Assembly: GCA_964036195.1 (NCBI GenBank)
Contig: OZ038450.1
Coordinates: 11,782,701 to 11,846,700, forward strand
Reading direction: 5' to 3'
Length of the DNA stretch: 64,000 nucleotides
DNA from: Sphaerolaimus hirsutus
Lineage: Eukaryota; Nematoda; Chromadorea; Monhysterida; Sphaerolaimidae
Below are positions 1 to 64,000 of the stretch, in pieces. The notes under the pieces are model-generated. The model was not told where the DNA came from, made no database searches, and worked only from the letters and a program-made list of their open reading frames with translations. The translations under genes were made by a program, and so were the position numbers. Each line of letters starts with the position of its first letter. Position 1 is the stretch's first letter.

Positions 1-57
1 ATACACATCATAATTTCACAATCATCTGCAATCAATCCTGTAAATCACCGATTACAG

Positions 58-3000
58 GATAACGAGTACGCTGCTGCACCAACTGGAGCGAAGGCAGCTG
101 AGATAACCTTGGTGACCCACGCTGCCAATTCAGGCCACAGTGTGGGCATGATTCAGTCGGCCAGCACTGCAGAAAGCCCCACCGCCGCCGTGGATTCAAA
201 TTCATTCTCTCCATTTGAGCTCACAATGCTGATTGTACTTATTTTGGTTTTACTGCTGGGACTCTCGTTTGCGACGAATTATTGGGTGAGAGCCGGGGCG
301 CGCCACTCATCTAAATCCATTACTTATCGCGACCCGCTACTCATCTAAACCCACTACTGATCGCGACCCGCCATTCATCTAGTGCTACCCGCTACTCATC
401 TAGACTAGCTAGTCATATATACCGTACGCCCTGCAAGCAGCGCCTAATGTGCACTGTGGAATGAATATCTAAATATGAGTGCCAAGCTGCATGCAAACAT
501 AAAAGACACTTGCCTACAGCTGGTCCTCTTGTCACTCAAGTGATTTAGGGCTATGTCTTTCACTCTATTTTGAGACATGTATCAAAGATTTGTCTATAAT
601 GTCTTTTTATGAGCTGCAGTTCTTTATTAAAAATGTTGCATCACATAAAAAAATTACAGAATACTTTGGTAAAGATGTTTTGAGTTAGAGTGAACAGTGA
701 TTGAACAATTGCTAGAAATCTCCTTGATAATTACCCTAAGGGCTGTGCCAGCCAACCACTGTCGGCAAGCATTTTTTCTGTTTGAGGGGTATAGATGAGT
801 AGCTGGTTCAGATGAGTAGTGGGTAGCACTAGATAAGTCGTGGGTCTAGATTTAAGTACCAGTACAGGGTAATTTTTCCCATGTTGCTTCCACATGGTGT
901 TATTCAAAGCGATCTATTTTATAATTTGGGCTATTCTATTTTAGATCTATTCTATGCTATTGGGCTGATGCATAAGTTTTTGCCGTTTCGGGCTCATCTC
1001 CCATTGGATCGTCCCGGATGGTGAGGTTTCTGCCGGGGTATATGAAATGAAATAAAAGCTCCACGAATAATTTGAGAATAACAGTTTATCGCGAATTTGG
1101 TTACATAAAAGTGGATGATTCTACATGTATGCAAATTTACGTTTCCAACTGATGATTTTACATCGAAATTTCATTGAAAAATCCATAGCTATGTTACCAA
1201 AATGGTGGACTGCCATCTTGAGTTTTGGACTCGATAAAAATATATATTAGTACTGGATCCACCTTTATGTAATCAATTTCGCGGTAAAATTATATGCTCG
1301 AATTAATTGCAGCTTACCTATATACTCCGGTCGAAACGACTAGGATCGTCCAGGACGATCCAATGCGAGACGATCCAGAAACGGCAAAAACTTATGCATC
1401 AGCCCAATAGTTCATGTCTACCCTGTCATAAGGTATTTATTTTATTTCATTTCAATCCGCTTGCAGGTAACCTCGACGCAAGCTGCGGCTAGACGCGGTC
1501 CACCAATTTCCACCAGCCACTACGACACGGCGAGCAACAGCAGTGCAGGCAGCAAACTGCGCGCTTTAGCGCCACGTACTTTGTTGCACGCCATTAGCCG
1601 GTCAGTGGGCAAATTTGAGGTATTTCTTTGGTTTTTGAGATTTTTTCCGTATTTTTCTAATAGTAGGGCGGCTTCCAATAGAAGGGCGTCTCCAATAGAA
1701 GGGCGGGTAAAAAATGTGCCCTTCTATTAGAAGAAAAACGCTATCCATATTGGTAAAAATAAAACTGCAACTAAAACTACTGAACTTTTGACGTTTGCAT
1801 GCAGTTTTGTATTTATAAAAATTTTCATAAAATTCGACACTTGACAGGACACTTTCCAGGGTGGAGAACATCCCCATGGCAACAACACTCGCGATCAGTA
1901 CTTTGCCACTTGCAGATTCACCGGTGCCGCCACAGGCATGGGGGCTCGTCGGCGCGCGGGGGAGCGCGCGTGTGCCGAAGAATGGATCTGGCTGTCCAAG
2001 GACCAACTGGAAGGGAACAGCGCCGGCAGTCTGTCGTCCAAATACTCGAAAAGGTCCGCTGCCGATGCGAATGAAATGGTTGTGCAAGGGTTCGTTTTTT
2101 CAGCGTTTGATTTTCAGTTTATTAGCAAGTGGTGTTTTTTGTGTCGTAGGCATCAAATATGAGTAATCGCAGAATGGATAACAAGACTTGTTTCAATTAT
2201 TTATCATAGTTTTTGCACATATTCTAAAGTCCTCTATTTGAAATTCCACCCAAATACAATAATTTTCAATATGTTTTTCCTGTATTAATTTAATAATTAT
2301 CGAGAAAAGCGTTCGAGAAAATTTACTTAGAAGTGATTAGTGGAGCTTCATCCTTTGATTATTGCAAGCAATTTTAATTTGTTTTGGAAAAAAATCCCAA
2401 GTCAGTGTTTTTTCATTAATCAAAATGCAAAAACACTCAAAAATAAACACAAACAATCCAAAAACCAGTTCTTAGGTATTATAAAATATTTTATAACGAA
2501 CTTCCATATTTTCCAAAATGAATCCACAGATATTATACCATTTACGTGGCAATGCACAACATTTCAGTGCGACTGAAGAGTGCACGCTGGACGACATGCA
2601 CCACGCGCCAGTGGCGTTCCGTTCACGCTCGTACGGCTCGTCGTCGACAACCGGGAGAAGTGCGGCCGCGGCCGACGCCCGCAGCCACTCCTACAGGGGC
2701 TCCGAAGTGAGCATATTCATCTCGAGACACCCATCCATGCAGGTGGGCTGTGTCGAGTTGGGTGTGCCGTTGTGCAAACCTACCGTATTCCCTGGAATAA
2801 CTCCCTGGGGAGTTTTTTTCGTCAAGGGGTTTTGGGGTGGCTAGTTTTCACGGGGCAGGCCTGATACGCACACGTGCCCGATACGCACATATGCCCGTTT
2901 TTTCCACTTGACACTTTTTCAAGTGATTTTCAGATATGAGTAAAGTGAAAAAAAGTTGCGCAATGACATTAGTGAACTTTTTTCACTTCACTCATATCTG

Positions 3001-5274
3001 AAAATCACTTGAAAATGTGTCAAGTGAAAAAAAACAGTGAAAAATAGCCATTTTTCACTGTTTTTTACTTGACACATTTTCAAGTGATTTTCAGATATGA
3101 GTGAAGTGAAAAAAGTTCACCAATGTCATTGCGCAGCGTTTTTCACTTTACTCATATCTGAAAATCACTTGAAAAAGTGTCAAGTGAAAAAAAACGGGTA
3201 TATGTGCGTATCGGGCACGTGTGCGTATCAGTGCACGCCCGTTTTCACCACAGTCCATCCATCGTTTGAGATGCTTAATCTGCCTTGGTCTTTATGTCTG
3301 GTATGAATAACCTGTTAATACCAAACAGGGGAGTTATTCAAGGTGGGTATTTATTTCACAGTTTCAATTGAGGTATTCAAGAAGTTCGGAGTTGGGCTAT
3401 TAAGTCGATTTCACAATGTCGTCCGCGCGCAGGTGCACGAGGCGGCGTGGCACAGCGGCGCCATGGGTCGCTACGAGCGACTGGCGTCGTCGCCGGCCGC
3501 CGGCTCGTCTCGCTCGGCCGACCAGCCGCCGCACAAACTCAGCGCGCACGAGCCGCCGTCCGGCGCGTGGCAACGCAGCGCCACCCACAATGGGGGCGTC
3601 GGCGTCGGGCACTTTGATCACAGGCAGTCCGACCGACTCGCCGACGATGTCATGGGTATTGGAGGACTTTTGTCTTCGCCCTTAGGTGTGTCGTCACGTT
3701 AATGACATTTTATGCACGTGTAATCGAGCACAAAGAGCCCCTCAAATTCCAGGTACCATAGAGGCGAACTACTGGCAAACGGCGACTCGCCGCCAGCGGG
3801 AGTTGACCGACATGGAGCCGGGCACCTCGGCCAGGCACCAGCACGCCACCGACGACTGCTCCGCCCTGCTGCTGGCAGCCAGCGATGCCTACTACTTTGG
3901 CGACGTGGTCGAGAACGGTGGGCCGGCCGCCGTGCCCAACGACTCGGCCGCTTGCCGCATCGCCGAGCCGGAATACGGCATGTTGACGCCGCCCCCGAGA
4001 TGGTTGGCTGTGAAATGCGTTTTTTTTTCTAACTCAAATTCAAATCAGCCGCGCGGCCGCAGGCACCGACGTCGCCCGCCTACCGACAGAGGTCTCTTCT
4101 ACAACGCGCACCACAAAGAACTAGACGGCGGCGCCACACACGCCCCAGGTACAGCCGACGACGAGGCTCTGCTGGTGGAGCAGCGCCGGTCGAACACGGC
4201 CACCCGCGCCGGCACTGGCGTCAACGGCGACAAGCGCAAGCGGAGAAGGCGCGACCCACGCGACGCGTTCAGGATCACCGCCAATCCCATGGTGGACAGT
4301 TCGAGCGAGCAGAATCTGTCCACCGTCGCTGCGGCGGCTGTTGTAAGTTTTGTTCATAACACTGTGTGGGGGTCATGCCCTGCCCTGCCAGGTACCAGTC
4401 CCAAACCCTGTAAAATGTCAGGTGTCATGTAAAAGATCCTATTAAGTGTCAAATGTCATGTAAAAGACCCTGTGACATAAGATTTGGATACAAAGCATAA
4501 GATTTGGACACGATACAATAAGATTTGGATACAAAAGCATAAGATTTGGACACGATACAATAAGATTTGGATACAAAATCATAAGATTTGGACACGATAC
4601 AATAAGATTTGGATACATACGACACTTTACAGGGTCTTGATCAGCCCCCAGGTGACACTTAAAAGAGAGAGACCCTTCAAATCCCCCGATCCAAGGCAAT
4701 GTACTTAAGCAAAATAGCAATGTATCCTAAGCAATTCAGATTAAGTGAAGAACGAGTTTCTCACTGTAAACATTGTGTAAAATGTGTCACTTGAGGGCAG
4801 GAGCGAGACTGCCCCCATCCAACACGCATTATCACAACTGCCCCCCCCCCCCCGCAGTCGGACGGCAGCGGGTGCAGCGGTGACGAGGACGAGTGCGGCC
4901 GGATGCTGCTGGAGGCGGCGGCCGCGTGCGGCGGCGGTCGGCCGTTGGGCAACGGGGCAGCCGCGCTCACCGCCGCCGTGCCGCTTGACGACTGGGCGCC
5001 CGGGTGCCAGTCCCAGACCCTGTCAAATGCAGTGTAAAATGTCAAATGTCACGCAAATTGTCAAAAGTCATGGAAAATGCCCGGTAAAATGGCAAACGTA
5101 CGTTTGCCATTTTACCGGGCATTTTACATGACTTTTGACACTTTGCGTGACATTTGACATTTTACAATGAATTTGACACGGTCTGGGACTGCCCCCAGCG
5201 AGACGCTCGCTCGCATGCAGCACGACAAGGAGCTCAATGACTACTTCGGGGCGCTGAGGGAGACCGCCGCCTGA
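58..5274 (+). CDS. Single-pass membrane protein, 3' part of gene (possibly TMEM132-like)
   Basis: The gene enters the window already in progress. Exons 58-285, 1467-1619, 1860-2089, 2568-2706, 3433-3685, 3753-4342, 4858-5003 and 5199-5274 join in phase to give at least 604 residues, ending in TGA at 5272-5274. Exon 58-285 encodes a hydrophobic helix (LTMLIVLILVLLLGLSFA) with a low-complexity Ala/Thr/Ser segment before it, so the rest is presumably a cytosolic tail of about 530 residues. The tail is Ala/Gly/Ser rich and has EEWIWLSKDQLEG, a basic KRKRRRR cluster and a C-terminal KELNDYFGALRETAA. The topology, the EEWIWLS segment and the C-terminus recall TMEM132 proteins from memory, but this is weak. 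A 39-bp in-frame AT-rich stretch (4010-4048, GT...AG) may be a tiny optional intron. The last intron (5004-5198) is an introner. Confidence 0.75.
286..959. repeat. Degenerate inverted repeat in intron 1 of the membrane-protein gene
   Basis: Short units containing ACTCATCTA and CGACCCGC are repeated near 300-415. They come back in inverted form (ATGAGTAG, GGGTAGCACTAGAT) near 790-850. This looks like an old inverted-repeat element or satellite fragment within an intron. No coding sequence is visible. Confidence 0.5.
960..1407. mobile_element. Mariner-type MITE
   Basis: A 448-bp element whose left end TTGGGCTGATGCATAAGTTT is matched inverted at the right end, ending CATCAGCCCAA. Both sides are flanked by TA (958-959 and 1408-1409), the target used by Tc1/mariner elements. 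The ends resemble mariner terminal repeats in general form. There is no transposase inside, so it is non-autonomous. It lies in an intron. Confidence 0.75.
2861..3231. repeat. Near-perfect 371-bp hairpin in an intron
   Basis: The left arm begins CTGATACGCACACGTGCCC and the right arm ends with its complement, GGGCACGTGTGCGTATCAG. The arms pair almost completely to a centre near 3046, with TTTTCAAGTGATTTTCAG blocks repeated within each arm. It sits inside an older element with ends like CTGGAATAACTCCC (about 2790) and GGGAGTTATTCAAGG (about 3330). Probably a foldback MITE. Confidence 0.8.
4392..4651 (+). mobile_element. Introner-like element, long type, sense, inside a larger intron
   Basis: It starts GTACCAGTCCCAAACCCTG right after an AG and ends with CAGGGTCTTGATCAGCCCCCAG. 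The middle carries repeated AAGATTTGGATAC/ACACGATACAATAAG units. It lies inside the intron 4343-4857 in the same orientation as the gene, and its own ends look like splice sites. Confidence 0.8.
5004..5198 (+). mobile_element. Introner: whole intron is one 195-bp inverted-repeat element
   Basis: The intron begins GTGCCAGTCCCAGACCCTG and ends GGTCTGGGACTGCCCCCAG, and the frame closes across it (CCC GG | C GAG ACG). The two halves are inverted copies: CAAATGTCACGCAAA and CCCGGTAAAATGGCAAACG on the left, their complements on the right. Nothing outside the element contributes to the intron. Confidence 0.92.
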
Positions 5275-6362
5275 GCCGCCGTTTGTGCTTCCACAGCTTC
5301 GTTGCTCCGTTTCTACTCTTATGCAAGGCTTGTATGCATCATCTTCTATTGTTTGCTTTCCGTGATTTAGCTTTTCTGTGATTCTTCGTGCCACCTTATC
5401 ATATTACTGAAGTTGTGCTGATCTCGATATTTTTTATTCCATGAGACCGGTGAACCCAAATTCGGCCGATTGAGTGTATTCATATTTATTTATTTTTTGG
5501 AAATGGGGTAACTTGTATTGTCAAAGAGATTGCATTCGCTTTTTGCCACAATCGAATAAGGATGTGACGCTGTGTGATTTTTCAAAAATATTTCTGGGTA
5601 CTTATCTGGGTGGTTGATCCCGATTGACTGTTGTTTCCTATCAGCTTCAAATGTGTCTCATTTTCTAAAAATTTGTAGATGTGTTGGTAACAGATTTGTG
5701 GACGTTTTTCAGTGTCGAATATAGTGCGAGAATGCAGATATAGTTTTTACAGTGTTATTCTCGAGCCGCGAATACTTAATTTTAAAAGGTAAATTTAGGT
5801 CCATTTGAAAATTACAGTCTAAGCGACCGATCAATCGCCACTAAAAAAATAGAATTTGTGACACTATCAATATTGAAAGATTTATCAGCCAAAGATTCAT
5901 CTGCGATATTTATCCTGATTTACCACATATTTTATGAACGACTATATAATAATAACCCATGTAAAAATTATCTCTCCTCAAACCCAAAGGAGTACACCGC
6001 ACCAGAATACGGCGTACTCAAATGATTTTGAAAGTATGCAGGTATATATTTTCCAAGCATTTTTCCAAACATTAAATCTTTCCATTCCGCAATTGCAGCG
6101 CGATTTCAAATCGACATCACTGATTACAAATTATATATTTCATTCCCCGTTTGCAGCAGCATAGATCTGCTTTGTCTGTAATTTCAACAACACAAAATAG
6201 AACACCATGTACAATAAATAATATGTAAAACACAAACTCACTGACTAGATAATGGATTAAGGCAGGTAACTTTTTGTATAGGTGGACCTTATTATCTAAA
6301 TACCATATCTACCAAATAAACATGTAAATGTATCAAAAAGGGGCCACCAAACCCTAAACTTC
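5275..6362. other. Spacer between convergent genes; nothing recognised
   Basis: AT-rich sequence between the stop of the + strand membrane-protein gene and the stop of the - strand gene at 6363. No convincing coding exon, introner or terminal-repeat element is visible. It presumably holds the two 3' untranslated regions. Confidence 0.5.
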
Positions 6363-9300
6363 ACAACACATAAACCGGTGGAAAGATCTGCTCGTTCGCG
6401 TGGAACTTGCTGCCCTTGATGCGCGTCTGAAAGTCTAGCAAGGCGGCGAAGCGTCGCCTGTGCTCGGGCTCGTTGAGGCGGATCACGCTGTAGGTGATCG
6501 TCTCCGACGGCAACACGTCCGGGTCCGAGTCGGCTATCCGGTACTCGATGTGGTGTTTTCTGGGTGTTTGGTATCGGATTTAGTGGCTTGTGCGACGAAC
6601 CGCGATCGCCTCATGTCGGTATGATGTAAGCATTCAATCAAGAGTGAAAGTAGTTTGAGCAATTGCTTAAACCACGATGAGGACGTCCAAAAACAATATT
6701 CGAAAACACTCGAATTTTTAATATAAATATTTTTCGCCACAAAGTGAAGCGAAAAACTCGCTGTGCTATTAGGTGGTAAAACTAGGTAAAGAATTAATCG
6801 TGAAATATTCAGAAGTATTCAAACATTTTTTTTATCCACCAAAAATTTTCCCACACTATTATTTTATCATACTCCAGCCAAAAATAGTCACCCCAAATAT
6901 CAACGCCTCAGCTCACCCGCACAGCGTGGCGATCTCGATGAGCAGCTTGAGGGGCGCGGGCGCGACCACGCCGTCGCTGATGCGCACTTTGGTCAGCAGG
7001 TGTGCCGCCTCCGAGTGGTACACGGCGATCAGAAGGCGCTTGTGCGCGAACAGCGGCCGGCGCACCGACCTGGGGGCAGTCCCATACCCAGTAAAAGACC
7101 CCGTAAAGTGTAAAAGACCCTTAAAATGCCATGTGACATGTAAAAAACCCTGTAAGTGTCAAATGCCATGTTATAGACCTTGTAAAGTGTCACGTGTATC
7201 CAAATATTATATATTTGTATCCAAATATTACTTTTGGTCATAAGATTTGGATACAAGAATATTATATTTGAATATGATACAGTAAGAGTTGGATGTGCAT
7301 GACTCTTTACAGGGTTTTTTACATGACATTAGACACTTGACAGGGTCTTTTACTTGACATTTGCACTTGACAGGGTCTTTTACGTGACACCTGAAATATT
7401 TCACAGGGTCTTTTACCTGACACATGGCATTTTACAGGGTGTTTTACACTTAAAAGGGTCGTTTTCAGGGTCTGGGACTGGCACCAGTAGTGCAGCGCGT
7501 TGTACACCGCCAGCAGCTCCTTGTACAGCGGGCACTGGTCGGCCACGGCGCGCGGCATGAAGCACATGAAGTACTCCGCGTCTACTTTCGGGTCGGTTTT
7601 GAGCGTTAGAAACGCGCCGAATGTGTCCTCCGTTGCGGCTGCGCGACATAGTTGTTCAAACGTATTTACGTTCACTCAATAAATACGTATACTCCAGTGC
7701 AGCGTGAATACGTTTACATTTTGCCCAGAAAAATGCCGGTACTCACATTTTTAGCGTACTTTTTGAAAGTACGCGAGTCCCAAAAACGTATTTCAGACAG
7801 TCTACCTATATAGGTAAATATATAGGCACCATCCAGGCATAAAAGAGTAAAGTGAGAGAAAAAAAAACGAAAAATAAGGAAAAATAGCCAAAATGGCTTT
7901 AAAAAATAGGCAAACAAATTTGAAAATTAGTGATTTTGAGTGAAAATTGATGCAAAATTTCTCAAAAATACTCACTTTTACGTTTTCCGGTGAGAAAAGT
8001 TATTTACTCATGTTTACTCATGAGTAAAAGTTAAAAAAATTACTTTACTTTTCTGTACTCAGTGATGGGTAAAAAATTAATACTTTACGTTTACGTTTAC
8101 TTTGAAATTTTTTAAAAAAGAACAACTCTACTGCGCGATGCTATTGCGGTGCTATTTACGAAGGTCACAATTTTACTAAAAAATATTTCCGCCGACCAGT
8201 GGAGAGATAAAAGTGACTCCAATCGGCATTCTTCAGAGCTGCCAGCTGCGAGTGTCTGCGCTTCCACGGTAGTTCGTTTCGCTTGGAGTCGGGCCGACGC
8301 GGCAGGCTGCGTGATCGGCTAGAAGCGCTAACCCTGAGCGCAAGTGGAAAGGCACTGTGCCTCTGCTAAACCCACTAGACGCCCACCTAGGCTGATCGAG
8401 TGATGGAAAATATGTGGCAGATATTTCGCATGAAATTGATTGGTATTTTTTTATTATTGGTAATTTTTTCAAAGTATTGCTGAGTTGCTTCCGATGCGAT
8501 CCAACTCAGATGGAACGCTACTCTAGCAAAAAAGGTCGAAACTAGCGACCACTGAATCCCAAAATGTTACTATCCAGAAGGTAAAGAAAAATCCACCAAA
8601 AATACATGCCATCTGCGCACCTGTCATCTTCACCAGCCAGGCTGCTTTGCATGCTGACGGGGCGGCTGCCGCGGCGGTCCATGTGCGCGCCCGTGGCCAG
8701 CGGCGTCTCGTCGGACAGCGACTGACTGGCGCGCCGCATGCCGTGCAGCCGCATGAACAGGCGCGACCTGCGAGGCCGCGTTTGTTTGATAGGACACACT
8801 GAATCGGGCTGCGTAAAACTGTACTGTGCGACTGCCACTCACAGGCCCTGTAAAATAATGTCAAATGTCATGCTAAGTGTCAAATGTCGTCTAAAATGCC
8901 CGGTAAAATGGCAAACACATTTGCTATTTTACGCAGCAGTTTACACGGTTTTTCACACTTTGCATAACTTTGACACTTTACAGGGTCTCGGACTGCCCCC
9001 AGGTCAAATCGCCATACACGCACACACATACACACTAATTTCCCCACTGAAATTTCAAAGTATTTGGAAAACTCGGATCAGCTTTGAATACTGTATTTCC
9101 TCGAAACACACCATTCAAAATGTCAACCATGAAAAATAGACCCCCCGGGTAACGATGGCAAACCCTCCGAAAAAAAGTATTTAAATTTTTAAGTGTTTTT
9201 GCTGAAATGAATTTTAGAATTTTCGAATTTTCGAATTTTTCCTGAAATGAATTTTCGAATTTCGAATTTAATTTTCAAATTTTCGAATCTTTTTTGGCAA

Positions 9301-10495
9301 TTTTCGAATTTTTTTGGCTATTTTTCAAAATTTTTCAAATAATTTTTGAATTTTTTTTTGTAAAAATATTGAATCTGAAGTTTTAAATGAAGAATTTGGA
9401 CTGTTTTGGAAGTGGCTATACTCGGCAGATAGCTTATAGGCAGCAGATAGGCGGCTAAACTCTACAAATAGATATGATTTATGTCTTTGGCTGGCAGACA
9501 GCCAACCGAAAACTTGTGAACCGACTCCCCACTCCACTCCACTTCATCCAAACTCTGAACCGGTTCAGTGAGCCGTAAGTTCACTGCCAACTGCGGTTAT
9601 GACGTCATGATGGAGTGTTACCTCCAGAAAAATGTACAGTGTAATGTTGCCTGAGGATAGCGCACTGAGTGTACTCAGTGCATACAGTGCTAACTTCACA
9701 AGATACAGGTAAATACTTCTCAAACCACTCTTCTTTGATAATATTTTTGATCACATCTCTTTTACTTATAAATATGTTACTTATAAATTTACTCTATGGG
9801 CTGTCCCAGACACCTGTGAAATGCTCTGTGAAATGTCAAATGTTATGCAAAGGTCGAAAGTCATGGAAATGCTGTGGAAAATTGAAAATATGTTAACCAT
9901 TTTCCTGGGAATTTTCTTACCTTTTGACACTTGCATGACATTCCACATTTTACAGGGCATTTTACATTTACGTTTTTGGACGTTTTTTTGTTTGGTTTCG
10001 CTTTTTCATACGCACCGCGTACCAATTGTCAATTTATTGAGCATGTTGAACTTAAGAGTACGTTTTGTTGCCTTGAATTCCCCGAAAAATTCGAAAAGTA
10101 TTTTCGAATTTTTGAATTTTCGAATTTTTTAAAAAATAAATCGATTTTTAAGTGTTTTTTCTAGGGGTGAAATAAAAATTCGAAAATTATGAAAAAATTC
10201 GAAAATTCGAAAACATTTTCGAATTTTCAAATCTTTTTTTTGCCATCGTTACCCCCGGGGAAATATACAGTAAATATGAACCACCGCACCTGGCGGTCGT
10301 CTCGCACTTCTGCCGCAGCATGGCCGCCACCGCGCCCGGCATGGCGTTGCGGCTCGGCGGCAGGTCGGGCGAAACTTTGCCTTCCAACGTGTCCATCGGT
10401 TCCACTGACGAACCCGCCGGCTCCGAAATTTTGACGTTTTTTACGTCACCCTTGTGCGATTTGGTTGAACGCGCGCTCGGCATGGGCGACGACAT
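6363..10495 (-). CDS. Unrecognised protein with a conserved-looking C-terminal half
   Basis: Exons on the minus strand: 10495-10290 (start ATG, N-terminus MSSPMPSARSTKSHKGD), 8767-8621, 7638-7485, 7069-6917 and 6559-6363 (ends FPPVYVL then TGA). The first pair and the last three join in phase. The join 8621 to 7638 does not, so a further exon between them is likely (a GC-rich stretch near 8360-8240 is a candidate) or one boundary is wrong. The N-terminal part is Ser/Pro/basic and looks disordered. The C-terminal half (EDTFGAFLTLKTD, KELLAVYNALHYW, LLIAVYHSEAAHLLTKVRI, YSVIRLNEPEHRRRF) looks globular. I do not recognise the family. The intron 7484-7070 is exactly one introner. Confidence 0.7.
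7070..7484 (-). mobile_element. Introner: whole 415-bp intron is one element
   Basis: Read on the minus strand, the intron begins GTGCCAGTCCCAGACCCTG and ends GGGTATGGGACTGCCCCCAG. The codon split TG | G gives Trp and leads straight into SVRRPLFAHKR. This is the long type: inside are repeated CAGGGTCTTTTAC blocks and a core with ATAAGATTTGGATAC units in inverted arrangement. Confidence 0.9.
7655..8130. mobile_element. MITE of the ATAGTTGTTAAAA family
   Basis: One end reads ATAGTTGTTCAAACGTATTTACG and the other CTTTGAAA...AGAACAACTCT. The interior has alternating ACGTTTACGTTTACT and TACTCATGAGTAAAAGT motifs. Related copies lie at 15736-16262, 25575-26077, about 37250-37462 and about 50295-50600. 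This copy abuts the acceptor of the exon at 7638. Confidence 0.65.
8833..9002 (+). mobile_element. Introner-like element, antisense copy inside a larger intron
   Basis: On the plus strand it reads TGCCACTCACAGGCCCTG ... GGGTCTCGGACTGCCCCCAG with an inverted-repeat interior. The host gene is on the minus strand, so the copy is antisense and its ends cannot act as splice sites. It lies inside the intron 10289-8768. Confidence 0.75.
9141..10259. mobile_element. Foldback element with CCCCGGGTAACGATGGCAAA ends
   Basis: The left end CCCCCCGGGTAACGATGGC is matched inverted by GCCATCGTTACCCCCGGGG. Both arms continue into TTTTCGAATTTTCGAATTT low-complexity sequence. An eroded introner lies inside. 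The whole element lies in the first intron of the minus-strand gene. Confidence 0.65.
9798..9970. mobile_element. Eroded introner-like element
   Basis: GGCTGTCCCAGACACCTGTG, then CAAATGTTATGCAAAGGTC, then the inverted counterpart ending ACATTTTACAGGGCATTTTAC. It has clear similarity to the introner arms, but both termini are degraded. It lies in the intron 10289-8768. Confidence 0.55.
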
Positions 10496-11324
10496 TTTTA
10501 GTAAATGACTGGGTCTATAATTAACTGACTGTCAGTAAATTACTGGCTCTCTCAGGGATCAAAATAGTATTTACCTCGAAAACCACATGTTTCGCTGGAA
10601 GAATATACCTATGTGCGCTTGCGGCGGGGCGCAGAGCGGCACGTTATATTTTATGCTTAAAACAGCTACAGGTAGCATGCGATGAGCATCTGACTCGCTT
10701 GCGGCACACGATGGATAAAATACAGGTTGCTAGGCAAAACAATACTGATATGGCGGCGCATCAGCAGCGGGTAGTATCACGTCAGCATTTTCTGCTGAGA
10801 CCGAAACTGCCAAGTGTCAAGTGCCCTGTCAGATTAGCACTTGAAAGTTTCGCACTTCAAGCACATCTGCTTGACGCACTTGTTGAACATCTGTCACACG
10901 ATGGTGGAACGGAGATTTGAAACACTTTTTGGAACGTCACTTGACAAGGTGGGAAATCGGAACCTGGGTGGGCTGGAGGAGGGAATCATTGGCCTGGCCA
11001 TTAAGTTGGTAGAGATCACATGACGGCTTTCTAATTCGATAGCTACTCTTTGGGAGGCTGTGGCTGTGTACTTTCAAACACCCATCTTTCACGATGATGT
11101 GAAATAAAACGTAAACTGTATTTTCTGTTTAAACCTCTGAAATCACAATTTTTCGTGTACCACGGTGGGACATCTTTTAATAATAAAGTATATATTTACA
11201 CAAATCACAAGTATATACCTATTAATAATTACATAGAAATATTTATGTGCATGAAAAAAATGTCGTCGTTTAGTGCCCGACATTATGAAAAGATACATTG
11301 AAAAACAATAAAACCATGTCAGAT
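10496..11324. other. Spacer between the head of the 10495 gene and the tail of the cysteine-rich gene
   Basis: It should contain the 5' end and promoter of the minus-strand gene starting at 10495. I see no clear exon or complete repeat here, and no TATA box that I would defend. Confidence 0.4.
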
Positions 11325-11570
11325 TGTGCCTACACACACTAGTTTTCACCGTGACTTCGTGGGAAAACTGAAATTTTTTCAAATGCAAATTAATGAACAC
11401 GGTTGAATAATTTAATTTTATTTAAATTAGAATTTAAATAATTGAAAGTAAAAATTTGAAAATTTGAAAAATAAAACACGTATAGCATACAATAAGAGTA
11501 GGCTGAATGTCGCCATTTGGCCATTTCAGTTTTCACATCAGTCACGGTGAAAACTAGTGTGTGTAGGGCC
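11325..11570. mobile_element. MITE of the CACTAGTTTTCACCGTGAC family
   Basis: The left end CCTACACACACTAGTTTTCAC is matched inverted at the right end (GTGAAAACTAGTGTGTGTAGG). A second copy is at 54128-54300 with the same ends and an AATTTAAA-rich centre. Confidence 0.75.
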
Positions 11571-11694
11571 ATTCCAGTGACTTGAAAACCGGTCTGACCT
11601 TTATTAAAATGGCAAATTGCAAAGAAAAGCACGTGGAAAATGAATTACTGAATACAACTCAGTATTACATGCATAATTGCATCGCGAAACAAAT

Positions 11695-11905
11695 GTAGTT
11701 TTACGTGTACTCGGCGGAATGGAAATGTACTTTGTATGGAAACCTACCATAACCCATCTGAAACATGAACAAAAATTATACAGTTTTTCATCGTAATATT
11801 CCGTCTCTACTATGGAACAATTAATTACGAAATTTATCACAAACATTTTATTCATCAAATTATGGTAGGATTCTGCACATACTCAGCGGTGCGCCGAGTT
11901 TACTA
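11695..11905. repeat. Dispersed repeat, CCATAACCCATCTG family
   Basis: About 200 bp containing CCTACCATAACCCATCTG, ACTATGGAACAATTAATTACG and TTTTATTCATCAAATTATGG. Close copies occur at 19595-19770 (DNAJA3 intron) and 46270-46440 (METTL5 intron). The inverted CCATA/TATGG motifs suggest a MITE. Confidence 0.65.
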
Positions 11906-12119
11906 CTTTTCAATTAAAACGCTGCTAACGACATGAAAGATAAATATGTAAATACATGAATACTTGATGCTACAGAATCAACATCAGATAATTCAGCGAA
12001 AGAGGGTAAGCTGAACATCGTAGGATTTTCGATGAGTATTTGCAATAAGGACTAGACAACTATAAAACTCTACAAAAATACAAAATCCAGTAAATATTTA
12101 CAATTTTGCTCGTTGCGCT

Positions 12120-13819
12120 TTAATACAAGCAGTCAGCAATGGGATCTTCATAATAATCACAAATCTGTTCCTCATTCTGCTTGAGATGGAGGTGTCGCGT
12201 GCAGCACAGCTGCTTCACGTAGTTGCAGTCGTACGAGCGCTTGCACGCGCCGACTGCGTAAAATACCCCATGTGACAACAAAAGTTTTACTGACACATTA
12301 TACCCAGAATGTAGAACACGGGGGTGAATGTTTTAAATATAAATACGTAGCCCCAGTGTGGCAAAGCGCCAGAAAAAGAATGGTGCCGAATGCTAAATGG
12401 CGTCGTCACACTGCTAATGTAGGCCAGAAAGCAGTCCCTGTAAAGTACAAAGTAGTGTTAAATGTCATGTACAATGTCAATCAAAACAAAAAAGATTTTA
12501 TTACTGAACTTTGCATGATACTTACCACTTACTTCACACTTTACATGGTTTGGGATTGGCACCAGCGTTCCATCAAGTCAACGCATCTACACTCACAGTA
12601 CTTGGCAGTGGGCTCGTGCTGCTGATCGGGCGGCACGCACATGCCCAGCGGGAAGGCGCTCTCAGCCAGCAGATCGCACAGCAAGCCCCTGCCGCAGGTG
12701 GACGGCCGGCGGTCGACCAGACACGCCGATCCTTGGCTCGGCTCCAGCGACACGCACGTGCCCGATGCTGCGTTGTCAGGCAGTTGTGAAAAGTTGTCGC
12801 AAATTGTGAAATCTTGATGCAAAATTCATATCTCGAGTACTACTGGAGCTTTTTGGATATTGATTCTTGGACACAATATAGATATGGGTAAGTACCTTCA
12901 ACATGGCAATTTAGGGATCTGTAATTTGTGAAAACTGAATTTCTTGTGTATTTCTTATTCAGCGTTCTTGTGCATTTGTAATTTGCGGATACTAAATTTG
13001 TCGCTTTAACGTCACCTTTACTCGTCCATCAAGCTATAACTCCCACCCAAAGTGTCACTCCCTCAAAACCCACCAGCGAACTCGACCGCACTCTCGGGCA
13101 CGGTGTCGGGCAGCATGTGCACGGCCCTGGTGGCCGCGTCGTGCCGCATGCACTTGGCCGGCGAGCAGCACTCGTCCGTGCCGAAACAGTGCCCGCCCGC
13201 CGGCGAGCAGGTCGCCTGTGGTGCAGCGTTGTTTGCTCGGTCGATTATTTGATTGTTTGGTTAATTGATAATAAGTCATAGACATATACACACTGGCTTA
13301 CTAATAAAATTTTTAAAATTTGGAAAAATAAGCTCATAAATCCGCTTTGAACGAATGGGAATGGGTTATTTCGACCAAGGCTCATTCCGAATGTATACCC
13401 GCCCCGAATGTATACCCGCACCGAATGGAAGCATACCCGCTCCGAAGGTAAGCCCGGCCCGAAGGTAGCATCAGTTACCTTCGGGCCGGGCTTACCTTCG
13501 GAGCGGGTATGCTTCCATTCGGGGCGGGTATACATTCGGGGCGGGTTTACATTCGGAGAGGCACAGGCTCGGTTATTTCACCGGAGTGGGTTATTTCTAC
13601 TCTCCGCCAACTGTAGTTGATGAACACCAAATTACAGTAAGCTAAAATGCACTTTCAATCTTGATTTACGAGTTTGCTAAATTTATAGTTTACTGACAGT
13701 AGTAAACTAGTGTTTACTGACAGTAGACAAGAGATAAAAATATTTTAACTGGTTACCTTCACGGATGAAATCGCGACTGTTGATGAAATAATCAAGAATG
13801 CCCATAAAGTGGTTTCCAT
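12120..13819 (-). CDS. Small secreted cysteine-rich protein
   Basis: Exons on the minus strand: 13819-13757, 13215-13074, 12767-12563 and 12253-12120. The first, only 63 nt, encodes METTLWAFLIISSTVAISSV, a good signal peptide, and joins in phase to ATCSPAGGHCFGTDECC. The mature protein has closely spaced cysteines (CFGTDECC, STCGRGLLC, YCECRC, YVKQLCC) and ends DPIADCLY. The pattern is that of small disulfide-rich secreted proteins (dickkopf/colipase-like or hormone precursors); I cannot name the family. The join 12563 to 12253 is out of phase. A candidate exon 12413-12304 (110 nt, fully open, flanked by AG and GT) restores the frame and would make the preceding intron a 149-bp introner. Confidence 0.7.
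12414..12562 (-). mobile_element. Introner supplying a donor splice site
   Basis: On the minus strand it starts GTGCCAATCCCAAACCATG exactly at the end of the exon (CGC TG |) and runs through an inverted-repeat interior to CAGGGACTGC near 12430. The expected CCCCCAG end is eroded; the next AG is at 12414, which is the acceptor if the candidate exon 12413-12304 is real. Confidence 0.7.
13386..13556. repeat. Near-perfect GC-rich palindrome
   Basis: CCGAATGTATACCCGC and CCGAAGGTAAGCCCGG units form a left arm, mirrored by CCGGGCTTACCTTCGG and GCGGGTATACATTCGG on the right, centred near 13470. It lies in the first intron of the cysteine-rich gene. The flanks (GGTTATTTCGACC, GGTTATTTCACC) suggest an older outer repeat. 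Confidence 0.8.
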
Positions 13820-15471
13820 TTTTCCGTAAATCCGCATGTCAAACTGCGTATAGGGTTTCATTTCAGAAAACATTACAAAGACAACTCGCAAAGCGCCGCC
13901 GCGAGCCGCGCCGAGAAAAATAAAGACTAGTTCACAGGAATATCCTTAGACAGCAGTAGCTCTCTACTAAAATAGACGGCAGTCTAAAAAGCCATGCCCG
14001 CTATGGTAGTATCATATAAAAATACGGGGCTGCATTTTCGGCGGCACTCAGCCATAGTGCCCACGTCCCGATGCAGCGGGCGCAACGCGCATCACATGGA
14101 AACACTATCTGAGCTTCATATCGTTGCTGCCGCGCCGGCGGCATTCGCGGCCACTGGAAATGGCCATGCCTTGTGGGATGCATGCAAGTGCGGCTCAACC
14201 TTCATACTTACATACGGGTATTTCACATGGTGGAATTGCGTAGAGCAAAGAAAGCATTCGTCTTGAAAATAACATACTGTGGCCCAGTAGCCGGAGGCTG
14301 GGAAAACCGAGAAAATGATAGCTTATTGGACTTGACCGCCTCGCGGCAAACGCACGGCAGCAATAGGAAAGGACGGGTGTTAAGCACCACTCAGCCGCAG
14401 GGCGACGCAATGCATGCCTACATTCACGATGCTGAAAAACAGCAGTAAAACGAGCAAATTACCGACTGGCAACAACCGACTAAACAGCGAAGGACACCGT
14501 CTCAATAACGTGCCACCGCGAAAGCGCATGACAATCGGACACTTGCAGCCCTCGCCTCAAGTCCATTCGAGTCATGCACAAACAAATATAGCACCCGTGC
14601 ATGCCGACGCTAACAAGCCAGCAGTCGGCAGCCTCAAGTATTGCGCGCGGCAGTAGTTTCCCTTTTCAACTGCAGCTTTGCATGTGAATTTGCATGCGAC
14701 GGCGGCGCGAGCGCGCCGATGGGCGTCCATGTGGCAGAGTGAAAACGAGAATTGTAACTCGCTAGCGCTGGGGGGGGGGGCTAAAACCAATTTCCACAGT
14801 GGCATTGCCACCGGTTGATTTTCTTGGAACGGCTTATCGAGGGCCGAAGGGACACTTGCGCGCGCAAAAACGATTTTGCGAGTCATTTTAGCCTATTTTA
14901 TGTAAATATGAATGCTCAACTTGATCTATTTTACGTGGAAATGGAGTTACTATAACCTTAGCGAGTTATGATTAGTTGTCAGGTGGGGCTTTTCACACGC
15001 AGAAAAATAGTTGCACTATGATGCCGAGAAGTAAAAGGGTATTTACGTTGGAGTGTTAACCCAGAATAATAAGAAACGCCTGGCAGGTTTCGGGGTTCAC
15101 TATCCAGTGCCAAAATCCGCCAACCTAAAAATCTCGTCAACATATCGATGTTGACCGCTAAACACACCTGTCTTTTTTAAAAGACTGTTTTCACTACATT
15201 AGCCTTCACTAGCCGTGACTGCATTGATTGACTAACTTTTCAATTGCTTTTAAGGTCATGGGAAACAGGTCAAAATCTAGTATCGTTTCATGGTAGAATG
15301 GTTTCTGAATGAGAAATAGAATGTGCTAAAATGAATTCAATGCTTCGGAGGCTTGAGCTACAAATAATGACTATGATTGAAGCAATAGATTATTCTAGGT
15401 ACACAAAGTGACAGACCGAAAACCCTTAACGCAACAAACATGAAAATGTGCCGACGGAGACAGAAACAAAA
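13820..15471. other. Spacer with an unexplained GC-rich block
   Basis: Lies between the start of the cysteine-rich gene and the 3' end of DNAJA3. Roughly 13880-14880 is more GC-rich than other spacers and has several unrelated open frames, but none shows recognisable protein features or a clear exon. It may hold the promoter and 5' leader of the minus-strand gene. I see no introner or MITE here. Confidence 0.4.
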
Positions 15472-18400
15472 TCACGCGCTGGACTTTATTTTTTCCGAGT
15501 CTTTTAAATTATCCGCCTCTGGTTTTGTATTTTCCATGTTTGAGGGGTCAGAAACATCGTCGGGTCTGCGCCGCATGCTCAAAAATCGTTTTGGGTTGAC
15601 GTTCAGTGAATCACGAATACGCTGCAAGAGGTCGTCATCGCCGGCGTGCACGCGTCCACCTGCAGTGGCCACCGTCTAGATAAATATAAAGTCGTGACTT
15701 GGAGCATAGAAAAAGTCTAAATATCTACCTATATGCATAGTTGTTAAAACGCATTTACTTTTACTCGATAAATACGTAAATATATTCCAGTACAGAGTAA
15801 ATACATTTACGTTTCCTCCGAAAAAAAGTTCCTTTACTCGCATTTACGTATACTTTTTGAAAGTACTCGAGTACAGAAAACGCATTTATGATCGGTGTTT
15901 ATATAGGTTTTTTCATGGCATGGCAGGGAGAAAAATGTGAAAAAGGCTAAAAATAGGAAAAATAGTCAAAAATGGGTGTATCTGATCATATAAATATAGC
16001 CAAAAATCTGAAAATAGGTGAGTTTAAATTTGAAAATGGGCAAAACATGTTGAAAGTAGCGATTTTGACTGAAAATTTTGTGCAAAATTTCTCAAAAATA
16101 CTCACATTTACGTTTTCTAGGAAAAAAGTATTTTACTCACGTGAACTCAAGAGTAAAAGTAAAAAAATTACTTTACGTTTTCTGTACTCAGGGGTTCAGT
16201 AAAAAATAAATACTTTACGTTTACGTATACTTTAACAAAGTTGGGTACTTTTAGCAACTCTGCCTGTATGGCGAACAACTGCAACCCCAAAATTCCAGAT
16301 ATGCAACTATTTATATACACTATTGATCACCCAACACAACGCACATTATCTAGCCCAAAATAGCTCGTTTTATCTTCCCTAGCCACCCGGTCGACTCAGG
16401 CTTCTCGTCACGGTCAGAATCGGGCCTCTCAACCCCGTCAACATTCGTGGAGTGAGCGCCACCGCTGCCGCCACTTTTTGACTCTGAAAAATGACGCGCG
16501 AAATTCAGATTGGGGCATCCGGTGGCGCGCACGTGCACACGCGATAATAAATATGAACATTGATAGACGCACCTGAATGTGTCTCGGCCATGCCATCGAC
16601 AGATCCCAAAATTGTGTCGTCCAATTCAGCAAAGGCGCGCATCAGAGCCCGCTGTTTCTCTGTCAATTTCCTGCATAAATACAAAACAATTTGACACAAC
16701 AATAATCAAACCAGTGGCCAGTCCGAAAATGGTATAGTAAAAAGGACAACCTTCCTCTTCAGTCTTCACTTTGCCTTTTACTTTCCTCTTTAATTTTTCC
16801 ACTTGTGGAAGTTGGTACCAGCACCAGGGGGCAATCCCAAAGTGTCAACGGTGTATCCAAATTTTATGTTTTTGTATCCAAACTTCATGTTTGGTAATAA
16901 GATATGCATACAAAAAGACTTGGATACACAGTTGACACCTTAGGATTGGTCCCTGGTGCTGGTTCCATTAGTGGAAAATCAAAGAGGAACTTAAAAAGTA
17001 AAGAGGAAAGTGAAGAGTGAAGAACAGAGTTATCCTTTTTAACACTTGCGGCCGCAGTTTCCAACAGCCGACCCACCTAGGTATTCTCACTCTAACATGC
17101 AGATAATGGTCGCCATAACCATACTGATTGACCCTTTTGATTCCCTTGCCAGCCAAACGGAGTCTCGTGTGCGACGAGGTGCCGGCGGGCACGCGCACTG
17201 TCATCTCGTCGTAGATGCCGGGCACGCGCACCGTGCCGCCGAGCACCGCCTGCGACAGGCTCACGGCAGCGTCGCTGTGCACGTCGGAGCCCTCGCGACG
17301 GAAGTATTTCGATGGGGACACCTGTGCGTGGGATTGAAAGTGAATACGTGGGCAGTTTCGTAAATTTATGATGCAAAAGTCATTTACCAAACGTCATTAC
17401 CCCGTTTGCACGTTGCAGAATATTTTAGGGGTCAATTCCGCAAGTGAAAAACATTTGAGAGTGAGAAGTAAAAAGAGAAAAAAATTGTAAATAAAAAAGC
17501 AAAAACGTGGTAAAATGAGAAGTGAAATGCAAGCAAAAAGTCAAAAACGAATAAAAGTGAAAAGTTCATTTCGCTTTCAACTTTTTACTTCTCATTTCAC
17601 GTCTCACTTCTCATTTAACTTCGCTTCTAACTTTATACTTGCCATTGCACTTCTCATTTTTCATTTCACTTCCCTTTAAACTTGCCATTTCACCAAACAC
17701 TTCTCAAATAGTTTTTTACTTATCCACGTTCGGAATTGAAACCCTACAATAAAACCACAAACGAACCAAACCGACTAAAATCTGGAACCAAATTCAGTTG
17801 TCACATACACTTCCACAAACCTTGACTTGCACAAACAGCTGCGACAATCCGACGGGCACGCGGAGCGTCTGTCCATCCTCCACGCCGGGCGGCACCTGCA
17901 CGCCCACAGTCTTCCTATATACCTGCTTGCCGGTGCCTTCGCAGTTGAGGCACGGGTTTTTGTTGGCTTCACCCGTACCGCCGCACGTGCGGCACGTTTG
18001 CCGCAGTAGAAAGCCACCGGTCTGCGGATAGTGATTTGATTTTTAAGTTTTTTTTAAAGATTTAGGTGTTTGAATGGGAAGCTTGAAGACTATTATAACG
18101 ATTCAGAGATGTTGCCACAGGAGAGGAGAGTCGAGAATCACTCTTGGCTAGAATTCGAACGATATATCGTATCGAATATATGATTATGATATCGACTATT
18201 TTTTCGTATCAAATATAGATTTCGAGTATAGAGTTCCGAAAAAATCTCGAATATCGATACCGAAAAGTGATATTGTCCGAACCCAATGACTTGTCAAGTG
18301 ACTTGACAATGTTAACCTGGAAGGTTTCCATGCCAGTCCCATTACAGTAAGGACACTTGACCAGTTTATAGCCCGGTTCCGTTTTCCTGCCGTCGCACCG

Positions 18401-20068
18401 GTCGCACGTGTCGACCACGTTGACGGGCACCTCCTTGGTAACGCCCTTGGCCGCTTCCTGGGGGCAGTCTCAGACCCTGTGAAATTCCCTGTAAAATGTC
18501 AAATGTCACGCAAAGCGTCAAAAGTCAGGTAAAATGCCCGGTAAAATGGCAAACGAGCGTTTGCCATTTGACCGGCCATTTTACACGACTTTTGACGCTT
18601 TGCGTGACATTTGACATTTTACAGGGTGTTTTACAGGGTCCGGGACTGGCACCTGGAAGCTCAGCGTGATCATTGTCTCCTGCGTGGCGCCGTGGCCCGC
18701 CCGTTTCGACTCGGCGTGCGCGCTGTCGCCGCCGAATTGGGAAAAGAAATCGTTGAAGCCGGCCGATTGGCGGCCGCCGCGCGACTGCCCGCCGAATGTG
18801 CCGAATATTTCTGCGCGTTTTTCTTTTGGCAGGTGCGTATTACACGCAAGATGAAGAATTGTTGATCGGGGGAAGGGTCGGTAGAAAGTAAAGAAAGTGC
18901 CTTTTTAGCTACCATATTTCTTAGCTAGCTTCGTCGAAATACCGCAGGGGTTTTTTTTCATTTCGACAGCAAATTTTGAGGGTGGGGTTAAGTTCAAGGG
19001 GGGCTCGTTAGAGGGTGGTTTATTATTTCGCCAGATATTTTATGAAATTACGTTTACGTTATTACGTTATTATATGTTATGTTATTACGCCAGATATTTT
19101 ATGTTATTTCGTTTATGTTTATTATTTCCTCAAATGAGATCCCGAAAATTTTACAGCGATTTTCCAGGATATGATCAGTTCACACTGGCTCTTGAAATTG
19201 CACATGGAGAGCTCCAGACATGAAATACAAAAACTGACGTCTAAACAGTTCTTCCGGGTCAACAGTGGAGCTATACTGGAAGCCACCAGGGAAGCCGCCA
19301 GCCTGGTAACCCGACGGGCCGGCTCCGCCCATTTGCTGGGCACTCTGACCCCATTGGTCGTACTGCTGCCGCTTGCCCTCGTCGCCCAGCACCTGGAATA
19401 AGGTTAGAATTTTGTTGACATAAATGACAACACGTTGACAACACACACGATTTGAGGATTGATGAATGACTCGAAAAGAATCAAAGCTTCAGAATACTGA
19501 AATCCCACACTTAACGGTACTCATTGAAATATGTTTCCTTGTTTTTGATTTTCTAGTATGCGCGAAAAATCTGCATACTTGGCAATAATCACGCTTAGCG
19601 TGGGAACCTACCATAACCCATCTGCATAATGAAGCCAAAATTATACAGGTTTTTCAGCATCATATTTCGTTTTAACTATGGAATAATTAATTACAAAATT
19701 TATCACAAGATTTTATTCATTAAATTATGATACGATTCAGCACATACTTTGCGGTCCGCCAAGTATACACACATTCACGTCCATTGACGTACCTCGTAGG
19801 CCTCTGACACTTCATGGAACTTCTTACCGGCCTCTGGCGATTTATTCACATCTGGATGAAATTTCTTAGCCAGTTTGTAATAGGCTTTCTTGATATCTTT
19901 CCCTGTAGCGCTCTTACTGACTCCAAGAATGTCATAGTAACTTTTCTTGGTTGTACTGAAGGGAGGGCTTGTGTGCAGCTGCCTAGCGGCGAAAGCGACC
20001 AACTGCGGCTCTGCATTGAAGTTTTTATGAAAGAAGTTATGAAAGGCACGTTTAATAGCTGGCACCAT
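15472..20068 (-). CDS. DNAJA3: Mitochondrial Hsp40 co-chaperone DNAJA3/Tid1, two alternative C-termini
   Basis: Exons 20068-19793, 19392-19239, 18810-18653, 18457-18317, 18021-17821, 17321-17077, 16670-16573, then 16483-16350 (468 residues) or 15659-15472 (486 residues), all in phase. The N-terminus ([17 protein letters not shown] ... RQLHTS) looks like a mitochondrial presequence. A J domain follows ([23 protein letters not shown] in FHPDVNK), then a Gly/Phe region and four CxxCxG zinc repeats (CDRCDG, CPYCNG, CRTCGG, CLNCEG). The C-terminal substrate domains include [13 protein letters not shown] and [15 protein letters not shown]. The protein delivers clients to mitochondrial Hsp70. The first last-exon ends [12 protein letters not shown], like the long human form; the second gives an unrelated basic tail. 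Both accept the same phase-1 donor. The intron 18652-18458 is an introner. Confidence 0.93.
15736..16262. mobile_element. MITE, ATAGTTGTTAAAA family, 8-bp target duplication
   Basis: It begins CATAGTTGTTAAAACGC and ends TTTTAGCAACTCTG. It is flanked by CCTATATG (15728-15735) and CCTGTATG (16263-16270), which match at 7 of 8 positions as for a hAT-type insertion. It separates the two alternative last exons of DNAJA3. Confidence 0.75.
16740..17045. mobile_element. Composite: second-type introner split by a first-type introner
   Basis: The outer arms are purine/pyrimidine-rich inverted repeats (CTTTTACTTTCCTC ... GAGGAAAGTGAAGAG) converging on TTCCACTTGTGGAAGTTGG and GGTTCCATTAGTGGAAAA. Between them (16825-16957) lies an inner unit with GGGGGCAATCCCAAAGTG and GGATTGGTCCCTGGTGC ends and a GTATCCAAATTTTATG core. 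It lies in the DNAJA3 intron 17076-16671. Confidence 0.6.
17428..17745. mobile_element. Second-type introner relic (TTCCGCAAGTG ends)
   Basis: GGGGTCAATTCCGCAAGTG on the left and CCACGTTCGGAATTGAAACCC on the right flank AAGTGAGAAGT/ACTTCTCATTT inverted low-complexity arms. It is related to the copy at 57712-58363. It lies in the DNAJA3 intron 17820-17322. Confidence 0.55.
18458..18652 (-). mobile_element. Introner: whole 195-bp DNAJA3 intron is one element
   Basis: On the minus strand it begins GTGCCAGTCCCGGACCCTG and ends GGTCTGAGACTGCCCCCAG, between TTC CAG and GAA GCG (phase 0). It has the same length as the element at 5004-5198 and the same internal hairpin (CCGGTAAAATGGCAAACG). Both splice sites are the element's own ends. 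Confidence 0.93.
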
Positions 20069-21170
20069 TGCAGATCACAAGCACTCACACTCAAATTCCA
20101 CTCATTTGTGTACACGATGCAAACACAATTGAAAACACCAAAGCCGGCATAACAAACCATTTGCCACAGGCGATAAAATTCTGCAAGGATTGCGCGAGTG
20201 TAATCCAGCTGCTGACGTCACGTTGACGGGCCCCACGTGCCGCGGAAACGAATCGCATGCACGGCACAATCTGACAATCAGCCCTCCCCCTCTCGAAACC
20301 CTGCCGGCACAGAAAACCATCGCAAAAATCAACAATAACAGAACACTATTAACGTAGACAACAGCGCACCATTAGGAAATCGACATCTTTCCTTTTTTTA
20401 TTGAAGTGAGTTTTTTTTCGGATCAGGGCACGTATGGCAACTTGGCCCACGTCGAAGTTACCCGTTGCGTATTGTACCAACCAGAGTGAAAGCTCAAAAC
20501 TGAATAAAAATCGCTCAAATTTGCTACATTTTGCCAATTTTTACGTTCATAATCGCTATTTTCGTCTATATGGATGGCATATACGTATTTTTAGCCATAT
20601 TTCGCCTCGTTAGTTTTATACTTATAGCGATTTCGAAACGGTTGGCCGGCTGCCCAGTTCAGATACGGGGATTCAAACCGTTTATTCGAAAGAATGTATC
20701 TGGATAACACGGGATTCCGGCCACATTCTAACCAACTATCTATACGATTAGGCTATTCAAACTTAAACTTTCTTCCATCCTGATTCGGGGAAAGTTTTTA
20801 CAATGTGTACGATCTGTTCAATCTAAATTTGTGTTGCGTGTCAACGTTATCCCTCCTTGATCCGTTATCACGTATCCAATTATCTTTTTCTAAAAAATTA
20901 AAAGGGAACCATGCTGTATGAGGACTTGGCGCAACGCCAGCAGATTTGGATACACCCGACATAAATTGAAATAAATAGAAATACACCGTCACCGACGAGG
21001 GCGAACAGGTGTGTCAACAAGTGTGCGGGATATTTCTATCATTTTCAACTATTAGCGGCCATTTCTGGTCGCTTAATTGCATTCTGCAACCATAGTCAGT
21101 GTCGCATGCGGAAATCCTGCGTCTTTTATAATACGCAGCCCGGGAAATTGGCAGCAAGCCAAGTCCTCAT
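20069..21170. promoter_or_regulatory. Divergent intergenic region, DNAJA3 / POLR1F
   Basis: The two genes are transcribed away from each other across 1.1 kb, so this stretch should hold both promoters and 5' leaders. Only the region next to the DNAJA3 start is GC-rich. I see no motif I would defend as a core promoter. Confidence 0.45.
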
Positions 21171-24100
21171 ATGTGGTACGATCCAAATAAAATCGTCAAA
21201 AGTTCGAGTAGGGCGTGTCATTGTGAAATGAGGTGGCAGTGGCAGAAAGGCTGCGACTTTGATCAGCTGCAGGCGGCCGCGGCCAAGGCGCCAAAGTCCA
21301 GTGGTATACGCCGTAGAAAAAAGTTGTCGCGCATGGTCTACGTGCCATATCATATGATGGGCAATCCCCAGCTCGCTGTGCAGAATGATTTAGAGAAGAA
21401 TGTTTTGAAATGGGATAATGAGTACGTTTGTTTGATCGTTTCAATGGAGTTGTTATGTCATTTTTAACACTATTTTTACCTCAATCGCAGGTTCGATGCA
21501 ATCGTTCTCGCCTTGGGCAAGGTGAAGGCTGTATCGCCAGCGATCGTCCGCGACACTTTACCCGGCTCATTCCTCCGAATAGAAGCAACTGCAGTCCTGT
21601 TTGCGCCCGTTATTGGCGCTGAATATGAGGGTTGGCTTATTTTAGAACAGGGTTTGAATTTCCGTATCTGTGTGTGCCACACGTACAACGCTGGGCGCCG
21701 TCTTAGAGTTGCTTTGTTGGCTCTGAGGCTTTTCAAGTTTGAATATTTCGAACTCGAATTTTTTTCAGCCACTTATTCATATTCCTAGACAGTCAACTAC
21801 TTCACGGAAAAGTAACACATAACACAATGGTATATGGTACAGGGTGCGGGACTGCACCCAGGTCTCCACAGTGGACTTGACAATAAGACACTTGACTTGA
21901 CACTTCATATATATATATATATATACACATATCTATTCTTTCTCCATACCTCTTTACTTTTATCTATACTTTCTCTGCTGTTGAGGCAAAAAAGTTCATT
22001 TTTCATAATTAGAAAATTGGTTTTTCCATCCCTAACCTTTCTGTTTACAGCGTCCGTACTACAAACGAATGGCGTGCTGCCCAAACGAGGCAAGGTGTTT
22101 GCGCTGGTTCACGATTGGGTGCCGTGCTCTGTGCGCGGCGGGCGGCGCGCCAAGTCCGCCCATTTCAATGCAGACCAGCCGTCCACTAGTGGTTAGTCAA
22201 TTTCCCCCGCATATTCAATTGTTGCTGTATTTGGTGTCGAATTCACAAGACCGAAAAGTCAAAATTTCGCTAAAAAAGTCAAAATTCTAACCTCTTTCTT
22301 GTTTGATTCGGCGTAGATCAATGTGTATTGCGCAGGTGAAGGCAGCAAAGCCGATGCTGATTTCACAAAGCTTTCGCACGGTCAACGTATTGTTATTCGC
22401 GTGGTTAGCATTGACAAACAGAAGAACCAGGTGGAACTATTCGGCGATTTTGTCCGCAGCATGAGGTTTGGTTTAATCATTTAAAGTCGCCTATCATGTT
22501 TGATAGGGTGAATTTAAATATAAGATTGGGAGATAGCGTTTTTGAATGACCATTGATTGCCACAAAGGCAGCGGAAAGGTCACCAATTTCATGTATTTAA
22601 TTTAGCTAATTTTGTTCACATGCTCCGTCTACAAAAAAAGGCCGGGCGTCACAAAACTACGCCACGTTCTGTCAATGTCAATCAAAACTTTACTAGCATT
22701 TTAATGGCGCATTTACACCACGCGATGCGATTGCAATCGGATAAAAATCTGTTTCACACGCAGCAAAAAGGATGACCAGCTGCCTGAAAAGCTTGCCTTG
22801 CCGTCGCCGTTCAAGCAAAACATCGCCAGCCATTCCGTATTCACACCGGAGAAATTAGAAAGCGTCTACGATGCCGATTTGACGTTCAGTCAGCCGCATC
22901 AGGATCTCGTCAAATCGGTTCTGAAATTTTCACATTCAGATTCCGGTTCTGATGAGGATTCGGTCAGATCAGACTCTGATACCGGAAAAAAGGCAAAAAA
23001 GCGGAAAAAGAAGGATAAAGAGTTGTCTGAACTGAGCGTGAAGGCAGAGGTTGGAAAGCATTGTTTGGTGGTTTTTTTGATATCCTGGTGTCAGTCCAGG
23101 GACGTATCCAGGATTTTTAAGCGGGGGGGGCTGCTTGTTTACGGAAGCCGGCGAGGGGGGGGGGGCTCAGCCCCCCCCCCCCTAAAATTTTAGTTACATA
23201 GTGGCGGAATGGCGCCATGGCGCTGACGCCATTAGTAGGCGCCACGCCATGGCGCAATTGGCGTTGGCGCCAGCGCCATGGAACGCTGTATATATATGTA
23301 AATATACATACAAAACAGCAAAAAGCACAACATTGAGTGTATTTGTAACGATTTGTGGCCACATGTAGATAATCTGATGATAATACCTAGGTCTGGTGAA
23401 GAATGCGCGCTTGCGCGCAAAAAAATTTTACGCTGACGTTGAGAAAGTCGCATTTTCCGGTCACTTTCTCGTCTCACCCCGGGATTGGGGGGGGGGGCTG
23501 CAGCCCCCCCCGCCCCCCCCCTGGATACGGCCCTGTGTCAGTCCCAAAGACTGTAAAATGTCAAACGTTATGCAAAGTGTCAAAAGTTATGTAAACTCGC
23601 AAACGTACGTGACCGGGAATTTTACATGACTTTTGACACTTTGCATGACAATTGACATGTTGTAGGGCATTTTACAGGGTCTGGGACTGCCCCAGTTGTA
23701 ACTGGGTAGTATGACAAGCATTTCGCCATGGCGCTTTTACATCACTAAATATAAAAGATAAGCCGGTGTGTTCAACCAACTTCTGGAGTATGAGAAGTCG
23801 CTCTCAATGTATCAAGATCTCTGCTAAGCTTAATTGAGCATAATTCCATGTCCAATTTCGTCGCAAGTCACAAGCAGCGTAAATATTTTCAAAGCGCTCT
23901 TGGCAAAAATTGACCGCTCAAAGGTATTTAGGACTAGCAGCCCCCACTAAACCTTTGGCCTTATAAACACCTTCCCGGTCAAGTAAGCCACCCATTTTTT
24001 TGTTTCACTTCGGAAGCTATATCTCGGGCTATGGTGGGGTTATAGAGCTGAAACTTTGTGAATATATACTTGTAACTAGGGTTGGAAAAAAAAACGTTTT

Positions 24101-25238
24101 TTTTAACTCGATGTTTTTAAAAAAAACAACGTTTTAAAAAAAAATGTTTTTTTAAATAAAAAACGTTTTTTTTAAAAGCTCCCAGATATATAACCTTGTG
24201 TCAACATATATAGGTATATCAGACAGAGGCAATACTCTGTGATGTTATATATGACCATAGTATGTCTGTGGAGCCATGGGATAGCATTATAAGTGGTGAT
24301 TTGTGTCAAAAATATCCATTTTTCGTCGACATATCCTTTGTATATCGCCTTATAGTCAAATGTTCGTGACTTCACGTAAAGTTTGGCACGGAATAGTGAT
24401 CAAACAAAGTTATTAAACGAGGTTGTTACTTTGGGAGTGAATTTACACACTGTGGAGGTACATGGAAGCACATTACCTCAATATTATATACTACAGCAAC
24501 ATATGACGGCTTATTAACCCATGGTAGCATATATAAATGGATACTTTGATACTAAAAATGCCACAAAACCAATGAAAACAACCACCAATGTCAATTTGTG
24601 TGTGAAATTGCACGCTTGCGCGCAAAAATTTTGCAAAATACCTAGTGCTTAGTACTAAAAATTTCGGTCGATGTTTTAAAAAAAACAAACATTTCGGACA
24701 TCATGTTTTTAAAAAAAACAACGTTTTTTTTAATAAAAAACGTTTTAAAAAAAACATCGGCCAACCCTACCTGTAACATCCCTTTACACTGCTTCAATGG
24801 GGGGAGGCATGGCGACCCACCCTGTAGTTAGTCGCCATGCCTCCCCCTATTGATGCAGAGTAGAAGGGGTGTTACAACTATATATTCACAAAGTTTCAGC
24901 TCTACAACCCCACCATAGCCCGAGATATAGCTTCTGAAGTGAAATAAAAAAATGGGTGGCTTACTTGACCGGGAAGGTGTTTAGATTATTTTTGACTCGA
25001 AACAATTTTTACATAACATTTCACACCGCAGGTCGAATCTACCCCAGTGTGTAGCGAGGTGGAATCTGGGAAAAAGCGAAAGAAAAAACGAAAACAGAAA
25101 AATTCCGAACTTGAGCAGCCGGAAAACATGAAAGTTGAAGAGTTCTCAGCTTCGTGCAGTCGAGACGATGTAGTTGTTGACAATGAAAAAGTGAAGAAAA
25201 AGAAAAGAAAGCGTTCGAAGATCGAACCAGATTTCTGA
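21171..25238 (+). CDS. POLR1F: RNA polymerase I subunit RPA43
   Basis: Exons 21171-21421, 21491-21630, 22051-22191, 22336-22465, 22764-23049 and 25032-25238 join in phase to 384 residues. The start could also be the ATG at 21228. The subunit forms part of the Pol I stalk that contacts the initiation factor RRN3, in the nucleolus. The N-terminal part (RMVYVPYHMMGNPQ ... LEKNVLKWDNEFD, then ALGKVKAVSP and LRIEATAVLFAPVIG) follows the family pattern for the stalk tip domain. The next exon (LPKRGKVFALVHDWVPCSV) fits the OB-fold entry. The last two exons are acidic then strongly basic (KKAKKRKKKDKE, KKRKKKRKQK, KKKKRKRSKIEPDF), as in animal RPA43. The last intron holds an introner with a MITE inside it, plus a second MITE. 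Confidence 0.85.
21838..21875 (+). mobile_element. Introner fragment (3' end only)
   Basis: GGTACAGGGTGCGGGACTGC followed by ACCCAG matches the last ~25 bp of the introners. It lies in the POLR1F intron 21631-22050; no left half is recognisable. Confidence 0.5.
23088..23695 (+). mobile_element. Introner interrupted by a hAT-type MITE
   Basis: The introner starts GTGTCAGTC at 23088, resumes at 23536 with TGTCAGTCCCAAAGACTG and ends CAGGGTCTGGGACTGCCCCAG. The 439-bp insert (23097-23535) duplicated TGTCAGTC. The copy is sense but lies inside the larger POLR1F intron 23050-25031. Confidence 0.85.
23097..23535. mobile_element. hAT-type MITE, CAGGGACGTATCCAGG family, copy 1
   Basis: Ends CAGGGACGTATCCAGG and CCTGGATACGGCCCTG, with a perfect 8-bp duplication TGTCAGTC (23089-23096, 23536-23543). 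The interior has G and C runs, GGCGCCATGGCG palindromes and GCGCGCTTGCGCGC. The small open frames in it are not genes. Confidence 0.9.
24077..24769. mobile_element. hAT-type MITE, TAGGGTTGG family
   Basis: Ends TAGGGTTGGAAAAAAAAACG and CGGCCAACCCTA, with poly-T/poly-A arms. Flanking octamers CTTGTAAC (24069-24076) and CCTGTAAC (24770-24777) differ at one base. The interior resembles the element at 30318-31018. It lies in the last POLR1F intron. Confidence 0.85.
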
Positions 25239-26425
25239 ATGGATTGTTTTATATATCTGTTGATATTTACTAGTATTCATAAGCCAATGAACCGCTCAAA
25301 TTTTCATTTGTTTGTTGTCCTCGTTGTTTGCGTCACATGCGGGTTTTATTTTTAATATCGAATAGTCGAATAGGTATATTCATTGTATCACTTGTGTGTC
25401 GCAGTGAAGTATACTAGATATAAAAATGGCGTTTTTGTCCAGTGTGAAATGTCACAAGTCAACCTGCCCTGGTACCAAACCAGCACACTCGAGAGATAAT
25501 TTTGCGACAACGTGTAAAGGAATGTTATCGGGGTGTTTAAAAAAAGTTATGCTTGGAATTTTAAAATGGTCATCAGCATAGTTGTTAAAACGTATTTCCG
25601 TTTACTCGATAAATACGGATACTCTGACTACTGCGTAAATACGTTAACGTTTCCTCCCGAACAAAAAACCAGTACTCACTTATTCGCGTACTTTTTGTAA
25701 GTACGCGAGTACAGAAAACGTATTTCAAATGGGCTTTTTGATAGGCTTTATCAAGGATAAAGGAAATAAGGAGAGAGCGTAAAAATAGAGACAAAATATC
25801 CAAAATAGCATCAAAATTGCAACAAAAAAACCACATCAAATAGTGAATTTGATGGCGAAAAAGTTCGAAAATTAGTGATTTTGAGAAAAAATTGGGGCAA
25901 AATTTCTAAAAAATACCCACTTTTACGTTTTCCGGGGACAAAAGTAATTTGCTCACATTTACTCATGAGTAAAAGTGAAAAAAAACTTAACGTTTTCTGT
26001 ACTCACCTTTGAGTAAAAAATAAAAACTTCACGTTTACGTTTACTTTCGAAAAAGTTCAGTACTTTTAACAACTCTGTTGATAGGGTTTTTCCAGCTTTG
26101 TCTCAAATTTATCACGCCAGTGTGCTGGAGTGGCTCCTGGAATACTGCACTTGTGTGGGACTTTATTCATCTGTTTTGCGAGGCGACATGAACGGGTTCA
26201 ACAATTTTATGCAATGTTTGGAGCTCTGGATAAATTAATTTTTGCACGAAATCTGAAGTTAAAACCTAATTTTTGAATAATTCACGGAGGTAAACATTTT
26301 TTGATTTTGACATATGTACACTGGAAAGGTCACTGTACTACACCCCTAAACGCAAAATGATGGATCCATAGTTTTTGAACGGAAACACTTTCCAGTGTGC
26401 GCGGCCGTTTTGTCGTCGCAGCAGA
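25239..26425. other. Spacer POLR1F to RWDD4 with a MITE
   Basis: It contains the POLR1F 3' region, then a MITE of the ATAGTTGTTAAAA family at about 25575-26077 (left CATAGTTGTTAAAACGTA, right GTACTTTTAACAACTCTG), then about 350 bp before the RWDD4 start where its promoter must lie. No further feature seen. Confidence 0.6.
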
Positions 26426-29186
26426 ATGGACGACATGGAGTCGCAGCGCGATGAAGCTGATGTGCTGTCGTCGATTTATTCAGACGATCCGAACTTCACT
26501 CAAGTGGATGCAACAACCTTTCAGGTTTTTTTATTGCATTTTGTATTTTCGTTCACTGTGATGTAGCTCTGTTCGTTTCGTTCATGGGCAAGTTTTCTGA
26601 ATTTTTATCAATTTTGAGCTGTTCGGATACCAAGTGTCACTTCACAATTATACTGACATTTTTGCGAATTATCTGGGGCCACTCTCAAACATGTCACAAG
26701 TCCGGTAAAACGTCATGAAAAATGGCAAACAACCAGTAAAAAAATTTTAACACTGCGTGACATTTGAAATGTTACAGTGTTCGGGAGTGGCACCAGGTGA
26801 TGAAATATCACCTGGCCATTTTCGCGATCAGCGTGATAATGGTTGAAACTGTTTGTGTGTGCATGCATAAAAACTGCCATCGACTGAAACAGATGGAGCC
26901 ATTGGGCCCCCACACGCTAGTTGACATCGACACCAAATGTCAACTGGTGCCGATCCCGATTCAAAGCTTGCTGACGAGTGGACCAGCGACGTTCAAATGC
27001 AATCTTTGAATTGGGAATGAAACCAGTTGACATTTGGTGTCGATGTCAACTAGCGTGTGTGGGGCCAATAAGTCAAAAAATTTGCCTCGTAAAACCTGTT
27101 GGTTAAGTTGGAGTCTTCAGAAATGCAAAATACTGTATCAGGGCCGTATCCAGGGGGGCGGGGGGGGGCTGCAGCCCCCCCCCCTCCCGGGGCGAGACCA
27201 GAAAGTGACCGGAAAATGCGAATTTTTCAACATCAGCGTAAAAAATTTTGCGCGCGCGCGCATTCTTCACCAGACATGAGGTATTATAATCAGATTTGCT
27301 CCATGTGGCCACAAATTGTTATAAATACACTCAATGTTGTGGTTTTTGCTGTTTTGTGTGCATATTTACATACATATACATCGTTCCATGTCGCTGGCGC
27401 CAAGCCAATGGCGCCATGGCGCCATTCCGCCACTATGTAGCTAAAATTTGAGGGGGGGGCTGAGCCCCCCCCCCTCGCCGTCCTGCGTAAACAAGCAGGC
27501 CCCCCCCGCTCAAGAATCCTGGATACATCCCTGTACTGTATCATTGATGAAAATTTCGCAGTACAAACTGGGACCGGACGGAAATGCCAAATCGTTCCTG
27601 CTACAAGTTTCATGGCCCGGCGACTATCCCTCTACATCCGCGCCGGATATCACCCTTGATCTGTTTTACAACAAACATCTGGCGCCAGACGTGAAATGTG
27701 CCATCTTAGACGCATTGAAAGAGGTTACACCGTGGCCCACCACAAACTGAAAATTTGAGTTCTGTTCGAAATTTTTGGATGCGAAACTTCAAATCAGGAT
27801 TAAATAAATCTACATACGGAAAATTTCCGCATCCGTCTGAACGCATAACTGAAAATTTCAGTATGCGGTGCGGCTTTTAAAATTTAAGATTTGCCCTTCA
27901 GCACGGCGCTTCTACATGGTCCGGCTGAAAAGTCCCCGGGCAGTGCTCGCCATTCGCGCTAGGGGTAAACTACGGTCATAAAATTTTGACAGTTTAAGAT
28001 ACCAGGTGTTGTGAGTTACCACCCAAAAATTCACCCCTCTAGCTCCTCCCACTGCGGAACTGTGGGGGTTACAATTTCGGTCATTTTGTACTGATGTACA
28101 AATGGTGCTCTAGCTCAATGCTGCTTTAAGTTGTGTTCGTGAAACTTTGGCTAGTGTAAGCCACCAGTGTTGGTTATGTGCTGATAATATTCAACACTTT
28201 TATCAACATCATTGCTATTAAGGTAAAATTAATATGCAGATCAGGGTGATGTGCAAGAAACGTGGAAACTGTGATGGATGTTTTTGGTGATCATCTGAGA
28301 TCATGTTGTAATGCAGTGATTTTAATGTTGTTTTGAAATGTGCAGTAAGTGAGTTATGTGTTTAAAATTTCTCTATGTTTCATTACTAATCTGTAGTGGA
28401 CACATTACCTGTGTTCAACAGCAGTGTGCATGCAAAATGCATCCTGTATTAACCACTTTTTGAGAAGGAGAGGCAGAATGGTGAATTTGGTAGTGAGAGT
28501 AGTGACAGTAATGGCAATATGAACTAGGCTTATGATATCATAGCTAATGTTGGTTAGTGCTGGCACATTGCCAACACTGGTGGCTTACACTAGACAAAGT
28601 TTCGTGATCACAACTTAAAGCAGCATTGAGCTAGAGCACCATTTGTACATCAGTATAAAATGACCGAAATTGTAACCCCCACAGTTCCGCAGCGGGAGGA
28701 GCTAGAGGGGTGAAATTTTGGGTGGTAACTCAAAACACCTGGTATCTTAACCTGTGAAAATTTTATGACCGTAGCTTACCCCTAGCGCGAATGGCGAGCA
28801 CTGCCCGGGGACTTTTCAGCCGGACCATGTACAATCAAACGTCATTCCTACCTACACAGGAATCCCAAAACAGTCTGGGCATGGCGAGCACGTTCACCCT
28901 GTTCGAGTACTGCAAGGAGCACGTGGACGCGCTCACGGCGCACCAGCCGGAATTGAGCCGCGCGTCCACTTGCGCCGCGGACGGTCGAGACGCGGCTGCA
29001 AGCGGCAACGGCGGCGGCGCGCAGATGGACAAGGAGAATGCACAGGCCAATCCCATGGCCGGTTTGAGCAAGTCGGCCAAGCGCAAAATGTGGGACCGTG
29101 CTGGCGCTGGCGGCGAGCGGATCAGAGGTCACGACTGGGTCGATGTGATCAAACACCTGTCGCAGACGGGGGGTCAGAGGACTTAG
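26426..29186 (+). CDS. RWDD4: RWD-domain protein RWDD4
   Basis: Exons 26426-26524, 27562-27723 and 28860-29186 join in phase to 195 residues; the human protein, from memory, is about 188. The RWD domain spans roughly residues 1-110: MDDMESQRDEADVLSSIYSD is the typical opening, followed by FLLQVSWPGDYPSTSAPDI and FTLFEYCKEH. A variable low-complexity linker follows. The C-terminal SKSAKRKMWDR and HDWVDVIKHLSQTG blocks are the diagnostic RWDD4 tail. The family's function is poorly known; RWD domains usually mediate protein-protein contacts. Intron 1 contains an introner copy and two other MITEs; intron 2 contains a 919-bp foldback element. A polyadenylation signal AATAAA lies at 29400-29405. 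Confidence 0.9.
26673..26796 (-). mobile_element. Introner-like element, antisense, inside RWDD4 intron 1
   Basis: Plus strand: CTGGGGCCACTCTCAAAC ... TTCGGGAGTGGCACCAG, that is, the introner ends in reverse order. As expected for an antisense copy, it does not form the intron boundaries. Confidence 0.75.
26905..27067. mobile_element. MITE, GGCCCCACACACTAGTTGAC family, copy 1
   Basis: Long terminal inverted repeats (CACACGCTAGTTGACATCG, ACACCAAATGTCAACTGG, mirrored on the right) around a short unique core. A second copy is at 35440-35605. Confidence 0.8.
27139..27533. mobile_element. hAT-type MITE, CAGGGACGTATCCAGG family, copy 2
   Basis: Ends CAGGGCCGTATCCAGG and CCTGGATACATCCCTG, with a perfect 8-bp duplication TACTGTAT (27131-27138, 27534-27541). 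It lies in RWDD4 intron 1, 28 bp upstream of exon 2. Confidence 0.92.
27913..28831. mobile_element. 919-bp foldback element in RWDD4 intron 2
   Basis: Terminal inverted repeats of about 220 bp begin TACATGGTCCGGCTGAAAAG and include CATTCGCGCTAGGGGTAA, CTCTAGCTCCTCCC and AATGGTGCTCTAGCTC. The right copy ends 28 bp before exon 3. The centre is unique and AT-rich, with no transposase frame. Confidence 0.85.
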
Positions 29187-29399
29187 CTTCGTTTGATTGA
29201 TTCATTACTGAGTTCACGGATTGAGTTTACTTATCAGTTGTCTTTTCTCGTGCCCGCGGGTGGCCAATTTCACACTATTTCAAGCGAGAAAAATGAGCAT
29301 CCCTTTATACCAAACGGTATACTTAGTGTGGTATACGGTATTTATATGAAAACGGTATTACTTTATTTCTCACTTAACGCTGTGATTTTATTGTGAATG

Positions 29400-29405
29400 A
29401 ATAAA
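29400..29405 (+). terminator. Polyadenylation signal of RWDD4
   Basis: AATAAA, 214 bases after the RWDD4 stop codon. Confidence 0.55.
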
Positions 29406-29547
29406 CTTCTGAGTGGCGTTTTTAGAAGTTTAAGGGTTACGCGTGCAATGTGAAGTGACAATGATTAGACAGGGGTCCCACCAGGCTCGAAATTCTCTGC
29501 AATTTCTGCAAGCAAGCGGGTTGCCTTATATTCACGCGTGATTGTTG

Positions 29548-30317
29548 CACGGCACACTCAAATTTTCAGTTGCAGTTCGAACACTTTTTCAAGGGTGGAA
29601 TTCAAAAGGGCGGAATTAAAAACGGGCGGAATCCAAAAACGTTCGAACTGCCCTTGATTTCAATTCCGCATATGAAACGTTCGAACACTTTGCACGATGG
29701 CGGAATTGCCCCGGATTGTGCATGGGTGGAATTATTTCAGACAGGTAGGGAAGTGCAAAATGTCTGAACAGCCCTTGGAATTCCACCTTGGCGCAACGCA
29801 AAAACGTCCGAACCGCCCTTGACAATTTTGAGTGTGCAGTGCGCCATCTAGGCAAGAAAACATTGGGACACTTTCTAGAGGGTGGAATTCAGTTTCGGTT
29901 TACACAAATATGCCACACGGTGAACTTCAATATCTTTTAAACAAGTGGATATTATGAAAAAATTTCTCTTTTCATTTTTGAAGACAAAGCCTACATCTAC
30001 CTATAAAAATTTTTTCACAAATATATTTGGTAAGATAAATAAGATGTGCTTCTCATAACAACCTTCTGTAAAGGGCGTATCTCTTAAGTCAAGGGTGGAA
30101 TTGAAAGTGTCCCAATGTTTTTGAAACGTTTTGTTATGATATGCAAATGGACAAAAACTGTGTGAATTCATCCGGATTCGTGTGAATTTCATCCGAATGC
30201 CCTAAAAATGACACATTTTTCCTAAATAAAAATGTTCGAACCGCCCTTGGAGTTCTGCCTTGGCGGAACTCAAAAACGTTCGAACCGCCCTTGAAAATTT
30301 TGAGTGTACGGTGCGCC
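29548..30317. mobile_element. Mosaic of inverted-repeat elements in the RWDD4-CROT spacer
   Basis: Repeated end motifs GGCACACTCAAATTTTCA, GAACCGCCCTTG and TTTGAGTGTACGGTGCGCC occur at about 29548, 29820 and 30290. A separate pair (ACATTGGGACACTTTC at about 29860, GAAAGTGTCCCAATGT at about 30110) bounds another insertion. Several MITEs have nested here. No gene is visible. Confidence 0.65.
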
Positions 30318-31018
30318 TAGGGATGGAAAAAAGCGCTTTTTTTAACGGCCCCGCTTTTTTTAAAAAAAAGCGCTTTTTTAAAAAAAAACGCGCTTTTTTC
30401 GCTTTTTTTAAAAAATTGTCGAGACGTTACCTAAAAAGCTCCCAAATATGGTCCTGAGTCAATATATACAGGTATATCAGACAAGTGGCAGTACTTGTGA
30501 TGATATATAACCATAGAATGGCTATGTAATCATCTGATAGCATTATAAGTGCTGATTTCTGTTAAAAAAATTCCAATTTTATGACGACTAATTGTGTATA
30601 TCGCCGTTTTTGAATGTTTCTTGACTGCAAGTGAAGTTAGGCATGGAATAGTGCTTAAATTTGGCTATAAAAGATGGCTAGTGATGTTTCACAGTGTAGA
30701 AAAGTGGAAGCACATTGGCTGAATATTATTTACTACACTGACATCTCTCCTCAACTTATTATTACATGATACCATGCAGGAATAGAAGCAATGCCACTAA
30801 AATGCTACAAAACCAATGAAAACAACCACCAATGGCAATTTGCATGTGAAATTATGTGCTTGCACGCAAAAAAATTTGCAAAATACCTAGTGCATGAGTA
30901 CAGAAATTTTCCCAGCGCTTTTTTTTTTAAAAAAGCGCTGGGACCCTTGCGCTTTTTTTTAAAAAAAAGCGGCGTTTTTTAAAAAAAAGCGCTTGAAAAA
31001 AAGCGCTTGCCATCCCTA
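30318..31018. mobile_element. hAT-type MITE, TAGGGATGG family
   Basis: Ends TAGGGATGGAAAAAAGCGC and GCGCTTGCCATCCCTA, with a perfect 8-bp duplication GGTGCGCC (30310-30317, 31019-31026). The interior shares GTATATCAGACA and AAAACCAATGAAAACAACC with 24077-24769. It is inserted in the end of the preceding mosaic. Confidence 0.92.
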
Positions 31019-31158
31019 GGTGCGCCAACCCTGAAACTGGAAGCACAAGCCTATCATGTCATTGCGGTTATGCTCCAAGCATCTGGCGTAAAAAGATGCC
31101 TACATATAACATTTTCTGCCGTGACCTATTCTTGTTTTCCTACATTGCCACATGCAGC

Positions 31159-34100
31159 ATGTGCTCTGGCCAGGGGTCTTTCGATACAGATAGAACATTC
31201 GCACACCAACATGAGCTACCATCCCTGCCTGTACCCGATTTGCAGCACACTCTGGACAGATACCTCGATTCGGGTGCGTGACGGTTTTGTGAATTTTTAG
31301 CTGGAATCTCTGCCTCCCTCGGCAGTTGTGGTGGTCCTCGGCTAAAAATTCTGAACTTGCGGCGTTTTTGTGCCACTCGTTTTAAAACATTTTGACAAAA
31401 ATTACGTGGTGAAATCGCTCCTAGGTGCCTTGAGGGACCTCCAACTAGCTTTTCATTTTTTTTTGGAAACTGCCAGTTCACTTGATTTGTATAGAGAGGA
31501 AGTAACGAGTCTCCCAACTGGCAAAACTAGTCTGGATTGGGGTTTATACCCTTTGTCATTTCATCTTGAGCAAATGCATGCCCGTAAATCTCAGTTCTGC
31601 CGCTGGTTTCGAGGTCAGATTATGAACGCACACAGCGCATAGTGCGAGATTTTGCAGCCAACGAGGGTGCCAAGCTGCAGAAAGAGCTGCTATCAAAAGC
31701 CTCCAAATGTCGCAATTGGGTAGGTTTCGGCGCTGCTGTGATGCAAACTGGGAGGTGTCACTCCCAGACCCTGTAAAATGTCATGAAAAGTGTTAAAAGT
31801 GATGCAAAAATCCATGTAAAATGGCAAACGGGGATTTTAAATAACTTGACACCGCACAACATTTGACATTTTACAGTGTCGCCCACCCAATCCCAACGCA
31901 GCTGAGCGCCTGGTGGGAGCAGCAGGCGTATCTGCGTCTGCGGGCGCCGTCGCACCCGCTGGTGAACTTCGGCGGGCCGTCGCCCGATATGCCGCCGGGC
32001 GTGTCGCAGCTGGTGCGCGCCGCCGTGCAGCTGCACTTGGCCGCCGCCTATTGGAGATTGCTGAGGCTGGAGCTGGTCGAGCCGGTCAAGAGCAAGAGGA
32101 ACTATTGGTGCATGCAGCAGGTTTCTTTGGTTGACGGTTTTGGCTTGGGTTGAACAGCACTTTCTCATATTCAATGTCAGAAATCTTGAATTTATGACTA
32201 TCTCAATCGAATGGAAAACGCATATTTATCAAGCATTTGTATATTGAACGTAAAATTTATTTGTATTTGCAATGTGAATGCCAAAAATGAAATAGGTTGA
32301 AAACCTAATTGATATCGATCTTCAAAATGAAAATAGTGAATATCGAAACCGATACGGCATCGAATACCGTAAGTATTGTTCATAATGCCGCACCGCACAC
32401 CGAAATTTTGCGTTCAGCGTTCGAACGTTTTTGCACGCTGAACTACAAACGCTGAAATCAAAATCTAAAGAACACAACGTTTTTGAAGCGTAAAAATTTC
32501 GTTATTAGCAGTATTTCGCACAATTAGCATGCTATCAAAATTTTTACGCTTCAAAAATGTTGTGTTCTTTAGATTTTGATTTCTGCGTTTGTAGTTCAGC
32601 GTGCAAAAACGTTCGAACGCTGAACGCAAAATTTCAGTGTGCGGTGCGCCAATATATGCAGCATTGTTTTTTTCTATTTCAGGCGCATAACATGTTCAAT
32701 TCGTGCCGAATTCCGTACAAAGGCAAGGACGTATTGCGCAGACATTTTCGCACAGGTTGGCTTTTTTCGGGATTTACTGCCGCTTGACCCGTGACTGCAT
32801 AAATTGGTTTTCACCCATTCAGTGTCCGAAGGGGAATGTCCGTCTCACGCCATTGTAATTCGTCGCGGCCGTTGGTTCAAAGTGCCGCTTGCGGGAACGA
32901 GTAATTCCAGACCCGATCAAATTGACGTGTTTTCAGGTTGGCACTTTGCCAACGTTGTTCAAAGGATAATGGAGATATCCAGAGTATCTGGGGGCCTAGA
33001 TTTATGCTCCCTCATGTGTGGCGACAGAGATCGATGGGCACTGGTGTGTTTGAGGCGTGAACAATTCGTGATACAAACATTGCATTCACTGCATTTTGGC
33101 TGTTTTCCCACGTGTGTGCATATTCCAGACACGGGAAAAACTGCTGATACTGTCCAGTCGTAATCATAGAAACTTGAGCGATATCGAGACCAGTGCCTTT
33201 GTGGTAGTGCTCACAGATGAGTTTCCAACGAACCAGGAAGAGGTGTGTATTTATTTACGTAAATTTATATATTTTACCTAGTATTTATTCCTCCTTTAGC
33301 CGTTGCCCTCCTCCCCAATGCAGCTGCTGCGCTTCTCGATTCAGGGCGACCCCAGCTACCACGTGGCGGATAAATCGGTGGTGATGCACGTGCACGCCAA
33401 TGGATATGTCAGCCAAACGTCCGATGTGAGTCGTGCGTTGTCGATGCTGTTTTAAGACACTCGGTGTGACGATTCGATGATAATTTTAGAAGGTGCGCTG
33501 GAATTTACGTATTTCTCACGTAACGTCCATTCAACATAGTTAATTTCAGGGAATCCAGCATAAATATCAACGAAAGGGGTATAATTCAAAACTTATTAAA
33601 ACCTATCAATATTGATCAATATCACTTCACTCGTTCATTATGTGGTTTAATCTAACTGAAGACGGAAGAATACTAAAGAATCGTAGACACGACAACCACC
33701 TGTGTCGGGCGTATTTTCGATAAAAGTAAAATTGACGCTGCTATTATGGGTTGCACACTGGGTTGCTATAAACAAACAGCTAAAATTAACCTCACACAAA
33801 CGGTTGATTGAAGTGCATTGACTTGACAATTCTTGCAGCACAGCAACCTGGATGCCATCGTGATAACGCAGCTGAACCAATGGTGTTTGGTGCGGGCCAA
33901 GGAGGCCGCCTATGATTTGGATGTGAGCTAGATTAGTGTGCAATTTGATTTCGAGCAATTTTGGAACAACATTTTTTGCAGGCATTCGGTGGTGCGCGTC
34001 GCGACGCAGCCGCAGACAACTTTGAGGAATTGGTGTTTGATTACGACGCTGCTGCCACAGACGCTGCAACTAGTGCGCGATTAGATTCACTGCGATATGT

Positions 34101-36431
34101 GGGTAAACTTTCAGTTTCCCACACTCTTTTATTGTTTATTTGTCCTGTTGAAACTAATTCAGATAGACGATGCGAATATCATGCTGATGGAGTTTGACGA
34201 TTTCGGCAATGATTACTTCCGCCGCCACAAGATCTACGCCGATACCGTCGTTCAGATGGCAGCCCAGGCAGCCTATTTCCGACTTCACAATGCGTCAGTT
34301 GAAACGGGCTGCACATTAACTTGGGTATAGTCTACCTTACATTGAACCTTACGGTGACGGCACACCTTACAGTGAATTCTACCATATTCCATCTGAATAA
34401 ACGAACAGACATATAATTGCTGTCACATCACATAGCTTCCACTTTTTGGAATATAGCGAATTCCTCAGAATTCATTTGGAGAGGGTGTCAGAGACGGGTG
34501 AAACGGTTCTGGAAAGTCGGTTGGAAAATTTGAACTGCGCAATTTTTCATCTAACCTTTTTCATCAAAATATGGTAGCATTCATTGTATAGCGTTCTGTC
34601 CATGTAGTATAAATACATATTTACATGAGACCCTTTGCATGCGTTTTGCGTGTGCAGCCCGGCGCCCGTGTACGAGACCGCTTCAACGCGGAAGTTCTAC
34701 CACGGCCGCACGGAGACCATGCGCTCGTGCACCAGCGAGTCGGTGGCTTTTGCCGCTGCTCTGCGCCACCGCCGCGCCGACGACCAGGGCCATCTGCAGC
34801 GCGCCTTCGAGGCGGCCGTCAAACGACACGACCAGCTCATGGCCGAGGCATCCTATGCAAACGGTTAGTTATGTTGTATTTTAGTTTTGTTATAGCTCAC
34901 CGATGGCGGACAAAAATTCCAAATTTCGAAAACATTGATTTTAAAATTTTTATTCCACCATAAGAACAAACACAAAAGATTTACCTTAAATTACCAGAAA
35001 AATTCTAAAGTGCAATATTTTATTTTAAAAATTCGAAAATTTATATGTATTCTGAGAAAATCGACAGTATTTTGAAACGGCGCTGCACTATTCTGCATGT
35101 AAACCCATCCCGCATGTTGATCCGGAACATATTTAATTATACCTGGCATACTGAAAATATGTAAGAAAACACATGACCTAGTTATTTTGAAGGTGAAAAT
35201 CTATAGGAAATATGAAAATTAGCGATTTTGGGTGAAAATTGGGGTAAAATTGCTAAAAGGCGCTCCAGATAGCTTGATAGCTAGGCAATTTGTGAGGGGG
35301 GATGTTAAGGGTAATTTAGCCAAAAAAAATAGCGCCAGGGTTAGATGATAACTGGGCAGTTTGGGGTGGCGTTACCCGCCCCCCTTTCTTACCCCTGCGG
35401 GTATAATCGGTCTACATGCGTGATGAGCTTACATGCGGAATGGCCCCACACACACTAGTTGACATCGACACCAAATGTCAACTGGTTCCCATCCCAATTC
35501 AAAGCTTGCATTTGAGGTCATTCGTTGGCTTGTCAACAAACCTTTCATCGGGATGGAAACCAGTTGACATTTGGTGTCGATGTCAACTGGTGTGTGTGGG
35601 GCCAAATGGCTTGACCCTTTTGAAACATTGGGATATTCGAACACACTTTTCGGGGAAAAAGTCATTTTCGAAAAAACACATGAAAATTTTTCCAGCTTGT
35701 TTGACGTGGTCATCGTTCACCAGCGTTGACAAAGTATCATGATAAACAAATTTTTAAAATTACTATGAGATTGAATATGGTTAAATTCTAATAAAATATT
35801 CAAGGAAAATTGCCTACATACAGTTAATTGTTAAATTCAGGCTGCGACCGGCACCTACTGGGACTGCGCGTCTTAGCCCAAGAATTGGGCATGTCGCCCG
35901 AGCCCCAGATATTCACTGACGCTTCGTGGAAAGCCAGCGGCGGCGATGGAAATTTCACCTTATCCACCAGGTGCCACTCCCAGACCCTGTAAAATGTCAA
36001 ATGTCACGCAAAGTGCCAAAAGTCATGTAAAATGGCACACACGTTGCAACATCTTTGCCATTTAACTGTTCATTTTACATGTTTTGTGACACTTTGCATG
36101 ACATTTGACATTTTACAGGATTTGGGAGTGCCCCCAGCTTTCTCGGTTACTCGTCGCAGTACGGCGGCACCGCGGCCATGACAACTGATGGTTATGGAGT
36201 GTATTACAAAATTGAAAAGCAAAGGTTGCTTGTGAAATTTTTGTGTTCTAGTTTTTTATTATTTTTATCTGACAGTCAGTTGATTATCGCAGGATCGTGT
36301 TTACATTGGCGTCGTGGAAAAGCAGCGCGGTGACAGATCTACCGGTTTTTTCGCAGTGTTTACGTCAAGCATTGCTTGATCTGGCACCTTTAGTAGAAAA
36401 GAGACAGAGACAGCTACTTGCAAAGCTCTGA
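31159..36431 (+). CDS. CROT: Peroxisomal carnitine O-octanoyltransferase
   Basis: Fourteen exons (31159-31273, 31619-31719, 31902-32120, 32683-32755, 32823-33043, 33129-33242, 33300-33425, 33839-33922, 33982-34098, 34163-34293, 34658-34863, 35841-35970, 36138-36224, 36293-36431) join in phase to 620 residues. It transfers medium-chain acyl groups between CoA and carnitine. The N-terminal RTFAHQHELPSLPVPDLQ is the family signature. The catalytic histidine lies in SDHSNLDAIVI, the carnitine/CoA site in YETASTRKFYHGRTETMRSC, followed by CDRHLLGLRVLAQE and the C-terminal GYGVYYKI. The protein ends LLAKL, so AKL fits a PTS1 peroxisome signal. About five residues between LDS and DYERTQ are missing relative to the human protein; a tiny exon may have been overlooked. 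The intron 35971-36137 is an introner. Confidence 0.93.
31755..31901 (+). mobile_element. Introner-like element forming the 3' part of a CROT intron
   Basis: GTGTCACTCCCAGACCCTG starts 35 bp inside the intron 31720-31901. The inverted interior follows, and the right end is altered (TTTTACAGTGTCGCCC ... CAACGCAG). The element probably still supplies the acceptor region. Confidence 0.7.
32388..32651. mobile_element. Foldback MITE in a CROT intron
   Basis: Near-perfect inverted repeats: GCACCGCACACCGAAATTTT and GCGTTCAGCGTTCGAACG on the left, their complements ending GTGTGCGGTGCGCC on the right. A fragment of a similar end is at about 27850. Confidence 0.8.
35440..35605. mobile_element. MITE, GGCCCCACACACTAGTTGAC family, copy 2
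   Basis: GGCCCCACACACACTAGTTG ... mirrored by CAACTGGTGTGTGTGGGGCC, sharing its arms with 26905-27067. It lies in the CROT intron 34864-35840. Confidence 0.85.
35971..36137 (+). mobile_element. Introner: whole 167-bp CROT intron is one element
   Basis: It begins GTGCCACTCCCAGACCCTG and ends GGATTTGGGAGTGCCCCCAG, between ACC AG and C TTT CTC. The phase-2 frame closes into STSFLGYSSQYGG, which aligns with the conserved STS-GY region of carnitine acyltransferases. The A-to-C change in the left end (CCACTCCC) is matched in the right end (GGGAGTG), so the two ends are still complementary. Confidence 0.93.
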
Positions 36432-37062
36432 ATTACGCCTGATTATCTTCGCATTTTACTTCGCATATATTCTTTGTGCTATTCATACTGATTCGATGGA
36501 AGATAGACCTTAATTAGATATAATTGAGGGTGGGTGAGATTCTGTACGTGATTTTCTTTTGTGATTCTTGTTACCTCCTTCAGGCTTTTTTCACTTGACA
36601 TTTTTCTGACTTGCCATATTACCCCGTGCTTGTATTTATGTATCAAATCTCTTACTAGTGCCTTCACGATGCCATCTTGAGAGCGTCAGTGCCACTATGC
36701 CACTTTCCTAATTTTAAGCATTCCTATCAATTTTGGATTACTTGACCAACTTTACGTTTTTTAACTCTACGACATTTATTTGCCTGCCGAAAAATGGAAC
36801 ATTTAGTTTTTGTAGTTTCCTAGAATTTCCTATCATATTTCTGTCACCAGCAACCGGAGGGCGCGATAGTTTTCCAAAACCATCGAATAAATCTTATCAT
36901 GATGGGAAACCGCTGTTATGTCTGCGTCTTCATACTGTCACCCTTGTCACTCGTCACAGAGGGCCATTATCCTGTCACAACTTGAACATCTCACACATTT
37001 CACTGAGCTGAATCCAGCGCACCACCTAAATATGTTACTCGAACAGGTGAACGAAAGTGAGC
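36432..37062. other. Spacer CROT to THOC5
   Basis: 631 bp between stop and start codons on the same strand. It must hold the CROT 3' end (GAATAAATC near 36884 is a weak polyadenylation candidate) and the THOC5 promoter. No repeat was recognised. Confidence 0.45.
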
Positions 37063-40000
37063 ATGCCGTCCACGACCGGCGTGACGCAGCTGCGCAGACC
37101 GGCGGCCGAGCGAGGCACGCAGCAAGTGGCCGCAAAGAAGCCGGCCACGCCCAAAGTCACTGTCAAGGTTGGCTGGAGTTGTTTTTTGTGAAGTTGATGT
37201 TTTCATTGGTTATTGTTCAGTTGCTTTGTATGCGCTAACTAGCGTTGAGCCATTGCGGCAAATGTATATTTTTAAATCAGTGATTTGAGTGAAAATTGCA
37301 GCAAAATTGATCAAAAATACTCGCTTATATTTTCCAGGGGAAAAGTACGTTTATTCACATTTACTCATGAGTAAACGTTTTCTGTACTCCGGGGGTGAGT
37401 AAAGAATATATACTTTACGTATACTTTGAAAAAAGTTCGGCCCTTTTAGCAACTCAGATTTGCGTCATAGAGCGTACCACTGAAATTACGCTTAACGTAT
37501 TTATTTCGAAGCGTCCAATGCTAACCCTAGAAAATTCATCGTTCAAATTTTGTTGAGTGTCACATCTTGTTAATTTTTTAGGACATTGAAAAAGCGGAGT
37601 CTGCGGTGGCGCTGGCTCACAAGGATGAGGATGCTAATTTGGATGAATTCGGGCGGCTGTGCGACTGTCTGCTGGCGGAAATCGAACAGCTGGTAAACTC
37701 CAGCGACAGCACGCAACGCAAGGAACTCCACCAGCAGATCATGATTCAGGTAATCCATTAATCACTATCCCAGCTTGTTCTTTGTAATGGTGCAGAGAGA
37801 ATATTCTGACAAATGATGCAGTTTGCGTGTAAACTGGTAGAACATATACAGTGCGCGCAGAAATGACTGTTTTTTATTTTTTTCGGCGATGTAAACAACC
37901 AGACGAAGAGACCCAGTACGGGAACTTGGCAACCAAAAACAGCCGGCCGAAAATTGTTTCGAAATCGATTAAAGAAAATAGGCTAAAAATAGGTATATAA
38001 CCATCTATATAGATGAAAATAGCAAAAATACCTTTCTGCACCTCAAAATATGTGCGTTCCCTGCGAAATGTAAGATAGCTAGCAATTTAATTTCATTGTT
38101 GAGCCACACATAAAAGTGACACGCCTGACCGAAAATGCGTGCTTAGCGCGCGCGCGGGCATTCACACCAAAGTGGGCGGAGCTTATGCGGACCGGCGCAT
38201 GCAAAGCAAAATATCTGCGCGCACTAGGGGTCTCCTAGGGGGGGGGGGCTGGGGGGTGCTGCCCCCCCCCAAATCGGCCAGCTATCTATCCCGGAGGCCG
38301 CTCAGCTATCTATCTATCCCGAGGCACTAATTTTTGGCTACTACCCCAAAAGACCCCCCCCCCCAAATCGCTCAGCTATTTATCTATCTGGAGTGGTTTT
38401 TGAAAAATTTTGCCCCAATTTTCGCTCAAAATCACCAATTTTCGCACCTTTTTATAGTTTTTCACTTTCAAAGTCGTGCTTTCCGGCTATATACATGGTT
38501 ATATACCTATTTTTAGCCATTTTATACCTACTTTTGGATACTTTTAACTGATTATTAGCCTATATATTGTGAAAAAGTGAAAAAGCCTATATGTTGTGCC
38601 TCCGCCAGCACCCCCCCAGCCCCCCCAGCCCCCCCAGAAAATTTTTCAGCTATCTATCTTTCCGGAGGAGCGATTTGCTATCTATCCAGCCCCCGCGAGG
38701 GCCACAATCCTGGAGACCCCTGGCGCGCACTGTAAAAGAGATTGTTGACATCATTTTCTGAAACAAAACACGGTAAAACCTGATTTAGTTGTCATTTGTG
38801 TTGGGGGTACCCCCAACATTTCTTTACATAGCTGCCAATTTGCACCCCCCATTCTGCCGCCACAAATCGATATAAGGGTGCCTGAGGCGGGTGCCCCCTT
38901 GGGTATACATAGTAAATATGCACGGGCACCCTCACACAAAAAGAAAACCTGACAGCTTTTATGTGGGAGTTAAAAAATACAGTTTTGTGATATTCTCACT
39001 TAAATTTTCCACCAGTTCATCCGCCGCCGTTTCAGTCGCTGCAGCTGCGCGCCGGCCTGCGCCAGTTCAACTACCGGCTGCAGCACTGGCGCGACGAGTG
39101 CGCCGCTCAGCGGCACGCGGCCGAGCAGAAGCACGTGATGCTGATGAACCTAGTGCATCAGGTGCACCACCTGTGCAAGGAGATACACAGATGCACTGAT
39201 TTCAAGTTGGTGTGGAGTTTCGGTTATTGGAGTTATTGGAGTGTCTAGTTTCAAATTTATTTACTTATGTACATACTTTTCACCTGAAAACTTTTCAATG
39301 ATATTTCACCTGAATATCGTTAACCAAAAAGACAGGATTTATTTTTATTACTTTGTCTAGACTTAAGTTCACGACATTCGGCGCCTGACCCTTTCGTTTT
39401 TTTTGTACTGATGTTTTCGTTTACGCGTTTCTTTTGTTTTCAGGTCAATGGATGAGCAAATCGACATGGTGCCGATAGATCAGTTTTACAATGAGGCGCC
39501 CGAAGAAATCACCAAACCAGTGAGCCGGCGACTTTTTCGTCAAAATTCATTCCAGCATCAATTATGCGTACATGTTTACCGTATTTGCTGGAATAACTCC
39601 CCATGGGGATTTTTTTTCGTCAGACTTTTTAGGGGTACTATTCGAGGTGGGAATTATTCAAGGGGAAGAATTATTATTACTGGAGGGGGAATTATTCAAG
39701 CGAACACGGTGTTTACATTTTGCACATAGGATGTAACCCACCGCGACGGGCACGAGCTGCGCCTGGCGCGCCTCAACTGGGAGCTGGAGCAGCGGAAACG
39801 CATGGCGGCCGACAGCGACTCGCTGGAGGCCAAGCGCGCCGCCGGCGACGAGGCCAACGCGCAGCTCGCCGAGCAGCTGCAGCAGCTCAAGCCCAAGTTG
39901 AACGCGCTGCTGGAGGTGCGTTTATAGAAGTGGGGGGTGCGTGATAAAACAAACAAGTGTTAAAACTGAGAATTGCACGCCTTTCATGCCATGGCCAGGG

Positions 40001-43000
40001 ATAGGTGACGAAATTTCCACCGGAAAATTATTGCATCAAATAAACGGGAATACCGACAGACACAATCTGAGAGTCAAAAGTAACTCTCAAACAGTCAGCA
40101 GTCACGATTTCTTTATAATAATTGAGGAGTTTGCTTCCGAAACTCGATAACTCCATGTTTTTCAGTTTTGTGAAAATTGCATTTGATACTTTGAGAGTGG
40201 CCTCAGCGGGCACGCTTTGAGTGACAACCCTTGCCCAATACTTTTTGAAAAGCCAACGAATTTCTCTACATTTTCGATATTTACAATCCTCTGGCCGGCC
40301 AATATAGCTAGAGTTATTTAGGTCTATTTTACTGTCATTATGGCTACAAATTTAACTAACAAAATTTTACAACGAGTTTCGGATGCAAACTTCATTTTTG
40401 TATGGGTATTTTGCCCAGTTGAGCCGTTTCGCTATAAATTTATAACGAGTTTCGGATGCAAAGTTTTTTCATTGGAGTTATCGAGTTTCGAGTGAAAATT
40501 CACCATTTTGATGGTGGAGATATCGAGTTTCGGATGAAAATTTACTTTTTTTTCAAAAATCGGTGTCTCTGTATCTCAGGAACGGTATGAGATATTTACG
40601 TTGTTTTTTTTATTTTGAAGAAAAAAGTATATATATATATATATATATATCAGATATGCACTTAACTCAATTTTTTCCACTTTGGCGTTTATTGAGTCAC
40701 GGAACCAAACGCCGCATTTGTGCAAATGACACCGAATAACATAGCCATCCTATATCATAACTTTGCCCACCTATTTTTCGCTCTGGCCAGGCGTCGCGGC
40801 CGCTGCAAAGCTCGCTGAGCATGGAAATGGAGCAGGACCAGTCGCAGTGGCGTCTGTGCAAGCGCCTGCCGCGACCACCCTTTTGCCTGTACCTCCACGC
40901 AAATGCGTTCGCCCAGACGCAGGTGTGCTCGTGTGCTTGGGTGCCTTTGGGATATTGATGATTTGAGTGTGATAAGTGCAATAAATTAGTGTAAATATTT
41001 ACAATATTATTAATTGCTATTACATATTTTCAATTTATCAATATCAATAAATCAATATCTATATTTTCAGTTTTCAAAATTTCCCTTCAAACCTCTTATC
41101 AAATTTTCGCTTTCAGACGCAAGAGGACACAATCGATATGGATGGACCTAGTGTCACTGTGGAAATTAGGAACACGACGCACGCTGAAGTACTTTTGAAT
41201 GAATCAACCGATGAAGCAAAAGGTATGCCACCGCGTTCTATTGCCACTGTCTAATAGCAATTAGCAAGCGTCACTTGAATCATTATATGGCACTTGGGGG
41301 CACTCGTTCACCCTGTAAAGTGTAAAACACCCTGTAAAATGTCATCATGTGTCAGGCAAAAGACATTGTGAAATGTCATGTGTCATTTGAAAGACCCTGT
41401 AAAGTGTCTTGTGTATCCAAATCTTGTTTTTATCATATCCATATCTTATGTTTTGGTATCCAAATCTTTTGTCAAATAGTAAGATGTGGATACAAAATAT
41501 AAGATTTAGATACGATCAAATAAGATTTGGATATACATGAAACATTACACGATCTTTCAAATGACATTGGACACCTTACAGGGTCTTTTACATGACACAT
41601 GACATTTTCAGGGTTTTTTACACTTTACAGGACTTTTACAGGGTCTGGGAGTGGCTCCTGTCTTATGTCTATGAAAACCCACGCTCCGCCTCACAATCCA
41701 GGCACCTCGCGCGTACGTTCAGCGTCGCCCGACAAAAAGTCACGTCACTCGAAAAAGTCCAAGCAAGCGGACGACTCGACACGAAACGAGTCGGGCAAGG
41801 ATCGCGGCGGCGACGCGGCGAAACTGCGCGCGCTGGCCGCCCGGCCGCTGAGCGTCGTGATCTCCGTGCAGCTGCCGACTACCGACACCGTGAAGAGCGG
41901 CACCGCGGTGCTCGTGTTCCGGTATATGGAACAGCTGAAAACGGTCGGTGTGCTCACTGAGGTGAAACTGGATCTGAAAGGAGCCCAGCCGGAGGATGAG
42001 AGGAATATGTTACAGTTGGTTACACTTTACGATAATTTGATGTAATTAGCGATAGACAGGGGCAGTTTTTGAATGCTAAGAAAATTGGTGATATATTTTT
42101 TTGTCATTTACCTTTCTTGACACTTACAGCCTATTTTATCATTTTTTCTGATCATTTGCGAATATTTTTATCACATCGTTTTCCTTGTCAAAATGGAAAC
42201 AAGACGTACAATTATTGTTGTAATTTTTTTTCGCAGGACAGTGCTGTCCGATAGTACCCTGCTCGCCGATCTGCTGCAAACCGACGACATGGGCACCGAG
42301 TGCCTCGACCCGTGTGGCGTTCTCTTGCTGCAAAAGTTTGGGTTCGTTTTGTATTCTCATTGCGTCTGTTTTATCTGAAAGATTTTAACATTCCTGCTAT
42401 CGATTACTGAAAATTTACTTGACTTTTAAACTGTACGCAACCAATTTTCCACTGCTTAGTGTATATTTTTTATTTCTCCAATCCACATTGACTCATTGTT
42501 TAATTTACTGGTCAGCTTCGGGCTGACGGTGCTATATTTTGACTAATTACATTATATCCTTGAATAAATTCCGATTGAATAACACCCTCCTCTTATAACA
42601 CCCCAGGTGTCTCGAATGGGGGGGGGTTACCCCCCCCCCAAACCGCCCATCTATCCCGGAGGCCGCTCAGCTATCTATCTATCCCGGAGGCCGCACAGCT
42701 ATCTATCTATCCCGGAGGCAAAATTTTGGGCTACTACCCCCTAACCCCCCCCAAATCGCCCAGCTATCTACCTATCTGGAGCGATTTTTGCGAAACTATA
42801 CCCCAATTTTCGCTCAAAATCGCTATTTTTCATACTGTTTTATAGATTTTCACTTCCAAAATCATGGTTCTGGTTCCTATTCGCCTATTTTCAGCTATAT
42901 TCAGTACTATATGCCCTGTATACCCATTTTGAGCCATTTTACACCTACTTTTAGCGATTTTTCTCCCTTTTCTTCCTTCTATGCCCTGAAAAAGCCTATA

Positions 43001-45700
43001 CATCGAACCACCACAACCCCCCCCCCCAAACCCCCCCAACCCACACCCCAGAAAATTTTTCAGCCATCTATCCCTCCAGAGGAGCGATTTGCTATCTATC
43101 CAACCACTCGGAGGGTCAAAATTCAAGATACCCCTGTAACACCCCCTTGTAAAACTCCCTCTATTTTCGAGGTGTGGAAAAATAACGCCCTCTTGAATGA
43201 CGCCCCCCTCGTGATTACCCCCCTTTGGTTATTTGATATGTGTATCCTAAATGTGTATTTGAATAATTCGGATGCCGATGAACACGGATAAAGCATGAAT
43301 ACATGCATTGTTTTGGCTGTTGTTGTACTGTGAAATACCTGGATTACACGAGTTGACAGAATGCATTCATACAAAGAAAAAGGCGAGTTCTGAGGAAAAA
43401 TAACTCCCCTTCAATATCACCCCTTGTATAACTCCCCCCTCCTAAACGAAATAATAACTCCCCTGGGGTATTATTCGTGGATATACGGTAGAATTAAATT
43501 TCACGTGGCCCCATTCAGAATGCGCTACTGTGACCACGCGTGTCGTCTCGGCCACGCCTTCGAATGGGCACAGCGACTGGCCGGTCTGCGCGGAAAAGTG
43601 ACCCAGCCTCAGGTACCACCCCCGACCCTGTAAAGTGCCAAATTTCATGCAAAGTGTCAAAAGTCATGTAAAATGCCATGTCAGATGAACGCGGACGACG
43701 ACCTGCCGACCTGCCTCGAGGATTGCGATATTGTGGCTGGGGTCGACCTGGTGCAGCGTGTCGTGAGCAGTGTCAGGGACAGATGCCTTCACAGGGTTGA
43801 ACTGTACAGGGCTATCTCGTTGTGTAGTGCGTTTTGACAGCAGTTTTCGATTGTTTTGTTTTTATCTTATTTTTGTCGGCATTTTTTTATGCAGAGAGCC
43901 TGGATGTTGCTAGCGCGGTATCCAAGCTGGAAGCTGGCAGTATATTGAATGCTCCGAGCAACGTTGCAACCAAGTTGTCGCAGTGGTCGAACATAACATA
44001 CGACGATTTTACGGTCGGTTAAAGCGATAATTGTCAGTGCTGAGACTATGCACTTGGTTCTGTGCGAATGCCTTGCTTTCTATGTAATACCGTATTTCTT
44101 CTAATAGAAGAGCGCCGTTCTATTGGAGGCATCCGTTCTATTGTTTTCAAGAGTGCAAAAACATGTCAAAACCTGCCGTTCTATAGGAGGTGCCATTTCT
44201 ATTGGTAGTATGCCGTTTTATTAGAAAAAATACGGTAATATGTCATATTTCCCCACTAGTGTCAACAAAAAGTATATTCATCTACCTCCAGTGCCACGAA
44301 CTGAATGTTGAACAAGCGGACATTGCGCCACTTGATTATTTTTACACTGCGAAGTTTGACCACCCGTCAGGTGGGTGAATTTTTGGTCAAGTTTCCATCC
44401 ATCAAATTTTGCAAGCGCCGGTGTATCGCAGCTAATTTGAGCGCTCTGGTCGCCGTGCCAGTCGGGTACCCGCGCGATCCGCCACTGTTCTTTTTATCTC
44501 TCGACCGCGGCGGAAAAGGCAGCCGCACCGCTTTCAACGATGCCATTGTGAAGGTGTGTGAGATTTGACATTCTCTTGCGACCCTGGCGCTAAGTGTTCT
44601 CCACATACATAGATACCGTATTTCCTCTAAATACCCGCAGGGGGTTTATTTTTTCGGAGTGGAAATTTTGAGGGTGGTATTGCGAGGGGGGGTTAATTAT
44701 TTCACCAGAAATTTTCGTAAATATCGTAGTAAAGTATGGGCTTTTTCATACCCAGAACTGGTAATAAACGTCACCAAACGGGACGTATTAGAACATACAA
44801 ACGTAGATAGCTATACAAACTACTTTATGTATAGCTGCGATGAGATTTGACCCAAATAAATACATCATGTACATTGTATATATGATGTATATCATTCAAG
44901 ACGGGGGGTATTTCGAGGGTGAGCGCATTTTTTCCTCAGCTCGAAAACACCTGGGGTTAATTCAAGGGGGGGTGTATTTCGTGGAAATACGGTAGCTGGG
45001 TGATTGGGGGGGGGATTCAGAAGATAGTAGCCTCGGGATAGATAGATAGCTGTGCAGCCCCCTCATTGAAGACCCCTGCAACGGGTGTACATGTCGAGCG
45101 GATTTACATGTCTAACGAGCCTACGTTTTTATCGTTGACCGTGTTGTCAGGATCTGGAGCGCGTGGTGAACACGCTGGTGCCGCTGGCGGCCGGCCTCTC
45201 TTCCGATCTGCTGATGAACCAAGTCAAAGTGCTGATGTCTCGCTTCGATCTCACCATGAACACGGCCGAGGGTGGTGGCCAAGGCACCCAGTTGACTTAT
45301 TTGGTGCAGAAAAAGAACAGGTAGCCCTTTCAGAGTTTTTTTTTGGGGTGGGGGAAGTTATAATATAACACAAGTACGATATTGGGCGCGAGGCTGTCCT
45401 GTTCTAAAGTGAATTTGAAATTAGCGTTTTTTTCAACATTTTTTTCGGTACAGTCTGATTCAATATTTTCAACCCAATTAAACTAGTAATTTTTCTACAG
45501 TTGTGGTTTCTTAGTTTTGCCCCTCAAATAAATAGCAGAATGTAATGTAGCTCACACAGTGGTGTGCATGTTTACATTTAAAAAAATTAGCAAATTATTT
45601 TAATCAGGTATTACATTATTTACTATCAAAATGTTGCAGAGGCAATGCGAGAGAATTGCCGTACCTGTACGACTGCTCGACACGCTGTTTTACGTTTTGA
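37063..45700 (+). CDS. THOC5: THO complex subunit 5
   Basis: Exons 37063-37167, 37582-37749, 39036-39205, 39444-39519, 39730-39915, 40791-40922, 41117-41222, about 41702-42014, 42237-42341, 43519-43612, 43685-about 43830, about 43895-44013, 44292-44370, 44432-44553, 45151-45320 and 45640-45700. THOC5 belongs to the nuclear THO/TREX complex, which couples transcription to mRNA export. The match rests on the coiled-coil part (LVHQVHHLCKEIHRC, IDMVPIDQFYNEAPEEITKP, LARLNWELEQRKRMA), the following CKRLPRPPFCLYLHANAFAQ segment and the C-terminal half (RLGHAFEWAQRLAGL, VLMSRFDLTMNT). Most joins are in phase; 43830 to 43895 did not resolve, and the acceptor near 41702 is one of several options. The intron 43613-43684 is a half-introner. 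One intron is only 61 bp (44371-44431). Confidence 0.88.
38225..38722. mobile_element. hAT-type MITE, AGGGGTCTCC family, copy 1
   Basis: Ends TAGGGGTCTCC and GGAGACCCCTG, with a perfect 8-bp duplication GCGCGCAC (38217-38224, 38723-38730). The interior has C/G runs and CAGCTATCTATC repeats. It lies in a THOC5 intron. Confidence 0.9.
41294..41660 (-). mobile_element. Introner-like element, long type, antisense, in a THOC5 intron
   Basis: Plus strand: GGGGGCACTCGTTCACCCTG ... GGGTCTGGGAGTGGCTCCTG, that is, the introner ends reversed. The core has ATAAGATTTGGATAC-like inverted units. Being antisense, it does not define the intron ends. Confidence 0.78.
42604..43136. mobile_element. hAT-type MITE, AGGGGTCTCC family, copy 2
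   Basis: Ends CAGGTGTCTCG and AAGATACCCCTG, with a perfect 8-bp duplication TAACACCC (42596-42603, 43137-43144). The interior matches 38225-38722 (CAGCTATCTATC, CGCTCAAAATCGC). A short fragment of the family is at about 45005-45079. Confidence 0.88.
43613..43684 (+). mobile_element. Half-introner forming a 72-bp THOC5 intron
   Basis: The intron starts GTACCACCCCCGACCCTG and continues GCAAAGTGTCAAAAGTCATG as in the left arm of the short introners. It stops at GCCATGTCAG, before the hairpin turn. The frame closes (CCT CAG | ATG AAC), giving KVTQPQ-MNADD. The acceptor therefore comes from CATGTCAG rather than from the missing right end. Confidence 0.88.
44090..44235. mobile_element. TA-flanked MITE, CCGTATTTCTTCTAATAG type
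   Basis: Ends CCGTATTTCTTCTAATAG and TTAGAAAAAATACGG, flanked by TA on both sides. The interior has TTCTATTGGAGGC repeats. Related sequence occurs at about 1650-1735 (AATAGAAGGGCG). It lies in a THOC5 intron. Confidence 0.75.
44616..44992. mobile_element. TA-flanked MITE, CCGTATTTCCTCGAAATACCCC family
   Basis: Ends CCGTATTTCCTCTAAATACC and TATTTCGTGGAAATACGG, flanked by TA. Other copies or parts: 51802-52269, 47100-47356 (METTL5 intron) and 48738-48826. It lies in a THOC5 intron. Confidence 0.8.
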
Positions 45701-45773
45701 TTTGTGGATTTTTCTCGTATTCAGCTGTTGTTATAATATTAATCGTTGTGATTAGGTTGTGGACGTGTGGTCA

Positions 45774-45779
45774 AATAAA
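45774..45779 (+). terminator. Polyadenylation signal of THOC5
   Basis: AATAAA, 74 bases after the THOC5 stop codon and about 190 bases before the METTL5 start. Confidence 0.6.
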
Positions 45780-45966
45780 TAAACGCGATTTATGATGGAA
45801 GTTTGTAAATAGACCATTGAACTTTTGCAGCTGCAATTCAAATACATATGCACTGAACAATAATTTGTTCATGATGTCTTTCGAAATCATCTTGATGTCG
45901 GCGCTCTTTGTTTCTTGGTTCTGACAGACCGTTTGCCCCCTTTTAGCTAGCTCTCTATATCCTGAA

Positions 45967-47519
<1,553 letters not shown>

Positions 47520-49800
47520 TGCCCGTGTTGTTGGTTGTGCTGATATGTCAGGTTTTACCTTTCATGAGGTTAACAGTTTATGATAATGCCGTATTTTTTG
47601 ACGGAGGTTTTTCATCACGTTGGATCGCTTTGTGTTTCAGTCGGGCCAGTCATGTGTGAGTTTTTTCATCCGAATTGAGAGAGTTTAATTCAAGATGTAA
47701 TAATATGTAATTATGTGTAATAAACAACCAAGTACTACACATAAAAAGGTAATTTGTGACACCCGCTGCCTTAAAAAGACGCCACCGCCAGACAGTGAAA
47801 AACTCGCCGAATTCACATACAACATATAAATACAGGTAAATATTTACTATTGACAGTACTTTGTGACATTACATATAGCATAGAATGGCTGTGGATCCAT
47901 GGGATAGCATTACAAATGGTGATTACTGTTAAAAATATCCAATTTTTTGTTCACCCGTTGCATATTTATATTGCCTTTTGTTGAATGTTCATGGCTTCAA
48001 GTGTAGTTTGGCAATAGTTTCGAATAGTGCTTAAAAATGTTATAAGAGAAGGGTAATATTTACAGGTACAGTGATGTTTTACACTAGAATTATATGGGAG
48101 TGCATTGGCTGGACATTTTCCCATCATTAGTTGAGATATAAATATTTACAATATGGCTCGGACATATTGTTATTAATGACGCACGTGGTCCTCGTAAATA
48201 GGGTTAAAACGGGATCCCGAATCCCGACAAATTTCGTGATTTAGCAGTCCCGATCCCGCTCCCGACATCTTTAAAAAACGAATTCCGGTCCCGAAAATTT
48301 ATGAATCCGATCCCGTGACCTCAATCCCAATCACGATCCAAGAAAAATTTGTGGAAATGATAGAAAAAAGTTTAAAAATGACTTTTTGTACTACAAAATG
48401 TGAACGGAAGCCTCGAGAGTCCAATTTATGCCACTTTTATGGCATCCAGGTGTATTTTTCGACCATTTTTTTGTGGCAAATCAGGGAAAAACCTTTAATA
48501 TCGGAACAAGTCCTGCTCCCGATCCCGAAACCCTCATCCCAATCCCGAAAGCTCAAAAAACATATCTGTTTCCGAAACTCCAATCCCGATCTCGAAAACT
48601 CAAAAAACGAATCCCGACCCCGAAAAGTCAATTGGACATCATGTATGCAATGTACATGATGTATTTATTACTACTAATTTGCATTGCAGTTACATTTATA
48701 CGCTCATTTGTGTACAGAGACCTATTTCTGACGAAATTATAATCCCCCCCCTCGAATAAACCCCCCCTCGAATTTTGCTGGCGAAAAAATAAACCCCCAT
48801 GGGGGTATTTCGAGGTAATACGGTAGATATAAAATTCTTTAAACATAATAATAATAAAAAGCCACCCCCGGTGTAAATATCACTTATGAAATATATGCCT
48901 GGGGTCTCATCAATTACACAGTCATTGAAGTCTTGTCACCTTCTTTATCTTTAAGGCATAACAGACTCCCAAAATATCCGTCAGCTGGTTGCCTCGCGTC
49001 GTAGTGTTGTCTTACTGTGACGACTGCACTTCGGTCCTTTCTTCGTGTCTTTGCCGCCCTGGTTCTGCAGTCAGTCACGTATAACAGTGTTCGTCACGTG
49101 AAGTATAAATACTACGTCACGAACCGCACACTTTACACGAGCACCTATTTATGTCTCCCCTTGGAAGTGTGCCAGCGTAGCCAACGTGAGCGACTATCGT
49201 AAAAGTAACGACAAAATTTATCGTGCTAAAAGTATTTTAGCAAAAAAAAATTGGAAGTGAGTCAACTATGGCTAGCGCATGAGACAACTGTCATTGTTGA
49301 CTCACTGCCAATCTGAACCGCGCATGCAAAGTGGGGAGTAGTGATGTGAAAAGCGCCATTTCTTTGGCACCGAGCGCCACAAGCGCCATGGCGCTATTAC
49401 ACCACTAGTGGGGAGTCACTAAGGTGTCGAAGAAAATTTTACAGAAAATGGAAAGAGATAAATTTTTAACTTGACTCGATAGACTTGTCGGAAAAAGGAA
49501 CCGGAAACAGAATTTTTGCACTTGCCGGAAAACGTAAAATGAAATTCCTGAGAACAGAAAACAAAATTTGTGTGGAATCAGAAAAAAAAATTATTCTAGA
49601 GACTGTAAAATGGAACAGAAAATGTAAAATGAAGCAGGAAAAAAAACAGATGAATTGAACCGGGGAAAACTTTAGCAGCTTGAAATCGGAAACAGAAACG
49701 GAAAAATTCTGCTCTTGGACGGAAATTTGACATCGATAGTGTCACTTACTATACTAATACTGATGTCACTGATACATACTACATAGGTAAATACATACAT
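47520..49800. other. Spacer METTL5 to CYP, left part: repeats
   Basis: A polyadenylation signal AATAAA lies at 47719-47724. About 47700-48180 is similar to the interior of the TAGGG-type hAT MITEs. About 48190-48640 holds repeated CCCGATCCCGAAA units. 48738-48826 is part of a TA-flanked MITE. About 49421-49737 is a GGAAAACGGAAA element with an AAGGTGTCGAAG end. The stretch 48880-49210 is unassigned. Confidence 0.55.
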
Positions 49801-49808
49801 GTTGTGAT

Positions 49809-52499
49809 TAGCATTGAAAAAAATGGCCGATTTTGAGAAAATATAATTAAATATAATCTCAGAAAATCTCTCAAAAACAAAATATAATTAAATCTCTTGG
49901 GTCATTTTCGAAAATATAATTAAATCTCTGAGAAAATCTCTTGCCGTTCAAAGAATCTCATAAAATCTCTCAACTTAAATTATGATTTAATCGATAGGTA
50001 TCTCAAGGTGTTTGAACCAGAGGCATTTGTTTGAGTTGTGTGTGTTGTTTCACTCAACTAAGCACCTTACATATGTGTTGTTTCAGCTTTTACTACCACA
50101 TATTTACTATCACATACTATTTACCACCTATTATACTATCTAAATAATCAACAAAGATATAATTTAGGTACATTTACCTTAGAATAAAATAGAATACATT
50201 ACTTTCACGTGTGAAGATCAACACAGCATTTATCAGATGACTTTTTCACCAAATTTTGGTAACTGTATTTACAAAGCATGCAGTCAACTTTATAGTTGTT
50301 CAACATATTTACGTTTACTCAAAAATGCATATACTAGAGTTCTGAGTTAATACATTTATATTTCCTCTGGAAAAGTACCAGTATTCTCTCTTAGTTATTC
50401 TTTTTGAAAGTACTTGAGTACAGAGAATGTATTTCAGATAGACCTTTTATAGGCTCTATCATGCTATAGAACAGAAAAAAGGATAGAAGAAACTTAAAAT
50501 GTGTGCAAAAATAGCCAAAAACGGGTATATTAGCACATAAACTGGTGGAAAATATAATGAGAAAATCACTTAATCGTATTTTACAAATCCCACATGCAAG
50601 CTGTTAGACTTTCATCTTGTGTGAGGGTGCCCCCAAGTATTTATTTTATATACCCTAGGGGGCACCCCCCTCAGGCCACCCTTGGTGCAGAGAAAAAATT
50701 TTTTTCACATTTTTCCTGGAAAATATAAATGAGAATTCCATACAAATTTTTGCTCCTGATGAAATTTAAATTTTAAATAATTTTTTTTCTGGACATTTGA
50801 GACCAAAAAGTTTTTTTAACATTGGTAGATTCAAAGTATGTACAACTTATCTACCACCTCAGAACCCCCAGAATCCCCACACAATGATGGCGTTGTTGAT
50901 CAAACTGAGAAATTTTTTTTGAGAAAAACAAAGGTTTTAGAAAGTGGACAATTGACTATCCCAAGCTATTCATGGAGCACATGGGGGCCAGAATTGGCTT
51001 GTTCAGTGTCAGGCGCAACATATGGCTGCTCCTGGGCCCCATTTTTGTGCTCAAGTATTTTTTTATAGCAAATGATAAAAATGGCTGTGTGACAGCATGT
51101 CCAACGCCTGCAATGTTGCAACACAAATCACAAAATAATTGTGCCCATTCAATGTGGGCACTAATTATCTGTAAAAAATCTATGGGGGCCAATGGGCAAT
51201 GTGCCATGTATCTAGTTTGAATGGGCCAGACAAAAAACTAGGTCATGTCCAGAAAGTTGAAAATCATGGTTTTTCAATTACAATCACAATTTGGATTATC
51301 ATAAAGTTCAAAATAATTGTTGAGATGGCTTCATAGCACATGTCTGCACACTGGGGACCATTTTTATGTGGGGGTAGTGGAATGGTGGTCAAAATATACC
51401 CACAAATTGCCATCGGGTCAAAATATGGCTTTTGGCAAGCCACAAGGTATTTTTATTTTTTGAAAAAGCACCAACTCAAGTGTATTCATCACTTGTGTTG
51501 TCAGCACACCAAAAAATGGCTGTACACTTTACCACAGCTATATTTTGTGTGGTTTTTCAAAAATTCTCATTTATATTTTCTGGGGCAAAATTGGCAAAAA
51601 ACCTTCATCAATCTGTAGCAGCAGAACAGGGGGGTGCCATGGGGTGCCACTTGGCATATATGTAGACAAATGTTGTGGGCACCCCCACAACAAATGGCAG
51701 CCATATTGGTTTCTTTGTGAATGGCAGCATGTTTCTCTGTGAGATTGTTGTGAAAAATGAGGTACCTGATTTCTCATTTATATATTCCACCAGTTTATAT
51801 ACCGTATTTCCTCGAAATACCCCCCCCCCTCGAAATACCCCCCCTCGTTTGACCCCCCCCCCTCTCGAGACCACTATGAAACAATCAGCCCCCCCTCGAA
51901 ATACCTCCCCCCAAATTGAGTGTAAAGAGAACGTACATGACAAATACTGCAGTTTGTGTTCTGCGTAGTGCAGAACACACGTTAAAATAATGTCGGAATC
52001 ACGTTAGAACAGTGTTTATACCATCTACGTACTAATATTAGTCTACATAACCTTATAAATGGCGGTTTTAGTTGTATTTTTCGACGTCTGCGTACGCTTC
52101 AGACGACAATTTCGTACTGGGATTTAAAAAAAAATCTTGTGAAATAATAACCCCCCCCCTCGAAATACCCCCCCCCCCTCGAAATACCCCCCCCCCTCGT
52201 TTAACCCCCCCCCCTCTCGGGACCACTATGAAACAATCACCCCCCGAGGGGTATTTCGAGGAAATACGGTAGTGAAAAATAGCTGAAAAAAGCAAAAAAG
52301 CACATGAACTAGTGAATTTGAAGGTGAAAATGGACAAATATAGAGAGATTTTCTCGAGAGATTTTCTCAATCAAGAAAAAATATAATTGAATCTCTCTGG
52401 AAAATCGTGGAAAAAATATAAATATCAGAAAATCTTATATTTTCTGAGATTTTCTGAGATTTTATAAATATAAATCTCCCAGAGATTTTTTCGATGCTA
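49809..52499. mobile_element. 2.7-kb hAT-like element with 8-bp duplication, no transposase seen
   Basis: Left end TAGCATTGAAAAAAAT and right end ATTTTTTCGATGCTA are near-inverted, and both lead into GAGATTTTCTGAGATTT-type arms. The flanks carry a perfect 8-bp duplication GTTGTGAT (49801-49808, 52500-52507). Inside are a fragment of the ATAGTTGTT family (about 50295-50600), a GTGCCCCC...GGGGGCACCC inverted pair near 50630, about 1 kb of unassigned sequence, and the TA-flanked C-rich MITE 51802-52269. Confidence 0.8.
51802..52269. mobile_element. TA-flanked C-rich MITE
   Basis: Ends CCGTATTTCCTCGAAATACC and GGTATTTCGAGGAAATACGG, flanked by TA (51800-51801, 52270-52271). Long C runs sit near both ends. 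It is nested in the 49809-52499 element. Confidence 0.85.
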
Positions 52500-52595
52500 G
52501 TTGTGATATTCTGTGGTATCAGCCTTTCGAATGGGTTGAGTTATGCTTGGCCGAAAATACTTCTGCAGCGCCGGCGTTAACCTGCAATACTTAAA

Positions 52596-55500
52596 ATGTT
52601 AGCTCTACTAGTCTTCATCGGTGCATTTGCATGGCTGCTGTGGTATCTGCACGAGCGCAACCAGTGGATAAAGCGCATCTCACTGCCTGGTTTGTCGACT
52701 CAGGCCAGGGGCATTACCGCACCCTGTAAAGTGTAAAGTAACGCGTGTCGTGTAAAATGTCATCAAGATAATAAACAAAAGGTTTTATTACCAAAATTTT
52801 AACACTGCATGACAACTGACAAATTTGTAAGACATTTTACCTCGCATTTTACACTTCACTTTACACTTTACATGGTCCGGGACTGGCACTAGCTGAGGTG
52901 GACAATCGCCCACCAAATTGACAAATCTCGGATCTCGTGTGAAATGTTTTATCATACAGTGCAAGTTTTGCTGCGCTGTTTTTTTACAATGTGCGCAAGT
53001 GCATCTTTTCTTAAGAAAACACCAAAAACATTCGCATGACAGTCGACCAAAACGTTTCTTTGGAATGCTGAAGAATTTGAAACATAAGTCTGAAATTCGC
53101 CACTTGTCATTGCGATACATCACGAGAAAAATAGACATCCACGAGAAAAATCAAACCGAAGAAAGTATATATTTTTTTATTAAATTACTCAGGCCCAGAG
53201 CCGGAGTACATTTTCGGCTCTTCGCGCCACTTGCAGCCAAACAGCCAGAGGCCTATGATTTTTGAACAAATGGTGCAAAAATATGGAGACACATTTGGCA
53301 TCATCGATGGAAACATAGGTGTGGTGGTCACGAAAGATGTAGAAATACTTCAGGATGTTTTTGTGAAGAAATTCCCTTATTTCCACGGCAGAATGGTTTG
53401 TTTCAGTTTGTTTTGAGTATTCGTACAAATGCACGCTACAGCTTTATTTTGATCACATATTTTTGTGTTGATTTATCTGCTCGAAGTAAAGGAGATATTG
53501 AATTAATCTTAAACCGAAAATTGTGATGGAGCTTTGTGTCCAGGCACGACAAAATGACTACCTAATTTGCAGTTGTTCCCGCTGCAAGGCGACGTCGACA
53601 ACGAGAACAACATGGTGGGCGTTTTCGTGGCGCGCGGCTCTAGATGGAAACGTCTCAGAGCCATTACGAATTCATGTTTCACTACTGGCTCCTTGAAAAA
53701 TGTGAGTCGGGCATGAAAACCACGTGTTTATTTTTCCCCATGAAAACTCAAGAGGGGATATATCCAAGGGAGTGCTTACTTGGCCTTTAGCATGTGTAAA
53801 ATACAACAAAAAGGGCGGCATGAAGCCATTTTTGTATAATAAATACCTAGGCATAGCTTATCTGTAAATACTTACCAAAAATGCTTTGCGTGCGTCGCAC
53901 AATGTCACCGCACAAGTTGCATACACTTTGTTATTTTAGGTAGGTACTTTGATTTCACAATTTTTAACGCTCAAATCTAGGCGAGCCCGCCTTTCGTTGT
54001 TTATGCTACGAATTATGTTTTTAAAAGATTACATGCATGATCACGCATTCTAGAGGGGGAGTTTTTCGAGGGGTTCTTGTCTCTCCAGCTATTTCTGAAG
54101 GGGAGTTTCCCAAGGGGCATTATACTTTGGTCGCAATGGCACTAGTGTTCACCGTGACTTGTGTGAAAACTGAAATGGCCACTAATTTCAACTTTTATTA
54201 ATTAAAATTTAAACTAAATCGTTCAACCGTGTCCATTAATTTGCATTTGAAAAAATTTCAGTTTTCACACGAAGTCACGGTGAAAACTAGTGTGTGTAGG
54301 CACATTGGGATTTCTCATGTTGATTCCAAAGCGTCATGCAGCTGATGCCAACGATAGAAGAATGCGTACAATCGCTAAAGAAACGTATCCGCGAAAATGG
54401 CGACGATGGAAAATCATTCGAGAGCAATCCGCTAGTTTCTCCATTTATAAACTTTCAGCGGCTCAAACAAATCCAGCACATTTTCCAGCCTTTTTGCCGA
54501 CTTCACGGTGGACGTGATCGCCAGAGTCGTGTTCGGCGAGAAAAGAGACCTGCAGTTGGAAGGCGACACTGAGTACGGGCCGTTGGCGCGCGCCATTTTC
54601 AGCAGCCAAATGACTTTGAGGCATATTGCAAGTTGGTGAAGGGCAGTGGTGGAAAAAGCTACCTAGTTAGGAAAGTGATTACAGGCGATAGCTAATTTTA
54701 ATGGTGTCATAAATTACCTCATCAATAAATGGTTTGGCGCAATTTGAAAATTTGATAAGAGGTAGCACCGAATGTAGCATAGATAGCACCAATGCTCAAA
54801 GTGCCAATGGGTAAATCGATCCGCGCCTTGCCATGCCATACGGCTTGATATCAGAGTTGTAAAAATATTTGTACTTTTGGAAAGTGTCAGCGTCAGCATA
54901 AATATCAAATACCCGGGTATTTTGGGTAAGCGTAAATACGCTTTTGTAACTCGGCTCAACATGCATATTTAATTTGTACACCATTTCACAGTGCTGTTCC
55001 CCGAACTGCGCCTCTTCTGGCGGTGGGTCTTCATCATGTGCGCTGTGATAGGCAATTCAGTGCCAACATTCAAATTTCACGAAAATATGTCGCGGATTAT
55101 TGCGGCCAGGAAAAAGGTTGAACGATTGCAGTGAATTCATATGAAAATTGTGTTTATCATTAAAATGCGTTTCTACGACAGAATCCAGACAGAGGGGGAC
55201 GTCCTGACCTACTCCAGATGATGATTAATGCCGAACTCACTGAGGACAGTCAAATAACAGGGGGCAGTGATGGTGGCGTGCTCAAGCTTGGATCAGTCAA
55301 CATAAACAAGAAAATGACCACCAATGTGCGCGCCGCTGCAAACGCAATCAGATCATATTTATACAGCAAACAATACTAAATATTTACATCCAATCAAAAT
55401 CCACAGGAAATTCTACAACAGAGCTTAGAGATCCTGTTCGCTGGCTCTGAAACCACTAGCAACACGCTTACATTTGCTACGCATCACTTGGCCATTCAAC

Positions 55501-58500
55501 CAGATATTCAGCAGAAGCTGTATGAAGAGATCTGTACAAAGATGCGCAGCGAGGTAAATACAGGCTCCACGCACTCTAGTTGACGGCTGAAATTTCGGAA
55601 ACTGACGAATCAGCTTTAACCGCAATTGAGTTCACCGGGATGAGAAGTCTTATCAATCACAGTTGACGCAGAGGAGATCGAAATGGTTCATTCTGGTAAA
55701 CACAAATGTGTTAAAAACGGATTTATTGGTTCCCGAAAAAACGTGGCAGTTACCTATGTAGATTTACTTTTATTACGTGGTAGCTGAACTAGTGATTGAA
55801 AAGCGCCATGGCGTTGGCGACTGGTGGCAGTCACAAGCCCGGTAAAGTGTAAAGTAAGGTGTCAAATCTAAAGTCAAATGCAAAGTCAAATGTCAATTGT
55901 CATGCAAAGCGTCAAATATAAAGTCAAATGTAAAGTAAAGTGTCAATTGTGTATCCAAATCTTATTTTTCGTATTCAAATCTTATGTTTTGTATGATTTG
56001 TATCCCAATCTTATGTGAAATAAGATTTGGATATGAAAACATAAGATTTTGATTCGAAAAATAAGATTTGGATACACAATTGACACTTTACTTTACATTT
56101 CACACTTTGCATGACAATTGACACATTACTTTACATTTGACACTTTGCATGACAATTGACATTTGACTTTGCATATAACTTTTTATTTGACCCTTTACAT
56201 GGGACTGCCTTCAGGCAGGGTGTCAAATTTCCGTTTCCGTTTCCGCAGGAAAATTTTTTACCTTTTCATTTTCCATTTTCCGGCAGCTGAAATTTTTTTA
56301 CCTTTCCGTTTTCGTTTTCCGGCAGCTGAGATTTTTTTACCTTTCTGTTTCCGTTTTTCCGGCCCATTTTTCCGTTTTCTGGTCAAAAAAATTTTACCTT
56401 TCCGTTTCCATTTTTCCAGGCCAGTTTTCCATTTTCTGGCATTTTTCCATTATTTTTCCAATCTGTATTTATCTTTTTTCCACTATGGTGTTTTAACTAC
56501 CAGGTTCTTGTGTCGTTCATAACTTTTATCTGTATCTAAATCTGGAAAAAATGAAGTAATTTCAGACACATACTTTGCAGTCCGCTGAGTATACTTTTTA
56601 CTGTTGAGTTACATTCTAAGTTCACTTTTGCTAAATTCTTCTTGTTGTTGTAGTGTATTTTTGCTACCGTTTGATGATTGTTGGTTCAGTTAAGCTTGAA
56701 CTACAAGTGATGTTACTGGCATGATTCATAGTGCCAGAATGTACAGCTACCACAAACAAAGCCAAACAGGCAAACATGCATGCAGGTTTTCCTTCTGCAA
56801 ATTTGTCCATTTCCGTGCAAATTTCACTTTACTTTTTTTTCCGTTTCTGTGAAAATTTCGCTTTCCGTTGTCCGTTTTCCGGCATTTCATTTTTCCGTTT
56901 TCCGGCCGATACATTTTTTTATCTTTCCGTTTTCTGTTTTCCGCTGAGTGAAATTTTTTTACCTTTCCGTTTTCCGGCAGAAATTTTTTTACCTTTCCGT
57001 TTTCCATAAAGTGAAAAAATTTTACCTTTCCATTGTCCGTCAAAAAATTTTTTGACACCCTACCTCCAGGTACTGGCACCAAAGTAAAAATCGCCACGGC
57101 GGTTTTGTCACTATTTTGCTGTGATGCTTGGTGTCATGGCGCTTTTTCCATCACTAGCTGCGACTAGGGTGTCAACAAATTTTTTAAAGAAAACAGAAAC
57201 GGAAATTTTTTTGCACTTGCCAGAAAACGGAAATGGTAATTTTTTCGCACTAGCCGGAAAACGGAACTCAAATGGACAAAATTTTGCCTGGTGAAAGCGG
57301 AAAACGGAAAGTTGACACCTGAGCTGCGACCCTGCCGTTCTCCTCAAATTGCATACCTAACTTTTTATGTAGTGGCATGATTTGTCGGGCAGAACTAGGG
57401 TGGCAAAAAAATTTTTTTACGGAAAACAGAAACGGAAATGGAAAAAAATTTTCAGCGGCTGGAAAACGGAAAAAAATGTGCACTTGGCGGAAAACGGAAA
57501 CGAAAAAAATTTCAGCTGCCGGAAAACGGAAGGGGCCGGAAAAACGGAACTGGAAAAATGAAATTTGCATGGAAACGGAAAAATTTGCTGAAATTTTGCT
57601 GGTAAACAGATAAAATTTGCTGAAATTTTGCTGGAAGTGGAAAAAAATTGCAGAAATTTTGCTGGAAACAGAATTTTTTTTACATAATTGACAATCTGCT
57701 TGAATGTTTACCTGGGGCCAATTCCGCAAGTAGACAAGTTAAGAGTTAAAAGTTAAGAGTTGAGTTAAAGGTTAAAAGTTGAGCCAAAAGTTGAGTTAAA
57801 AGTGAAGAGTTGAGTTAAAGGTTAAAAGTTGAGTCAAAAGTTGAGTTAAAAGTTAAGAGTTGAGTTAAAGGTTAAAAGTTGAGTCAAAAGTTGAGTTAAA
57901 AGACAAATGGGTCATTCGTTGCAGAAGCGCGATACGCTGATCTTCAATCATATTTTGTCCCCGCATGGCCATTTTGAAACAACGTTCTGCGATTTTTTTT
58001 TTTAGCGATAATTTTTTGGATACGTTATTTTCAAATGTCGTGCATACAACATTGGCAGCATGCCAGCAAACAGCCGTATCAATACCAATTTCACATTTTT
58101 ATTTTTTTACCATCATTTTCCACTTGTCTCTTAACTCTCAACTCTCAACTCAACTCTTAACTCAACTTTTAACTCAACTCTTAACTCTTAACTCAACTTT
58201 TAACCTTTAACTCCACTCTTAACATTTCACTCAACTTTTAACTCAACTCTTAAATTTTAACTTTTCTCTTAAACTTTAACTTTACTCTTAACTCGCCATT
58301 TGTCATTTTACTCAACTCTTAACTTTTAACTCTTAACTTGTCCACTTGCGGAACCGGCACCAGTTTGACTGGAACATAAAAACTGGAAATTGAGATGGAA
58401 AACAGAAAAAAGGCGGAAAAACTGAAAATTCAGCCGGAAAACGGAAAATGAGATGGAAAACGGAAACGGGAAAAAACGTGGCCGGAAAACGGTAAAAATT

Positions 58501-59639
58501 TCAGCAGCCGGAAAACGGAACGGAAAAAATTTGCCTGCGGAAAACGGAAACGGAAAATTGACACAATTCCTGACAAATCCAACGGCCAATGAATTTGGGG
58601 TGTATTCAGTTCAATTTTACAAATCCTGAGAATGCCGGTGCCACGACCTTCGCCAGTGCGCCTTTATGGACACTTCACAATATGTAAATAATGCGCTACA
58701 TTCCAACAGGAAAGTATCGACTACGACACACTGCTGAGCCTGCAATATGTGGACGCATTTATCAAAGAAATTCTCAGACTGTATCCGCACACATCGGCGT
58801 AAGTGAATTGAATTCAATTAAATAAAAGCACATCGAACTGTGATCGCTGAAATGACCACTTCATTTCAACTCAGCGTGCACAACCGCATCTGCTTCGAGG
58901 ACTGCACTGTGGGGCAGAAATCGCCGCTGCGCATTCCAAAGGGATACTTGGTGCAGGCGAACACTTGGGCAGTGCATCATGACAAAACACTGTGGGGTGA
59001 TGATGCACTCGAATGCAGACCGGATAGGTAAGAATGAGAATTTAGAGTTATTTTAATTGGAGGCTTGAAAACAGATTGCAAGTGGAAAGGTTTCAATTTT
59101 GAAGATTGGTGTCATCTGTAAGATGATTACCCACCATGTTTTTAGGTTTCCCATCGCCTCAGAACTGAAAACCAAGATTTTCAACAAGTCTTTCAAGGTT
59201 CTTTCACTTTTCTGTTAAAAAACAAAAATGTTAAAATATGTGTATCCATTTAAGATTTTACTCACGAGTTACGACATGCTCTTTGACAAATAAATATATT
59301 CACCGTCTTATACAGGTGGCTGGAACCAAATCCACTGAAACACCCGATGGCATTCATGCCATTCGGTTTCGGGCCCAGAATATGTTTGGGTATGAGATTA
59401 GCCATGATTGAAATGAAGCTCGTCATAGTACACTTGCTGAGGTCATTCGAATTTAAAAGGGCACCAGAAACCGTGGTATGTTTATGAAACAAATTTTCTA
59501 TTGATATTCTGAGTAAACCGCAAAATGACAAAATATTTGACAGGTACCACTGGAATATAAAGATGGTGTTGGAACAGTTCAAATGGCCAGTTCTTGGGTG
59601 AAAATTGAACAGAGACACAAAGATGTAGGGAGCCCGTGA
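52596..59639 (+). CDS. Cytochrome P450, CYP3-like
   Basis: Exons 52596-52689, 53193-53395, 53573-53701, 54342-54631 (internally interrupted), 54992-55116, 55182-55325, 55407-55553, 58710-58798, 58875-59027, 59316-59475 and 59544-59639 give about 523 residues. It is a microsomal haem monooxygenase: the N-terminal [18 protein letters not shown] is a membrane anchor, followed by a proline-rich hinge (LPGPEPEY). Helix C has RWKRLRAI, helix [10 protein letters not shown], helix K KEILRLYP, and the haem loop is [12 protein letters not shown] with the cysteine ligand. The haem-loop region and [19 protein letters not shown] resemble CYP3A. The exon at 54342 shifts frame between ...FESNP and [10 protein letters not shown] 58-bp GC...AG intron (54431-54488) would fix it; a real frameshift is the alternative. 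The substrate cannot be predicted. A polyadenylation signal AATAAA lies at 59819-59824. Confidence 0.88.
52705..52892 (-). mobile_element. Introner-like element, antisense, in P450 intron 1
   Basis: CAGGGGCATTACCGCACCCTG ... TGGTCCGGGACTGGCACTAG on the plus strand, that is, the reversed order of ends, inside the intron 52690-53192. Confidence 0.7.
54128..54300. mobile_element. MITE of the CACTAGTTTTCACCGTGAC family, copy 2
   Basis: CACTAGTGTTCACCGTGACT ... GTCACGGTGAAAACTAGTGTG. It matches 11325-11570 in the arms. It lies in a P450 intron just upstream of the exon at 54342. Confidence 0.8.
55824..56214 (+). mobile_element. Introner-like element, long type, sense, in a P450 intron
   Basis: It starts GTGGCAGTCACAAGCCC and ends CATGGGACTGCCTTCAG. 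Inside are repeated CAAATGTCAATTGTCATGC blocks and an inverted core of ATAAGATTTGGATAC units. It lies in the 3.2-kb intron 55554-58709. Confidence 0.78.
56217..57062. mobile_element. GGAAAACGG low-complexity MITE, long copy
   Basis: Ends AGGGTGTCAAATTTCC and TTTTTTTGACACCCT. The interior is repeats of TTTTCCGTTTTCCGGCAG type with a unique centre near 56460-56760. It lies in the P450 intron 55554-58709. Confidence 0.65.
57165..57322. mobile_element. GGAAAACGG low-complexity MITE, 158 bp, hAT-type duplication
   Basis: It begins TAGGGTGTCAAC and ends GTTGACACCTGA, with a perfect 8-bp duplication GCTGCGAC (57157-57164, 57323-57330). Partial relatives are at about 57397-57690 and 58366-58563. Confidence 0.82.
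57712..58363 (-). mobile_element. Second-type introner-like element (TTCCGCAAGTGGA), antisense
   Basis: The plus strand starts CTGGGGCCAATTCCGCAAG and ends CTTGCGGAACCGGCACCAG. The outer bases (CTGGGGCC ... GGCACCAG) are those of the first type, but the interior consists of AGTTAAGAGTTGAG units mirrored by CTCAACTCTTAACT. It lies in the P450 intron 55554-58709. Confidence 0.7.
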
Positions 59640-60050
59640 GGCAACACTGGCTGCATTGCAGTGATAATACGCATGTGCACTTGCGATTGGCACTTGATGC
59701 TTAAAATTACGCAATTTTACTACATACTAGTCTAGTATTTGGCCTAGTGAAACCCAGGTTGTTTATGCTAATAGAATGAACAATGTGAGAATATCCGATC
59801 TAACTATCTTATCAGAGGAATAAATATAATCCGGGCTGAATGTACATTAGAACATATATATTTCTGAGTGAACTGCATGCAAAGTATGCCCAATGCAAAA
59901 GATAGGAGGCACAATCACAGCCTCATTTTTGCCCGATTCATGTGTATTTTTGCACACAATGCAGTCACTATTTATTAGTACAAAATGCCCTTTACAAACA
60001 TGTTACAATCTTGACAAACAGGGTTAGTAGATGGCAAAGTTGCTTCCCAA
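59640..60050. other. Downstream region of the P450 gene
   Basis: Contains the polyadenylation signal AATAAA at 59819-59824, 180 bases after the stop. No other feature seen. Confidence 0.5.
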
Positions 60051-61300
60051 GAATGCAATTGCACATGTATAGGGGGTTGACTTGAGTTTTTAGGGGCTGA
60101 GTTTACAATTCAGGGTTGAGTTGATGGGTGTTTATAAATTAGGGTTGAGTTGACAGAAGTTTAAAAATAAGGGGCTGTTGACACAAGTTTACAAATAAGA
60201 GGCTGAGTTTATGGGAGTTGAGTTGATGGGTGTTTGCCAAATTAGGGGCTGAGTTTATGGGAGTTAACAATAACATTACCATAATCCTTAAGTGAGGCCC
60301 CCGGGGCTAAAAAATATAAATTGTGATATGATGCATTTGTGGGTTACTGATTACAATGATTTGAAATATGCACTCCATTCTGACAGTACATTACCATAAC
60401 CCTGAAATTGAACCCCTGGGGCCAAAACTTTCAAATTGTGAAATGATGCATTGTGGGTTTCTAATTGCACTGATTTGATATATTATGCACTCCATTTTGA
60501 CACTACATTACCATAACTCTGAAAATGAACCACTGGGGCCAAATACTTTCAATTTGAGAAAGGATGCATTTTCAGGTTTCTGATAGCACTCATTTGAAAT
60601 ATGCACTTCATTTTGACACTACATTACCATAACCCTAAAAATGAACCCCCTGGGCCAAAAACTTTCAAATCATCAAATGATGTATTTGTGGGTTTCTGAG
60701 TGTAGCGATTTCAAAAATGCCCAGGGCTTAAAAAATTAAAAATTGTGAAATGATTCAATGTGGGTTTCTAATTGCACTGATTTGAAATATGCACTCCTTT
60801 TTGACACTACATAACCCTGAAAACTACATAACCATAACCCTGAAAATGAACCTCTGGAGCCAAAAACTTTCAATTTGTGAAATCATTCATTTTCGGGTTT
60901 CTGATTGCACTCATTTGAAATATGCACTTCATTTTGACACTACATTACCATAACCCCAAAAATGAACCCCCTGGGCCAAAAACTTTCAAATCATAAAATG
61001 ATGCATTTGTGGGTTTCTGATTGTAGCGATTTCAAATATGCACTCCATTTTGACACTACATTACTAAAACCCTGAAATTGAACCCCTAGACCCAAAAATA
61101 TAAAATTGTGAAATGATGCATTTGTGGGTTTTTTATTGCAGTGATTTGAGATGTGCACTCCATTTCTACTCTACATTACCATAACCTTTAAGTCTAACCC
61201 CTGGGGCTAAAAAATTGAAAATTGTGAATTGATGCATTTGTGGATTGATGATAGCGATTATTTGAAATATTCATTCCATTTTGACACTACATTACCATAA
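60050..61300. repeat. Tandem array of ~120-150-bp units
   Basis: Units carry GACACTACATTACCATAACC, TGAACCCCTGGGGCCAAAA, GTGAAATGATGCATTTGTGG and TTTGAAATATGCACTCC, repeated about seven times with divergence and length changes. The leading 230 bp (60050-60280) holds looser GGGGCTGAGTTTATGGGAG units. Confidence 0.85.
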
Positions 61301-61304
61301 ACCA

Positions 61305-61770
61305 GAAAATGAGTTTACGGGAGTTTCCAAATTAGGGACTGAGTTTATGGGAGTTTCCAAATTAGGGGCTGAGTTTATGGGAGTTTCCAAATTAGGGGCT
61401 GAGTTTAAGGGAGTTTCCAAATTAGGGGCTGAGTTTATGGGAGTTTCTATATTAGGGGCTGAGTTTATGGGAGTTTCCAAATTAGGGCTGAGTTTACAGC
61501 AGTTTCCAAATTATGGGTTGAGTTTACAGAAGTTTCCAAATTAGGGGCTGAGTTTATGGGACTTTTCAAATTAGAGGCTGAGTTTATGGAAGCTTACAAA
61601 TTAGGGGCTGAGTTTATGGGAGTTTGCAAGTGAGGGGCTGAGTTTATGGCAGTTTGCAAGTTAGGGGCTGAGTTTATGGGAGTTTGCAAGTTAGGGGCTG
61701 AGTTTATAGGAGTTTCCAAATTAGGGGCTGAGTTTACAGGAGTTTCCAAACTAGGGGCTGTGTTTACAGG
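61305..61770. repeat. 30-bp minisatellite
   Basis: About 15 units of GGGAGTTTCCAAATTAGGGG plus CTGAGTTTAT, mostly 30 bp. Because 30 is a multiple of three, long open frames run through it on both strands; these are not genes. Confidence 0.92.
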
Positions 61771-62315
61771 ATTTAGAGGGGGTCCCCATGGGGTGCCATT
61801 TTTGGGGGGTCTGCAGGGGGTGCCACTTTTTTGGTGGTACATATGGGGGTGCCATTTCAAGGGGGTCCCCATGGGATGCCATTTTTGGGTGGTCCCCAGG
61901 GGTGCCATTTTTTGGTGGTCTTCAGGGGGGTGCTATATTTTTTTTGCGTGGGGGTCCATAGGGGGTGCCATTTTGGGGGGGGGGTCCCCAGGGGGGTTCC
62001 ATTTTTGGAGAGTCCCCAGGGGGAGCCAACTTTGGGTGGGTCCCCAGGGGGTGCCATTTTTGTGGGGGTTCCTAGGGGGTGCCATGTTTGGGGGGTCCCC
62101 AGGGGGTGCCATTTTGGGGGGGTCCCTAGGCAGTGCCATTTTTGGGGGGTCCCTAAGGGGTGCCATTTTTTTGTGGTCCTCAGGGGGTGCCATATTTGTG
62201 GGGCCCTAGGGGGTCCCATTTTTGGGCAGTTTCCAGGGGGTGCTACTTTTGGGGGGTTCCCCGGGGGATGCCATTTGGAGGGGGGTCCCCACTGGGGTGT
62301 CAGTTTTTGCAAGCC
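61771..62315. repeat. ~30-35-bp minisatellite, GGTCCCCAGGGGGTGCCATTT type
   Basis: About 17 variable units with GGGGTCCCCA and GGGGTGCCATTTTTG. Gly/Pro-rich open frames on both strands are a by-product of the repeat. Confidence 0.9.
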
Positions 62316-62336
62316 TCTGAGTAGTGGGTACCTATA

Positions 62337-62780
62337 GCAGGATTCTCTCCAACCTTCAGTTGGGTTTTGTGGTTCTCTACAATTAATACCACAAGGATTT
62401 ACAAACACAAAAAGAACAGCAAAGCACAAATGTAACCAATTTAAGATAACAACAAAGTTTGACACCTTGCAAAAACCACACTATCATATCACAAAACCTA
62501 TACCACACAGAATGCACACTGCACACCATCATACCAAATCGCAAACTGTCCACATTTTACTACCGAGTTTCATGCCCAACCATTTTACAGAAGTTTACAA
62601 AAATCCATTCCAAAACATTGCATCTTTGGTATTGGTCTTGTTATTGTTGGTACATTACATACCACATTTCAAAACACATGCCTAGCATGTGGGCAAACTT
62701 AACTAAACTATCATATTTCCTCCAATGGTATTAATTGTAGAGAACCACAAAACCCGACCGAAGGTCGGAGAGAATCCTGC
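62337..62780. mobile_element. TA-flanked MITE
   Basis: Ends GCAGGATTCTCTCC and GGAGAGAATCCTGC; the arms extend through GTTTTGTGGTTCTCTAC and its complement. TA lies on both sides (62335-62336, 62781-62782). 444 bp, no transposase frame. Confidence 0.85.
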
Positions 62781-63035
62781 TAGTTAATAAATACAAGCGA
62801 GGACACGTGGCAAGACCCAGCAGCTGTGGATATCCAACACTCTTGGACATTCCCATGGGCACAGCTGCATTAAACATCCCCAGGCATCCGAGAACCATAT
62901 TTTTGCCTTTTTTCGACTTTTAACCTGCCATTCTATTGGAGACTGCCCTTCTATTTTTGCGCGATTTTTTCAGCGAATTTGTTTCATATTCTACCAAGTT
63001 GGTCCTCAAAGTGATACATCACAGACAGTTCATAG

Positions 63036-63462
63036 CAGGGACGTAGCCAGGATTTTTGAGCGGGGGGCGGATTGTATACGGAGCCCGGCAAACGGGGGGG
63101 GGCGCCCCCCGCTAAAAATTTGTCGTCTGTGGTAAAGGAATGGCGGCGCGTTGGCGCCAGTGCCGTTCGCAGGCGCCGCGCCATGGCGCCATTGGCGTGG
63201 CAATAACGCCACATACTGCTGCAAGTAAATATATGTATTTTACATACATTATACAGCGACGGGGATAGATTTTGGGTGTTTTTTTGTCCCAAACGATAGA
63301 TATCAATGAAATATACTAAAAGGCGACGAAATGCGCGCTTGCGCGCAAATTTTTTCCGAACTATCAACAAAATCTCTTTTCGGAAGTGCCATTTCTAGCA
63401 TTTTTTGTCTGACCCGGGAAGGGGGGGGGGGCGGCCGCCCCCCCCCCCTGGCTACGTCCTTG
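63036..63462. mobile_element. hAT-type MITE, CAGGGACGTATCCAGG family, copy 3
   Basis: Ends CAGGGACGTAGCCAGG and CCTGGCTACGTCCTTG, with a perfect 8-bp duplication GTTCATAG (63028-63035, 63463-63470). Confidence 0.92.
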
Positions 63463-63498
63463 GTTCATAGAATGACGATTCATAGAGTTCATTCAACG

Positions 63499-63917
63499 CA
63501 GGGCCGTATCCAGGGCTGCAGCCCCCCCCCCCTCCCGGGGCGAGACCAAAAAGTGACCGGAAAATGCGACTTTTTCAACGTCAGCGTAAAAAATTTTGCG
63601 CGCAAGTGCGCATTCTTCACCAGACATAAGGTATTATCATCGGATTTGCTCCATGTGGCCACAAATCGTTATAAATACACTCAATGTTGTGCTTTTTTGC
63701 TGTTTTGTATGTATATTTACATACATATACAGCATTCCATGGCGCTGACGCCAACGCCAATGGCGCTATGGCGTGGCGCCTACTAATGGCGCCAGCGCCA
63801 TGGCGCTATTCCGCCACTGTGGCTAAAATTTTAGGGGGGGGGGGGGGCTGAGCCCCCCCCCTCGCCGGCCTCCGTAAACAAGCAGCCCCCCGCTCAAAAA
63901 TCCTGGATACGTCCCTG
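63499..63917. mobile_element. hAT-type MITE, CAGGGACGTATCCAGG family, copy 4
   Basis: Ends CAGGGCCGTATCCAGG and CCTGGATACGTCCCTG, with a perfect 8-bp duplication ATTCAACG (63491-63498, 63918-63925). It lies 36 bp after copy 3. Confidence 0.93.
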
Positions 63918-64000
63918 ATTCAACGCTTTAAGTTAAAATAGCACCAAATCGATGCACCAAAGCCACTAAATCACAGAGTCCGCTGATTTTTTTTTTCTTT

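Follow-up and report, generated by a model that had tools for sequence, protein, structure and literature searches.

A NuwaI-like hairpin MITE family that probably works as an introner, with a predicted donor at one TIR end and a predicted acceptor in the duplicated CWG target

How new introns arise has long been asked, and few animals are known to have introners. Those of Aureococcus and Micromonas were reportedly identified by Huff et al. 2016 as DNA transposons whose duplication is used for a splice site; they differ from the family described here in being found in algae and in their duplication lengths. In the available text of Gozashti et al. (2022, PNAS, PMC9860276), introners are given for two animal groups only, and Fig. 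2C presents a type that carries the 5' splice site and takes the other site from the insertion site. As far as that text goes, our family resembles those introners in its similar introns in unrelated genes, TIRs, short duplications and unchanged protein, and is unlike them in its CWG duplication, its large share of TG and a GT that lies in one changed end of a near-palindrome. The accessible part of PMC7789003 describes the Amoebophrya introners as having broadly variable splice motifs and as lacking inverted repeats specific to a family, whereas here a single family with fixed ends was observed. What they share with our elements is inverted repeats, hairpins, non-canonical ends and short direct repeats where the element meets the exons. 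A precedent for a TG acceptor is found in human U2 introns, where the portion of PMC2374985 available reports TG 3' splice sites as alternative sites in 36 human genes; unlike here, those introns are not transposon-made.

The NuwaI group of PHIS, present chiefly in animals, has a 5'-CWG-3' duplication and a TIR starting with GGG, and the available part of Han et al. (2015, PMC4482050) makes no link between it and introns. Compared with that partial description, our family is like NuwaI in its CWG duplication (at both ends in 61 of 98 copies) and in the GGGG of its 3' TIR end, and unlike it in that the other TIR end is GTG(C) and that the family is seen as short non-autonomous copies. In strict PIF/Harbinger elements the duplication is TWA, and this assignment was rejected because it requires an AT-rich duplication and CWG was found here. 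Other superfamilies were weighed by duplication length, and CWG together with GGG ends pointed to NuwaI. The family is best called 'NuwaI-like' and not 'NuwaI'. When the 28 longest ORFs of the fetched loci (see below) were inspected by eye for a transposase, none was recognised; an autonomous partner would hold a DDE_Tnp_4 (PF13359) gene and a Myb/SANT ORF between CWG-GGGGCAGTCCC ends. No earlier description of the family was found in a partial body of literature, which was without most journals and Gozashti 2025 (PNAS 122:e2414761122). As far as that literature reaches, the apparently new features are a CWG target, a donor that would arise from broken TIR symmetry, and the CTG class.

We consider it highly probable that the elements form a large non-autonomous family of hairpin MITEs, PIF/Harbinger-like (PHIS) and nearest to NuwaI, and that this family acts as an introner. 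The starting point was a stretch of 64 kb (C1:11782701-11846700; the window, meaning all of the DNA analysed at this locus). When the window was searched with GTGCCAGTCCCAGACC, 16 matches with three or fewer mismatches were found (shuffle mean 0.39), and GGTCTGGGACTGCCCCCAG gave 10 matches (shuffle mean 0.01). Both counts lie far above the shuffle, in agreement with an earlier note on this DNA that had described an element with common ends in many copies. That note had counted about 20 copies; the repeated family stands, and the number came down to about 17 places matched at E<1e-3 by a profile made from 69 copies outside the window, with fragmentary matches joined by eye. Seven of these are two-ended pairs. 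The copies and the associated sites are as follows.

1763..1866, strand not given: fragmentary copy, profile match
4392..4653, plus strand: long-subfamily copy, matched by the profile in part (4392-4478)
5004..5195, plus strand: complete element of 192 nt with arms 93% complementary; proposed intron 5004-5198
5196..5198, plus strand: CAG, right copy of the duplication and predicted 3' splice site; the left copy is now CGG
7073..7484, minus strand: long-subfamily element of 412 nt; proposed intron 7484-7070; duplication CTG left and CAG right
8832..8999, plus strand: element copy with a damaged donor (CTGC)
9798..9966, strand not given: diverged copy, profile match
12432..12562, minus strand: diverged copy, profile match
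18461..18652, minus strand: complete element; proposed intron 18652-18458 in a DnaJ gene; CAG/CAG
23535..23693, plus strand: element copy without an open frame across it
26691..26793, minus strand: fragmentary copy, profile match
31755..31880, plus strand: diverged or truncated copy, profile match
35971..36134, plus strand: complete element flanked by CAG/CAG; its proposed intron, 35971-36137, lies in a gene for a carnitine acyltransferase
41558..41656, minus strand: one end of a copy, adjoining a Thoc5-like exon and antisense to the gene, profile match
43613..43687, plus strand: diverged half element (one arm) lying within an open frame; its proposed intron, 43613-43684, would use an internal acceptor
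46629..46777, plus strand: degenerate element within METTL5, with 46628-46761 as the proposed intron
52708..52889, minus strand: diverged copy, profile match
55824..56209, strand not given: fragmentary copy or copies, profile match

The Pfam match of the Thoc5-like exon near 41558..41656 is below cut-off, and a search for homologues of this exon returned none. A longer subfamily, to which window copies 4392-4653 and 7073-7484 and copies at loci L074 and L059 belong, has many TATCCAAAT / AAGATTTGGATAC repeats in its inner part.

In the 348-Mb assembly of 762 contigs, the 20-mer TIR core has at least 3,140 exact matches (1,603 forward and 1,537 reverse), and the reversed control has 0 in both directions. 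Exact left ends of the forms CCAG-GTGCC and CCTG-GTGCC were counted 529 and 406 times, respectively, and right ends of the CAG type 513 times; the controls gave 0. Exact matches to the core were absent from viral_contigs and from the bacterial and archaeal genome_contigs, collections from which near records may have been omitted. The majority sequence of the element is a 190-nt near-perfect palindrome, from which the copies diverge by a median of about 8%, and the length ranges from 123 to 412 nt in the first 49 copies. The element is thus a MITE by its short length, TIRs, high copy number and lack of coding capacity (judged from size), and it bears the marks of mobility, namely TIRs, a duplication and copies elsewhere in the genome.

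The anatomy of the ends was established from all two-ended copies of the window and from 87 fetched loci (357 kb), a non-random set picked around exact TIR matches on one contig, within its first 8.2 Mb (later 10.2 Mb). A total of 102 element pairs was obtained, of which 98 could be oriented and four ambiguous ones were left out. The element begins with GTGCCAGTCCCAGACC on one side and, read on its own strand, with GGGGCAGTCCCAGACC on the other. The inner parts of the arms pair nearly perfectly, and the terminal four bases are unlike, GTGC versus GGGG on the own strand, so that the 5' TIR end is GTGCC and the 3' TIR end is GGGGC on its own strand. These asymmetric ends (GTGC..CCCC) are exact in 57/98 oriented copies. 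CWG is present outside both ends in 61/98 copies, and in 48 of these 61 the left and right triplets are identical, sharing the middle base (Fisher p 2.4e-6). The flanking triplets, left/right (n=98), are CAG/CAG 29, CTG/CTG 19, CTG/CAG 11, CAG/CTG 2 and other 37. The preferred outer bases are C before (59/98) and G after (57/98). From the agreement of the triplets and the C/G preference, it follows that the element inserts at CCWGG (C-CWG-G) and that CWG is duplicated. A duplication of 4 or 5 bp was rejected because left/right agreement drops beyond the 3-bp core, except for the C/G of the target preference.

The GT donor would thus be a product of broken symmetry, one TIR end departing from the other at the last four bases. 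As read from these ends, the element brings the putative 5' splice site (GT) alone, and the putative 3' splice site is the duplicated CWG target. Two statements of the earlier note do not agree with this anatomy. It had derived both GT and CAG from the inverted repeat, and the terminal four bases are precisely the ones that are not inverted (GTGC versus CCCC). It had also let four introns end at the last base of the element; these introns (to 5198, 7070, 18458 and 36137) end with a CAG that is part of the duplicated target, and their last base lies 3 nt beyond the element. Rare copies (L075 626 and L093) have GTGC at both ends, and the ends at L058/L060 are GGGC/CCCG; these copies may represent symmetric or ancestral states.

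Six introns had been proposed in the window, and the reading frame closes in all of them (6/6), as had been claimed. A GT is found at the first base of the element in five of the six, including 43613, and the claim that each intron starts there fails at 46628, where the duplication supplies the putative donor G as its last base and the element begins one position on, at 46629. Of four protein families said to be recognisable, three were confirmed (carnitine acyltransferase, DnaJ and METTL5). The proteins at 5004, 7070 and 43613 have no Pfam match, and that at 7070 has no PDB match either. The carnitine acyltransferase match (35971-36137; Pfam E 5e-15) runs across the junction, and the alignment to carnitine octanoyltransferase is gap-free there. 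The DnaJ gene with intron 18652-18458, which we take to be DNAJA3-like, has a DnaJ C-terminal domain in a further exon (E 1.3e-21), and the DnaJ central domain beside the junction scores 24 bits, below the Pfam cut-off of 32.7. For METTL5 (46628-46761), the match downstream of the junction has an E-value of 2.4e-6 and the upstream match is weak; going by the reading frame, we infer that G of the duplication and T of the element form the donor and an internal TTTTACAG the acceptor. The proposed intron leaves a net +18 nt (six codons).

Because a restored protein is expected of any insertion with such a duplication and is alone no proof of splicing, orientation was tested. Joined flanks were scored for coding likeness with a three-position base model from 14 training loci (leave-one-out), all chosen in sense and some by eye. 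The orientation set consisted of 91 distinct copies, seven near-identical copies having been dropped, and the control was 340 CCWGG sites in the same loci that hold no element, scored with the full model. Coding-like flanks were found for 38/91 copies compared with 53/340 control sites (p 4e-7), and the coding-like copies were oriented 32 sense to 6 antisense compared with 27:26 in the control (p 0.0016). When the training loci were removed, 27/77 copies were coding-like (p 3e-4) with an orientation of 22:5 (p 0.009). The six antisense calls include the METTL5 copy, although METTL5 is truly a sense gene. The sense bias and the coding enrichment are what one would expect if the strand with the GT were under selection to be spliced.

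In the window and outside it together, 12 copies lie in sense in genes identified by homology search, for which sense peptides only were submitted and antisense frames were judged by eye. The match spans the junction in 8/12, namely in carnitine octanoyltransferase (the window copy at 35971..36134) and, outside the window, in cohesin SA, AMPK gamma (73 residues gap-free over the junction), KCC (83 residues gap-free over the junction), two OSCP1 exons, an Srx GPCR and an endonuclease III/MutY relative (a weak match, E 0.048). In a leucine-rich-repeat gene and a cadherin gene, the matches lie beside the junction. As judged from frames and homology, similar predicted introns are thus present in unrelated genes, with a likeness that reaches both splice borders, and an element retained in the message would bring stop codons into nearly all listed frames. 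One OSCP1 gene (L019 4490-5313) carries a CAG/CAG copy as well as a CTG/CTG copy, and the exons that hold them correspond to profile positions 1-49 and 50-89. When 91 antisense open frames were inspected by eye for antisense exon insertions, the sole recognised gene was PI3-kinase-like (L059/L061), and it was rejected as such an insertion because the L059 copy sits within a probable intron. That element (L059 582) begins 11 bp past the probable native donor CAG-GTGTGT and is antisense to the PI3-kinase-like gene (by eye). In five pairs of loci (L021/L022, L034/L035, L058/L060, L059/L061 and L076/L077), nearly the same sequence recurs at a distance of about 35 to 204 kb with the element in the same position, so the duplications of these stretches probably postdate the insertions.

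With a CWG duplication, a large share of insertions offers TG rather than AG. AG is present at the 3' end in CAG copies and is lacking in the 19/98 CTG/CTG copies. In coding-like flanks, CTG/CTG copies are oriented 9 sense to 1 antisense (p 0.02), and 7:1 without the training loci (p 0.07, not significant). Sense copies with CTG on the right were found in conserved exons of AMPK gamma, OSCP1, the endonuclease III/MutY relative and the Srx GPCR; in AMPK gamma, the right copy was read as CTG with one C of the element lost and was tallied under 'other'. Coding CTG/CTG copies diverge from the consensus by 6.8% (n=9) and CAG/CAG copies by 7.2% (n=12; p 0.24), so that on this measure, which gives a rough age only and could be taken for just two CTG/CAG coding copies, the former are not clearly younger. 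Among 12 CTG/CTG copies, an in-frame AG was found 3 to 45 nt downstream in 8/12 and was missing within 60 nt in 4/12. A downstream AG was therefore rejected as a uniform rescue, and codon skipping by this route is possible for some copies. An internal TTTTACAG was rejected as the acceptor of these copies because it would leave +19 nt and shift the frame.

Left-CTG copies carry CAG on the right in 11/30 cases, compared with 2/31 left-CAG copies with CTG on the right (p 0.005). Twelve further left-CTG loci had CTG on the right in seven (one with an element C lost), CAG in one and neither in four. By themselves they add nothing to the trend from CTG to CAG, and the pooled figures are 12/38 versus 2/31 (p 0.015; p 0.014 without L093). 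This change suggests that the right CTG would be a weak or unusual acceptor that is prone to improvement to CAG. The CTG/CTG sense copies in conserved exons are a misfit with the simple GT-AG rule, and suggest either TG acceptors or hairpin-directed excision.

Excision of the near-perfect hairpin by a separate pathway that joins the exon ends whatever the terminal dinucleotides, independently of the spliceosome, was considered as the first alternative and appears unlikely. Such excision of DNA transposons from animal mRNAs has reportedly been described as 'SOS splicing', a phrase that was not found in the literature searched. It would tolerate CTG/CTG copies, and the stem runs over the whole length of the element: the predicted fold of 5004-5198 with 10-nt flanks has -151.7 kcal/mol and a z of -20. 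It is also in line with Amoebophrya introners that have inverted and direct repeats and non-canonical ends, as far as PMC7789003 was available. However, the stem is alike in both orientations, so this pathway predicts no sense bias, and a bias was observed in the CTG/CTG copies too, even if they are few (9:1 and 7:1, as above). The fixed GT and the change of the right CTG to CAG also point to the spliceosome. Of eight copies shown folded alone, six had the last four bases at each end unpaired; when the fold of 5004-5198 was predicted with exon flanks, some of these bases paired with the exon, which counts against the ends being left free. It is speculative that the modelled stem might hide an internal GTAAAA and TTTTACAG and bring the true ends together.

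The second alternative, that these are ordinary disruptive MITE insertions, left unspliced in exons as recent or segregating damage in one haplotype, with frames that close due to the duplication, is in our opinion quite improbable. Frame closure is automatic for insertions of this type, and four of the eight junction-spanning loci are without an AG acceptor at the element end. Against it stand the sense bias (32:6, or 22:5 without training loci, against 27:26), the divergence of the copies (median about 8%), with CTG/CTG coding copies not clearly younger than CAG/CAG ones, and the presence of copies in AMPK gamma and cohesin SA, genes that are usually essential. A secondary invasion, in which a transposon inserted into pre-existing introns and merely resembles them, is very improbable: some copies are indeed intronic (e.g. 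L059, 11 bp after its probable donor), but at the eight junction-spanning loci no residual intron sequence lies between the exons and the element ends.

The introner reading, as put forward in the earlier note, is supported by the TIRs, the duplication, the protein continuity of the flanks and the sense bias, with the difference that of its 'own splice sites' the element carries the 5' one alone. According to this reading, the element would enter C-CWG-G and duplicate CWG, as the sequences indicate. The exon CWG would then be followed directly by the GT of the 5' TIR end as the predicted donor. When the target on the sense strand is CAG, the right-hand copy of the duplication would become the acceptor CAG, and removal of the element with one CAG would restore the original coding sequence exactly. 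Statistically, sense insertions appear to be strongly favoured in exons. A CTG target would give the acceptor CTG, and such sense copies seem to persist in conserved exons. The stem would pair nearly all but the last four bases and may mask internal sites. These data are best read as removal by the spliceosome, the 5' TIR giving the GT and the duplication the CAG; less surely, the CTG of the duplication would be used in the same manner.

We propose tentatively that one family makes both GT-AG and GT-TG introns, with at least two in five born with a CTG acceptor, persisting and later changing to CAG. If this is correct, CTG-born introns would be spliced adequately for conserved genes to retain them, perhaps with the help of the hairpin, and the birth and repair of a 3' splice site would be visible in progress. 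The CAG and CTG copies are a natural experiment, in which the same element is present and the acceptor base alone differs, and this contrast makes tolerance of TG acceptors and conversion from TG to AG directly measurable. The thousands of TIR ends lie on chromosome-sized contigs of an assembly that, going by genes such as OSCP1, cadherin, the Srx GPCR and cohesin SA, appears to be that of an animal, and target, donor and acceptor are all readable.

Two other repeats were observed in the window. A different repeat at 22705-23193, 27290-27631 and 62791-63135 has frames like 'RDVSRIFKRGG' (by eye, from ORF translations), and a long imperfect tandem repeat of the GCHFWGVPRGCHF type at 61634-62480 is open in several frames.
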